Below, piece after piece: positions 1 through 64,000 of a stretch of DNA of 64,000 bases; the first letter of the stretch is position 1, and the number at the start of each line of letters is the position of its first letter. The translations under genes and the position numbers were made by a program. Below the pieces are notes generated by a model. That model searched no databases, was not told where the DNA came from, and saw only the letters and a program-made list of their open reading frames with translations. Location of the stretch: positions 12,679,578 to 12,743,577 of the forward strand of contig NC_087073.1 of NCBI RefSeq assembly GCF_026151205.1, in the 5' to 3' direction. Source of the stretch: Bolinopsis microptera. Taxonomy: Eukaryota > Ctenophora > Tentaculata > Lobata > Bolinopsidae.

Positions 1-1727
1 GGGCAAATTTGGTGGATATATTTTTTAACCTCTTTTTTAAAACTGTTATTTGTTAGCTAACATCAATTTACTGGTCTTAAAATGATGCAAAGGTAATGTT
101 AAATCTATGGCATCAACTATAAAGTACAAAATTCAAGTTAAAAGGCTATTTTTGGTGGATATCTGTCAATATTAATTAGTTAAACACGTAAATGTTACCA
201 AAATATCAATAAATAAGACATCATCATGATTGGATACAGTTGAAAAAGATGAATTATAGGATGTTGAACATTTATGCATAAGGTCGTATGGCATTTTAAG
301 CATTCAGGGCCAATTTGGTGGATAATTAACTCAAAAATACTTAAAATATCGACCTGGATATTTTGATATCCATCAATTTTGGCCTTAAAATTCGGCTTGA
401 GCTTATCACATTTTGTGCTGAACAAGAAAAAGGTCTAAACAAACCAATATCAGTGTATGATTTCATAATTGAGCAAATTTAAGGCCAGAAATAGTGGATA
501 AAAAAGCAAATTTAACCGTTTTTAAGCTAATTTCTTAAACGGCCCTAAATGGAGAATGTTTGGAACGTTTACTTTAAACTATAGCCCTTCTTTACGACCT
601 CAGCGCAATGATTTTCAGCTCTTTCGACCTTAAGATATAATTATTGGGCGTTGAAAGTGGATCACATACGTTATAAGTCAAGAAATCGTTATTTCAATCA
701 CTGAGGTAGGTTATTCACATTTAATATCCACCAATTTTAACCTTTTGAATAATTCCATATCGGCCAACTCCATGATGTACTTAACTTGTATTACAAGGCT
801 ACACGGTGAGCGCAGTTGTCTTGGAATGAAAATTCTTTTGAACTGACTCAGCAAAGGGGATCTTCTATCTAGAAACAGTTGTAGTTTCATGATAGAACAC
901 ATCTAGGGCCAAATATAGTGGATAAAAAAGCAAATTTTCCCGTTTGTGTGCTTTTATCCACCAAAAACGGCTCTAAAGGCTGAAAGGAGTTCAAAGTTTG
1001 TTAAGTTCGTATGAAACTATATCCATTCGTTATGGCCCTAGAGTAATAATTATAAGCATTTTCAGCTTATAGACAAGATAATTGGGGTCTAACAATGGAT
1101 AACCTGCATTATTGACACAGAATTTGACTTTAAAATAAAATCAATCTTGAAGCTCCAGTATATCCACCAAAAATGGCCTAGAAAGTAAATCTTCTATTCT
1201 ATCATAAACTTGAAACGATTTCCAACCTGATCCGTTCACTGAGTAAAGCTGATGAACTTGTTGACCAGTATAATTTTTTCAGTTGAAAATTTTCGGTATT
1301 GAATTTTATTTCATAGTTTTATTATCCACCATATATAGCCTTAAATTTGAAATCTTTCCTTATTTTTGCCTTTTATCATAGAGGAAAATCGATTTGCTAC
1401 AATTCTATCTTTAAATAATCACCATAAATTAACCACACGTAAAGTTACAGGCCAATCAATGATATATCCACCAAACCCCTCTGAAAAGTATATCCACCAT
1501 TATTAGCCCGGATTTAAATGCATGTATCTCTGCTCATAGACATAGTAGACATTTTATTCTTTTTGTAAAAGTTGTACTATCGCAAATCTGTAGATGTCGC
1601 ACAGTTTGATCAAAATATTGAGTATATCCACCAAATGAGAGCTTCTAGAAGTTGAAATTTTTCCCGTGACAGATTCGTTAACATAGTTTTTGAAAGTGCC
1701 CTAATACTAATTATTATTTTGTTTCAG
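1..1727 (+). other. Intron with dispersed TGGTGGATA words
   Basis: Non-coding stretch upstream of the acceptor at 1727. The exact 9-mer TGGTGGATA occurs at 10, 153 and 316, and its complement TATCCACCA at 725, 955, 1161, 1323, 1465, 1491 and 1625. One-mismatch forms lie at 367, 492 and 916. Most copies have a GGCC or GGC-like word 3-6 bases away on the same side, giving an extended consensus of about 18 bp. No other gene is visible here. Confidence 0.7.
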
Positions 1728-2526
1728 AGCCTCATTTGACGCAGAAATACCTGCTAAAATCCTGGAAGCCTATCTCTGCACTGGTGATTCTTATTGGCCC
1801 CTTGGCTTATCAACACATAATGCAAATAGTCTATTGAAGGGATCTGTTATTATGGCACACTACATTATCTGTGCTCAAACTAGGGACTTTCCAGGGGAAT
1901 ACAGAGATAAAATGATTGAAGCAGCTATTGGTGCAGCTGCAAAAATAGTTTCGAGTGTTCAGAAATTGAACAAGGCAGATACAGGAACCTGCTTGGAAGG
2001 AAAGATGTCCTCTATGTTGTTTGAAAATTTATGTGGCTCAAATAACATATGGAATTTTCGGGAAGGTCTTTTGTACATTCGATACACTCTCAAAGGTCAA
2101 ACCTCCAGTATGTTGTTGAAGGGTATATTGAATGCTGTAAACATTTTACTCGAGGGAAAAAATGTGGAATTGTTTTTATCAAGCATAGCAACATATTGTC
2201 CGGAATCCCCCAAATATTGCACGACAGGACTTAGGCAGAAACGAGGTGTGCGTGTGCCAAAGTCCTCAAAAGAAATAGATTTTACATTAGTTGAAGACCT
2301 GAAAAGAAGAAAACGTGCAGTTGATCCCCAAGAAATGATGCTTATGTTCAATAAAATGATATGCAACCCGGAAATAATTGGATCCCTAGCTGGTTACTAT
2401 GACAAGACTCTTGATCAAAAGATGGACTACAGTAGGGTTTGGCTCTTCAAAAATATTTCTGAATTTTGGTGTTGTTTTGCTCAACATTTGGAAGAACTTT
2501 ATAAACTGATTCCAGTGAAAAAATAA
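1728..2526 (+). CDS. Last coding exon of an unrecognised gene
   Basis: Open reading frame of 265 codons that starts at a good splice acceptor (pyrimidine-rich tract ending TTTCAG at 1727) and ends in TAA at 2524-2526. The first base completes a split codon, so the preceding intron is phase 2. The frame has no ATG near its start, and earlier exons must lie upstream of the window. The protein is mixed alpha-helical in character with scattered cysteines and two basic clusters (RQKR near residue 170, KRRKR near residue 195). I see no signal peptide, membrane segment or known motif. I do not recognise the family. It could be a host gene or a domesticated transposon gene; its codon use looks like normal coding sequence. 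The exon call is fairly secure, the function unknown. Confidence 0.6.
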
Positions 2527-2789
2527 TCCTTGTAGCATAATTTGATATTATAAATAGCTTGTCAAATCGGAGTTAATTTTGAGGAATTGCAAATATTTTT
2601 CGTCATGGAAAAAAAAATCATCAAGCATTTGAGGTATCAAGCACTGTTGAGGTATGATGATCATGAGGAATGGTTTTTCTGATCAAGGTCGAGAAAAGGT
2701 AAGTGTTGGGTCACACTTACAGTAGGTCATTATTATTATTAAATACGTACTTTTCATAAATTATTATGTTTATTTAATTCTGTTGATTG

Positions 2790-3160
2790 TCTTGATTTGA
2801 AAGTTTTCATTGTTGGAGTTCCCACATTTATCGATTAAAAGTGCTCAATATAACATGTACATATTATTTTTTATTATAAAACTTTATTCAAATGAATAAA
2901 TTAAGTCAAACAAATTAAAAATCTGATAAGTAACCTACTAAAACTAAAATAACTTTCTCCACTTAGGTCTGTCTTGGGCTAAAAAAATCAAATTATAAAT
3001 GTCTTCTGTATTCACAAGTTTAATGTCTCTATCTGATAAGTCATTTTTAAGAGTTTTTAATAAATTACAATGGTGTCTCCCGACACAACCCTTCATATCC
3101 CTCTTATTATTATTATTATTATTAAATCTAAAATAGCTAATAATTTATTAAATTATTAAC
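2790..3160 (-). mobile_element. LINE remnant, C-terminus and 3' tail
   Basis: Read on the minus strand, 3102 down to 2944 encodes the last 52 residues of a non-LTR retrotransposon ORF2, ending LAQDRPKWRKLF and a stop. That is the typical LINE ending 'AxDRxxWRxL'. The 3' untranslated part runs on to about 2790, including a word GGGAACTCC that recurs at 3268-3278. A TTA microsatellite (3103-3121) sits inside the coding part. The copy is 5'-truncated, with no reverse transcriptase visible. Confidence 0.65.
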
Positions 3161-3264
3161 AGGCCCCTTAACGTGGGCAATAATATACGCTTTTTAAATT
3201 ATATAAACAAATTGAAGTCTATTTTTCCAATGTTGTTAAGTGTCTCTTTAGATCTGTTTTGGTC

Positions 3265-4443
3265 TTTTCGTGGGAGTTCCCACATTTGTTGGTTGAGAAT
3301 GCTCAACATAACATACATGATGCTTGACTGCTTTATTGACCCGGACAGGCACCGGGGGCAGACATCCCAACACCAGTGCGTTTGGACATAGTGTTGGTCT
3401 GCTTCAGGACGTGTTAGATCCTAGAGAAGCCGCCATCCCCTCTACTGCTTTAGCTCAGCGGCAGCATGAGCCCTGGTTTCCTGCCACATTGGTACCTCTG
3501 AAAGTACAGAAAAGTGGTGGATTTCGGGGTCCAGGATACTCCCTCTTTGTTCTTTATGGTGGTAATATTTCTCTGAGATGTTTGCAGAGTCTTTATTTCA
3601 TGATCTTTTTAGTCGGATAAATCCTGGAGAGCATCATTTTGTCCCCAAAGAAATTCGACTCTCCTAATGAATGCTTTTTGTGTGCTGCTTTTTGTTAACA
3701 CTTCTAGATCTAGGAATCTAGATAGGAATGTGAGTCTGCCCCACCCAGTTCTTCTTTCAGTTGCAGGTAACTGGTGTCTTGCACCTCCAGACACAATAGG
3801 AGCTGGTGTACGGGAGAATCAATCAAGCTGTTACACTCTTAACGGGTGATACTCGTAAAATATCTGTTCCATATATTCCAGGACTGTCGACGAGTCCAAC
3901 TCGGCGCGCGTCCTGGTAGGTTGTAAACCTACAATATCCATCATACTCTCAACTGCAAAAATAAATAACATAACGCTGGGGAGTTACTGGCACTACGAAG
4001 TATATGCCCAAACATTTTCCAACGTGAGTAAGCAACTCTCTCACCAAGTGGTCTGCTGTTACATTTCTTATATATACATATACATGAATGAATTTAATAC
4101 ATAAACAATGAAGCTTAACTGCTTTATTGCCCTGGAAGGTACTGACTAAGCTACCGGGGCCGGGGTGGACATCCCAACACCAGAATGTGTTAGTGAAACA
4201 AATTTTAGTGAAACAAATTTAAAATTTTATCCTTTATTTTACAATCATAATATAATAATATTTGTAAGCCTCCGTTTTGAAAGTTTTAAATTTTAATATA
4301 TTCACATTTCTATTCTGTTAGATCCCAGAGAATCTCCCATTACATACCCTTTACTGCTTCAGCTCAGCAGCAGTATGATTCCTGCTTTCATGCCACATTG
4401 AGTACCTCTGAAAGTTCAGGAACAGTGGTGGATTTCGGAGTTC
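3265..4443. repeat. Two diverged copies of an interspersed repeat
   Basis: Segments 3318-3545 and 4108-4443 share, in the same order, a CTGCTTTATTG word, GGACATCCCAACACCAG, GATCCNAGAGAA, CTGCTTNAGCTCAGC and GTGGTGGATTTCGG. The second copy is interrupted by about 110 bp of AT-rich DNA (4200-4315). The left edge of the first copy (3265-3320) matches the 3' tail of the LINE at 2790-2870, so this may be LINE-derived tail sequence. No coding potential is seen. Confidence 0.5.
3839..3933 (-). mobile_element. Hairpin element family 1, copy c
   Basis: GC-rich element of about 95 bp, minus orientation, about 90% like the copies at 58750, 59671 and 6449. It contains two internal hairpins: an 8 bp stem around TAGGTT-GTA-AACCTA, and CGAGT-CCA-ACTCG. 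No clean target duplication is visible for this copy. Confidence 0.6.
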
Positions 4444-4544
4444 TGTAATCAGTTCACATAGCCATGTGTCTACGCGTACTGCGTGACGCGCTTGTTTCAT
4501 AACTACTGCAAGCGAGAGGGCTCTGGTTAGAGCAATGTAATCAG
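4444..4544 (+). mobile_element. Hairpin element family 2, copy a, with 9 bp duplication
   Basis: The element is 4453-4535 (83 bp; begins TTCACATAG, ends TTAGAGCAA). It is flanked by perfect 9 bp direct repeats TGTAATCAG at 4444-4452 and 4536-4544. It is an internally shortened form of the 119 bp copy at 59758. Confidence 0.75.
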
Positions 4545-4662
4545 TGATGTTTCCTTTTTGAACAATGATGCATGGTGCGCGCTATATCTCCCGCGAAAGC
4601 ACATTAAATTTAATTCGTATGCAATAGTTGTAAAACTTGCTTTATTTAGCACTTAGCTGACG

Positions 4663-4748
4663 TGTGTCTACTTCACATAGCCATGTGTCTACGCGGCGGT
4701 CGCGCGCAACTGCAAGCGAGAGGGCTCTGGTTAGAGCAATGTGTCTAC
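4663..4748 (+). mobile_element. Hairpin element family 2, copy b, with 9 bp duplication
   Basis: The element is 4672-4739 (68 bp), with the same ends as copy a. It is flanked by perfect 9 bp repeats TGTGTCTAC at 4663-4671 and 4740-4748. Its interior is shortened differently from copy a. Confidence 0.75.
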
Positions 4749-4847
4749 CAAAATCGAACGGGGAATCGTTTAAAATCATTTTCAAGGCATCCTAACAAAA
4801 AATTTAAATTGTGCTTTTTACAGAGAAATAAGACAGTAGCGTTTTTA

Positions 4848-5148
4848 TTTCGAGCGTTGTAGCGCGATGCAGTACTGGGCAGCGCCGCGCATCAAATAAC
4901 TCTTCTCGCAACCACAATAATTCTTTTCGCAACCACATCTACCTTTGTCATACGTTGTATGACCCGCCGCGCACGAAGTGCGCGGCTCCCCATATAGTGA
5001 AGCGACTCCCTATAGTGAAGCTCCCCCTATAGTGAAGCGACAGTGGGGGTCACCACGTGATACAAATCTACCTTCGGTAGATCGGCAAAATGCACCAATG
5101 GGCCTCACCGAGCTGCAAAGGATTGACATCGTGAATCAATTTCGAGCG
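4848..5148 (+). mobile_element. Hairpin element family 3, copy a, hosting a family 4 copy
   Basis: The element is 4857-5139 (begins TTGTAGCGCG, ends GTGAATCAA), flanked by perfect 9 bp repeats TTTCGAGCG at 4848-4856 and 5140-5148. A family 4 element (4946-5065) lies inside it. Without that insert it would be about 155 bp. Its ends are imperfect inverted repeats (TTGnnnCnCGATG). The undisturbed interior would form a hairpin ATCTACC-TTC-GGTAGAT. Confidence 0.75.
4937..5074 (+). mobile_element. Hairpin element family 4, copy a, nested in family 3
   Basis: The element is 4946-5065 (120 bp; begins TGTCATACGTTG, ends CACGTGATACAA), flanked by perfect 9 bp repeats ATCTACCTT at 4937-4945 and 5066-5074. 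The ends form imperfect terminal inverted repeats. Internal palindromes include CATACG-TTGTATG and CCGCGCAC-GAA-GTGCGCGG. A CCCTATAGTGAAGC-like unit is repeated three times inside. Confidence 0.8.
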
Positions 5149-5233
5149 TTTTTATTTTGATCATGTTTTTATTTTGAACATGTTTTTATTTTGAACATGT
5201 TTTTATTTTGAACATGTTTTTATTTTGAACATG
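5149..5233. repeat. 17 bp tandem repeat, five units
   Basis: Five head-to-tail units of TTTTTATTTTGAACATG; the first unit has one base changed. The array begins immediately after the 9 bp target duplicate of the family 3 element. Confidence 0.85.
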
Positions 5234-5344
5234 TTGATTTGTATAAGCAATAAGTGCATATTATATTGATTCTGCAAAAGCTTGATCTCGATTCACGAAG
5301 TTTGAAAGAAAATTTGTTTCACAAAAAAAAATGTTTCGCCAAAT

Positions 5345-5487
5345 TGCTCTATCCAGAGCCTTTGAACGCTACTGCAAGCGTTCACATAGCCATGTGTATA
5401 CGCGTACTGCGTGACGCGCTTGTTTCACAAGTTGACCGCCTACGGCGGTCGCGCGCTACTGCAAGTGCAAAGGCTCTGGATAGAGCA
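5345..5487 (+). mobile_element. Family 2-related element with 20 bp terminal inverted repeats
   Basis: Perfect 20 bp inverted repeats at 5345-5364 and 5468-5487 (TGCTCTATCCAGAGCCTTTG and its complement) enclose a family 2 core starting TTCACATAG at 5381. The other family 2 copies begin directly at TTCACATAG, so this may be a longer form, or a family 2 element inside a relative. No target duplication is evident. Confidence 0.55.
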
Positions 5488-5730
5488 CCCTGGGACCCCA
5501 GGCTGTTATATTTATACGCCGAATAGAGATTCGGCGGAATCATAAGTTAATCGCGCAGCCTTGACCATTGTTAATGGTCTGGCCCGGCGTGCGCTATTTC
5601 TTAGCACTTGCCATTTCGAGAAGAAAGCGGCGCGCGCTACTTCGAAGAAATTTAGACGAGTAACATCCGTCAAGCTAATTCGAAGAAATTCAGACGAGTA
5701 ACATCCGTCAAAGTGCCGCCCAGTAGCGCG
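5488..5730. repeat. Composite of family 6 and family 5 hairpin sequence
   Basis: It starts with CCTGGGACCCCAGG (family 6 left end) and finishes with two GCCGCCCAGTA words (family 6 right end). Between them are a family 5 type segment and a second direct copy of TTCGAAGAAATT-AGACGAGTAACATCCGTCAA (5640-5672 and 5680-5712). GC-rich, with no coding potential. Confidence 0.45.
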
Positions 5731-5824
5731 CCGCCCAGTAAGATCAAATTTCTTTATATACGCTAATCTCAATGCGTATAATAATATAATGTGATTACAT
5801 GTACACTATTAGTATTAATTGCAC

Positions 5825-5982
5825 GAGGCGCAATTGATTGACGATGTCAATCCGTCGAGATCGTTGCTTTGCGAAGCAGAGCTCAACGATCGACGACGAT
5901 GCGAAGCAAGAATGCGAAGCAAGAATGCTAGTTTGCGCGGCGCGTCGAAGCGGCGAAGTCCTCCAAGACACAAGAGGCGCAG
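5825..5982 (-). mobile_element. Diverged family 3 hairpin element, inverted
   Basis: The element is 5834-5973 (140 bp; begins TTGATTGACGATGTCAATCC, matching the complement of the family 3 right end; ends AAGACACAA). It is flanked by GAGGCGCAA (5825-5833) and GAGGCGCAG (5974-5982), a 9 bp duplicate with one mismatch. Open frames across it are by-products of its palindromic composition. Confidence 0.6.
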
Positions 5983-6111
5983 CCGAGTGTAATAACTGGT
6001 GTAATTTAATTGCATTATACATGCAGTTAGATTTGCGTATAACTCTACGTTTCTGATGCAAATGTTATATTATAACATTATATTATAACATTACAACATT
6101 ACAACATAATA

Positions 6112-6198
6112 AGTTGGTGCGATTATAAACTAATTCAAATAGCACTGATTATAACTTATAATCAGTGCTATTTGAATTAGTTTATAATCGCACCAACT
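6112..6198. repeat. 43 bp perfect palindrome
   Basis: Arms 6112-6154 and 6156-6198 are exact reverse complements around a single C at 6155. The sequence starts AGTTGGTGCGATTATAAAC. It could extrude as a cruciform or fold as a near-loopless hairpin. Confidence 0.9.
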
Positions 6199-6424
6199 AT
6201 TTTTTTATAAAACCAGTGCGATTATAAACTATAATTTATAGCGTTGCCTCGTGCGATTATTGTATAAATGTACACTCTGATGCGCCTCGTGCAATTAATA
6301 GTGTAAGTCATTGCATTATCAATTATACGCAGTTAGATATTAGCGTATATAATTGCATGGCATTATTTTTGCGGTTAAGTTGACATTTTGTTTTAAAGCC
6401 GTTTCTAATAACAAATAATTATTA

Positions 6425-6648
6425 ATTCAGAGTTGCCTGGGACCCGGCTTAACGGGTGATACTCGTAAAATAGTTGTTCCATATATTATACAGGACCGCG
6501 TCGACGAGTCCAACTCGGCGTGCGTCCTGGTAGGTTGTAAACCTTGAACCTACAATGGGACCCCAGTGCCCAGACTATAATGTTCATAAAATAAAGATTT
6601 AACGGAATGACAAATGACAGGCTGAGCGCCGCACAGTAAATTCAGAGT
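6425..6648 (+). mobile_element. Hairpin element family 6 hosting a family 1 copy
   Basis: The element is 6434-6639 (begins TGCCTGGGACC, ends GCACAGTAA), flanked by perfect 9 bp repeats ATTCAGAGT at 6425-6433 and 6640-6648. A family 1 copy (6449-6554, minus orientation) lies inside, bordered on both sides by TGGGACCC. Related sequence is at 23797-23873. Confidence 0.65.
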
Positions 6649-8086
6649 TGTACTCTTGACAGTAAAGAGTTGTACTCTTATTTTACGTGATATTTTACGA
6701 GTATCAGTATCACCAGTTAATAATTATTTTGCCAGATGGAAGACGTCGATGATTTTTTATCAGCATGTGACATGTTAAGCACTAAGCTTGTTTTTGAGTT
6801 TGTAGCCCTGTTCAACATATTTCTTTGCATTGCATCTTAGTTTTAACTGTTTGTTCTATGTTCTAGCTTCTAGAAACAGCTTGCTCCACGCTGTGGCGGC
6901 CATCTCGTGGTATTACTAGTACTACTAGTAAATGCCACGAGATAGCAGATAGATCCTTAGCTTAAATGAGGATCACGACGTGAGACAAGAAACAGCCAAA
7001 AGACAAACGAAGTATTCCTCGTGATAACAGCAGCTGATTTGGTCACCTGCTTTTTAATTTTGAAGATCAATGAAGTGATACATGATATGTGTTCTTCTCT
7101 TGATACACATCGTATTTTAATAACTCGGCTGCGCCTCATATTGATCCGTACTATTAATATTGAAAATGGTACTTGGTGTGTTGAGAACTGTCAAGATATA
7201 TCATATATCTTTCTCTTCCATCATGCATCAGGTCAAAGTCAGGAATCTGAACTACAAACTGGGGTTCTTATATTAGTGAATAGTGACTAAGAATGAATAT
7301 TTTTGATTTTCTTTCACGCAGTATGAACAGACCACAAAGGGTGCGTCCACAGATATTTTGACTGGAACACCGATCAATAATACATAGTTCTTTGAGCATA
7401 GTTACGATAACAGCATGCACGGGTTAAACGTCACGTTTATCAGTATACTTATAAAAAAAGAGAGCTAACCAAATACGAAGACAAGATCCGGCTTTATGTC
7501 GAGAGATAAAGACTACTATGAGTATGGGCTATAATGGAAGCCGATTACTTAGTTTTGCTATGATATACTTTATTTTGATAATGTAAGTGGTTTCTTTTCA
7601 TATTACATATGATCTTTAAAAGTTTGATTGTTAATACAAGTTTTAGTTTATTTCAATTTAACCTTGGTATCATTTGTTCATCTCTCACTGATTTCTCAGG
7701 ATCCTCTTGATCACCCTGATACATACAGCAAGAGGACTTTAGTATATTAATTTTCGTATGAACAAAATATAAAGTACTGGATATGACTAAAACAATCCGA
7801 AATCAAATCAAATAAATAATTAATATTACATTTGAAACTGTTAATTTCACGTCTAAATCTAAAATAATAACGGTAACAATTGCTCGTCTGCATTCTTGAT
7901 TCTGCACGGAATAATATCCGAAGTATTCGAAGAAAATAGTTTCTTGATTTATCGTGGGATATCGAATATTTTTTCGACCAAATATTCAATTTTTTCCAAC
8001 AAGTCGTAGTAAAGTAAAACCATCCTCCCATCCTTATTTCGAAAAAAAAATGCATATCGAGTCCAATAACTATAAGTATAACACGT
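6649..8086. other. Gene-free stretch
   Basis: I see no gene here. A small palindrome lies at about 6902-6945 (ATCTCGTGG to CCACGAGAT arms). TTTATT at 7647-7652 would read AATAAA on the minus strand and could serve the gene whose stop is at 8087. The short open frames look like chance. Confidence 0.4.
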
Positions 8087-8338
8087 TTAACCTCTAGTTC
8101 TGTTAGAGCCACTCGACCAAAAGCATGTCTTAAAGAACAGTTTAACACTGTTAAAGGATCTGGAGAGCGTGTCTGATATCCCCTCAGCAACACTGTCATA
8201 AAACTCGGTGATTTTAGCTCCGAGACTGCCATTAGGACGCTTTCTGTGAGTCTCCTGCTGTCTGAAGTATTTCTCGTTGTCTTCAGAGACATCGGAGAGT
8301 GTGGTGGGTGCACCAAATCTCGAGTTGTCACGTTCCGC
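8087..8338 (-). CDS. Exon 5 (last) of the five-exon gene
   Basis: 83 codons and TAA after acceptor CTGTCTCGTTTCAG. The correct frame begins AERDNSRFGAP and includes GAKITEFYDSVAEGISDTL, a likely amphipathic helix, ending SSGSNRTRG. A longer open frame over the same bases on the same strand is not the one that fits the splice phase. Confidence 0.75.
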   Translation of the reverse strand, partial: AERDNSRFGAPTTLSDVSEDNEKYFRQQETHRKRPNGSLGAKITEFYDSVAEGISDTLSRSFNSVKLFFKTCFWSSGSNRTRG

Positions 8339-11300
8339 CTGAAACGAGACAGCACGGGTGAGATGTCAAATACCGATTTTAAAGGAATTATGAACGTGTG
8401 AAATTATAACAGGCTGTGTCAACTCTAGCTCTAGACTCTAGATGAAGTAGATGCGAGAGGATGGTTACCAGGTTGGTACATTTAGTAAAGTGAAACGTCT
8501 GTAATATCTCAGTTATAGTAATGGTGATCTTCAACAGTAATAGTAATACAGCAGATTGAGACACACTTAAATTGAGATAATTTTATGGTAAAAACATCTC
8601 ACGGGACATTTCATTCCATGTCGTCCAAGGTTAGTGTCAGGGTTACAGAATGAGAATAGTTTTAGCAATATAATAGAGCAAAGGGAGTAGAGTTAGGGTT
8701 AAAGTTAGGTCCATTGTGTGCTAGGTTACGGTTTTGGCTTGAAATGGGACACGTTGAGAAATGAAAATTCGTATTGACTAATGATATTTAAGTATCTGAC
8801 TATCTAATCTGATCGCAGTTTGTCTTTCTGTAAGCACTTAGCACAATTCTATAGATCTGTTAAATACATGAACAATATGGTAGTATAGCGTTTACAATAA
8901 ATGAGACCCCTCGATATTTATAAATATTTTAAGTAAAGAGTATACTGTATAGGGAGTTAAAATTGAGTTGAAAAGTTGCGGGATTAAGTTTAAAATAGGA
9001 TATGGCTATGATTTTATATTCGATAAACCGAGTACCGCTCAAGAAAGATCCTAAATAAGGGTTTATTTATGAGGGATGTAACACTACATCACCCACTAAT
9101 AGCTTTTGGTCTAGCCCACAATTATATGAATAGTTTATGTTCAAGCTTGCACTCGTACCAGAGTCCAGCTTGCTAGCCTTTTGGGGGGGGGTCCAACCCG
9201 ATCAATTCCGATCATTCCGATCCCGATTTTGGCCTCATCAACCCTCATATCGGAAAAATCGGGAAAATTTAAATCTTCCCTCTGAGGTTTCTAGGCGATA
9301 TAGGTAGCTATTTCTGTACTTAAATATGACAAGAAATCGATTGGTGGTGGTCCCAGAACTCCAAAATGGTATCTTGTTCCAAACAAGAATCGTTTCGTCC
9401 GAAAAACAACACAATGTCGAATCAACTCTTGTTTGACAGAAACATCCACCCCGGTCCACAATTGAAAGAGGTACGGTTGGTAATAACAATCGTAACAAAT
9501 AGCGAACGCTTTAGTAACTTTTGATTTAAATTGTCTCCACAATTTGTCTCCACAATTTGTAACAGGCTATCTGCAGAAATGGGTAGCACGGTTAATGACT
9601 GGTCCTTTCTCAAACTTCCAATCCTCAGTTAGATACAAAGAATAGTCTACACAATTTTCAATAACATTAAAAGGGATGAAAATCACTTTATTTATCAAAA
9701 TCTTTATTTATCATGTAACAACTTTTCCATAGTACTGGAGAGTAAAACTCTATTAAACAAAAAAATTCTCGAGCACATTTTGAGTCAGTAACAGTAACAT
9801 GTCAATATGTTACAGACTCAAATGCGTTTAAAAACATTTTAGTAACAATAAATTGTGTAAACTGATGAGGAGGAGGAGGACTGAGGAGAAGGAGGACTGA
9901 GGAGGACAGAGGAGGAAGACTGAGGAGGACCAGGACGAGCACTAGGAGGATGAGGACGAGGACTAAGGACGAGGACTAGGAGTATGAGGACGAGGACTAA
10001 GGACGATCAGGACGAGGACTAAGGACGAGGAGGAGGACGACTGAGGAGGAGGACTGATTAGGAGGAGGACTGATTAGGAGGAGAAGGAAGAGAAGAAGGA
10101 GGAGGATGAGGAAGAGAACTGAGGAGGAGGAGGAGAAGGAGGAAGACTGAGGAGAAAGAGGAGGACCGAGAAGGACTGAGGAGGAAGAGGACTGAAGAGG
10201 AGAGGGAGGACTGAGGAAGAGGAGCAGGATTGGTGGAGGAAGACGAGAAGGAGGAGAAGGAGGAGGACGAGAGCGAGGACGAGGAGGAAGACTGTTAAAA
10301 AGGAGAAGGACGAGGACTGAGGAGGAGGACTGAGGATGAGGAGAAGGAGGACTGGGGGAGGACTAAGGACGAGGAGGACTGAGGAGGAGGACTGAGGGGA
10401 TGAGGAGGAGGAGAAGGAGGACTGGGGAGGACTGAGGAAGAGGAGGACTTAGGGAGGACTGAGGATGAGGAGGACTGAGGAGGATGATGACAAGGAGGAC
10501 TGAGGATGAGGAGGAGGAGAAGGAGGACTGGGGAAGGACTGATGAGGAGGAGGACTGGGGGAGGACTGAGGAGCAGGAGGATGACTTAGGAGTAGGAGGA
10601 GAAGGAGGAGAAGGAGGAAAAGGATGAGAGGGAGGAGGAGGACTGAGGAGGAGGAGGGGGAGGACTTAGGAGTAGGAGGAGAAGAAGGAAAAGGAGGACT
10701 GGCGAGGAGGAAGACTGACGAGGAGGAGAAGGACTGCGGAGGAGGAGGACTGAGGAGAAGGACTGCGGAGGAGGAGGATAAGGAGGAGAACGAGGAGGAG
10801 GATGAGGAGGACTGAAGAGGAGGAGGATAAGGAGGGGAATGAGGAGGTGGAGGAGGACGAGGAGGAGGACTCAGGAGGAAGACTGAAGAGGAGGATGATG
10901 AGGATGAGGACTGAGGAGGAATACTGAAGAGGACGAGGACTAAGGACGAGGAGGAGGAGGACGACGACTGAGGAGGAGGAATGATTAGGAGGAGAAGAAA
11001 AAGGAGAAGGAGGAGGAGGAGGAGGAGGAGGAGAAGGAGGAGGATGAGGACTGGGGGAGGACTGAGGAGGAGGATAAGGAGGAGGAGGACTAAGGACGAG
11101 GACGAGGACGATTATGAGGAGGACAGAGGATGAGGACTGATGAGGAGGAGGATGAGGAGGAGAAGGAGGAGGAGGACTGGGGGAGGACTCAGGAGGAAGA
11201 GGATGATGACTCAGGAGGAGGATGAGGACTCAGGAGGAGGACTCAGGAGGTGGACTCAGGAGGTGGAGGAGGATGAGAAGGACTCAGGAGGAGGAGGACG

Positions 11301-14300
11301 ACTATGAGGAGGACTGATGGGGAGGAGAAGGAGGATCAGGAGGAGAAATGAGGATGAGGAGGAGGAGAAGAAGAAGGAGAAGGAGAAGGAGGAGGACTGG
11401 GAGTAGGACTGAGGAGGAGAAGGGGATTGAGGAGGAAGGTGAGGAGGACTGAGGAGAAGGACGAGGAGTCAGGAAGAGGACTGAAGAGTGAAGAGGACTG
11501 AGGAGGAGAAGGACTCAGGAGGAGGAAGACTTAGGAGGAGGAGGAGGAGGACATCTAAATGTTTTGTCTGTTTTTGTCCGTTTTTGTCCGCCCTACTTTT
11601 TGTCCGTTTTGAAAATACAGGGTACCGAACGGACACAAAACATGATCCCCCAGCCAAGCATGTGTTACGATACAAATGTACTTGACTATACATTTAAGGT
11701 GCAGTGTACTAGTGATATTATGGTATGTTTAAAGACCGGACCACAAAATATAACCCGGTACCTAGTGTTGTACTAATACATAATAACAAGTAACAGGGAT
11801 AAAATTAATGAGCAGAAACAATCGATCTCACGTCAAGAGGCCAAAGCACTCGGGTCTGGGAGTACATGACAACTCCAACTAGTAGTGAGCATACTAGCCC
11901 CTGCAGTGGAAAAACACATAAAACATACTATTGGAATGTCCAATTAGTTCGTTTTCTCATAACAATATAGCATATGTAGGGGTTCTGGTTGAATTATATC
12001 ACTTCTGAGAGGTTTTAGAGATCGATTCTCTAAAATTTCTCAATTTTCCGATTTTTCCGATTTTTCCGATTCCGATTTTGGCCTCATCAACCCTCATATC
12101 GGACATCGGGTTGGACCCCCCCCCCCCCTTTTGTAAAACGCTAGTTAATACTGCTTGGGACTAATCATTAAGTGGTGCCATTATTTGGAAGTACTTGACG
12201 ACAAATCCCTACATTGTTATATATTTCGCTCTTAAAAGCGCATAACAGCAGGGTTCATCCCACTTCAGTTAAGCACAAAATGTTTGTCAAGTTGGTGCCT
12301 GTGTGGTATTATTCCCCACTTTTAGAATAAAAAATGTACACACTACACCCACAAAGTCATGACCTAGCTCCAAACCAACAGCTCCAAACTTAGCTGTAAG
12401 TGTAAAGTATTTCTGCTAAAAGTTCACTAAAGGATGATTTGAAGGATGATCATCATTCCACCTTTCTAAAATGCAAATAAACTTTACAGAAATGAATTAC
12501 AATTAGATTTACATAAGACCAAAACATCTACGACGAAGCAATATCACGATATAATAAAAACTGTAAAATCATAAATGATTGGGTCTTGGGACCTTTTCTT
12601 GGGTTTACTTATCTTGACTACTGAAATTGGTATTTAGGATCACCTGGTGCCGTGAAGCTGGATCTCAATTTGGCAACGACCTGCCATTCATATATAATAG
12701 TTATAGTGTCTTTTATCGATAGTTTACATTTACAGGAGACAGTCCACTCCATCCACTTTATTTTTTGTTTTAATATTGTTGTAATTTTAAATATAGTCTA
12801 GCTAATAAAAACAGTTTTAGTTTTCTATAGTTTAACATCTCATCATTTGATGTCACTACGTAGAAAACATAACACGATGGATTTGCTCACGTTTCTTTCT
12901 TAAAGTTCGTACTTCGGCAAATCCCCCACCCCTTTTTTAAAGAAAAAGCCATATAAGGGCTTATAAAAAGTTTAAGTTTGCTTTGATTACAGGTAGAAAA
13001 TTTGTAAGCCATATACAGCTAATTCAAGTGGATAAATATCAATAATACATAATTCCCCTCTAATTCCCATGAAATTCCCATGGAAACAATGTTTCCAAAA
13101 TTTTTCCAAATATGAGGAATCATAATATCGTTGATAGAATGCTATACTTGTACTAGAGGAATTTAATTCTCCCTTTGAATCAATCAAGCTACCTTACTCG
13201 GGATTATTATGACCGGGATAAAGTGGTGGGTTTAGGGTAATTTCGCCATATTTTTCCCGAACCATATTTTAACCGGTCGTTAATAAACCCGTCGTAATAA
13301 TCCCGAGTAAGGTAGATGATTTGTTGTAAATACTGAGATCAAACTATCAATTTACAGGCTATCGTCAAACATGTTGCAAGGCGTCATCTTCAGTGACATA
13401 AGCCTAAATAAACTTAAGGTACCATACTGAACAGTTTTACCCATAGTTGGTATAATTCGTCAGATCGGTGCCTGTAGATTTCAATTACTTGTAAATTTGT
13501 AACAACCACTGTTATATTTGACGTCTTATAACTGATTCACAGGCCTCTCCGACTGATTATACTGCTGTCGTAAAACAAATTATAATCTCAGTTCTCACTC
13601 CCGCCAAACAGTAACTGGCACCCAGCATGTGGTTACTATCATGGTTACCATGGTTACTATCATGGTTGCCATGGTTACTATCACGGAGATATAAAAGCAA
13701 GTATACTTGTACTACTGTCTTCCATCTTCCAGTTTTTATACCTAATATCTAGGCCGCGTATTTAATGTTCCGATCGGATATTACAGAGTTGTCATGTGAA
13801 CTCCATCCTCGAACTAATCCATTCCTATAAAATGTTGGAGTATAGTAGTTCGCTGTTTATTAGTCTCATGATGAAATACTGATAGTTGGATAATGTCCGG
13901 TTGAAAGATTCTAAGTCAATCAAATTCCATCCATGGATCACATCACCAATTAACCCATTAGGGACGATAGGGTCGTTTTTATGACCCACCTTTTCTAGAC
14001 GAAAAACCAAATTACTAAACGCTATAACGAATCTATAGCATATATACTCAAAATTTATCGGGCTTCATTATATGTAGCCCAATAAATTTTGAGCATATAT
14101 GCTATAGATTCGTTATAGCGTTTAGTAATTTGGTTTTTCGTCTAGAAAAGGTGGGTCATAAAAACGACCCTATCGTCCCTAATGGGTTAATCGTCACTGA
14201 TTGGTTGACGTGATCCGATCACCGTGTGATCCCTCATCTCAAGGGTCGTTACTTTCGTGATTATTCGTGACCCAGGTATACTTTCAAATACAGATATTGA

Positions 14301-17300
14301 TGACGAGACCAAGATATTTATAGAGCAGGGGACTCGTTTGATTAATGAACATGCTTGTGATAAGAGAGTCCATTTTGGTACTTCTTATGAAGTTTTCAAT
14401 CTTAAGAACTGTAGTCCTACATCTTTGAAGGAGTAACAGTATGAACAGAACATATTTTTCAGAACTATTAGATCTTCTGAAATTTATCGGTTGACCATGG
14501 TTCCTTGCATAGTCAAAGCTGTTTGGCAATGTATTGTTTTTGTATATTAGAGCTTTAGCCACAGGTAGGTTGGTCTGCACGGTTGCAATTACTCCTTATA
14601 TATTATTAAGTCTTTCATGATCACAATTTTCTTTAATAACTTGAATTATTTTATGTAGACTACTGATGATATTAAGCAGTGAGGCCCAGACTTGATCCGA
14701 CTTAAACATCTAAACAATCCAATATTATTAGTCTGAACAGATGGTATAAATTCATCAAGTGAATTTGTTGTCTGGACTCTGTTACCTTTTCTATCCGTGC
14801 TTCTACGACGTTGATTTTTTGTTCATTAGAACTTTTTCATATAACTTCTATTAACTTCATAAGGACCGAATTCATTTACCTAATTTTATCTAATCAATGA
14901 ATATATTGAACAACACAGCTTGGTTCTGAGCTGAGGATGTTTATTCGATTTAATTCGTCGAGTCCGCGTGATTCTCTAGGTACCACTTGTTCAATGGATT
15001 TATGAATTTATGTATATAACTGAGTTTATGTAAAGTTAGTATGTGATTTTTGAAGACTAAAGAGGCGTTATTAATTATTATGTATTTTCATTTTATGAAA
15101 TCTTGTAGAAAATGTTTTATAATCCAATTTGTCAAGCACCGCTCCAAATTTGCACTTCGATGTATTTCAATAAATGGTTTTGCACAGCCATTGCCCTTCT
15201 TAGACAAAGTTAAGGGGACATACACCAAAAGCTTTTATGCCCTGGCCCTGCTGTTAACGTCATATTAAGAAAGTATACATAAAAACAATAAGATTTGATT
15301 CATTAAAAATTATTTTTGAGGACCCGCACTTTCGAAAAAATAAATATTTTCTTTTTCGAAATTTTTGGAAATTTTGAGAAGTCTGTCACTGTAATACCGA
15401 TATTTCGGTCATTTTAAAAGTCTTTTGGCTGATTTTGTTACTGAAAATTACTTACAATCCGTAAAAGAAGCCCTTCAAAGGATTATATAATTGAACAATA
15501 AATGACGAAGTTACAGACCAAACAAGGTCGAGAGAAGGAAAATTGAAATTTTTGTAAAAATCAAAGTTGTATATTTTACCATTCACCCAGGTCATAAGAT
15601 ATCGCTTCAAAAATTCTTGTGAGTGTAGCTGATGATCATATCCAACTTTTTGGAACAGGATTTCTCTCAATTTTGAGTTTTAAGGTATGAAATGTGGCCT
15701 CAAACGACTTAGTAAAATTCATCGTAAAAAGGGCCAAACATGGCAGATTTAAGGCTTAAAATGCCTATAACTCAAAAAGTATCAGTTTTTTTGAAATAAT
15801 TTTTACAGAATCGTAATCAGCTTGAGAAGAAGAATCTTTTAGTACCAAATAGGTGATTTTAGAATACAAATTGTCTTAAATAATTTTCTAGCTCGAACAC
15901 AAGGGTCCCCCCTTGTATAAATTTTGTACAAATTGTACACATTTTTTTACAAAATTTCTGTCTTTAACTATTATAAATTTGGTACTAAAAGATTCGTCTT
16001 ACCAAGCTGATTACGATCCTGTAAAAATTATTTCAAAAAAACTGATACTTTTTGAGTTATAGGCATTTTAAGCCTTAAATCTGCCATGTTTGGCCCTTTT
16101 TACGATGAATTTAACTAAGTCGTTTGAGGCCACATTTCATACCTTAAAACTCAAAATTGAGAGAAATCCTGTTCCAAAAAGTTGGATATGATCATCAGCT
16201 ACACTCACAAGAATTTTTGAAGCGATATCTGCTGACCCGGGTGATTGGTGAAATGTACAACTTTAGAAGTAGGCAAAAATTTCAATTTTTATTTTTCGAC
16301 CTTGTTTGGTCTGTAACTTCGTCATTTATTGTTCAATTATATAATCCTTTCAGGGATTTCTTGTACGGATTGTAAGTAATCTTCAGTAACAAAATCAGCC
16401 AAAAGACTTTTAAAATGACCGAAATATCGGTATTACAGTGACAGACTTCTCAAAATTTCCAAAAATTTCGAAAAAGAAAATATCTATTTTTTCGAAACTG
16501 CGGGTCCTCAAAAATAATTTTTAATGTATCAGATCTTATTTTTTTTATGTATACTTTCTTAATATGACTTTAACAGCAGGGCCAGGGCATAAAAGCTTTT
16601 GGTGTATGTCCCCTTAAAGTACTAGTGTTAGATCTTTAAGCCATAGCCACCTACGTACAGTTCAATTATATGTCGAAATGTGGCTGAGAAATGACTTCCA
16701 AGTGGTTAAACTTAAAGAGCTATATCTTTATACAATTCTCGAGGTATAAATACTCCCTATTTTACCCATAATTTTAAGTGCTTTATACTTATAGAAAGGA
16801 AATGTTGTAAGGTTTCGAGACCATCAACGTTCAGTACTACCTAATCTTACGTTATTTGACCGGAAATTGCGTGAACGGACATAATTTTGAACCGACATTT
16901 AAATAAACGCTCGAAGGCATTCATTTAATGTATATAATTTAACTAATAACGACCTTATCGGACTTTATCCGAACGGACATTAAAATGAACGCTAGGGCCA
17001 CCTGCGTCCAATTAATGTCTGTTCAAATGAAGTCCGATAAGGTACGTTCTTTACAATACCTTCTTTTTAGACTTGTTCCGAGATTTAGATTTTCTTTTCC
17101 GTTCCTCGTCGCTAGAAGAGTCCAAACTTTCGTTCGGTGGACGGTACATTGTTGTCGATTTGCGGTATGGTCCAGTTTCTACCCAGCTTTCATTTCCGGG
17201 CTCCTCGCGTTGCTCGGACTCCTGAGCAGAAGATAATGTGTTAATGCGAGAAAGAAAACGGCCGCGTTAAGTACCGTACGTGATTCTTCAACACACCTGG

Positions 17301-20300
17301 GCAAGACGACTTGAAGACGGCCTGCAGTGAATTAGAGGTCGACCGTTTCCTTCGAACATTTGATGAAACGTCATTGTAAGCATATTAGAAGTCTTAATGA
17401 TCGTTTATCATTGAGAACCCTTATACTGTCCCTCATATTGGGGTTGAGCCACATTCATAATTGGATCTTACAGATTGCCGGTCTACGACTCTTTTCTCCA
17501 CGAATATAAGATTCTGTCTTGGTTTATGAAATGTTTCCAATACGCTAAATATTGCCTAATTACACCAATGAAACACTAGTTAAAGTAATTAAATCTTACT
17601 TTTATTGTCCCGGTGCAAGTATCTTAGACTCAGTTTCTGAGCGTAATTTTCTGAATGTTGATAGGTGTTGATAGATAATAAAACTTTCGGTTTTCTACTG
17701 AGAGTCACCTCATTTTTATCGTTTTCAATGCTTGTAGCAACTTCCGCTCATATCTACTTCAACACGTACTGATTTAACCAAGCTTAGGATTCGTTCACTT
17801 TGAACTTTTATGGCCTAAAAAGCTTCAATTCTTGTTGATAACAGTAAACTAGGTCTTACTCCTGTGACTCATTTTAGAATGTAAAGTCAAATAAAGCGGC
17901 AGTGAGTGAGCAAATTGGTGAGTTGGTCGTTGTTTGGGATGTTTTTTGTTCTTGTTGCTGGGAAACGGTCATCATGTTTAAAATTTTACCTCTGTAACTT
18001 TAAACTGTGTCTCATTCTTATTAGCCTATTGGCCTAATAATTATTTTCATTTTGTTCTTCGTTTACTCATACGGTATTTTTTGTTGTTCATGTTGAACAC
18101 ACATCTAATCGGCTCACCGCTCAAATAAAAGCGATTGCAACTTAAGTGGAAGTAGATGAGCTGCTAATAATTAGTCTTAAGATTCTTGAAGAGGTCGCGT
18201 TTCGAGAAATGGCACTTATAAGTAGTAGTAACTTACTCATATTGTCAGAAAGATAAGTTGATTTGGGGAAGTCTGATTATTTTATATTGCTAATATTAGT
18301 TGCCGTATTAAATTTAAACCTCCTAATTTGAGTTACAGCCTACGTGGTGATTTTGCGCTCGAGTGAATCTTATGCACCTTGTCCAATTGGGAGAGGGTGA
18401 GTGACTTTATGTAATCTATTTACCTTACTCGGGAATATTATGACTGGGATAAAGTGGTGGGTTTCCTCCATATTTTTCCCGGTCATCAATTTTCCCAGTC
18501 ATAAATTAACCCGCTATAATGTTCCCGAGTAAGGTAGTTTAACATTAAAATTTAAATGTTAGGAATATACATTTAAATTTGGGATACGTAATTTAGTTTA
18601 ATAAAAGTTACACCCACAATACAATTGTGTCCGTTTCTATGTGTCACATGGCCACATGAAAAAGAGATGGTTGTACCGAAAAACGATGAATCACCCACAT
18701 GACTGACTCAACTAAATTATTACTAAATTATTACACAATTGTTACTGCTGTATACTGTTTTCTGTGCTGCTCTTTGACGATGAAGTGTTGTATTTTCCTT
18801 GTTGTTGTATTAACAGTATTTTGCGGCCTGGGAGGAGCTGAGGAGAGTTTGGAAAGAAGGAACCAGAACTCTGAACTGGTGAAGAGATGTCACGGAGAGT
18901 TTCATGGAGCAATGCTTGAGAAACGGAGTTTGGGGGATGTGGCTGAACTAAGTGCACTGTTAAAGAGATGTATAATCGGAGGTTCGAGAAGCAGTGGAGA
19001 GTTGGAATAGAGCCGCACACACGTGCCACATGCGGAATAGACATAGAGGGACCAGGGTGGAATAGAACGAAGTTGAAGTAAGAAAAAGGGTGACACAAAT
19101 CAAATGATGGCTCATGTGACCATGTGGAGTTGGAGGGCAACATCAACACTGTTCTGTGAGCTGGTCCCAAATCTAGACGCCACGATAACGATAACCCTGT
19201 CTAGTCGTAGAGTACTGATAACTTTTAATCTGATGTAAAAAAGCTATAGAACTAATAATTTACCCCCATCCAGTTGTTTTCCTTGCTTCAGTTTCACTTA
19301 AAGGAAAACTTTCGTACTATCACCTTGGAACGCTAAAGTTTTTAGTACACTATATTTGAAATAATAACAAAATTGTAACCTTATCTAAAATAATCTAGAA
19401 CGACAATTAACCTAATCTCAAATGACTTAAAATAAGATAACTGAAAATGTAACATTATATAATGTGTTAAATTTGTCTTGTATTTATCGTCAGATAACCA
19501 CAGAATAGCTATAGTATCTCAGACTAACCTGTCGGTTAGACTCCGGATAGAAGTTATCGTAGTTCAAGTATTCGGGTGGCTCCTCTTTATATGTTGGGAC
19601 TGTTCCGCTAGTTTTGTTGCTCTCTTCCCTCATAGCCAACACGCTGCTGTCGAATTGGCTGCGTCGCTTTGTGGCTGGAATGTACTCGTCCGCTGGAGAA
19701 ATCGCGCTCGTTAAATTTAATAAACAACGTATTGCTTTAGATTAATTCAAACTTTTAGAGAAATTATCATCAATTAAATACAGGATAGATCTGTCAATAC
19801 TCAATTAATGTGACACAACTTGCCCCTTTGATTTCATCTGAACCAATGAGTCTCCTACGCGGCAAAGAATGCGAATACTTCTCATACCTGTTCATTGAAC
19901 ACAGTACGCGTTTAATGAAAATATCATACCAAATAAGTCGAAATTGAAAACTAAAGCCATCTCAGTCATCAGTGAGCTGTAGTACCGTGTAAAGGGGAGG
20001 CTCGTGTGTTGGGAAACTATCATCAGTTAAATAATAGTATAGGCAACGGACGGACACCTTTAACTCCAAGTCTTTCACCATCCTAGTTAGAGTAATTTCG
20101 ATATAATTATCGATTGAGATTATTTTATTTTGCTTTAAAGGCTTCCGCTACATGCTGGTTTCCGCTGTACTGATTACTGGGTGTAGCTAAGTTTCACTTT
20201 TGTGTAAAGAATTGTGCGAAAAAAAAGTTCATGGACGATTTTCCAAGGTTACAGAATACAGAGTTAAGAGTTTAAAATAATGGATTGTCTGTACTAAAAT

Positions 20301-23300
20301 ATAATTTCTGGAGTAGTACATCGTGGATTGAGACTGAGAGTATTTTCAACCCATATTTTGGTTCTTCTAAATTTAGCTCTGCCTAAATTTGAAATAAAAT
20401 AATTCCAGTTACAATGAAGTAAGAACACCTTTGAGTGGTTACAAACCTCAAAGCAGTGAAATCTCTTCAGACGTTATCGTTCTACTTCTAGAATGTTCTA
20501 GAATGTTCTTTATAATTTAAATCCAGTATTTGTTCCGGTTATCAAGTATGAGGGCTTTGTCATTTTATATGTTTTATATTTGTCGTATTATATTATATCT
20601 GTCATATTATATCGCAATTCGCAACCCTAACAATTTAAACCTTGCCATAAAGATCAGATCTATTAAAAATAAAATGGACCAAAGAACAGGTTGACACGCT
20701 TGTCTCTTTGAGATTCATGACATTTGAGATGGATTCAAATTAAAATGACGACATTGCTAACTGAAGACCTTATATCGATATAATACCCGTTCTTACAACC
20801 ACTGGGTATGTCTTTATGGCTTATCCATTATTCTAGTACCACTGCAGCCCTTGTGAATGGTGCTCCTGCATTGCTCATTGTAGGCTGCAGTTTCCAGCCA
20901 CATTACCAGATTGAGTGCAAAAATACGAATTCGATATCTCAAGGAATGGGTCGTAGGTAGATAGCTGTCACACTCCACTGCAGAGTGCAGGTGGTGCCCT
21001 TTCTAACTGATGCTATAAGTTATAACCGCCTTCAAGTTGGAAAAAGACCTGCAAAATATTGAAAAGATAACGTTATGGTTATAACGTAGTAGAAAAGATG
21101 ACGAACGACAGAAACAAGAAAGGTAAGGGAGAAATGATGTAAAATCTACACGTGCGAATTGAGCCGCGCAATATACATAAACAAATTTACCAGCGCTATC
21201 TATCATTTCCTATCGTTTGTTGCGAGTTGCGTGTTATTATGTATATTGCTTGTGATGCCAATGTTACATCCAAATCGTACGATTCCACTATAAATACCTC
21301 TAAGTGTTAGTGTTAGTGTTACCTTAAGGCCAATAAATTTGGTTTTAGTCACATTTTTTCGACTTTTCGAGACTATATTCCATTCCATTTAATTGATTTT
21401 TCCATTATTAATATTTAGCTACATTTTTTCGATTTCGCACATATATAGCAGCGGTTTTAAAGGCTAAAATCTAGAAGGGGTCGTTTCACATAATTACTTT
21501 AATGAGTTAAACTAGATGCAGATACTGCCTGATTGGAAAAGGAAGTAAGAGAAAGTGAAAGCATAAAAGCATTGGATTACACGTGTAATAGTCAAAATAG
21601 TTTAGCAGTAGGAACGGTGATGTCATTATATTAATTATTAACAATGTAAGCTCGATAATATTCATGTCATATATGCTCTACTAAAATTTTGGTCTGCTTT
21701 CAAATTAGTCGCCGAAAAATTTAGTCGCAACAAATTTCGGTTTACAACAATTTGGTTTACAACAATTTTAGTCCCAATTTTGACTAAATTTATGGTAGAC
21801 TGAATTTCTCGTTCTTAAGGTATCTCACTCCATGCTCCACCAGTTTTAAGGGGGCAAACACCAAAAATGTCCAGACCAAATGACCTCATAGGCAGTTCAG
21901 TGACCTTCTAGCGCACCGTTTCCACACCAAAAAAAATTATTTTGAGAATACCCATTTTTGTAATCGACCATTTCCTGGTTAAGAGTGCAATTTTCGGAAC
22001 AAATTATTTTGTGCAGTTGAGACGCTATAAGTTAATCATTTCTTGCGGTATCGGGTTGAAATTTTGCTCGCCGTTTATTCACATCTATTTCGAGGTGTGT
22101 GCAAAATCTTGATATCGTATCTAAAAACTAAAAGGCTGGTGTGTTATGAATTTTTAAAGTCAAAAAGCTAAAATTGTCCTTTTCAGGCTTATTTTAACAA
22201 AAAGTCAGTCAGGGAAGATCGGATTATTTGATGCTTGACATCAAATTGTTCTCTGAATTCTGGCGCAGAAAATGGGAGAAAATGTGATTTTTTGGCTTTG
22301 CAGATAAAAAATCACATTTTCTCCCATAACTTCAAAGGGAAGCATTTTAGGGTGTTTTGTTGTTCATAACTCATATATAAATGTGATAGGTGCGGTTATT
22401 TTGCACCCTTCAAAAAGTCACTAGCACATTCCTATCAAAATTTTGGAAAAATCAGTAAATATTAAAAACGAAAAATGTGCCTAAATTTGTTGTTTGGCTT
22501 TGAGGTCCAATAGATCAGAAGGTGAATGAGTAAAAACATTTTTGAGGGCATCAAAAACTGCGCCAGAATTCAGAGAACAATTTGATGTCAAGCATCAAAT
22601 AATCCGATCTTCCCTGACTGACTTTTTGTTAAAATAAGCCTGAAAAGGACAATTTTAGCTTTTTGACTTTAAAAATTCATAACACACCAGCCTTTTTAGA
22701 TACGATATCAAGATTTTGCACACACCTTGAAATAGATGTGAATAAACGGCGAGCAAAATTTCAACCCGATACCGCAAGAAATGATTAACTTATAGCGTCT
22801 CAACCACAAAATAATTTGTTCCGAAAATTGCACTCTTAACCAGGAAATGGTCGATTACAAAAATGGGTATTCTCAAAATAATTTTTTTTGGTGTGGAAAC
22901 GGTGCGCTAGAAGGTCACTGAACTGCCTATGAGGTCATTTGGTCTGGACGGCACAAACCACTGTTTTGGTGTATGCCCCCTTAATTGTTCTTATCATTTA
23001 CGGTCGCTGATGATGTCTACACCTTGATTACGGTAGCGCCGGTGCCTAGTATAGAAAAAGACAGTAGAAGATTCGTTGACATGTTGCAGCTTCTTACAAG
23101 TTACAGCAAACTCAGCTTTTGGTAAAAACTGTCCAATTCCAATACTTTTCGATTTTCGAAGCATTTCTAAGTAATTTTATTGATAACCCAACAATTGAGT
23201 TACAAAACGTTGACTCCACTTCATCCTTTAGCACGGTTACTTGAGAGAAAAGAGTTATATTTAAGTTCGGCAGTTGGTGTTTTCAGTAGGAATAAGGTCT

Positions 23301-26300
23301 ATTGTAAAGCGAGCATTGAGTATTGCCTAATGGAGTTGACGTCGCTTACTTCTCATAAAACTATTAAGCCTCTATTAAGCCTCTATTAAGCTTCTATTGC
23401 CTATACTGCCTATTGTAGGGCTTGACCGAAAGTAGGATCACGAGGCAGTAAAACCAATGTCACGTGAAAGTAAGAATATGAGAGAATATATTTGCAAATG
23501 CTGCATAAACCCAGACACATGTATTCATCTTAAGTGATATGCATACCTATGAATCAAAGGACGCGTTTACTCCTTGACCCAGATTTGCAGTTCGAGGCTC
23601 GAGCAATAATTAAGCTAAAAATCCCGTTATAGTAAATTTCTTTGACCACTCAGACAGGAGTAATTTTCCCTGCTGCTACTTAAACTTTGACATGCGTTTA
23701 GACTTTCAGTTTCAATTGTCCTCGATTTGGCTCTTAAATCACGTCTCAATAGAGGGCAGCGCAATTTTTACCGTACATTGCACTATGATAATTTACTGGG
23801 CGGCGCTCAGCCTGTCATTCCGCCCAATCTCTATGTTTATGAACATATTATAGCCTGGGGTCCCCACTCCCCAGGTAATATTATAATATGTTCTGACTTA
23901 TGAGACATCCTTATGCGGATCAAACATATCTTGGATGCGCATAAGGATGCGCATAAGGATGCGCCAACATAAAGTAATACATAACCCATAAATCTCCTAA
24001 TCCTGTCTTCTGAGATCTCTCAATTATGGAAATTCAGATCTTTATCTTCTCTCGCACCTCTTTATCATTGTTCAGTTTAAATCTGTGCCATATTTAGAGG
24101 CACTCATTGTTACAGCGTCCTTTCATTTCGTCGTTTCGCTTTATATAGTTCCATATTTTGTCTATTATATAAGTTATTATTTAGAGACTCTCCAATTTGT
24201 AAATTTCCGTTCGTTGCAATTTTCAGTATCTTCTTTCACACGCAGATTTAATTGTGCAGATTCACTCTGTGCCATCTTAAGAGGCACTCATTCTCACAGC
24301 GTCCTTTCATTTCATACATTCTTTTGATCCATTTCCATCTTAGTCTAATAGGCTATACAAGTTTTCATTTAATCCATTCGCCGTATAGCTCACCTTCTAG
24401 CACCAGTCCACTTTAGTTATATCGCGGAACATCCTTATTTCATCCCTAGTTCACACTTCACAGGTTCATGTTCACCGTAACAGAGCACCAGAGCCTATAA
24501 TTATGTTCTACTAAAACTGGATACCGGCCAAATTGCCAGCCAATTATGTTCACTTCGCTTGTTTAACTGCCTCCATTATTTTTCAGTTCACCTTATCAAC
24601 TTATCCAACTTTTAACCTGCCACACGACACGATCATAGCGTATAGTTTTATAATAGGAAAGTTTATTTATCAACATTTACCTCCAGATTTCCTGTGGTCC
24701 GAAAAATTCATTCATAAAGCACTTCTCTAATTACCTATCAAGGAGAACTAATTCATCATGTACCCAGCACCACGGCAATTACACCTCAACACTTGCACAG
24801 TTAAGCCACATTTTAGCCACTTTCCTATCATCTAATTCGATTGGGCGACATCTGTCCGACAGCGACATCTGTCCGACAGCCGAATTGGGGATTTCGGACA
24901 GATGTCGCTGTCGGACAGGAGTCGTTTTTGGCGACATCTGTCCGAATTTCGGATCATATTGTAATTTCGGTTCACATTCGTATTTCACAAGCTCACGGGT
25001 AATCTCGTGACGTTGCTCCCATTGTTCGAATGCTGATGTGATGCATTGAGATCTGATCCATCGATACGTGGTTGACTATTTGAGGACAGGATTGTGCTAG
25101 CCGTACACTGTCGATCACATCACAGGACACAGCCTACATGAGTACATATAGGACAGCGGCCATATGGAGATCAGTTATCGCAATCCACAAAATCAACCAA
25201 TCTTCAGTAAACAGACCCAGATCTGCAGCAAACAGACCCTAGAGATCTGGAAACGCTATCCATTCCTGCAAACTACATCATCTCTACCGACAACAGTCCA
25301 ATGATGCTCTGGGACTCTGGAGTTTGGATGGGACGAACTGACTCGTCGATCTTTCCTCTGGGGGACTCCTAAGAACGCAGATCATATGGCGGACGCGGAG
25401 CATTGGGTAGTCGACTGTACCTTCAAATCCGCACCTAAATTCTTCCATCAGCTCTTCACAGTCCACGGACTGTTCCCTGATGGCTGGCACCTCCCCCTCT
25501 TCTATAGACTGATTATTCCTGGAAAATCGACGACCCTCTACCGCAACATGTTCGAGGAGATAAACACCTGGGCTTCTTGGGCCTTGGGGCTACCAACCAC
25601 AATCCATCCTCATGGACTACGAGCTCGCCATTCACAACGCAGTTTCCTCATGCCTGCCTGCCTAGTTTGGCCAAAAATAAACTAGTAGTAAACTATGGCT
25701 CAGATCATATCTCAAATTGGCAATGTTACGTATACAAATTTGCAAGTAACAGTTCAGATCATGTCTCTAATTGGAAATGTGTCGTATTGAAATCAGATCA
25801 CAATTTATCCATAATTTTCTTTTCACCTTATCAACTTATTCAACCTTTAAGTTTTACAGAACTCTAAATGCTTAATGAACACACTTGTAGGTACCACCCG
25901 TATTCACACTCAGAACTGAGTTTAGTCATTTTCCGATACGAGATTGGAGATATAAACAAACATACAAACAAGTTATTATTTAATCCGTTTTCCCGTACAC
26001 CACACCATCTACTCATCTAGAAACAGTTCACTGTTAGTTCATTCTCGGACTGCCCTTTTTTTCACTCCCAGTTCACAGTTTCATGGCACCACGCCTCTAC
26101 ATTGAACTTTCTTTAAGCGTGATCTTCTTTAATCCACATTTACCTCGAGGAGACTTAATTAATTTTGTAGCATATTACTCCTCCACATCTATTGATTAAA
26201 ATATATTATATTTAAGTATTCTTGCTCGTCTTCCATTCCACCTTCAGTCCTTACCTGCACATGTTTACTTCTTTCTCAAGGAGAATTAAGTCATTAGAAA

Positions 26301-29300
26301 GCACTAATTTAGAAAGCACTAAGCACCAGTGACCACCACACAGTCCACTCTTTGATTGTTAAGGTTTGTTTACACTGCACCACTACTATTTCACCTTATC
26401 ACTCGCGTGCTTTCTTCCTACTCACCGTGAGTAGTACTCGAGTCTTTCATTTCTATTCAAATCGTTTGAAAATTTCATTGACGTTACCTCATGTTCTCCT
26501 TTCTATACTTGTTTTTATGCTTTACCTATGTAATATGTATAATTTATTTCTCATTAGTTCATGTTAAAACTTCCTCGCTTGCACCTTTCTACCCAGAGTT
26601 ACGCCTTTTCTCCACACCACGTTTCATACTTATTCACAAATTACTCCTTTGTCGTATTTCAATTTAGATGGATGAATGTTACGAAGGACATTTATTCCTA
26701 TAAAACACGGCCAATCCCAGCATTCCCCATGACCACCAAGCTCGGTCAGTGTACCATTTCATAACAATACTGTAAACTTCGGGTGTTTACAATTTATCGT
26801 TATTCGTTATGTAGCATTAAATAAAGGAAAATGAAGACCTTATTAATATTATAGTCTTCCGTAAGGGCTACGATACGATCACCTTCGGATTGCATGCTGC
26901 ATGCCTATATAGGTTTTCCACCATGTCGAGGCGGATAATTACCCGGGTGCAGGATACCACCTGCTCCGCGATGGTATCTAATACAGAATACTACTACTAC
27001 TTTGGCAGATCGGTTCTTACATAACAAAGGCCTTTTGTTACAAAGGGACGTCTAGAGTGCTATCAAAGGATGGTCTTGGTTAATAGAAAATGCTTTCTAT
27101 CTCTACTAATCTAGTACTTGTAGTACGTGTTATAGAACAGGTAGTATACTATAACACGTGCTAAATCTACATGTACTAATACATACATGTATTAATACAT
27201 ATATATATATATATATTATGTATTATGTATTATGTAGTACATAGGGGATTCTTGGTCACAAATTTGACATCGGCTCATTGTTATGTCTATTACAGCAAAC
27301 TGATTGTGTCATATTTTAATGTTGGTATAATAACATCTGATAACTTAAGCAGGTAAAAAATTAGAATTTACCCTTCATTTTACCATGAAATAGTTCGATA
27401 ACTAGCATTCTAATAATTTGATTGGGTTCCTCCCATCCTCTAATACCATTTTGTTTATTCTAGTGACTCTCTCCAGATAATTCTAAATACACGAAGTATA
27501 CCCGACCAGCGAGTTATAACAATAATAATATCTAAGGTCAATTTAGTGGCGATAAGGTAACACCTATATTTACTATAATTCTCATCAGATGGTGTGGGTG
27601 GTGGGGGTATTGGAGGGGCTTCACCACTACGTCACTCTAATTCTGTGATTGTGAACCTTAGAGATATTAAGATAAAGGGAGACCCATGGTGAGGGTGCAG
27701 TCTTAACGTTTTATCAGTTTCAAATGTGATTTAAAGATTTGGTCCATCCGTGATCACTGATCAGATATCTCAACATGTTTTGTTTACTTTCCCCAGCGAT
27801 CTAATCTCGTCTATTAGAGCTGTAATGTTAAAGCTAAAAGAATAGCAAATGGTATTGCTTTGCTCCAACCCCTGGCCTACAAAATAATCTCTTACTGAGC
27901 AATTTGATTACCGGATGGACCATATTACAACAACTGTTTACAGCGAGATCCCATCATATCGTTATTTTAATCCTATATCCTCTAATATAATAAAAGATTG
28001 CCACCATTGAATAAAGCACTGGCCGGACCATGGATTGATGAGTCTGTGAGGGGAGGTTAGGACAGTAGGTTATCCCACTAAAGTCTAAACATTGCAGTAG
28101 CTATTTCATTTTGATATGTGGAGCTCCTCTATTTCTAATTAATTCGCAAAACTTGCACCATAACGCCAGCGCAGACTGCAACTGATGGGCCGAGTTTTTC
28201 AAGATCATAGGCTGTTGGGTTATGTTTCGCTCTTCAAGCAATTTGTGCTCGGAGAAACTTCCGATTAACGAATTAATCTAAGCGGGCCATGGGGAACTTT
28301 TTTGTTTTGTTGGCTGCTCAATTAGTCATGGCTGAACTCCATATGCAGATAGTTAATCTAATATTAAACCCAAGCCAGTCTTAATACTAATAGACTGTTG
28401 CATCTGAGATGGACAATGTACCACTTTGTGACATACCAGTTTCCGCCTAATTGCACCCTGAATTATCTCGAACACACCCTGAAGAAACCTAAAATGCCCT
28501 AAAATTACCTGAAAACGGATCGTAGTCAGGATGACTGAGCTGAGAATCATTTCTGACCAAAGTTATGGCATTGCTTTCATCTGAACCGCCCTGCTGCTTG
28601 CCTTTCTTTTTCTTTTTATCTTTGGACGTTGAGCTGTTGGAGGAGCTCGACTTGGAGCTGATCGAGTTTGGCTCCTGAAACAATATAAGTAGTTACAGCA
28701 CTGGGGCTTATTAAGTTTTCGGAGCCATTAATTAGGGCTGTTGTGATTAACAAATTACTATCTGTCAATTGACAATGATAGCAAACAAAGAAATGAATAT
28801 TCTAATTACTTTTTTCTACTACTAAAGGGCTATGTAATTAGGTTATTAGGCTCAATTTTGTAGTTATATAAATATAACTCGGGTAATGCTACGTTGCTAG
28901 AGAGATAGATAACAATGAATATTACTATGACGGTGAGATTGTTTGACAGTTTAGGGGCGACCCGCAGTCGGAGTAATAGACTGAAAGTAATCGCTACTAT
29001 ATATACTATATTATATATGCTATATTATATCTATATGTATATTATATCGCTACCACTTACTTACTACTACTATATATACTATATCTACTATACTATATAT
29101 ACTATATCGCTACCACTTAATTTATTTCTTAACGGCGCCGTTAACCGTACGGCAAATCTTATACGAGAGAATATATTATTAGTTATCCATATACTTGATG
29201 CGTTTCGGTAATTCCTGAGACTTTTATATGCTTTATTAGTTATTACTTTATTATTTATATACTGTTTTTACCTCAGTTTGGTAGAGATGCAGCATAACGC

Positions 29301-32300
29301 GAAAAAATAAAGGAATTGTTCCGGCTATGTTATGCCTTGGTTTTATAAGTTTACAGAACATTTGAGAGTTATTGTTCTGTTGAAAGGATACCGATATATT
29401 GCATTTTATTGGAGCCTTGAAAGGTGTTTAAGTAGGGGGTGCCTAGCAGTAAGTGGTTGAGGCATAATATTATAATAATATTATGTCGGTCGGTGGGTTT
29501 ATTCTGACTCTAATATTCAGTAGTGTATTGCACCAAGTGGGTAGTCTCTGATAACATTTTATGGATATTTTTGGCACTAAGTGGTTTTTTGCCTGGAAAT
29601 ATGGTTATAGATTTGGAGAAAACCGACCTTTCTCCAGCTTAAATAGAATGAATAATATTTTACCTTAACATTTTTTATTTTGCTGTGTTTTATCGTGCGA
29701 TAGAAGGGTTGGAGTTAACATGGGGCAGAAAATTGTTCACGTTGCCTTATTCAACTATTCATAAAAGACAAAACTAATCATAAAAGACAAAACAAATGAC
29801 ACAATGTTGCACATTAAAGTGAAAACATGACATTTTAGGAGGCGGTTACCCGTAAAAATCCTACGGAAGGGGGTGGGTCCAATGAAAATTTTGAAAAAAA
29901 CCCACTTATATACCCACTTATATATCCACTTTTATAGTGCAGCACTAACTGGTAGGGGGTGGTGGGAAAATTCCAAATACCAGTTAGTGAGCATATTCTC
30001 CCACTACTTACTGCTGGGCACCCCCCCCCCCCCGGTTTAATTAAGTCTAATTAAGCCAACATTTGAGCAATGTGCATACCGATACTGCCCTTTCATAACC
30101 TTTCGAAAGGTACAGAGAAAAATGCCACCTAATCCCCCCACCCCCCTCCCCCCCCCCCATTTAATATTTACTGCTCTGACGTATTTATAGACCACATGTG
30201 TAATTGGAGCTAAAGTGGTGGAACTTTGCTGGTCCATTATCCTCTCCGAACAAGTATTATTCACTGAAATTGGTGTGTTCCAGAGTTCCGAGATATCAAT
30301 GGTACCCAAATTTAATATAACAACAGGGTCCATTTTGTTTGCAGTTATATTTATTGTACATTTACTAATTATGGTAGTCGTGAACTTCAAGGTGTAAACA
30401 CAACATAGAGTTGCTCGCCTTCAGAAGTAACTCAGCATTATATTTCTAAAAGATAAAAGAGGAAATCAGGTCCTCAGTAACCGGGTTGCCAATTACTGGA
30501 ACAAAGTACCAAGTTCGGTTAAAGAAGCCAGTTCAGTAGACGCATTCAAAGCTCGACTTCAATGTTATAAAAATGAACTGATAGCGAGTGGAGCATCGTC
30601 AAAGGGTCACTTCTGGGATCTCAGCGAAACCTTGATGTCAAAAATAAATACATGTGAGCATGATTCATATGCATATTTCATGTCTAATAACCCATTGATT
30701 GCTAAATACCGAGGAATCAATGTATCTTGATTGTTAAATTCAGAACTACATGTTAACGTCCTTAAAATAATTAATCATTACATGTTCCGATAGGAACATT
30801 TTTCTTTTTGAAAATATTGTGCGAACTGCAATAGCGTAGAGTGCAGTTGGGTTTCAAGTTTTGTCGAGATGGCTATGTGGCCATAATCCTATTATTATTA
30901 TTATTATTATTTGTTTAACTTACCATTCGAATATTTATCATGCTTTAATCTTAAAGTTATCATAATTGTATCGAATTTCTTTTATGACGAACATATTTTA
31001 GAGGGTCATTGTAGGACACGCCTAAAACGATATTTTGTATTCATTGTATGAAAAGCACCAATTTCAACGGTTAAAAGTTGTTTTGATCCGAGATTTTAAA
31101 TAGTCTAGACCTTGTAGATGCTGCTAATGAGAATCGAATCCAATTTTTTGATCAGGCAGCAATGATTGGTTTATAAATTTCGTACCGTCGCCTGTCGAGT
31201 TGGTCTGTGGTAATGTAGTAAACAGAATTTATAATGGTAATTTTGCAACAGTGTCCTCAGGATACTGTCCTCAGTACGGTAAAATTGATTTTTGTTTAAT
31301 TTCTATTTCTCAACGTTTTATGCCTGAATTTTGACCGTTTAACATTTAATTTAGCCCACGTAACGCCGAATCCTTACCGCAAGTAAGGACGTGGCTAAAC
31401 ATGAGCAATAGTAATTTTGCTGAAGCTTATGACTGAGTAAACCCATTTTAGATTTAGATGTGATCTTGGACCGTGTTTATATTGAGGGTTGTAACTTTTA
31501 ATGGTAACATCTCTTACCCTTAGACGATTTGGATGAACAGCTCAATTCCCACCAGAGATAATAAGGAAGATGTAACTTCACCATTTCTTTAACCTAAATC
31601 TTTAACCTGACATACTTTGGACGAACACAGACCACCAAGTGGTAGTGAAAGGTTTCAGTGCTTGTTAATTAAGAGTGCAAGGAATTATGAAATTAGAGGC
31701 TACCGGCTTAAAACTACTTAGCTCTCTCTTGTCGCTTAATCTGGAAACGTTGTGGAACCAGAAGATTGCTTAACGATCTTTAAAATTGTAAATCAGACTA
31801 GTTTAAAGAAGTCCACTTTTACGCCGGTATCACACCTTGTCTATGTGGGTTGTTCCACGCTACACTCACTACCGTAACACTATCAAAATTAACCGCACCA
31901 AAACAAGAGTTAGGTTTTTAGCTGATGTAGTGATGTCTGTAACTGACGGTTAACTGATATTTGGAACGATGTAGCGATAATTTGGATAATACTGGCTTAT
32001 AAATAATGTTTTTCCGGTGTAAATTATGAACAAAAATGGCGATAGCGCCGCCAGCCTAATCGTAACTAGCCGAGTCGATGGATAGAATTCTGGATGTCTA
32101 GCTTTTGTGAGTTGAAATACTTTGGAATGGAATTTCCTCCTTAGTATTACAGTACTACTGTTCAGCTGTATTACTTTCGATCATCAATCAAGTAACAGTC
32201 AGCACTGTGATGGTATTGATAATATTCATACAGAGCTATACTTCACCCTTTTTAGGACTCTTTGCGAGGACAACCTTGCGAGTGACACGATGTAACTACT

Positions 32301-33215
32301 CGTTCAACTCTGCGTTATGGTCGGTAAATGTACTACTACTATAGTTCGTTACCCGCACTAAAGTCTTAAAGTTCGACCCAGTTCGACGATCCCTTATATT
32401 ACACTCTCTTGAATTTCCCCTTCTACCTAAAAACATCTGTCTGTGAAGTGTATTTAGAAAATCCCTGCACGACATGTGTCTAAAATGACACAATTGAGTG
32501 AGCCAACTGGATGAATCTTCAGACGGGATGATGTATTACGATACCCTCATTATATCAAATGACCCGACTAATGACTATTTATATGACTGGCGCTTAAACT
32601 TTTTATCGATTTTCAGGAGAGCTTATCTAGTTTTACTGCAATTACAATATTCAATATATATCAAATGACCTCAGCATGACTATTTAGTATTTACCAACGG
32701 CTAAACTTTTTGGTTTGCCAGGAGAGCTGTTCTAGCTTTATTGTTATTACAACTGGGCCCTTGTTACTTCTCAGCATCATCAAGTTCACAGCTATGACTG
32801 GTACGTGAAGCACGTGATCGTAATAAACCACGTGCAACGTGTAATAAACCACGTGCAAGGTGTATCTCGCACTCAGCAATGATACACGTGACACGGAACT
32901 CCTGTGAAACCAGCTGCAGACCCAATCCCATCAAAATTCGATATTTTGAGATGGGCTGTCTCGCTCATACCACCGGCATATCAGCTATCAAAGTGGAATT
33001 TATAACAAATCTACCTTATAATCCATATAAACAGACAGTGTACAATTGTAACACAATCCAACTAGTAATGTAGAGTATACTAAGCTGTGTAATCATTGGC
33101 ACTACACCTGCTTTTTTGTCTGCTGTATGATCTGCGCTGTACTTTCCTGCCACAGCTCTGCCTTCGTTTTCTTTTTTTCTTTCTTCTTCGTACTACCGAA
33201 TCCAAACTTGACCAT
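8087..33215 (-). CDS. Five-exon gene for a charged, low-complexity protein
   Basis: Exons on the minus strand: 33215-33108, 28674-28509, 19692-19529, 17221-17060 and 8338-8087. All have GT donors and AG acceptors, and the phases agree (0, 1, 0, 0), giving 852 coding bases and 283 residues. The start at 33215 has an in-frame TAG 24 bases upstream. The protein opens MVKFGFG, then lysine-rich and serine-rich blocks (residues 10-70). A Tyr/Pro/Glu region follows (about 85-170), then a basic Arg/Lys/Ser stretch (about 182-200) and a final region that could form an amphipathic helix (about 240-275) ending in a Phe/Cys/Trp patch. No signal peptide or membrane span is seen. Most of it is probably disordered and could be phosphorylated. 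I do not recognise it. The introns are 2.3-8.8 kb and full of transposons. Confidence 0.75.
9183..12128. mobile_element. 2.9 kb element with poly-G/poly-C inverted ends
   Basis: It begins with nine G then TCCAACCCGAT, and ends with ATCGGGTTGGA then thirteen C: terminal inverted repeats with homopolymer tips. A subterminal 31 bp word centred on TTTGGCCTCATCAACCCTC lies in direct orientation near both ends (9225 and 12075). Flanking CCTTTT (9177-9182 and 12127-12132) may be a 6 bp target duplication. No transposase is visible; the interior is dominated by the purine tract at 9864-11552. It sits in intron 4 of the five-exon gene. Confidence 0.65.
9864..11552 (+). repeat. 1.7 kb GGA-rich purine minisatellite
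   Basis: The plus strand is almost only G and A, built from variable GAGGAGGAGGACTGAG units. The few pyrimidines occur nearly always as the CT of GGACTGAGG. No consistent protein frame; short glutamate/glycine-rich open frames are by-products. Confidence 0.9.
12129..13189. other. Intronic stretch without features
   Basis: AT-rich intron 4 sequence; I see no gene or clear repeat in it. Confidence 0.4.
13190..13314. mobile_element. TA-flanked MITE, copy 1
   Basis: 125 bp with ends TACCTTACTCGGG and CCCGAGTAAGGTA. The TA at each end would be the target duplication, as in Tc1/mariner-type elements. The inner arms also pair in part (GACCGGGATAA with TTAACCGGTC-like words). It is related to 18421-18536. 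Confidence 0.75.
13620..13690. repeat. Short tandem repeat of GGTTACTATCAT
   Basis: About four imperfect units alternating GGTTACTATCATGGTT and ACCATGGTTACTATC. Confidence 0.6.
13950..14190. mobile_element. TTAA-flanked palindromic MITE, piggyBac-like
   Basis: 241 bp, nearly a full-length inverted repeat (arms of about 110 bp around 14070) beginning TTAACCCATTAGGGACG and ending with its complement. TTAA at both tips, with CCC next to it, fits the piggyBac target and end pattern, but no transposase supports the assignment. Confidence 0.7.
14191..15209. other. Intronic stretch without features
   Basis: No gene, RNA or repeat that I can support. It is part of intron 4. Confidence 0.35.
15210..16617. 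mobile_element. 1.4 kb TTAA foldback element
   Basis: Long inverted repeat with arms of about 650 bp, starting TTAAGGGGACATACACC and ending with its complement, and TTAA at each tip. The arms differ by scattered substitutions. Each arm carries the same 72-codon open frame (15670-15452 minus and 16157-16375 plus, both MREILFQKVGYDHQ...), which mirrors the palindrome and is probably not a gene. It shares tip sequence with the element at 21846-22984. Confidence 0.75.
16952..17043. mobile_element. 92 bp MITE beside exon 4
   Basis: Terminal inverted repeats ACCTTATCGGACTT and AAGTCCGATAAGGT, with inner pairing GGACATTAA and TTAATGTC. It shares the core GAACGGACATTAAAATGAAC and the right end with 58300-58412. 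A further partial copy lies at about 16870-16900. Confidence 0.6.
17060..17221 (-). CDS. Exon 4 of the five-exon gene
   Basis: 54 whole codons between acceptor TTCTGCTCAG and donor GTATTG. The sequence moves from acidic (ESEQREEPGNES) to a Ser/Asp/Glu run and then strongly basic (ERKRKSKSRNKSKKK). The donor is only 17 bp from a MITE at 16952-17043. Confidence 0.75.
18421..18536. mobile_element. TA-flanked MITE, copy 2
   Basis: 116 bp with ends TACCTTACTCGGGAA and TTCCCGAGTAAGGTA. It shares GGGATAAAGTGGTGGGTTT with the copy at 13190. It lies in intron 3 of the five-exon gene. Confidence 0.75.
18780..19010 (+). CDS. Possible secreted peptide precursor
   Basis: 76-residue open frame from the ATG at 18780 to TAG. 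Residues 1-20 (MKCCIFLVVVLTVFCGLGG then A) look like a signal peptide: a short polar start, a hydrophobic core and small residues at a likely cleavage site. Four dibasic sites follow (RR at 27-28; KR at 36-37, 49-50 and 64-65). They would release peptides such as CHGEFHGAMLE and SLGDVAELSALL and a Cys-started tail. This layout is typical of neuropeptide or toxin-like precursors. An upstream in-frame ATG at 18699 would add 27 residues and bury the signal. It lies in intron 3 of the five-exon gene, on the opposite strand. No nearby AATAAA was found and no family is recognised, so a chance frame remains possible. Confidence 0.4.
   Translation: MKCCIFLVVVLTVFCGLGGAEESLERRNQNSELVKRCHGEFHGAMLEKRSLGDVAELSALLKRCIIGGSRSSGELE
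19529..19692 (-). CDS. Exon 3 of the five-exon gene
   Basis: Two bases plus 54 codons between acceptor TTTCTCCAG and donor GTTAGT. It encodes DEYIPATKRRSQF, then a Pro/Glu/Tyr-rich part (EEPPEYLNYDNFY). Plus-strand open frames here are shadows of this exon. Confidence 0.75.
19700..21845. other. Intronic stretch, mostly featureless
   Basis: AT-rich intron 2 sequence. Minus-strand 21000-20815 reads as a fairly coding-like, slightly broken frame with Trp/Cys residues and may be an old repeat fragment. I could not assign it. Confidence 0.3.
21846..22984. mobile_element. 1.1 kb TTAA foldback element
   Basis: Inverted repeat with arms of about 470 bp. Tips are TTAAGGGGGCAAACACC and the complement GGTGTATGCCCCCTTAA, with TTAA at each end. 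The arms pair from 21870 to about 22270 and from 22550 to 22945. A smaller hairpin lies near the centre (AAATCACATTTTCTCCC-type words at 22275-22325). No open frame of note. Confidence 0.75.
23797..23873 (-). mobile_element. Family 6 hairpin element, inverted copy
   Basis: It begins TTACTGGGCGGCGCTCAGCC and ends GGGGTCCCCACTCCCCAGG, matching the complement of the family 6 element at 6434-6639. No clean 9 bp duplication is seen. Confidence 0.5.
24072..24313 (+). repeat. Direct repeat pair of about 57 bp
   Basis: 24072-24129 and 24256-24313 share CTGTGCCAT, GAGGCACTCATT and CACAGCGTCCTTTCATTTC in order. Confidence 0.7.
24843..24950. repeat. Clustered GCGACATCTGTCCGA repeats
   Basis: The 15-mer lies at 24845, 24862 and 24931, with its complement at 24894, making a small palindromic cluster just upstream of the Mutator-like transposase remnant. 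Confidence 0.7.
25305..25690 (+). pseudogene. Broken Mutator-like (MULE) transposase
   Basis: The frame from 25305 reads through WGTPKNADHMADAEHWVVD, then CTFKSAP and FHQLFTVHG, a good match to the MULE transposase core (consensus W-x-x-D-G-T-F-K-x-A-P). The Asp of that word is the expected first catalytic acidic residue. Homology then jumps to another frame (MDYELAIHNAVSSCLPA, which holds the expected second Asp, followed by a stop near 25668), so there is a frameshift and a nonsense codon. Only about 120 residues of an expected 400 or more remain. It lies in intron 2 of the five-exon gene. A dead DNA transposon. Confidence 0.7.
26865..27000 (-). mobile_element. Possible LINE 3' tail
   Basis: Read on the minus strand, GCGGAGCAGGTGGTATCCTG and surrounding sequence, next to a short GTA microsatellite (26988-27000), look like the 3' end of a LINE. 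Weak evidence only. Confidence 0.25.
27170..27240. repeat. AT-rich simple repeat
   Basis: TACATGTATTAATACATATATATATATAT-type sequence followed by TTATGTA units. Confidence 0.7.
28509..28674 (-). CDS. Exon 2 of the five-exon gene
   Basis: 55 codons plus one base between acceptor TTGTTTCAG and donor GTAATTTT. It encodes EPNSISSKSSSS, a KDKKKKKGK basic run and, near its end, HPDYDPFS. The left-over base G joins CG of exon 3 to make an Ala codon. Confidence 0.75.
28985..29112. repeat. ACTATATAT-type low-complexity repeat
   Basis: Repeated TATACTATATC and CGCTACCACTTA words; the latter occurs twice about 70 bp apart. A plus-strand open frame of Tyr/Ile runs across it is an artefact. Confidence 0.7.
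29435..30033. mobile_element. Small element with poly-G/poly-C inverted ends
   Basis: Begins GGGGGTGCCTAGCAGTAAGT, ends with the complement (ACTTACTGCTGGGCA then thirteen C). Flanks TTTAAGTA and, two bases off, TTTAATTA may be a worn 8 bp duplication. A smaller hairpin (CTAACTGGTA to TACCAGTTAG) lies near its right end. It lies in intron 1 of the five-exon gene. Confidence 0.6.
30455..30911 (+). mobile_element. LINE remnant, C-terminus and microsatellite tail
   Basis: 30455-30730 encodes 91 residues with VANYWNKVPSSVKEASSVDA and FKARL. This is the familiar ending of LINE ORF2 ('W-N-x-L/V-P-x-x-V-x-x-A-x-S-x-x-x-F-K-x-R-L'). A 3' tail follows, ending in TTA repeats at about 30890-30911, as in CR1/L2-like LINEs. 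The copy is 5'-truncated. Confidence 0.75.
30912..33107. other. Intron 1 remainder
   Basis: No gene that I can support. A 21 bp direct repeat containing AATAAACCACGTGCAA occurs at about 32820 and 32841. A minus-strand 65-codon frame at 32493-32296 has plausible composition but no supporting signals. Confidence 0.35.
33108..33215 (-). CDS. Exon 1 of the five-exon gene
   Basis: 36 whole codons, MVKFGFG to QQTKKQ, ending CAG before donor GTGTAG (phase 0). It contains an AAG/AAA-rich run of lysines and the word TKAELW, which has a counterpart (TKGELF) in the protein encoded at 35607-36593. Confidence 0.75.
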
Positions 33216-35606
33216 GTTGAGGGATCCGAGTGGCCACTAACTTACTTCCATTTGTCCTAAACAAAGGTGGATTCAATTAGTACCCAACACATTAGATCTC
33301 ACTCTCACTCTCTCGCTATCTTCCACCTTGATCTACTTTTAAGACCACATCAGGAACCAAGTTAATGAGGTTGGCTGGTAATGAAAATATTTACGAGCGT
33401 GGGTACAGGTCATATCGTCCATTAAGCTGAGCATTGAGCTACCCTCGACTATAGGTTAATCAAGATTATACAAGGCACATGTAAGACGATAAGTTGTGAT
33501 AGATAGCCGGCCCCGGCAGATACGAACACATGGCTGCGTGTTGATTAGTAGGACCCGACTATCTGGTTAGTATCATTTTATGTATTCGAGTCTGTAGTGA
33601 TGCCTTACCTTATCTTATCTCAATACATAACTTTATAAAACTATAACTATAGCTTTTAAGTGCTTTACTACTCAACCATATCGTAATTAGAGCCTTCTCA
33701 AGTTCTCAATGTTAATTCTACTCTTTAGTCTCGGACGTGGGTGTGGTCAGATGTACTTTGCAATTAAACGAGAGATGCGATCACGTGGGTAGTAGTTATA
33801 TTTCAATCTTATTTACAGCTTTTACAAAATCATATAAAAAATACCGCATCTTTTCGTTCGATTGTATTTATATAATTTAAAGTTCGATCATATAATTTAA
33901 CGATACTTTAAACCTCGTAAAATAAAGGTTCTCAGTAAAATTATTTTCATTATACTAACAGCTGGATCTTAAAATCAGGAACCTCATCAGATTATGATTG
34001 ACAAGGCAGCTCCACAGCTCTAATAACTTTACACCTCACACGTTTGACAGATATAATTCTTTTTATAGCTCTGTTAATTAATTATTAAAATATTCAAACA
34101 GGTTCGTATTCAGTAGTATAAATATCATTGTTTTAACGGTTCTTAGTTTTAACAGCATCCCATTAGACATCTGCACTTACAGTCTATCATGATATTAAAC
34201 TGTTACGTTGCTCAATGCGTGAGGCCTTGCGATTGCGAACTCTGCAAAAGTTTTGTTGATAAAGCTTTAACACTCCACTTCAAAAGGGATAATTGCCGAA
34301 AGTTAAATGGAGCAAAACATCCAAAGTAAAATAGGTTACGGTGGTATGTTTGTTCACTTGTGGTGGTATCTAAGTGATGTCGGATATGGTGTGGCACTAT
34401 CTTACTATGACACCAGATAGGTTGGTAACCGCACAGCTGTGCGCCCGATCACCGTCTATCAAAAGATAGGTGGTGTTATACTGACCATGAAATGATCCAG
34501 TCTAAATGTCATTAGTCGCACAGTATAGTTTACTTATCCTATCTCTCGCCTTCCCGACATCACGCTGATCCATCATAGTGATCTTCAAACATCGCACATT
34601 TCTTGAAGATAACAGTCAAATCTCAACCGTCTAATTTCACAGATTAGCTCGTAGAAGACTAGACGCTGCGTTTCTCATTGTACCATCTAACCATCAGTCG
34701 AGCTATAAAATTTTGGTCAATCACTGATGAGAAGTACGTATTAAGAGAGGGCAGCAATCTTCCACCGAATTCACGTTTTGGGAGAGCACTTTTGTGTAGA
34801 GAACCTGCTGTGTGATTGACCACGTTTCTTTGCGCTCTTAAGTTTGAGAGATTGCTTCTCTGCTTTGCCGGGTTTGAAAGGTTTTCTGTAGTGGATCCCT
34901 TGATATGGTTACTGTTAATGGTTAGATTGGTACTGGTAGTGGATTAAAAGGTTGAATCCATCTGATGGTACCCATTATCTTGGCTTTCATTTATAATTGT
35001 AGCAGGTACTGAATTTGTGGACACGTTTGCTATTTTGTACTCGTTCTTTGTCTATTTTATTTCGATGAGAATATTATGATCAATATTATGATCGATTATT
35101 TTTCCGTCAATATTATGATAGCCAATGAAATCGTTAATTGATCATCTAATTGCCGATAAAATAAACTATCGTTCATATAATTCTGCCGAAATAGTTTACC
35201 GTCCATTTACGAATACCGATAAAGAGATTGACACATGTCTTTGAGCTGACAATTCCTAACGTGACTTATTCTAACACGTCTACTGTTTAACCGGTATCTG
35301 ATGAAGTGATGTCCATGATGGACCTGATGCTTTTAACATCATGTCCAGCTGATGGCAGGTCGGTAATTGCTGAAGTCGTGCCTGCAATCTGATATGATAT
35401 TAGGTAGAAGAACATTCACTTTACCAATATGTGATGAAGTCTCTTCGAGCATCGTTTATAATACGCTATATACGCCCTTCAATTTCATAACTAGATTCGT
35501 TTTTCAAAGCTCGATCTGCACTGCTTCAAGTTCAAGTCTTTGTGCAATTCAATTGTTTCAGTGGTCAGCTTAAAAGTTGTTGTTGTTTTTAACAGTATTA
35601 AAACCA
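33216..35606. other. Intergenic stretch between two minus-strand genes
   Basis: Contains the upstream region of the five-exon gene and the 3' side of the next gene. I see no exon or clear repeat in it. Confidence 0.35.
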
Positions 35607-36593
35607 TCACACGGTGTTACTGCAGATACCACACATGTACAACACTGTAATCTTCATCCTGTTAAACAGCCCAACAACTGCCTGGGAACATTTTGCCGCT
35701 CCCGCAATCACGTCCTCCGCAAGAGTTTTACGGCGTTGTCTGGCAGTGTTTCTGCTCCGTTCCCGCTCCTCCTGCTCCAGCACGCGCCGCTGTTCGGTGT
35801 TAGTCCGGGCTGCGAAATGTATCTTGTTAGTTTGGAGGGATATCCTGTCGTCGTACATGGCGCCGTCTGAATCAGGCGCCTCGTGATAACGCCCTCTATC
35901 TTCTTTAGGTCGTGTCGCCGTTCCGCCACTTTTTCTTAACGTCCTATTTTGGAGATTTCCTGGCTTGCTGTCCAGGTACTCCCAATCACTCGGGTCTCGA
36001 CTTGACTGACCAACCTGTCTTATCTCTTCACGCCTGATCAGACTCTCATTTCTCAAAGTTCCGTGTCTCAATTCCCCGAGTTGGCGGTATTGGTTATTAA
36101 TTGTGGCTGCTTTACCCTGATGCGGGTTATCGTCTGTTATAGTGTTTCCCCTGCTAGTGGTTTTGTCCTTGAAGGTGGCGGTCTTCTTACTGAAAGTGCT
36201 CCTGTTGTCCGGTGGGTAATTGGTCTTGTTGGGGTAATGAGGCATGTTACCACCGTTCCAGTAGTCGATATCGTTAGGCTGATAACCTTGTTCCAGTACC
36301 TGGGGTTCTTGATCCTTGGTTGGTAACACCTCAAATTTGTCGTGCTCGTAATCAGACGCGGATGCAGAACTTAAACTGGAAACCCCGCTGCTGCTACCAC
36401 TTCCTTTACCGATTCTTTTGAAAAGTTTGTTAGTTTCCCTTTTCTTTTTTTGGTATTCGTAAGTTTCCTTGATGGTTGAAGCACGTCTCTTAACGGCAGC
36501 TTTAAATAGTTCTCCTTTCGTTGGCGGCGGTGGCGGCGGTGGTGGCGGTGGAGCTTCCTCTGTTTCCTCGCCAAATATAACGCTCAATACCAT
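35607..36593 (-). CDS. Single-exon gene, proline-run and basic protein
   Basis: 328 codons, by far the longest host-like open frame, starting MVLSVIFGEETEEA followed by a ten-proline run (residues 15-24). Then TKGELFKAAVKRR, a basic coiled or helical stretch (about 25-65), a Ser-rich patch (66-80), a long polar Asn/Arg/Thr-rich middle, and a Glu/Arg-rich helix near 270-300 (EQEERERSRNTARQRRK). It has no signal peptide or membrane span. No function recognised. The first 35 residues resemble the start of the five-exon gene next door on the same strand (MV..FG, low-complexity spacer, TKxEL[FW]). This may therefore be a tandem paralogue that lost introns, or a retrocopy. The C-terminal 20 residues could be altered by an unseen splice. 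Confidence 0.7.
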   Translation of the reverse strand: MVLSVIFGEETEEAPPPPPPPPPPTKGELFKAAVKRRASTIKETYEYQKKKRETNKLFKRIGKGSGSSSGVSSLSSASASDYEHDKFEVLPTKDQEPQVLEQGYQPNDIDYWNGGNMPHYPNKTNYPPDNRSTFSKKTATFKDKTTSRGNTITDDNPHQGKAATINNQYRQLGELRHGTLRNESLIRREEIRQVGQSSRDPSDWEYLDSKPGNLQNRTLRKSGGTATRPKEDRGRYHEAPDSDGAMYDDRISLQTNKIHFAARTNTEQRRVLEQEERERSRNTARQRRKTLAEDVIAGAAKCSQAVVGLFNRMKITVLYMCGICSNTV

Positions 36594-38666
36594 CTGTATT
36601 TTCCCAGGCTACATATTTTGTAATCCTCCTATCACGTAAGGCTGTAGATGCTGCTTGTCAAATTTAAACAAATAACGAAAACAATAGATATACATTTGAT
36701 TAAAAGTGTTGCTATGGTAACACGGCCATCACGTGACTTTGTAATTCAAGGAAATGAAATGAGGTCACTACATGGGCCGCAATTTTCATGTTATATGTTG
36801 CACATATTGTTACGTGATGATAAACGGCTAGCATGGCATATTTAGCTTTTAGGCAACAACTTGGATTGACAATCATCAAACAATTTAAATGTCAGCAAAA
36901 ACCCATGGCTATTCATATATTCGGAACTATAGAAGACTTTACTGTCACAACTTATAATGTGCTAGTTAACTTCCACGACCACTCCCTGCAATCTACAGTC
37001 ACATATCCCACGTCACACACTATCCACACCTCCCACGTCTGCAATCCAAAGTTTCGCAACAGTTGATCATGATTCGTGTGGTGTGGAGGAGCGGAGGATC
37101 ACTTTCTAGACGGTTCCATTTTAAAATCTCATCCCACTCCATCGATACCACTATTACTACTGGCACCCCAACCTCTCTATTTTTCATACACAGCTAAATA
37201 CCAATACAATTTACGGTCCACTTTGGGTCCCACCTACCACCGCTCCACTTTACCCACAATCCTCTCAGCTCATATTGAGAGCAAGCATTATTACGAGCCA
37301 AGATTGCAATCAGGAGACGCGTGTTCTAAGTATGTGTCCCCTACAACGTGGGCTCCGCTCTGAGGCTCTCGGAGCACTAGAGTTGTCCAACCCAATCTCT
37401 TTCTAATTCATTTGCAATTTATATAACTAGGGAGGTGGGCTACTATACTGTTACTCTGATGTAGTGGTGGGGAGGCCGCGGCTCTCAAAGCTAGTTGTAA
37501 AGCTGCAAGATCTGATCACCACCACCACGCCAGATGAATTAGTCACATCGAAAACGTGTACCTCGCCACCATGGTCATGTATTACAGCGCTGACTACCAC
37601 CTCTGTTACCATGACTTTTCAATCTCCCAAATTGATACTGGGTCGATCGAGTGCTCGATCATAAGCACGGCTGCTTATTATCACTCTAATCGATAAGAAT
37701 TCTCTCTGATTCTGATATTCGCAGCCCTTTATTGTGAGCATGTCTGATGATGATGTACGCTGAATGGGTATTAGCTGATTTCTGCAGATGAATGATGTCT
37801 GATTTACTGTCTAGATAGAATATTGTTAACGTCAGCATTAGACTCTTGCATATGTTTAATAGGGTAATGCATGCATTTTTATTAGAATAAATTAATATTG
37901 CGTGCAGCATATGTTGATTTTGTTAAATACTTCATTATTTTAAAGGCTTCTTAGATTGCTTCTAAAAAACTTTCCCAATTTTGTCATTCGTGTCGTGTAT
38001 TTTACTTTTGATAGGCTGGCAAACTAGTCAAGTGGTTAGGTGGTCAAGATGGCAGACGTAAGCAATCACTGATTCCTAATTCCTACCGGGTAACCCTCCT
38101 CGACTAGCAGGCATCACATAAATTATTAACGGTGCCTTTGCGATTTATTAATGTTTTATATAGAGGTCTAGTTTTCCGCTGTGTCCTAGCTACTAGACAA
38201 GGACAAAGAGCGCATTCGGAGTTAAAACTATGAACTCTATCATGATGCCAAGATAATGGCCAGTATTTATAAAATTAAATGCATGGTTAACTGAGTTTGT
38301 TTATTCGGCAACTATCATAGTTTTGGCTGTCAAACAGAAAATTGACGAAATGTTTATTGTTTATAGTTTAGGCTTATTTCGCAGTTTCTACAGAACTGCT
38401 TTTCATTGCTCCTGTTATTAAATAAGAGCGAAATGAAAATTATTTTCCTTTCCCCGACAACCCCGGTATATCGATTACTGGCAGGGAAGTGATGTTAATT
38501 TGTATTGAGCTTGATGTATGACAGCCATCGGCCGGTGCTACATAATGATTTCTTGATTATTATAACGTCATTAAAGACATCTACATTCTACGTGCAATAC
38601 GTAAACTCCCCAGGCTCAGTAAAGTGCATCTGTTTCAATATTTGAATGTCAGTACTCAGTACTCAC
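36594..38666. other. Intergenic stretch
   Basis: No gene with support. Several short open frames lie at 36650-37660 but none has coding signals that I trust. It would contain the promoter of the minus-strand gene that starts at 36593. Confidence 0.35.
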
Positions 38667-39299
38667 CTAAGATGAGAAGTACGTACAATACGTACTTTCC
38701 AAAATATCGTACAAGTACGTACTTTTAATAAACTGAGGAAAAGCACACAGACAGATACTACAGTTCCCAGACCTATCAAGTTTTGCATTTCATGATTGCT
38801 AAAAGAGTTTTTAGCATCCTGCCGAGTTCATCACTGTGTGAAAAAAACTTCCATGATATGGAGTATATAAGTATAGTATATTTATAGGTGACTGCGTACT
38901 AAGCACGACATCTTTGAGAAATTAGAGTACATCTATTCTAATGCAAAGTTTAAATCAAAGTTCTTAATAGTTAACTCATTCAACATTTAAAGTTTGATAA
39001 TTTTTTATAATTACGTATATCAATTGAGTATTTTGATTGTCACTCTAAATGTGCGATCGGTAATTATCTAGGGAATAAAATTCACTCGTGGAAGAAGCTA
39101 ATAATCAACTAATTAACTCGTAAGACTTGTATAACGCAACGCCGCACCTGTGAAATGAAAATTAGCAATTTTGTAAAATTACATTGAAACGTATACCGGT
39201 ACTACTACTAGTCCGTACTTTTAATTTTACCGTACAAGTACGTACTTCTGACCAGGTATGATCGACAGTCGACACGTACTTCTCATCTTAGGTACTCAC
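38659..39299. mobile_element. 625 bp element with 8 bp target duplication
   Basis: Element 38667-39291 with 18 bp terminal inverted repeats (CTAAGATGAGAAGTACGT), flanked by perfect 8 bp repeats GTACTCAC at 38659-38666 and 39292-39299. The 8 bp duplication fits hAT, P or related superfamilies. The ends do not start with the usual hAT CA, so the superfamily is open. CGTACAAGTACGTACTT words recur inside. No transposase. Confidence 0.8.
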
Positions 39300-39748
39300 T
39301 TGCCCGCATCCGTGCGTGATGTTATCTCTTTATCTCGTTCTAGTTAAGGTCACACTTGACTGCCTTTCAACACTCCACATAAAATTTACTTATCATAAAC
39401 TCTCAACCTGCTGTCAATAAATGTGAATATATTTATAATTATTATTATTATCTTGTATTAATTCTTGGAGCAGTTCCTATTAATCACCAGTCGTCGACTT
39501 TTTAGCACTCTACATCTGTCATTTGCCGAAAGAAATATATTTAGCGCTATACCCAGCGACCTTGTCGAGCAATAAGTTGCCGCTAACACCGGATAAATTA
39601 AAGTGATAATTGGTATATCCTCAGACAGTGAACTTTGCCGACATTTGCCAGATAAAAGGTGTAATACAGCTCGTTAGAAGTAAATTATCGCCGGATGTTA
39701 AACAGAATTAGATCTATTGAGAATATTTTCACAGACGCGGAACATTCA

Positions 39749-40100
39749 GGTCCCTAAGGAGATTGTACCAAGCTTGGCAGTGTACCGTTGCAGGGGTGCT
39801 GAGTTATCACTGTTGTTGGAGACAAAACCCGGCGAGATTACTTTTATCTCCCGTTCGTTTAACATCCGCTTTAAAAGTTCATTAATCTCTGTGCTATACT
39901 TGGCACAAAGTCCGCGGATTCTACTATTGCCAACCCTCTTTGGCAGCTGAACACAGCTTGAGAAGTATTATGTGGTTTGAACTCTGACGATGAGCTTGAC
40001 CAGTCAGCTGGATAGGTACTTACCGGATTATTGTGGCTGGGTTCTGCGGATTATCTCTAGTAATCTCAGTCACTGCTTAATTCTGCTAAAGCTCGAAATC
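39749..40100 (-). other. Possible pair of small exons
   Basis: A strong donor (CCG before GTAAGTACC, exon end 40024) and a strong acceptor (CTGTGTTCAG, exon start 39946) lie 77 bp apart on the minus strand. The downstream segment is open for 66 codons (LPKRVGNSRIRGLCAKY...) to a TGA at about 39749. In that frame the upstream piece meets a stop after eight codons. Another frame joins both pieces (ITRDNPQNPATIIR, then CQRGLAIVES) but stops sooner. The plus strand is also open here, so coding status is uncertain. Confidence 0.25.
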
Positions 40101-42560
40101 TTGATTCTTCCCCGAATTTAATTCGCTATAAGTTATCGCTATAATTTACACGTCGAGAGACCTATAGAAATGTCCGATATCGTTCACCCTAACCGTTTAT
40201 CTTAGGAAGGTTCAGTGGATCGTCGCGCCGGATTAAAATTAAAAACGGAGGTTTAAGATATCATAGTGCAGATGGAGCTTGCCACGTTTTAAGAGCACTT
40301 GAAGCCTATATTTTACTTATTAATTTCAAGTCTTGACAGCTCACACGTAGTTACAAGTTTAGAAGCGGTTTCCAACCGTTTATAGATTTGTATAAATAGC
40401 CAAAAGCTGATTAAACTTTAATCGGGCATTTATTGAGCTGGGGGTGCCTGTAAGTCAGTGGAGAAACGTATCTATGTGCCGCCCCCACTAAATTGTTTTG
40501 CCACACACCTATAATTTTTCTAATGTCCTTTAAAAAAGGTAAGGCCTTCTTTTTTTGCAGCCCCTACAGCTTTTTGCCATCCCCATGGGAGCATTTTGTA
40601 CCCAAAATATTTGTTTCGTGTCCACCGGACGTTACAGTGGACGGGATTATACACAAATCGGACGTTTTTCTTTTTAAAACATATAAATTCGGAAAAATGC
40701 CGCCAAAATGTCGCCGCTGTCTGCAGTTACATTCAAAATTTACTCACGTCAGAGAGAGAGAGATCCGGAAATTTGTCAGTCGATCCTTAAAGTAGAACAC
40801 AGAACAGGGAACGACAGTCAAATTGTTGCTTCATCTGATCTCCAATCCTCAGTAAATCTTAAGGAATATTTTACGCAGTGATAATTAGCTATTATTATAT
40901 TAGAAGATCATTGTGCAACTGCACTAAGACAAGTGCACACTATTGTGATATTCTTGTGGGTTATGTGCAAGGGTGTTGCTTTCATTAATTATAATAAATA
41001 TAATTATAACAATATTGAAGTGACTTTCCACTTCTCTCTTATTTTATCAGTGATAAATTCATACTCTGTCTTGGTCGTTGGTGAATGGTGCTGGCGGAAT
41101 GTTATGTCACAACAACTCTACGTGCTAAGTGACCTCCCTTACAAGTCTTCCCCCTAATATTTTTCTGTCTGTTTTCCCACTACAGTTCACAGCCTGAACC
41201 ACATTGTTTTTAACTGCTGATACAGCCGTTCTTGGCTCCACGTCAACCGTCCGACTTACTCAGACGTAGCACCATCGCGGCGGCACGTTACGTCACTATT
41301 ACCAATGTCACGTGGTCAGAATCCAGCCAATCAGTGTTCTTTATAGCTGAAAAGCGTAATCCTTTTCTAGTGGGGAGACTAACTCTCTTAACCACTGTGC
41401 CAACTTGTAAAATCAGGAGGTTTAGGCAACGGCTAACGGATAACGTGAATTTAACTGTGAGTTTGCCGCTGCACTGGTGATCTTTTAGCACCGCCGCAAA
41501 ATATTGCTCTTTACTGTTTCCCCGCCAAGAGTAATACAGTACCGACAGGAGAGTTTAAAGTTTGCCCTTTAGACCGAGCTTGCTATAAATACAGTCACAT
41601 TAAAGTGCCCAGTCATTAGTTATTTTACTTTTCTGAGTAGTCGTCTGGAAAAATTCTGTGCTAATTATTACGGATAGTGGACTTCATGTATGTGGACTGA
41701 TCATTTGCATATGTGTTTTACCTTCTTTGACTTTCCCACGGACATTTTGTAATTCGAATTGCAGTTTTTTGTTACAATTTTAACTATAATCTTCCTGGAG
41801 ATACGCCTGCTTATTTCTGTATTATAATAGGTACTTAAGCATTGATCATGACGTACCTACTAAATTTCCACTTTGAATTTGGATTCCAAGTAGTCGAAGT
41901 ACATTATGGATATTCTTTGCTCAGAAATCTGTACTCGACCTTGTCTAGCCACGATATATCTGACTGAAATTATTCCTCGTCCTCGTAATTTTATTATTTT
42001 TACTCCATTATCTTAATTATTTTACATTATATTATTATAATTGCACGTTACTGTAGTTACTGGAACATAACAAGTTAAACTCAACCGATTCAAGAGTTTT
42101 ATTAGTTTTAATCGTAGCGGATAAACCTTTAATTTGTCTTCCAGAAGGACGAAACATCATGTCTGCTATTTTCTAGAGAATGCGTTGCAGTCGAATGTAC
42201 CCAAAGCAGCCATATGAAATCACCAGAATGCATATTACATTGTCACTTTGATATTGTTCTTCTGGGTTATTTAAGTAGCATGGTCGCCCAATAATCATGT
42301 CAGAGAAACAGTATTGAAACTTAATTCTGTATCCATATACAGTCAAATCTCTATTGACCGTGCCATTAAACCTCCACTCACGGTACCTTATATTAGAGTG
42401 ATATTGTTCAAATATTCAGAATCGTGTAAATGGTATGTGTTCTTCTCAGCTCTGGTCTTATGACAAAATAATGTGAATATTACTGTTAGAGCTCTATTCA
42501 CCGGAAAACCTCCATCTATCGAGTATCGAGCAGTTTATTGCTTTCTCTTGAGAGACCTCC
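40101..42560. other. Intergenic stretch
   Basis: Open frames at 40493-40795 and 41232-41480 lack splice, start or domain evidence. At 40440 a GGGGGTGCCTGTAAGTCAGTGG word resembles the tip of the poly-G-ended element at 29435. Nothing else noted. Confidence 0.35.
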
Positions 42561-42742
42561 TGTAAATCTAGGTTTTACTTTGTCTCTGTAAATCTATATT
42601 TTACTTTATCTCAGTAAATCTAGGTTTTACTTTATCTCAGTAAATCTAGGTTTTACTTTGTCTCTGTAAATCTATATTTTACTTTGTCTCTGTAAATATA
42701 GGTTTTACTTTGTCTCTGTAAATCTATGTTTTACTTTGTCGC
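42561..42742. repeat. 26 bp tandem repeat, seven units
   Basis: Seven units of TGTAAATCTAGGTTTTACTT plus a TTGTCTC-type end. Units alternate between GG and AT at one position and TTTGTCTC and TTTATCTC at another, suggesting duplication of pairs. Confidence 0.85.
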
Positions 42743-45170
42743 AGTGTTACCAGCTACACCAGCCGCATTTTAGCAGAGTAATATCACAAGAATATATAAC
42801 ACAGATGAATATTGAATAGTGGATCCAGTGCCTAGACAACATTAATCAATATCCCAAGTCGGCTACCACAAATTGTATTGTGGCAGCTTGTAGCATTGCC
42901 ATTAGGTAGCATGGGACTCGTGCGTAGTTCTGGGAATTATAGTGCAGTAAGTGTGAACTGCCTGCGCGCGTACGTAAACTTTAGTTCGGTGTGCATCCAG
43001 TCTAATTAGATCCCATAATTCGTAGACTTTTTCTTGGTTTAATGTCTAGTCAGAGTCTTTGCTAATTTTGAAGTTCATTTACGTGAAATGTTGTAGTGTA
43101 ATACAACAATAGACACGACTTGATTACTGAGTCATTGTCAAACAGCTCCGTAATTAAGGAAAAATTTGATTGTAAATGATGCAATACTTATGAACTAATC
43201 GTCAAGTAGACATTACAACCATTCAATCGCTATTTAATGTATTTCTTTAAGGTATTTTATTTGCGGGATTTCTTTCAATTATCAAACCCTTTGCATTACA
43301 ATATACCTGATAACGTATTTTTTGATGTCTACTAGCGATGCAAAGAGATTTGGTTTGTACTTGGTTATTGTGCCATAACATCAGGAATTGAGACCTACCT
43401 TTTTTGTTTTGTCTGTAAAAATATGGTGTGTTGTACGTAATATAAGATTATTATACATAAAGATTTTCATTCCATTGCATCACAGCCACGAATCAGTGCT
43501 GATGTACAAATGAGATGTCTTTTCATCTTGGTCGAGTAAAAGTGTAAAGGATTTAGAGCCAATACCTGAAAGTTAAGAAAATATATCAACATTATTCTTT
43601 AGCTTATAGCTAGCAGATAATATGTGGTTTAACAGTATCAAACTAAGTATCAGTAATAGTAGCGATTATTGAACAGCTCTTGTCTGACTTACCCAACTCA
43701 TTGGTGAAATATATTATTATTAATTCCCTACATTCATTGCTTGGAGATGATTTTTTGGAGAGATAACTACCCCATGTACGAAGATTATGCAAGAGAATTT
43801 AGTGATTCGACATATAAAAAGAAATTAAGCTGACTCGACATGTTTATAAACTGTTTACTACTAATAACATTCACAATTATTTACATACAACTTATTTAAG
43901 AGCTTGACTGATGCGATCAACCCGCGACAGTTCACCAAATGTTGACAGCTCTGAGCTCAGATTATATAGTGAGCGTGCTAGTAACACAGCTGAGTGCTAG
44001 CTGAGGCACATAGAGGTTAGGAAGAGCTTAGGCGAAGATGTAGACGTGATTAATCAAAGAGATTGCAGTTGAATTTTGAAGGGTTTAAGAGATACTAAAA
44101 GACTACAAAAAAGGTGATTTAAGAACTTCTGAAGGGTTAACTTTAAGGGACTATCTATTGTCATAGCTCCAAGCTGAAGTCTGAATATATGTCAAATTAT
44201 GTTGGGTGGATAGACATTGCATTTCTTAGTACCTACCAATTGAATTGTTTTACCTTTAACCAATACGAAATTATTTAATTACGTCATTAACTGAATGTGC
44301 CCAAGAGAAACAATCGATTGTACATTTATTGATATTTCCTCCTTAGGCCCTGCGTCATAAAATGACAATACTAGAGAGCAAATAAAATGGTTGCAATGAT
44401 CACGTCAATTTAAGCTTATTCCAAATTTTGAGAAAGTGTAACCATTAAATATGGAATTAAGCAAATTCATTGCGGCTGGTGTGAATCATTAACAATAAAC
44501 AACTCTCTATATATAAGTGCTCCATTTCACGTTTCAGCTGTAAGCATCGTTTTGGTCGTTTAGTAGTGATCGTTATGAACTGGAGTGCTCAGTGCTCACT
44601 TTGAAGTTTTGTTAATCAAGCAGCTTCTTTGTTTTTTAACTTTATCATCTAGTTTTTCTTCAATATATTACTTGGTTACTTTGATGTGCGATCTATGTTC
44701 TTAAAACGTAAGTAGATTGGATTAATTTAAAAATCATATCCTTGACAAGATCTTTGTAGAATATTTTTAAATTTTTGCTGCCCTCCAATTCTTTGAATGC
44801 TTTAAAAATTACGGCTTTTTGTATAAAAAAGCTGTGAAAACAACCCAATTATCAGTTTTTACAATCTTGAAATTTCAAATGTGCGCTGTTGCGACAATAC
44901 TGCATGGTAAATCCATTTGTGTGTGAGCAGAAAGTGGGTTACAAAAGAGACTAGCGGCGGCTTTACTTCAATGATACAGATACTCCGGTATAATTCAGGG
45001 GTACGGTGATTGGTCCCTCTAATCCCGTCTTTGTAATTTAACACTATATGTTTGTATAACCCGAGGGAAATACTATCGAGGACACCGTCTGCTGATATTC
45101 ACAGGATATTCTTATTGTAAACAATATGCCCGTCGTATTATCCTGTTATTCCTCCACGTCCCTTATAACC
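42743..45170. other. Intergenic stretch
   Basis: AT-rich; I see no gene, RNA or clear repeat. Confidence 0.35.
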
Positions 45171-45246
45171 GTTACCATTGGTTACCATTGGTTACCATTG
45201 GTTACCATTGCCATTGGTTACCATTGGTTACCATTGGTTACATTGG
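45171..45246. repeat. GTTACCATTG tandem repeat
   Basis: Four perfect 10 bp units, a short slip (CCATTG), then three more units, the last one shortened. Confidence 0.85.
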
Positions 45247-45559
45247 GCTGCTACTTTGTTGCCGGTTAACCTATAATTGATGTCCCGGTGGTCCATCTCT
45301 CAACTTGTTATTATTTTCCCAAGCCGGGAGGTGAAATTTAGTGTCCAACAACAACATATTCGTGTGTCTGTTGAATACATTTGTTAAGAAATTGGACGCT
45401 CGACTCCCGCCAGAGATTCAGACGGGATCACGATCATAATAATAGCCACGCGGCCGTTTTATATTGCATCATATAACTTGGAGAGGGTTCCATGAATATT
45501 GTGATGTTTGTTTGCAGAGTTGAGCACCTCTCAGCAATTTAATTCCTTCCTTGTGTGAA

Positions 45560-47720
45560 GCTGGATTTTAATGTATTCAACTTGGGACATAACAATAGAA
45601 ATGAATATGATGTACCCGCCTTGTTTTGAATTTCTCTCCCTGCCTTTGAGGTTCATTGTTCCTTGCTCGTTGCCCCTATTGTTCCAGAGCTGAGAGCCCA
45701 TGCCCCTTGAATCTTGATGATCTGTCGGCTGAACAAATTTATAATTTAAAAGTTGCATGAAACATTAAAGGTAAATCCAGTTCGAATAGACGGGCCGGGA
45801 AGCTAATCGAGCGGGGCTAGACCACGGCATAACTCACGTCATTATTGAAGAGTAACGAACTGTTGGGGAGGTAAATGTATTAAGACTTGGTATTAAGACT
45901 TGTTATTAAGACTTGGGGAGTCGGAGAAGTGATTAACGAATCCATTTGGTAATTAAACTGCCCCCAGGTCACGCCTTTTATCAGGAGTCGCGTTTAGTTT
46001 AACCGACCTTTATTCCTTTGTCTGCTTTTAGCTCTAACATCACTATTACACCAAAAGAAGTTGACCCTACATTTGGCCTACCTTTGTTTGGGTTCCAATG
46101 TTTTATAATGTGGAGCCCAAAACAAAGAGGAATGACCAGCTGCTAATGTTGGATAAACTTAACCCCTGTATAGTAAAGCTGTTTGTGTCCTACAACCTAC
46201 ATTGTGAACTGTATTAGAATTTGTCTTGTCCGAATTTGTCGTCTGATAAAAGGGATCTTTTAAGTTAATGACCTCCATTTATTTATCTCAACGACAGATT
46301 AAATTCATACTGTTTTGGAGTCTACGGAAAACGACATATTTAGTGACTACTACTACCACAATTATTTAATAAGGCACATCTCTTCAAACCACCACGAGTA
46401 CAGACAGTTTTGACTTTGATATCGTGCAAAGGAGGCTCATTACCAGGTTCTCCAGCTAGAGAGATTACTTGACAAACCGCGAGTATTTAAATACGACTGA
46501 TACCAGTCAACTACAAGAATTAAAGTAGTTGTAGCTACATGAGTGCGACAAGTGTCATTATTAAAAAGTTACTTGTCACCCTCTCTCTCTCTCTATCCGG
46601 TGCTCATGCTCTCATTACTGGGTTGCAAGCTGTTTGTATATAGCTGCCAGCATTGCCGCTAAATGCGTTTTAATTCTCCATAATCGGCATGTTATCGGGT
46701 TTAACAAAGTTGTAATGTCATTTTAAGGAGCTCCCTCTCTCTGACACTCTTCCAGCTCTTAGTCTTAAACTGACGAGTCATTAAACTTAAAGTTGTACTT
46801 CCAAGTTCAATAGCTTTATACGGGTTTATTTCATCTTATTTCAATTGGATGCGGGGCGATTGTAAGATTCTTAATATAGATCACGCAAAGAGCGAATGGT
46901 AGAGCTGATCGGATCCTAACTGCTTAACAAAAGCTGTTAATTTCTTTGTTTATTATTTACGACTTACGATCTCACTTTATGAACATTATGTAGCATCATA
47001 AGATCAGTAACTACTGATAAGCTCTAGAGACGCCCGTTAGTCAGTTAGTCACTTTAAGTATGATAATTGTCAATATTATATCGGTTATATAATATATTTA
47101 TTAATATGTCTCACTTCCTTATAATGCATCTGTCAATATTATATCGGTTATATACTATGTCTCACTTTATTAACCCTAAAACCGCGTAACTCTTACTTAT
47201 TGCTGCTACATTTTGAGTTACTATAAACATGTACGTGGCGCGGATGAGTTCCATTATCAATATCATAAACATAAGATATAGGGGGTTCTAATCTGATAAT
47301 AGACGAAGGAAAGGATCGCCTATTAATACTGCTGGATGCTTTTGCTAGCAAACACAGCTGTCATCTAATATGATCAGACGATATTTACGAAATATACCAA
47401 TAAATTAATATTATGCAGCAGCAGACGGGCGGGGAGGCAGCCTAGCTGGACTCCCCGGAGTCATGAGTCGTAAAAGCTACGCCAGTTGATCTTGCATAAC
47501 TCGGAGCAAGGTTCCAGCATATGAATTTTGCTGTTTCTTCGCCACAATACGGCACAATAAGCCCCACTTGGCAGTTTAATGCTGTCTCATGTTGAACTGA
47601 ACTTCAAATGCTTCAATGTCTTCAACTTGGGACAATAGAAATTTACCCTGCTTGTTTTGAATTTCTGTCCATATATTTAAACTCATTGTTCCGCATTCGC
47701 TGTCCCTTTTATTCTAGGCT
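45560..47720. repeat. Dispersed repeat pair of about 110 bp
   Basis: 45577-45700 and 47620-47720 share TTCAACTTGGGAC, AATAGAAAT, CTTGTTTTGAATTTCT and CATTGTTCC in order, with gaps. An old interspersed repeat in direct orientation. The rest of the interval shows no gene. Confidence 0.55.
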
Positions 47721-47939
47721 CCGCGGTGCTTAATATTTAACAGAACTGAGTGCTTATCTGGTATATCTTACTAGGTTTAGTTCACATTTCACCTAGACCC
47801 ATCTGTGTTATCAAAGGCTGCGCTGTGTCCTTAGTCTCTAAATCGATGACCTCATGACCTGGATTATGGACCGTGCTGTACCTTGTACTTTCTCTTTTTA
47901 GAATTAGTTCGCACTCATCACTTGTCAATGTCAATGAGT

Positions 47940-47984
47940 GGAACAAAGGTGGTGACGACAAGTTGTCGTCACCGCCTTTGTTCC
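47940..47984. repeat. 45 bp palindrome
   Basis: Arms of 22 bp, GGAACAAAGGTGGTGACGAC and complement, with one mismatched pair (T against C) and a one-base centre. Confidence 0.85.
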
Positions 47985-50900
47985 TCTGTCGGCCGGTCGT
48001 ATTCACGTGTGCAAGTTTTAAATTCTTAACGAGCTTCGGCACAGCTTATATTATAATCTTTATTATTAATTCTTGCTATTAAAGCAGAGGAAGATGTTGT
48101 TGTCTAATCGATTTACGTCGCTCAGACCGATGATCTTGGGGCCCAGTGCTTTCAGCTGCATGTGTCCAGGATCACCATGGATCCATACTTTTAGTCTTAT
48201 AATCCTGATGATAATTTACTTCATCACCTCAATCCAACCATTACTGATGAGTATGACTTATGATTCCAAAACTAAACCTAAAATTGACATTTAGAACCTT
48301 AAATATGTGAGGCACGTGGTAACTGTGGCTAACAATCTAATGCTCGAATGAGAAGAGCAGGGGCACGTGGTGAATAGAGCACTGAATTAAGAAAACTGTA
48401 ATTAGAGGGATCACTGCAGGGCTCTAAATTTAGTATCTACAGTACTGAGGCCTGTTTTCATGGAGCTGAAAAAGGGTCATCATCTATATTCTATAGTTAT
48501 CATTGAGCTTGAACTTATGGGTTCTCAAAAATGAGGCGAATAGTATCTTTGAGAGTTCTTTGATAAATGAAAGGGTTCAAGCGTTGAATTTTGAATACTT
48601 ATCTTTTAGTGTAAGAAAAAAACTTTAAACTTCAATATAATTCTCCCCTGATACTGTGTGGTCCACGCAATCTACGTGATGAGAAACCCAGAGTAAGTAT
48701 TGTTAATTTATTAAAGCTCAGGACTTACTTCGTCAAATCGTGTCGCTGGTTGAATCACGAGGTGATCGTTCGATTCAAAGCTAAATTTATCGCATTTGAC
48801 TGAAAATATTATAGTGAGCAAGAAATTTGATTAATAAAAGTTCTAGCATGGAGCTGTGAGTTGTAAGATGAAAGGAGCGATGCACTGAGAATCCTACCAA
48901 GTACCGATAAATATGATATTTAATTAATGAGGAAAACTTTTGTGGGAGGTGAAATGCCGGCTGCTTATCAGTCGAGCCGTGACTTATTCTGTGCCGTTAT
49001 CATGACACGAAGCGGTAATCAAATTTATGAAGTTATTCGTATAATTTTGGAGGCGTCTGAGTGCAACTTTTATGTGCAAAATGACGATGTTGCAACTTTC
49101 TGGATATTTTCCAGTTACTGTCGTTTTAAATTCCTGTCACGCGACTTTTCCTCAATATTTTTATCTTTAACAGATATTTTATTATTTTTATAAGATTATG
49201 AGTATAGGACGCTTACCGGCTTACATGCATCCTGCTCGTTGAAATCATGCTATCACTTTAACTTCAGTACTTTGTTGCAAGTTTAGCTGGGAGTAACGCT
49301 AACGGCATCACAATATATAAATATTTGTAATATAAAGAATGTGATAATTAATGAGAGGCATGCTCGCCTGTTTAAGTTTGGATGCGCATTCATCCACCGA
49401 AAAGTCGTTTTGTAGCCTGCTTGTTAAGCGACATTTTAAATGATGGGGCTCGGTAACATTACGTCCTCCAGTCCGGTTTCGTTATTTTGATTAACTAATA
49501 TTAATTAATTCGATTTACTTGACTATATAAATTAAGCTTATTTTCATCAAATTTAATTCTTGACAATAAGTTAATGCCTAATCAGTGATTAGGGATAAGT
49601 AATCACTACAACGTGAACCCGTTTTTATGTTATTTTACCCAATGGACTCGATTATATCGACTGTTTCCTCTCAACTGTGATTTGCTACTGTTTTCTCTAA
49701 ATTCCATCCTCCACTGAGCCCGGAGACCGAGAAGACTGCAGGTGTACGTGTGGCAGGGTAAATATTGATTAACGGTCGTCTCGTGACTCGTCCTGGAATT
49801 TGTGACAAACTTTTATAGCACTCTAACTCGCAAATACTCATCATACTGCTTTCTTAAACATTTCAACGCCACATAATTAGTTCTGTCATTAAGATTCTTT
49901 CAAGAGCTGTTATAACTGTTACCACGTCAGAAAAAGATTATTGAGCATACAGATTGTAAAATCTCTAGTAGTCCGTGGAAATGAAAAAGCTGGGTTAATC
50001 AGTAGTGTTATAAAACAAAACATGAAGATTATAAGAATAGGTCTCAATCACTCTAGACTTTCTGTAAAGTTTCTCTTCTCCAATGCGTTTCCTTACAATA
50101 ACCAGGGTATAGCTATTGATTACTGCCACGCAGTATAATTGCCTTTTGTTCGTATGTTGGGGTTTGTGACTTTTCAACACTTCTCAATATTGATTGTCTT
50201 ACGTTTTCTATTAACAAGGCTTGTTTTCTACGAATTATTGATAAATTATTAAGCATTTTATACTATACGGTTATAATTTTTTATTAAATATTTTGAAAAC
50301 TCACTGGTGCTTCCTACGTAGGGCTCAAAATGTTGGCTCAAAATATTTAAAACATGCTTAAATAAGCTTGCATGTCCTAAAATGAAAGCTTAAGATCTAC
50401 TGCATTCGAGGATATCTTAACTTTCGAAATTGGATGGAACGCGACGCCAATATTCAACGAATATTATTCCTAGTATTTGACCCAAAGATGGCCAAGTTTT
50501 TATACAGGGAATAACTTTAACTGAGATTACATTAATATAATGACATATAGACTTGAAATATACCACCTATGCCAATTTTACTGTTTTAGCTCCATTACAC
50601 TCCAGGACTTTCTGGCTCTAAATCTCATAACGCCTTAAAATCTTTATTTAGAATTGATTTAAGTTAAGCGCCCAGCACTAAGTTTTGTTTTTCAGTTAGC
50701 GGGGGTGTTTTTAGTGCTTGAAAAATCCGTGAGACTTGTCTCATTAAAAAAAAACGAAACATGGCCTTAAATATCGAAAATTAGTTCGCACACCGTTTAT
50801 TTCAGCTCATTGCTCAGAACTTTTGAAAAAGGTAGACATCTTAAGATGCCGGAGACATGTTTAGCAATCATTTGAGCACCTAATGGCTTAGATTATGTTG

Positions 50901-51014
50901 GAGAGATTGAATGTTTTTGGGCGTCACCACCGTCGAGCTCTCCCTTCTATCTACGACCACCAGCGAAGCTTGCAATTGCACCTTTACAATTATACCAACA
51001 TGCACATCATCACA
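47985..51014. other. Intergenic stretch
   Basis: No gene that I can support. Short open frames such as 48927-49193 lack any recognisable motif. Confidence 0.35.
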
Positions 51015-51186
51015 TAGTTGGTTCGTGCGTCAATTTTTCGGGTAAAGTGCGTAAAGTGCGTTTGAATTATTTCGTGCGTTAAAAGTGCGTTTAAGTACAT
51101 TTACCGTTGAATTCACCGTTTTACGTTTTTTCGTACGTTAAGTGCGTTATGTTTTAAAAGTACGTTAAGTGCGCACGAACCAACTA
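51015..51186. mobile_element. TA-flanked MITE rich in AAGTGCGTT words
   Basis: 172 bp with ends TAGTTGGTTCGTGCG and CGCACGAACCAACTA. The interior holds several AAAGTGCGTT and TACGTTAAGTGCG repeats. TA at each tip suggests a Tc1/mariner-type target. Confidence 0.65.
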
Positions 51187-51551
51187 TGCATCATCATAGG
51201 GATTGACAGCTTTTGATATATTGCACAAGTAGCTTCAATTGATCAACTCTTAATTGGGCTACAATCCTTGACAGGCCTATAATTATCAAATTTTATCTCA
51301 CTCTAGTTCTACAGTATGATCAGAGCGTATAGTAAAGCGAATGCTTCCCGGAATCAGCACAATGAAGAGAACAAGATGCTGTTGGAATTTTAATTATTCA
51401 TCTTCTCTAGTAGTCCCTACAGCCTCTCCTCTATACAAGCTATACTATTAATGCTCTCGGATCCACGAACTCTCTTGAGATTCGGGCTTTTAAAAACGTC
51501 CACCTCATTCTACCTGTCACTTTACCTCAATCATCTTCTCATATATTTCCC

Positions 51552-51665
51552 CGGTATCCTTTACCTGGAGGGTTACCACACCGAGAGGCAGGCAGAGCAT
51601 CTTCATGCTATGAGCTATCCTTTTGTGGGCCAACCAGGTCCAGCCTCTCTTAAAAAATAATAAAC
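51552..51665 (+). mobile_element. LINE 3' end fragment
   Basis: GTGGGCCAACCAGGTCCAGC then CTCTCTTAAAAAATAATAA matches the 3' end of the LINE at 61250-62525 read on its own strand (GTGGGCCAACCAGGCCCAGC then CTCTCTAAAAA). About 90 bp is shared, including the A-rich tail. Confidence 0.7.
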
Positions 51666-53006
51666 CCACACCCACACCCTCACCCCCACCAGTGTTCACT
51701 TAAGGTTTAGAACTTTTAATTTGATGCCTAAAATTTTATTCATGGTAAGAATGGCTTGAATCAAAGCCATCATAATTTATTATTTTTAGCTTCATTTATA
51801 ACGTTTCTGTGAGCTAGTGAAACGACCGCCTTTTAGGAAATAGGAACGGTCAACGTTTCAATTATTTATTACAACATCATAAATAGTATATTCAAATAGT
51901 TTCTAGGCAAGAATGACTTCTAGTATTACCTGAGTTTTCTATGACCCCTTTGTCACGATTAAGTTTTTGTTAGGCGGCTGGCGAGGGTTCCTGTCATCAT
52001 TGATGGCTCTATCGCAGATCCCCAGTCGCACATTCTGAGCAGTAATATAATACTGAGCACTTGACAGCAGTAAAAGTGCGACTTGTAATGACGGTGGTCC
52101 ACTTGACCCCTAAGTTTTAAATTTTTACAAGGCAGCTGATCTGACACGATTTTAATTCCGTTTAGTACTGTTAAATTTCGGCATCTCTGATATCGTGTCT
52201 CTCGTTTTTTGTTATTGGAACTATTTGATAGGTAGATCAGCATGCAGTATTTTATTTTTTCTATTCTATGACACTGACAGTTTATGGAAACTATTGTTAG
52301 GAAATTACAATAAATTATCATGAAATGTGTGGATGCTTTTCCAGGATTTTCAATTAATGCTACTGAATTGGAATGTCACGTGAACAAGTCATAATAACGA
52401 TATTGACTATTGATTAATTGAGAATTGCTCAGTATGCTATTGCTGCACATGAGGGATCAATGCAGCGGCCGTATGTTGGACTTAAGATCTTAAAGAATTT
52501 CTGTTATGATCGTTTTTTGTGCTTTTAGTTTTACAAAGAAAGCTATTACAATGCGTTTTAGATAAGATATGCAGTCAGTTGAACATTTTTAAACTTCCAA
52601 ACATTCCGGAATCATGTGTCGAAGGTCAATTGAAGTTAACAATGAGGCTAGTATGCATGATAACAATTAGAGTTAGCAATTCTGAATTTGGACGCTATTG
52701 TTTATCTCAAATATTTGTATTTCTGCACGTTCGAACAGAAATAGGTTAAACACAGTCTCTTTTAGTTTACCAATAAAGTTTGCCATGTCGGCTTTACTAT
52801 TTTACTGCTACAACCTATAATAGAATATTTTTCTTCAGAATTGTATTAAAATTGAACAATGTTCAAAATCGAAAAACAAATACAGAAAATTTAGACTCAA
52901 CTTTTTGATCCAGCATTTTCTGAAGACATCACTTTTATTGTGTGGCCCATGCCCCATATTTTTATTCAAATATCGGAAATCAACTTGCTAATTTCTGTTA
53001 TTATTA
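51666..53006. other. Upstream region of the GPCR gene
   Basis: No exon that I can support. A likely 3' splice site (CTAATTTCTGTTATTATTAG, ending at 53007) sits two bases before the GPCR start codon, so a 5' untranslated exon probably lies in or beyond this stretch. Confidence 0.4.
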
Positions 53007-53009
53007 GCC

Positions 53010-55343
53010 ATGAACGAAACAGGAAACGATACAGGAGATCCAATGTTGACCCTGCCGGTACAGGCAGCATTTGCGACCTCAATGACGGTGTTCTTCCTAG
53101 TTGATATCCTGGGAAACTCCCTAGTGATACTCGCAATCATCACCAATCCTAAGCTGCAAAGCACCTCAAACTTCTACCTCTTCGCTCTCGCCGTCACTGA
53201 CATCTCAATTGGTAACTTAGTTCAGATATTGTGCTTTTTCTTATACATTTTTACAATATTTAGCATCATTTGAGCGTCTGCGTAAGAATTGGGATCAGGG
53301 AGAGGGTTAATAATAATAAGAGGGTTTGGGATCAAAGTACTACTAAGTTAGTGTTAGTGAAGATATGGTCTTGATAAATGATTATTTCATCATGTGGTGC
53401 GAGTAATAACGTCACTATAACATAACAATAAGATTGTATTGTATAAAGGACACACCCTCCATTTAGTGTACCACTATTCACAGTGAGCTGGTGTACCTAG
53501 CAATTAGGATATTGGATATAGGTGGCTCATTACACTGCATCACACCACTCACCACTCACCACACAATTCACCACTTTATTCACCACTTTATTGACCAGTT
53601 AATTTGCAACTTACCAACCAGTAAAACTGTAAAACACCGGTCAGCTCCGGATATTACTTCTGCAACGATATAATAATATTGGGCATCTTATTCAAACAAT
53701 TAATTTATCAGTAAAATATGTAGATTAAATTGAAGCTTAATAATTTACAGGCATGGTCGGGACTCGGGACTCCAGATTTTTAAGTTTCCCTAACCTCAAT
53801 AAACCAGGTATCAACACGATGTTGCCCGCAACGATAACTGTGAGTGCTCAACGCGGTGTCTTGCCCCCTTGGATGTGTACTCTAACCAGCTTTGTGGATA
53901 CCATGACCCTCCCTGTCTCTCTGTGGATCCTGTCAGCTTCCTCTCTGGACAGATGTGTCATGATATTTAAACCCTACAAGTACAAGTGAGTTGGTCTTCC
54001 GGCTTGGTCCGTAAACTCAAAACTTGGATTGTCTGGTTTTTTGGTGTGATGTTGACCCTTTACTAAAGCATATATAACTTTACTTTCGTTTTAAAAGCAC
54101 GTTCAAGATTTCAAGTGGTGTAGGCTGATCTTGAATGGCTAAAAGGTCTGTTTGGGAAGCTGCAGTGCATGCTTGGAGGTGCATGCGAACAAGTCTGAAC
54201 ACTTATAACAAGGGCATGTATTATCACATTTTAAACGCTACTTTTCAGTCTGCATTTGTAAACTTCTAAACGCTGTTTGTGTATTTTGTTCTCACCCTCA
54301 ATACTAAGCCTGTACAGGGCGTGGATAAACAGGAAGAAAACGTTCATCTTTATCGGGGTGGTGGCTGTCTCCTGCGCTGTTGTGTGCTGTCCTATCTTCA
54401 CTCCACAAGTAGCCAGCTCTTGGAACCTCCACAGTTACACCTGCGGACCAGACTTCTTTGAAAATCTGGACTACTTTGCTGCTTACTGCTTCTTCACCTT
54501 CCCTCTTCCTATCCTTATCGTCATCGTCAGCTACGCTATCATTTTCTCGGTAAGGAAATATTTTTACACTTCCAGTATAACAAAATCCGTCATCCGAGTA
54601 TTTGGTGACGATGCTTATTATTTTAATTTTAAATACAGTTGAATCTACAATTGAAGAAGCACTTTGCCCCTATTTGAAAACGTTTTCCTTACTAGGTGGT
54701 GACATCACTGCAGTGTAGAGTAAACAGACAGAAGATTCGAGCAACAATGACCGTTCTGGCGGTCATCATCTGCTTGCTGGTTTGCATTTTGCCTGTCTGG
54801 TGCCGTGCTCTGTACATCCTCTTCTACATCAGGGCATACGATAAACCTCCCCAAATCTACCCTACACTTGAGATATCCCTTCACTGGCTCCTCTTCAGCC
54901 ACTCCGCAATCAATCCCATCATATACGGACTCATCAACCCCCAGTTCCAAGCCAGCTTTAAGAAGATCATCTTCTTCTTCAACAGTGATACCCCCAGTTT
55001 CGCTGATACAAGGAGGGGAACTTACGATGGGGCTACTACAATGAGCGTTAAGAAACGCCCCTCCCCAAGACCACCTTCTAGTCAGTGCCACAGCGTGGAC
55101 AGTGTCAAGGACTCCTCCATGAAGGAGAAAAACAGTGTTAATAACACCGAGAACTTTCTGCACGACATTTCCTGTTCCATTCTCCGCAACAACAAGACCT
55201 TTCTTGGGTTAAAATTCTCGAAAATCGGCGGCAAGAGACAAAATCTGAGCAGCACCTCTCAGACGGGTGGAAACAATATCTCTGACAATCCCGATAGTGA
55301 ACCTTATTTCGAGTCCACTGTTCAGACAACCACGCATGTTTAG
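53010..55343 (+). CDS. Class A, aminergic-like G protein-coupled receptor
   Basis: Four exons (53010-53211, 53751-53985, 54318-54549, 54696-55343), all GT-AG, phases 1, 2, 0; 438 residues. N-glycosylation sites at N2 and N6. Seven membrane segments with the class A landmarks: GN at 35-36 (N1.50), LAVTD with D64 (D2.50), C110 and C188 for the extracellular disulfide, D134-R135-C136 in place of DRY, P210 and Y218 in segment 5, CILP at 253-256 where CWxP is usual, and NPIIY at 296-300. D117 falls seven residues after C110, which is D3.32, the amine-binding Asp; W287 is W7.40. The third inner loop is short and the tail is about 130 residues, Ser/Thr-rich. The likely ligand is a monoamine or relative, but the missing W6.48 and aromatic 6.51 make this an orphan. 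Inserted in the plasma membrane and expected to signal through G proteins. Confidence 0.85.
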
Positions 55344-55351
55344 GCCACCTT

Positions 55352-55363
55352 AATAAAAATAAA
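55352..55363 (+). terminator. Polyadenylation signals of the GPCR gene
   Basis: Two adjacent AATAAA hexamers at 55352 and 55358, 9-15 bases past the stop codon, implying a very short 3' untranslated region. Confidence 0.7.
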
Positions 55364-56860
55364 TATATTTTATACACTTAGTTATTAATTTTAGTCTTAG
55401 TATCGGCTGCTTAGTGCTCCCCCACACCACAACAGATTATGTACTAAGTTGTACTAATTTAAGTGATTGTGACTTAAATGCAAACAAACTGGTTAATCGA
55501 TTCAACTTTGCATTATAATATTCGAATTGCAACGTGCAATGACTTCCTCGAAATTTGGCTTTCAGCCATCGAAAAATCTATAATTAACTTTAATTTTTAT
55601 CCACTTATTAACTTTTTGCAGCTATTTTTAGTGTTAATTAGATGTCGCTTGTAAATATGATCAACTTTATTCCATTTGAGCTGGCGGATTGGTCCGATCA
55701 AGGGATTTACATTACGCTTAATGATTATTATTTAGGATGATTCATTCCTAATAAATATCATCCGCTCGAATATGTTTTAATTATAGTGGTATGGTATGCT
55801 GTAATCTATTTCATCTTTATGTGAAATATCTTATTACTACGTATAGTACTGAACGATTTACGAAGCACGTTAAGAATTTAATTAGTTGACTTGATCACTT
55901 TCTCATTTAGATTGGATCTGTGAGGTCAGAGGTGCCGACTGGAAATGAATATCTACTAGCAGTTCACATCTATAAAAGTCGCATTAGGATAATATCCATA
56001 GTTTTACTCCTTTTTAAGCAAATTGGTCTTACGTCTTGAACTAATCAGTAAATTTCGAAAGCGAAATAAACATTGCAAATTCTACACTCTTGATCAAGAG
56101 AAACTTTGAGAATATATTTCTTTTCCATTCTTATAGAATTTACTTGATACTTCCTTTTATTATGATGATATGATATTTGTACGGCACGAGGTTTGACGTG
56201 GGTGAATTTAACAGGAAAGTTCAAGTAAGGTAAAGGCGATCTGGTATTCTCTTTTTCAATATATCTCTAGATATACAAGTTCCTAATGGTCATGAATAGT
56301 AAAATGATCGTGTTACAAATACATAGGTTAACTACTGATAAACATTTATATATTTGCTCTCCGTTCTTTCAGCTCATTACTCATACATTTACTAAGGGGA
56401 ATCACTCTATTAATATTATGTATCGATGAAAATGTATGTACATGTAATTGTATAACTGATTACTATTAGTATTAATATTATATACCATTCAAGATTTTTA
56501 CTAAATTTAATTTTGTCACTGTTGACTTTATTTTCAATGATAAGCAGTGGCGCAACTTAAGGTAAAGGAGGGTTGTTTTGGAATCAGCATTGAAAAATAT
56601 ATCGAGTCAAGCTACTTTAATACCTGGCGAGTGATTTAGTGGGACAGACTTTAATAAAGTTCGTCAAAATTGTCCCACATTCGAACATTATTTGCTCTGG
56701 CCGATTGTTAGTTTCGTGTTTTTTCTATAATAACCCAGAAAAAAATGGGGAAAATTGGCCAAGGAATGAAATTTGTACATTGTAGGTCCCGAAATTTGGA
56801 TGCTAGGCTCTGCTTCTATATCGGGAATTAACTGAGGATTTCAGGCTTCAGTGTTTATAA
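55364..56860. other. Intergenic stretch
   Basis: AT-rich; no gene or repeat that I can support. Confidence 0.35.
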
Positions 56861-57039
56861 TGTGGTGGACATCACGTGATAGTCAAACGTTTAGAGCGAT
56901 TAATTAACCATCATCCGATTTTTACGGTTAGGGTTAAGGTTCTATTAAACAGTTTTGTTCGTAATATAACGTTTAGGTTTGGTGCTATTGATTCTAGATA
57001 TAGTGTGTTGGCTATCAATACTAATAATCTCAAGATGTG

Positions 57040-57057
57040 TGTCTGTCTGTCTGTCTG
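57040..57057. repeat. TGTC microsatellite
   Basis: GTGTGTCTGTCTGTCTGTCTG, a short tetranucleotide run. Confidence 0.7.
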
Positions 57058-57579
57058 TGGGTAATTTCCGAACAGCTTAATCAAGAAAACAGTAAGAGTT
57101 ACGGGGCTGGTTTTTTTCGGTATAGTGCCGACAAAACGCTGACCAAGCCAAATGATTAAGGTTTTTAAAATCTTAACACTCTCTCTCACACACTCTCTCT
57201 CTCCCCATTTACAGCTCCCCTAATTACTGCTTTGTACATAATTAGGTAATTTGGCAGTGGAGCCTATTACGTATCACTATTAGTATTGGATACGTATTAA
57301 GTGATGGGCGCTCAGAATTAAATTTACTCTAATGCGGTCGGTTTCAACTGAGCCAGTTTATAGAATTATACTTTTTCACTACAATTTTAACTTTTGCACA
57401 GTTTATACTTTTGCAATTCAAGTTGCAATTCATTCAGTTGAATTTCAACTGCGATAGTGAAGTCCCGGCCGTAGGCACGGGTTACACTAGTAAAATAAAT
57501 GTGATTAATCTTATAAAGCGAACGGTAGAGGCTTTTATAATTAAGAATACTACAATCTACAATAGAAAGTTAGTTTATT

Positions 57580-58749
57580 TACTCGAGCGTGCTAAATCAC
57601 TCTATAGTCGATCTTCGAGATTGTTCTAAAAGGGCCCCCGACAGTTGAAACCAACATCATTCGATGTATTTTCGGACGCTGATTCTGAATCACCCCCATG
57701 GCATAGGGTTAAAATACTGACGAGATATTGGCGAAAAACTGTCTCGATCACGTGATATGACCGTATAAGGAAGTTAGTCTAATTTCTCGTTAGGGTTAGG
57801 GTTTCAGCATATGCTCTTGTTAAGGATTGGGTTAGGGTTTCCAATAGTCGTTCAGGACCAGCTAGAGAACGGGTTGAAAAAGTCACGTGACAGTCGAGTG
57901 TAGAGTGATTAATCATCATCCTTATTTACTACATCATTACTTTCCATTTCCAAACTCTTGGCACTTGGTGCGGTGAAATGAACTGCATGTGTTGGGGCTC
58001 ACTGCATGTGGTGGGGCTCACTGCATGTGGCGTGGTGCCTTGTTTAGACTAGACTTAGAGGGTATGATTAATGATATTATTGGTGATAAAGAAAGCGCCC
58101 CGCGACAGGATGACTATTGAAAGTGATGGTTATAGTTTGTAGGGCTATAATTATGGTATCAGATGATCAGACGGGTAAAATTTACGGACAAGTTCGGTGA
58201 GAAACGTTTATCTACAAGTACATATAATAATGTATGTAATAAAAAAGTAAATGCCTTCACTGGGCCTTGGCAATGGCAGTGTGTTTGTAGGTTTATTCAA
58301 CGGACTTTAACTTGGACGGACATTAAATTAACGGAATTTATTTGAACGGACATTAAAATGAACGCTAGGGCCTCCAGTGTTCAAGTAATGTCCAAATAAG
58401 GTCCGATAAGGTATACATATTAATCATAGATATCGACAACAGAATCCTATACTTATACATTATAGTCTTGAAATTCTGTTACCACCGCCCCTCGAGCGTG
58501 CTAAATCACTCTACAGGGCCCCCGACCGTATTAGAGTTATAAGGAAGTTAGTCTAATTTCTCGTTAGGGTTAGCCTTAGTCATAGTGCTTAGGGTTTCAG
58601 CATATGCTTTTGTTAAGGCATAAGGATTGGGTTATATAGGGTTAGGGTTGGGATCAGATTATATTAGAGGGTTAGAGTTTCGAATAGTCGTTCAGGAAAT
58701 GCTAGAGAACGGGTTGAAAAAGTCACGTGACAGTCGAGTGTAGAGTGAT
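57580..58749 (+). repeat. Duplicated non-coding segment with TTAGGG words
   Basis: 57581-57910 and 58490-58749 are diverged direct copies: CTCGAGCGTGCTAAATCACT, AGGAAGTTAGTCTAATTTCT, TTTCAGCATATGCT and GTCACGTGACAGTCGAGTGT occur in the same order in both. GGGTTAGGGTT words resemble animal telomere repeats but are few and scattered. The first copy continues into AATCATCATCC without interruption; the second is split there by a family 1 element. Confidence 0.7.
58300..58412. mobile_element. MITE related to 16952-17043
   Basis: Shares GAACGGACATTAAAATGAAC, GCTAGGGCC and the right tip GTCCGATAAGGT. The left terminal repeat is worn. Confidence 0.5.
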
Positions 58750-58852
58750 TGTAGGTTTACAACCTACCAGGACGCGCGCCGAGTTGGACTCTTCGACGGT
58801 CCTAATATATGGAACAAATATTTTACGAGTATCACCCGTTAAGTAAAGTAAT
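58741..58852 (+). mobile_element. Hairpin element family 1, copy a
   Basis: The element is 58750-58842 (93 bp; begins TGTAGGTTTACAACC, ends CACCCGTTAA). Flanks TAGAGTGAT (58741-58749) and TAAAGTAAT (58844-58852) agree at 7 of 9 bases. The paralogous unfilled site at 57900-57915 (GTAGAGTGATTAATCATC) shows directly what was there before insertion. Confidence 0.7.
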
Positions 58853-59181
58853 TAATCATCATCCCATTTAATTAAATTCTAACTCACAATTTGATTGATT
58901 TTTGCAACCTTCCAAAAAGTTTGAAATCTTGGACCTGATTTTTAGACGATATTTAGAAGCCAGTCAATTTTAAAATCGACTTAAAATGTTTAAAAGACCT
59001 ACAGCAACATTTTATTCTGACAATCTCTTTCAAATGATCTTTAAATATATTTTGAAAGTTTCAGGGTGATAAATTTTAAAGTTCGATGTTCAGTGCGCGC
59101 AATTGAAAATCGCTCACACAACACACAAAACATGAACAATTACTCATTAACAGCTGATAAATATTACTTCCCTTTATGCAT

Positions 59182-59268
59182 ATTATATATTGTCAATTGT
59201 TAATGGACTATCCCAGCGCGCGCTACTTCGAAGAAATTTAGACGAGTAACATCCGTCAAATTATATAC
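59182..59268 (+). mobile_element. Hairpin element family 5
   Basis: The element is 59191-59259 (69 bp; begins TGTCAATTGTTAATGG, ends AACATCCGTCAA), flanked by ATTATATAT and ATTATATAC, a 9 bp duplicate with one mismatch. The terminal inverted repeats share TGxCxxxTGTTA. Related sequence occurs twice at 5640-5712. Confidence 0.6.
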
Positions 59269-59513
59269 AACTAAAAAGTCAATTTCGACCCCCAATTATC
59301 TAAAAGTAAAAAGGAGTTTAATAATAAAAAACGCTGGATTGAGCAAATTATTGATTATTACGAATTTTTATTGTATTATTTTAATTTTCGTATATTTCAT
59401 GACTTAAATTGTAAAACTTATTGTTCCTTCTTGTAATTCAGAGTTTGGTGAGCGTAGATTCTCAGTAGTGGCTCCAAAGATATACAATTGTCTGCCAGCT
59501 GCCTGTTACCATC

Positions 59514-59652
59514 ACCTCAGCTTGTCATACGTTGTATGACCCGCCGCGCACGAGTGCGCGGCTCCCCTGTATCGTCAGGACGTCATAGTGAAACCCCTGT
59601 ATCGTCATAGTGAAACGACCGTGGGGGTCGCAACGTGATACAAACCTCAGTT
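59514..59652 (+). mobile_element. Hairpin element family 4, copy b
   Basis: The element is 59523-59643 (121 bp), flanked by ACCTCAGCT and ACCTCAGTT (one mismatch). It has the same ends and internal palindromes as 4946-5065. CCCCTGTATCGTCATAGTGA-like units are repeated inside. Confidence 0.75.
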
Positions 59653-59661
59653 CAATCTTTG

Positions 59662-59900
59662 GAATCTTTTTGTAGGTTTACAACCTACCAGAACGCGCGC
59701 CGAGTTGGACTCCTCGACGGTCCTAATATATGGAACAAATATTTTACGAGTATCACCTTCACATAGCCATGTGTCTACGCGTACTGCGTGACGCGCTTGT
59801 TTCACAAGTAAATAGATTCTTTGCCGCCTTCGGCGGTCGCGCGCTACTGCAAGCGAAAGGGCTCTGGTTAGAGCAAAGTATCACCCGTTAAGAATCTTTT
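59662..59900 (+). mobile_element. Hairpin element family 1, copy b, hosting family 2
   Basis: The element is 59671-59891, flanked by perfect 9 bp repeats GAATCTTTT (59662-59670 and 59892-59900). A family 2 element lies inside. Without it and its duplicate the family 1 copy would be 93 bp, the same length as copy a. Confidence 0.85.
59749..59885 (+). mobile_element. Hairpin element family 2, copy c, nested in family 1
   Basis: The element is 59758-59876 (119 bp, the longest clean copy), flanked by perfect 9 bp repeats AGTATCACC (59749-59757 and 59877-59885). Internal hairpins are ACGCG-TACTG-CGTGACGCG, GCCGCC-TTC-GGCGG and GCTCT-GGTT-AGAGC. Confidence 0.85.
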
Positions 59901-59998
59901 AAAGCTTTTCTAAAAACGTACCTTTTCAAACTGTCCCCAGATGAACTTGAAAATCTTAAACGATAACTATTCTGGTCATATTTATAATTCGATCTTTG

Positions 59999-60139
59999 CA
60001 TAATATATTGTAGCGCGATGCACTACTGGGCCGCGCCGCGCACCTTCTCGCAACCACACGTATGCAGATCTCGCAACCACGTATGCAGATCGGCGAGATG
60101 CGAAGGTCGAAGGATTGACATCGTGAATCAACATAATAT
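59999..60139 (+). mobile_element. Hairpin element family 3, copy b
   Basis: The element is 60008-60130 (123 bp; begins TTGTAGCGCGATG, ends CATCGTGAATCAA), flanked by perfect 9 bp repeats CATAATATA. A TCGCAACCACACGTATGCAG unit is repeated inside. Confidence 0.85.
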
Positions 60140-60316
60140 ATTTAATTACCATTTTCGGGCTTTAGTATTGACGTTATATTTTCAAGCATAAGTTATCTTT
60201 TAGTTCAGTTTTCATGATATTTTCTGGGATGACTAGTTCAAACACTGCTGAGTATAAGTTTTATTTTAAAAGCGGTGTTATTATGTATTAAATTTCAATT
60301 TATTATTATTATTATA

Positions 60317-61105
60317 TAGGGTCATTGTGACATTATGTGTATATTGTTTGAATACTTTTTATATTATGTGTATATTGTTTGAATACTTTCTAACTAAGTT
60401 AAATAACATAATAACTAGTAACAACTTTAAAAAATCTTTTTGGCCAATATCTCCTGTCACTAATAGTTTAGATCAGACTTGCCCAATTTTACCTCGCAAC
60501 AGGCATTTTTTCTTGATTGGAAGAACATACCCTAACCTTGAATGACCTTAAGGAATTAAACCTAGCATGGAGTCACCGAAACAGTAACTCATTTTACTCT
60601 GGTAAAATGTGGGCTGTCTGAACCACAGTATTAATGTTGTGTCTTGCAAGGTACCATTAAAAGATTATAGATTTTTTGCAGGGCCCCTCTTTATATAACC
60701 CTCTATGACCGATTTTCTGATCATTTTGCTGAGTCAACCAGAGGAGACTGCATAGAGGTCATCAGCGCACCCTCTGTGTTTGATGCGGGTTTTGAACCAG
60801 TAATGTTCCAATTAATATTCTCTTCAAACAACCACTGGACCACCACAGCTTTTTAAACATTGCTTGAAGATTTTAGAAAAGATAATCTTGATAAGCAACC
60901 GTCATTGATGACAAACGTGTGCTCAATGAACTTCATTTGGTCTGTGTAATCTCCTGTGGTTGAGGTCGATTCAGCCCTTGAATATTTTGAAATCTGTGAT
61001 TGAGGGTTAAATGTCTGAAGCAGTAGTGTTTACTAAAGGCACTCCTTGCTCATGTAGTTCTTATAGAGATGGCCAACCAGATCTAATTTTGTGGCTACAT
61101 ATAAA
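60317..61105. other. Intergenic stretch
   Basis: No gene that I can support; short AT-rich open frames only. Confidence 0.35.
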
Positions 61106-61108
61106 TCT

Positions 61109-61165
<57 letters not shown>

Positions 61166-61249
61166 ACCATATTAAAGTATATTAAAGTATATCCCCGGGT
61201 CAAAATCGGAAAAAATCCTACATTTTAATTTTTTTTAATTTTTTTTTTT

Positions 61250-62525
61250 AGAGAGGCTGGGCCTGGTTGGCCCACGAGAGGATAGCATATGAATGCTTTG
61301 CCTACCTCTGGGGTATGGCAGTCCTGTGGGAGGATGCCAGTGGAATCAAGATGTGTAATCAAGGATGATGGTAAGTGTTGTGGGGTGTGTCATAGATAAA
61401 CGCTTAAGTGGTGGTTGAGTGTGGAAGAGAGAGGCGAAATAAGACGGCGTTAAAGTAGTCGCTATGTTACACCTGTCTGGTCCAACTCCTCTGGCACCAC
61501 TAAGCGTTTAGTGTGGTTTGTAAAGTTGACAATGGTGGAGATGTGTTGGTTGTCGAATATGTCATTGACAGAGAGGTAGTAGTCCCGGAAATATTGACCT
61601 CTTATTTGGGCAATAGCCGGGCACTGTCCGAGAAAGTGTGAGACAGTCTCCTCTTCGTCGCCGCATTTAGGACAAGCACTTGTGTCTGATTTGCGAATGG
61701 TGTGTAGGTGTTTGTTGAGGCCACAATGTCCCGTGATGAGGTGCACTGCAGTTCTATAATTTTTTCTGTTGTTACTGAGTGTAGTGTTGAGATTTTTGAT
61801 GATGTTGATGTTTTTATGTCCAAGTGTCAGTTTAGTGTGTCTGGGACCATTAGTAATCCATGATTCTTGATTAAGTTTTGTGACTTTGTCGTTGATCAGG
61901 CGTTTGATATAAGATTGTGGAATTGGGCAATTCAAAGTGGATTCACTGGATGTACCATTTTTGGCCAGCTCGTCTGCTTTTTCATTACCCCACAATCCAA
62001 TGTGTGCAGCTATCCATCTGATCTCTAAGGTGTTAGTGGATCCGAGTGTATTGAGGGTGTCGTAACAGTCTCTAGTAGTCCTACTCCTCGTTGAAGGTGA
62101 GGATATGGCTTGAATAGAGGAGAGACTGTCTGACCATATGATGATGTGTATGTTTGTATAAGTTGATAGATATTTACAAGCTTCGATGATGGCAGTGAGT
62201 TCTGTTTGATAAACGGTGCAATAATCGGGAAGCTTGAATGATCTTTCATCTAGTGTAGTGTTGTTGTTGTCTGTGGTGATAATATAACCAGCCCCGCTAC
62301 CTGAGTCTGTGCGTGACCCGTCTGTGTAGCAGGTGATGGTTTCACTGGGGATGTTGTCGATGGTGTTTTGGAGTGAGCCTCTATATCCAATGTTGTCAGC
62401 TCCAGGAGTGGTGACCGTGAAGCGTCGTTCAAGCATCATGGTTGGTATAGATAGGTCTCTCTCTGCTTTGGGTGGTATGTTGAGATCTACCATGAATTGT
62501 TTGTTGATAGTGGTGTGAGTTGTGA
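61250..62525 (-). mobile_element. 5'-truncated LINE insertion (RNase H end)
   Basis: Minus-strand LINE with an A-rich 3' tail (T-rich on the plus strand, 61231-61250) and its coding end at 62493-61462. ATTTTAAT on both sides (about 61225 and 62527) is the likely target duplication. The reverse transcriptase is lost by 5' truncation. The target is the poly-G-ended element, so the LINE is the younger of the two. Its 3' end matches 51552-51665. Confidence 0.75.
61462..62493 (-). CDS. LINE ORF2 C-terminus: RNase H and zinc knuckle
   Basis: 343 uninterrupted residues. RNase H is at about 52-180, with all expected catalytic residues in place: D58 (YTDGSR), E98 (YQTELTAI), D122 (WSDSLSS) and H164/D174 (AAHIGLWGNEKADELA). 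A CCHC knuckle follows at C273, C276, H285 and C290 (CPKCGDEEETVSHFLGQC). An RNase H and then this knuckle is typical of I/Jockey-group non-LTR retrotransposons. The start given is simply the first ATG; the natural protein was longer upstream. Because the frame is intact, the insertion is probably recent. Confidence 0.8.
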   Translation of the reverse strand: MVDLNIPPKAERDLSIPTMMLERRFTVTTPGADNIGYRGSLQNTIDNIPSETITCYTDGSRTDSGSGAGYIITTDNNNTTLDERSFKLPDYCTVYQTELTAIIEACKYLSTYTNIHIIIWSDSLSSIQAISSPSTRSRTTRDCYDTLNTLGSTNTLEIRWIAAHIGLWGNEKADELAKNGTSSESTLNCPIPQSYIKRLINDKVTKLNQESWITNGPRHTKLTLGHKNINIIKNLNTTLSNNRKNYRTAVHLITGHCGLNKHLHTIRKSDTSACPKCGDEEETVSHFLGQCPAIAQIRGQYFRDYYLSVNDIFDNQHISTIVNFTNHTKRLVVPEELDQTGVT

Positions 62526-63151
62526 AATTTTAATATACTTTAATATACCTACAATTAGAAGATTTATATTCTTCGTTACGATTTACATGATGAACTATAT
62601 TTTTCACTCAGATTCGCAAGATAAGCCTGTTTTAGGACTAGTACATGAATTTCCATCCAGATTGGTCAAAAATTGGCTGAGCTATGAGCTTAAAAAAATA
62701 TGCCCATATTTGGGCATACGCTTTTGCCCAAATTCGCTTTTGCCCAAATTCGATAAAATTTTAATATTTTTTAATGAGACTAACTCTATGTGAAAGATAT
62801 AACTCAGTGTTTGTTGAATATAGTGGATACTAAGTAAAAAGACCTCCATGAACAAAATTGGGAAAATTGCACATAATATCTCGGTTCGGAATACTAGCCA
62901 AAATGACTTCATTAAAATTGAAATAACTCCATCAGTTTTCAATATTTTTTCAAAAACTTTTTGGAATCGATTAAGAATTGCATTTCAAGCTTATTTTGGG
63001 CAACAATTTTTGATGTAGGCCTCCAAGGAGATAGGGATATATTAAAGTATATTGTAGGTATATTACAGTATATCCCCGGGTCAAAATCGGGAAAAATCCT
63101 ACATTTTAATATACTTTAATATGGTTGCCCCCCCCCCCCCCCCCCAAATCT

Positions 63152-64000
63152 ATGAATCTCGATATAATATATTCCAGGGCAGTTTAGCTCTGATGCAAAT
63201 CAATTTTCTTATCATAAACAGAAATATTTTTCAAATACTTTTAAATGGTAAATTATAGCTACTTATTATTTTTATTACTCCTACACGATTAGCCTTGAAA
63301 AAGTCACTTCTAAAGCTGCGACATGCTTATAATGATTCGGCATGGACCACGAGCGATTATGACATAATGCAGCTGTCATTTGAAAACAATCCCCTTCATC
63401 AAATTTAATCCAGTGATCTCGGCCCACAGGCTCCTCCTATTAAAAAATTTTGATTTTGGTAAATGTGTGCTGACTCCACCACCTATGTATTTAATAACCT
63501 AATATTTAGTGTATTACAGGTAGAAATTGACTTAGGTAGGTATTTTTCTCTTAGGTAGATATTAAGAACTTGGTAAATTTCTTATTTGTATGACTATTTC
63601 CATTACTGAGACGTTTTTAGTATTTAATTTAGGAGGGTTTTTGAAATTTTTATAGGACTGGTTCACAGTGTGAACAGATTCCAGATTTATATATTTTTAA
63701 ACTGATATTTAATAAATGATTAAAAGAACCAATTTTAAAGTTGCCATACTAAAGCCATTAGATCCAAAAATACACCCATTATGCTCACTTTAAAACAACT
63801 CTCAATCAGTAGGCTGTCACTCTATTAATGCACCACACCACTACCTCCACTGCACTAATAGTTATACAATAAATTCTACAATCCTAATTTTGTATTGTGA
63901 TGGAGACCGGTGTCCATACAAAACATTTACTAGGTTGCCGTTTGGTGTGTGCAATAGCGAACAGCACACACACTCCTTTGCCCCGTCAACCTATATCTAA
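63152..64000. other. Stretch without features
   Basis: AT-rich; no gene or clear repeat visible to the end of the window. Confidence 0.35.

Follow-up and report, generated by a model that had tools for sequence, protein, structure and literature searches.

Seven families of short insertions in the ctenophore Bolinopsis microptera, defined from a 64,000-nucleotide stretch of contig NC_087073.1 (the window) and from additional genomic loci, are probably non-autonomous, MITE-like DNA transposons of one architectural group. They are genuine insertions, and direct repeats flank small elements at the places first reported far above chance. At the level of sequence, their boundaries, duplications, nesting, empty site, end palindromes, tip counts and clustering are established. 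A first-pass annotation of the window had described six families; we recovered those six and counted a further one, G. Elements were mostly 60–135 bp long and non-coding. Within the window, five elements had a perfect 9-bp duplication and four a perfect 8-bp duplication:

3839–3934, minus strand: family D element, tips D2/D1, duplication not found
4444–4544, plus strand: family A element (4453–4535), 9-bp duplication TGTAATCAG on both sides
4663–4748, plus strand: family A element (4672–4739), 9-bp duplication TGTGTCTAC
4848–5148, plus strand: family B element (4857–5139), 9-bp duplication TTTCGAGCG, C element inside
4937–5073, plus strand: family C element (4945–5065) nested in B, 8-bp duplication ATCTACCT
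5344–5487, no strand assigned: A-like composite with A2, A1 and A2-like tips, duplication not found
5561–5711, plus strand: family F element (5561–5673), no perfect duplication, 38-bp tail repeated to 5711
5834–5966, minus strand: family G element, duplication not found
6425–6647, plus strand: family E element (6433–6639), 8-bp duplication ATTCAGAG, D element inside
6449–6555, minus strand: family D element nested in E, duplication not found
23793–23866, minus strand: family E fragment, E2 tip alone recognised, duplication not found
58749–58842, plus strand: family D element, imperfect 9-bp duplication (7/9)
59182–59267, plus strand: family F element (59190–59259), 8-bp duplication ATTATATA
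59522–59643, plus strand: family C element, imperfect 8-bp duplication (7/8)
59662–59899, plus strand: family D element (59670–59891), 8-bp duplication GAATCTTT, A element inside
59749–59885, plus strand: family A element (59758–59876) nested in D, 9-bp duplication AGTATCACC
59999–60140, plus strand: family B element (60008–60131), 9-bp duplication CATAATATA

Insertion evidence

We scanned the window and 27 loci (L002–L028) for left-maximal exact repeats around segments of 50–320 bp without using any family sequence, removing low-complexity repeats and repeats occurring more than six times per locus. Locus L001 was omitted from the scan and from all counts because it is already part of the window. 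Segments bounded by TT..AA stood out at 9 bp, with 51 cases compared to at most 6 for any other inverted dinucleotide. At 8 bp there were 44 TT..AA segments and 24 for the next dinucleotide, an excess consisting partly of 9-bp cases shifted by one base. Counts at 7 bp (34 for TT..AA, 35 for the highest dinucleotide) were at background, and at 10 bp they were 3 and 4, respectively. The candidate table comprised 81 rows; 44 with GC below 0.40 stood outside the main table, 11 of these at 9 bp. The scan thus confirmed that small elements with direct-repeat flanks lie at the positions first reported.

Across the seven families, 79 of 140 paired elements had a perfect 8- or 9-bp duplication, and the remaining 61 copies lacked an exact one. 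Two tandem units at locus L010 differ by 94 bp, equal to an 85-bp D element plus 9 bp, and constitute a paralogous empty site. Together with the nested insertions, this site confirms the elements as insertions. A palindromic target preference was not seen either, since sequences around the duplication in the 77 empty sites showed no symmetry.

Duplication length by family

The first-pass annotation assigned a 9-bp duplication to every family, which holds for A and B. Families C and F mostly have 8 bp and D, E, and G are mixed. A and B combined had 41 duplications of 9 bp and 3 of 8 bp, while C and F combined had 1 and 10 (Fisher p = 1e-7). We checked the length for C at 20 further loci picked solely by an exact tip. 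Both ends were present in 12, and 8 had no recognisable right end; among the 12, an exact 8-bp duplication occurred in seven and an exact 9-bp duplication in one, with two of the seven sharing identical flanks and probably representing one duplicated locus. The proposed "TG" element starts had borrowed one T, and ATCTACCTT, GAATCTTTT, and ATTCAGAGT, reported as 9-mers, are really 8-bp duplications once the ends are placed at TT..AA.

Since duplication length is family-dependent, a single fixed cut does not fit, and one machinery mobilising every family, as the first-pass annotation inferred, is at most a possibility. Variable duplication length, which the first-pass annotation had named as grounds for abandoning its reading, was seen solely as 8 versus 9 bp. 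These lengths would suit either one flexible enzyme or a set of related enzymes, and the split suggests that there is possibly more than one.

Terminal stem-loops

Eleven of the 14 consensus ends contained TT followed at a fixed position by a 17-bp dyad (7-bp stem, 3-bp loop) with at least 5/7 pairs. The mean paired fraction for all 14 ends was 0.69; moving the dyad to other offsets while keeping the loop gave 0.16–0.29, and none of 2000 shuffles exceeded 0.41. In 12 ends, chosen for this comparison because they have the dyad, 87% of pairs were kept though the sequences differ; shuffles gave 0.40, and 0/10000 reached 87%. Family A had a 5-4-5 geometry, unlike the 7-bp stem and 3-bp loop found elsewhere, and the left end of G had no dyad (2/7 pairs). 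A C-C mismatch was fixed in the stem of many B copies, so perfect pairing is dispensable. Palindromes can also be made perfect by template-switch repair, with no need for selection.

Within an element, left and right ends match only weakly, as first reported for the terminal inverted repeats. Identity over 17 positions was 8 in B, 9 in C, 6 in D, 8 in E, and 12 in F, compared to a shuffled mean of 4.2 and 95% point of 7. Because B, C, E, and F (8–12/17) exceed that point, their end sequences may allow weak inverted-repeat recognition.

Family content and composition

A GCGCG core was found in all families, weakly in G. The sequence CGCGCTAC was common to A, B, and F in at least half of copies and B and G shared a right end, so the earlier statement that families share no interior was too strong. 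Folding z-scores for one representative per family lay between -5.2 and -1.9 for six families and reached only -0.5 in B; the description of the elements as packed with hairpins suits the six better than B. CpG density was 4.6–12.5 per 100 bp in elements versus 2.97 outside, in agreement with their reported CpG richness, with the exception that the observed/expected ratio of E (0.81) was at background (0.80), while other families had 1.19–1.81.

The window had no Rfam match at the gathering score, a tRNA search found none, and the 24-mers of the A and C tips, used to look for a viral origin, had no exact match in viral_contigs. Divergence within family A was low (median 1.2%), a value biased by sampling from one A copy; L002–L028 are the best matches to that copy and the sample favours clusters.

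Copy number and nesting

Exact tips numbered 2054 for C, 1383 for D, 441 for A, and 4026 for the B/G core, while reversed-tip controls gave 0, 0, 0, and 42, respectively. Counts for F were not clean, since the loose F2 pattern appears to catch D2 copies and the F1 pattern some F2. Exact tips clustered 20- to 36-fold near one another; L010 was excluded from the distance profile. Of 77 unique sites, 23 (30%) lay within another family's element, where the intact target is known independently. This was only a modest excess over local element coverage near the sites (21%), but far exceeded the 2.9% coverage of the window. The proposal that the elements are insertions of related transposons is supported by the common TT..AA boundary, the terminal dyad, the mutual nesting, and the 8–9 bp duplications, with cut size differing as described above.

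Transposase search

No transposase or autonomous copy was identified in the window and sampled loci. The genome contained 88 matches to the MULE domain (all 131 candidates scored), 58 to the IS1595/Merlin domain (all 63 scored), and at least 150 to the hAT domain (150 of 365 scored). KDZ and P-element RNase H domains had 0 matches, and control genomes were equally silent, so absence is not indicated. We sampled 18 transposase loci from eight lineages (MULE, L029–L032 and L037–L040; Merlin, L033–L036 and L041–L046). None of the 18 had a TT-dyad pair with an 8- or 9-bp duplication, several being too short to include both ends; alignments reached the locus edge in L037, L039, and L043. Across the 67 kb of these loci, longer tip patterns matched just twice, as a stray D1 tip in L041 and a stray E2 tip in L043, and the few three-mismatch matches of shorter patterns were taken as chance.

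Long dyad-ended candidates (>300 bp) made up 12 of 68 rows from the window and L002–L036. Nine came from three places: one nested copy (L004), a duplicated locus (L013) and, with seven rows, the tandem array at L010. The other three (L012, L015, and L028) passed the weakest threshold alone and were taken as chance.

Alternative origins and closest known systems

The elements could instead derive from Mutator-like elements without clear TIRs, with the palindromes as ordinary transposase-dimer sites, an origin we regard as possible though somewhat unlikely. The excerpted text of PMC6446971 describes MULE duplications of 8–11 bp, some MULEs without TIRs, and a 9-bp duplication for Curupira, and MULE domains are plentiful in the genome. 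However, none of the eight MULE loci, from four lineages, had a TT-dyad pair with a duplication, although these loci are 3.3–4.2 kb and may miss ends, and the sole MULE lineage with readable ends starts with GGG. Non-TIR MULEs such as VANDAL and Curupira resemble our families in their 9-bp (8–11 bp) duplications and unclear TIRs, but that excerpt describes no TT-dyad tip, and no MULE gene is linked to the elements here. The suggestion that the elements may form an undescribed group is favoured by ends alike in shape rather than sequence and by the lack of a match at the 18 MULE and Merlin loci, and is weakened by known MULEs without TIRs with 9-bp duplications (PMC6446971), by the many transposase lineages here beyond the eight sampled, and by the failure to identify a transposase.

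Two or more unrelated machineries might have produced families alike in look only. The two duplication-length classes, the separate stem-loop geometry of A, and the many ends with little sequence similarity agree with such an origin, which nonetheless appears distinctly improbable given that 11 of the 14 ends agree in offset and loop, that D2 matches F2 at 13/17 positions and B2 matches G2 at 16/17, and that the families are mutually nested.

Descent from Merlin (IS1595) is very improbable. The superfamily has 8- or 9-bp duplications, as here, and its domain is present in the genome, but the excerpt of PMC8101967 gives Merlin ends as GG with TIRs of at least 24 bp, and the sampled Merlin lineages also begin with GG, whereas all families here begin with TT and have weak end similarity. 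Inserted SINE-like RNA copies with structured ends would be hairpin-rich, tRNA-sized, and non-coding like these elements, and we give this origin equally little credence because the duplication is fixed at 8–9 bp, both ends are precise, and no poly-A tail was seen. Target-primed retroposons produce variable duplications. Membership in hAT, which is not known to make duplications other than 8 bp, does not fit the 9-bp duplications of A and B.

As non-autonomous transposons of one group, the elements are MITE-like in being short, non-coding, high in copy number, and precise at their ends, with a fixed duplication length (8 or 9 by family), and differ from MITEs in having stem-loop ends that resemble each other little, a tiny size, and strong self-clustering. 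Mitochondrial double-hairpin elements and GC clusters are likewise very small, GC-rich, hairpin-forming, and mobile; they are organellar, whereas the present elements are chromosomal with fixed 8–9 bp duplications. The ends of IS200/IS605 and REP elements are recognised as hairpins. To our knowledge those elements make no target duplication, in contrast to the 8–9 bp found here. Introners are also small, and PMC9860276 gives some of their families 3–9 bp duplications with or without TIRs; a search of its main text turned up no mention of ctenophores.

Proposed mechanism and implications

We infer that a DDE-type transposase acting in trans would cut the target with a stagger of 8 or 9 bp and join the element, and that gap repair would produce the duplication. 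Each copy has TT...AA boundaries, a short palindrome just inside TT at most ends, and a CpG-rich GCGCG core within. The ends would be recognised through the dyad, either as an extruded hairpin or as a symmetric-dimer site, rather than through matching inverted repeats, and new copies would land preferentially in or near existing ones.

A more speculative extension, which taken as a whole we consider unlikely, is that the group is a new superfamily whose enzyme would read the 7-3-7 dyad beside TT by shape and not by shared inverted-repeat sequence, combining a conventional 8–9 bp staggered cut with homing to existing copies, and whose CpG-rich elements may have seeded GC-rich, methylation-sensitive loop-anchor motifs in ctenophores. 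For the related Mnemiopsis, excerpts of PMC12221973 link chromatin loops with a GC-rich motif that contains two CpGs, and report DNA-transposon insertions in >90% of looped promoters; the strings GCGC and CGCG are absent from the text of that paper. In this ctenophore host, the elements occur in high numbers, nest in each other, and for the most part are rich in CpG. The usual definition of a cut-and-paste transposon requires its two ends to match as inverted sequences, whereas here the end sequences differ and a common stem-loop lies at a constant spacing from the cut site, an end-shape idea that is directly testable with synthetic ends.

Insertion and target-site duplication

The insertions of the tiny GC-rich elements are real. 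A blind scan run without family sequence, for exact direct repeats of 7–11 bp around 50–320 bp segments in the window, C2:12679578-12743577 of the assembly, and 27 further genomic loci, returned 51 segments with TT..AA ends at 9-bp repeats, versus 6 for the next inverted dinucleotides. TT..AA was absent at 10 bp (only 3), and its 34 cases at 7 bp did not exceed background. Grouping the matches by their tips defined seven families, A–G, with 140 elements that had both tips; an exact 8- or 9-bp duplication flanked 79 of these and none was exact in 61. At 23 of the 77 unique perfect sites the element had inserted within an element of another family, whose sequence independently shows what the uninterrupted target was. 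No palindromic symmetry was seen at these 77 target sites.

Family properties: elements with both tips; unique perfect sites with 9-bp/8-bp duplications, ends set at TT..AA; folding z-score of one representative.
A: 46; 27/1; -2.7
B: 23; 14/2; -0.5
C: 10; 0/6; -3.8
D: 16; 2/4; -2.2
E: 21; 5/4; -3.0
F: 10; 1/4; -1.9
G: 14; 5/2; -5.2

Duplication length differed by family (A and B against C and F, p = 1e-7). As an independent check on C, 20 loci were picked solely by an exact C tip. Both ends were present in 12, of which seven had exactly 8 bp (two with the same flanks) and one exactly 9 bp; the right end was not recognisable in the other eight. Perfect duplications in the window comprised five 9-mers and four 8-mers. 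The insertions described in the first-pass annotation stand, and its uniform 9-bp duplication is replaced by one of 8 or 9 bp.

One further locus, L010, contains the following array:
L010:775-5823, tandem array of ~1.2-kb units

Two tandem units hold a C element of 121 bp; in the two units that follow, the same element is 215 bp long, and the surplus of 94 bp is what an 85-bp D element and a further 9 bp would add. The cut can be placed only to within 4 bases because the tips resemble the target. The first A copy of the array is flanked on both sides by CTATCTAAT and the last by GTCAACAGT; the A copies in between combine CTATCTAAT and GTCAACAGT, a pattern expected if two A copies had recombined unequally.

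A common terminal dyad

A palindrome with a 7-bp stem and 3-bp loop (7-3-7), starting two bases inside the element, had at least 5/7 pairs in 11 of the 14 consensus ends of the seven families. The exceptions were both A ends, which had a 5-4-5 stem-loop at the same place, and the left end of G (2/7 pairs). With all 14 ends taken together, 69% of positions paired in this register, compared with 16–29% at other offsets with a loop of 3 and at most 41% in shuffled ends (2000 shuffles); the 59% reached with a 5-base loop shifted one base outward comes from a shorter reading of this dyad. In the pair-conservation test, 12 dyad-bearing ends (the 11 consensus ends and one B variant), chosen for having the dyad, were paired in 87% of cells, with at least three standard pair types at 6/7 stem positions. 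Re-dealing the 3' letters gave a mean of 40% and reached 87% 0 times in 10000, and nine less related ends gave 87% vs 37% re-dealt. Within families, double changes restored pairing in some copies, and many B copies had a C-C mismatch in the stem. This conservation is compatible with selection, whether for a hairpin or for a symmetric protein site, and also with template-switch repair that perfects palindromes.

Left and right ends were identical at 8 (B), 9 (C), 6 (D), 8 (E), and 12 (F) of 17 positions against a mean of 4.2 and a 95% point of 7 for shuffled ends, so four of the five have weak inverted-repeat similarity. The right ends of D and F matched at 13/17 positions, versus 6/17 for the two ends of D itself, and look as if families had exchanged ends.

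Element interiors. CpG occurred at 4.6–12.5 per 100 bp in elements and 2.97 outside. Observed/expected CpG was at background in E (0.81 vs 0.80 outside) and 1.19–1.81 in the other families. A GCGCG or CGCGC core was found in 61–100% of copies, by family, and exceeded dinucleotide shuffles in every family, narrowly in G (0.75 vs 0.57).

Abundance and clustering

Across the whole 264.65-Mb assembly, exact tips, a count that leaves mutated tips outside and includes some without a partner (8/20 C tips checked), numbered 2,054 for C, 1,383 for D, and 441 for A (reversed controls 0 each), and the B/G core tips 4,026 (reversed control 42). Around A copies at 19 loci, tips of other families stood at 3.8 per kb up to 250 bp away and at only 0.1–0.2 per kb at distances of 3–5 kb. 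In the first 4.5 Mb of contig C1, 19/47 C tips had a B/G tip no more than 1 kb away, versus a mean of 1.5 and maximum of 7 under random placement. Most clusters differ in element order; L010 and L013, another of these loci, hold local duplications. Landing near copies is clearer than landing inside them, since the nested share (23/77, 30%) compares with element coverage of 21% up to 1 kb from the sites, 6.7% of the sample, and 2.9% of the window.

Candidate transposases

MULE, Merlin, and hAT domains were plentiful in the genome. The strongest conventional home is among MULEs that lack TIRs and make 9-bp duplications, whose existence is documented in PMC6446971. The one MULE lineage with readable ends starts GGG, and none of 18 loci, representing eight MULE or Merlin lineages, held a TT-dyad pair with a duplication, several of these loci being too short to hold the ends. 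Merlin membership fails because Merlin ends start GG, both in PMC8101967 and in the lineages read here. In the Merlin elements at L033–L036, GGTCCATGGACC palindromes recur close to the GG ends, a different way in which palindromes are employed beside transposon termini of this genome.

Other repeats and an open frame in the window were:
13949-14191, 15210-16617, and 21869-22949, long inverted repeats, 94–100% complementary, probably fold-back type elements
24845-24880, GCGACATCTGTCCGACA repeat, its motif the same as MULE ends at two loci (L030 and L031)
61109-63145, inverted poly-G/poly-C tracts enclosing a 355-codon open frame (61462-62529, minus strand) that by eye looks RNase H-like

Proposed mechanism and implications

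Duplications fixed at 8–9 bp, tips that are precise and conserved, and interiors that vary are what cut-and-paste transposition by a DDE-type transposase supplied in trans is known to leave. Such an enzyme may act in trans on the present elements; it would recognise their ends through the terminal dyad, as the conservation of the dyad suggests, and might home to existing copies, because the elements cluster. A single machinery for all families, as the first-pass annotation had proposed, and a new superfamily are both possible but unproven.

Among the matches listed, a small part of the matching literature, titles and abstract openings did not mention such elements in a ctenophore. The group is one of real, abundant, mutually nested miniature DNA transposons with an unusual common end architecture. 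In Mnemiopsis, PMC12221973 describes loops whose anchor is a GC-rich motif containing two CpGs, to which CTEP1/CTEP2 bind in its unmethylated state, and reports a DNA-transposon insertion in >90% of looped promoters. A link between the present elements and these loop anchors is only a suggestion.
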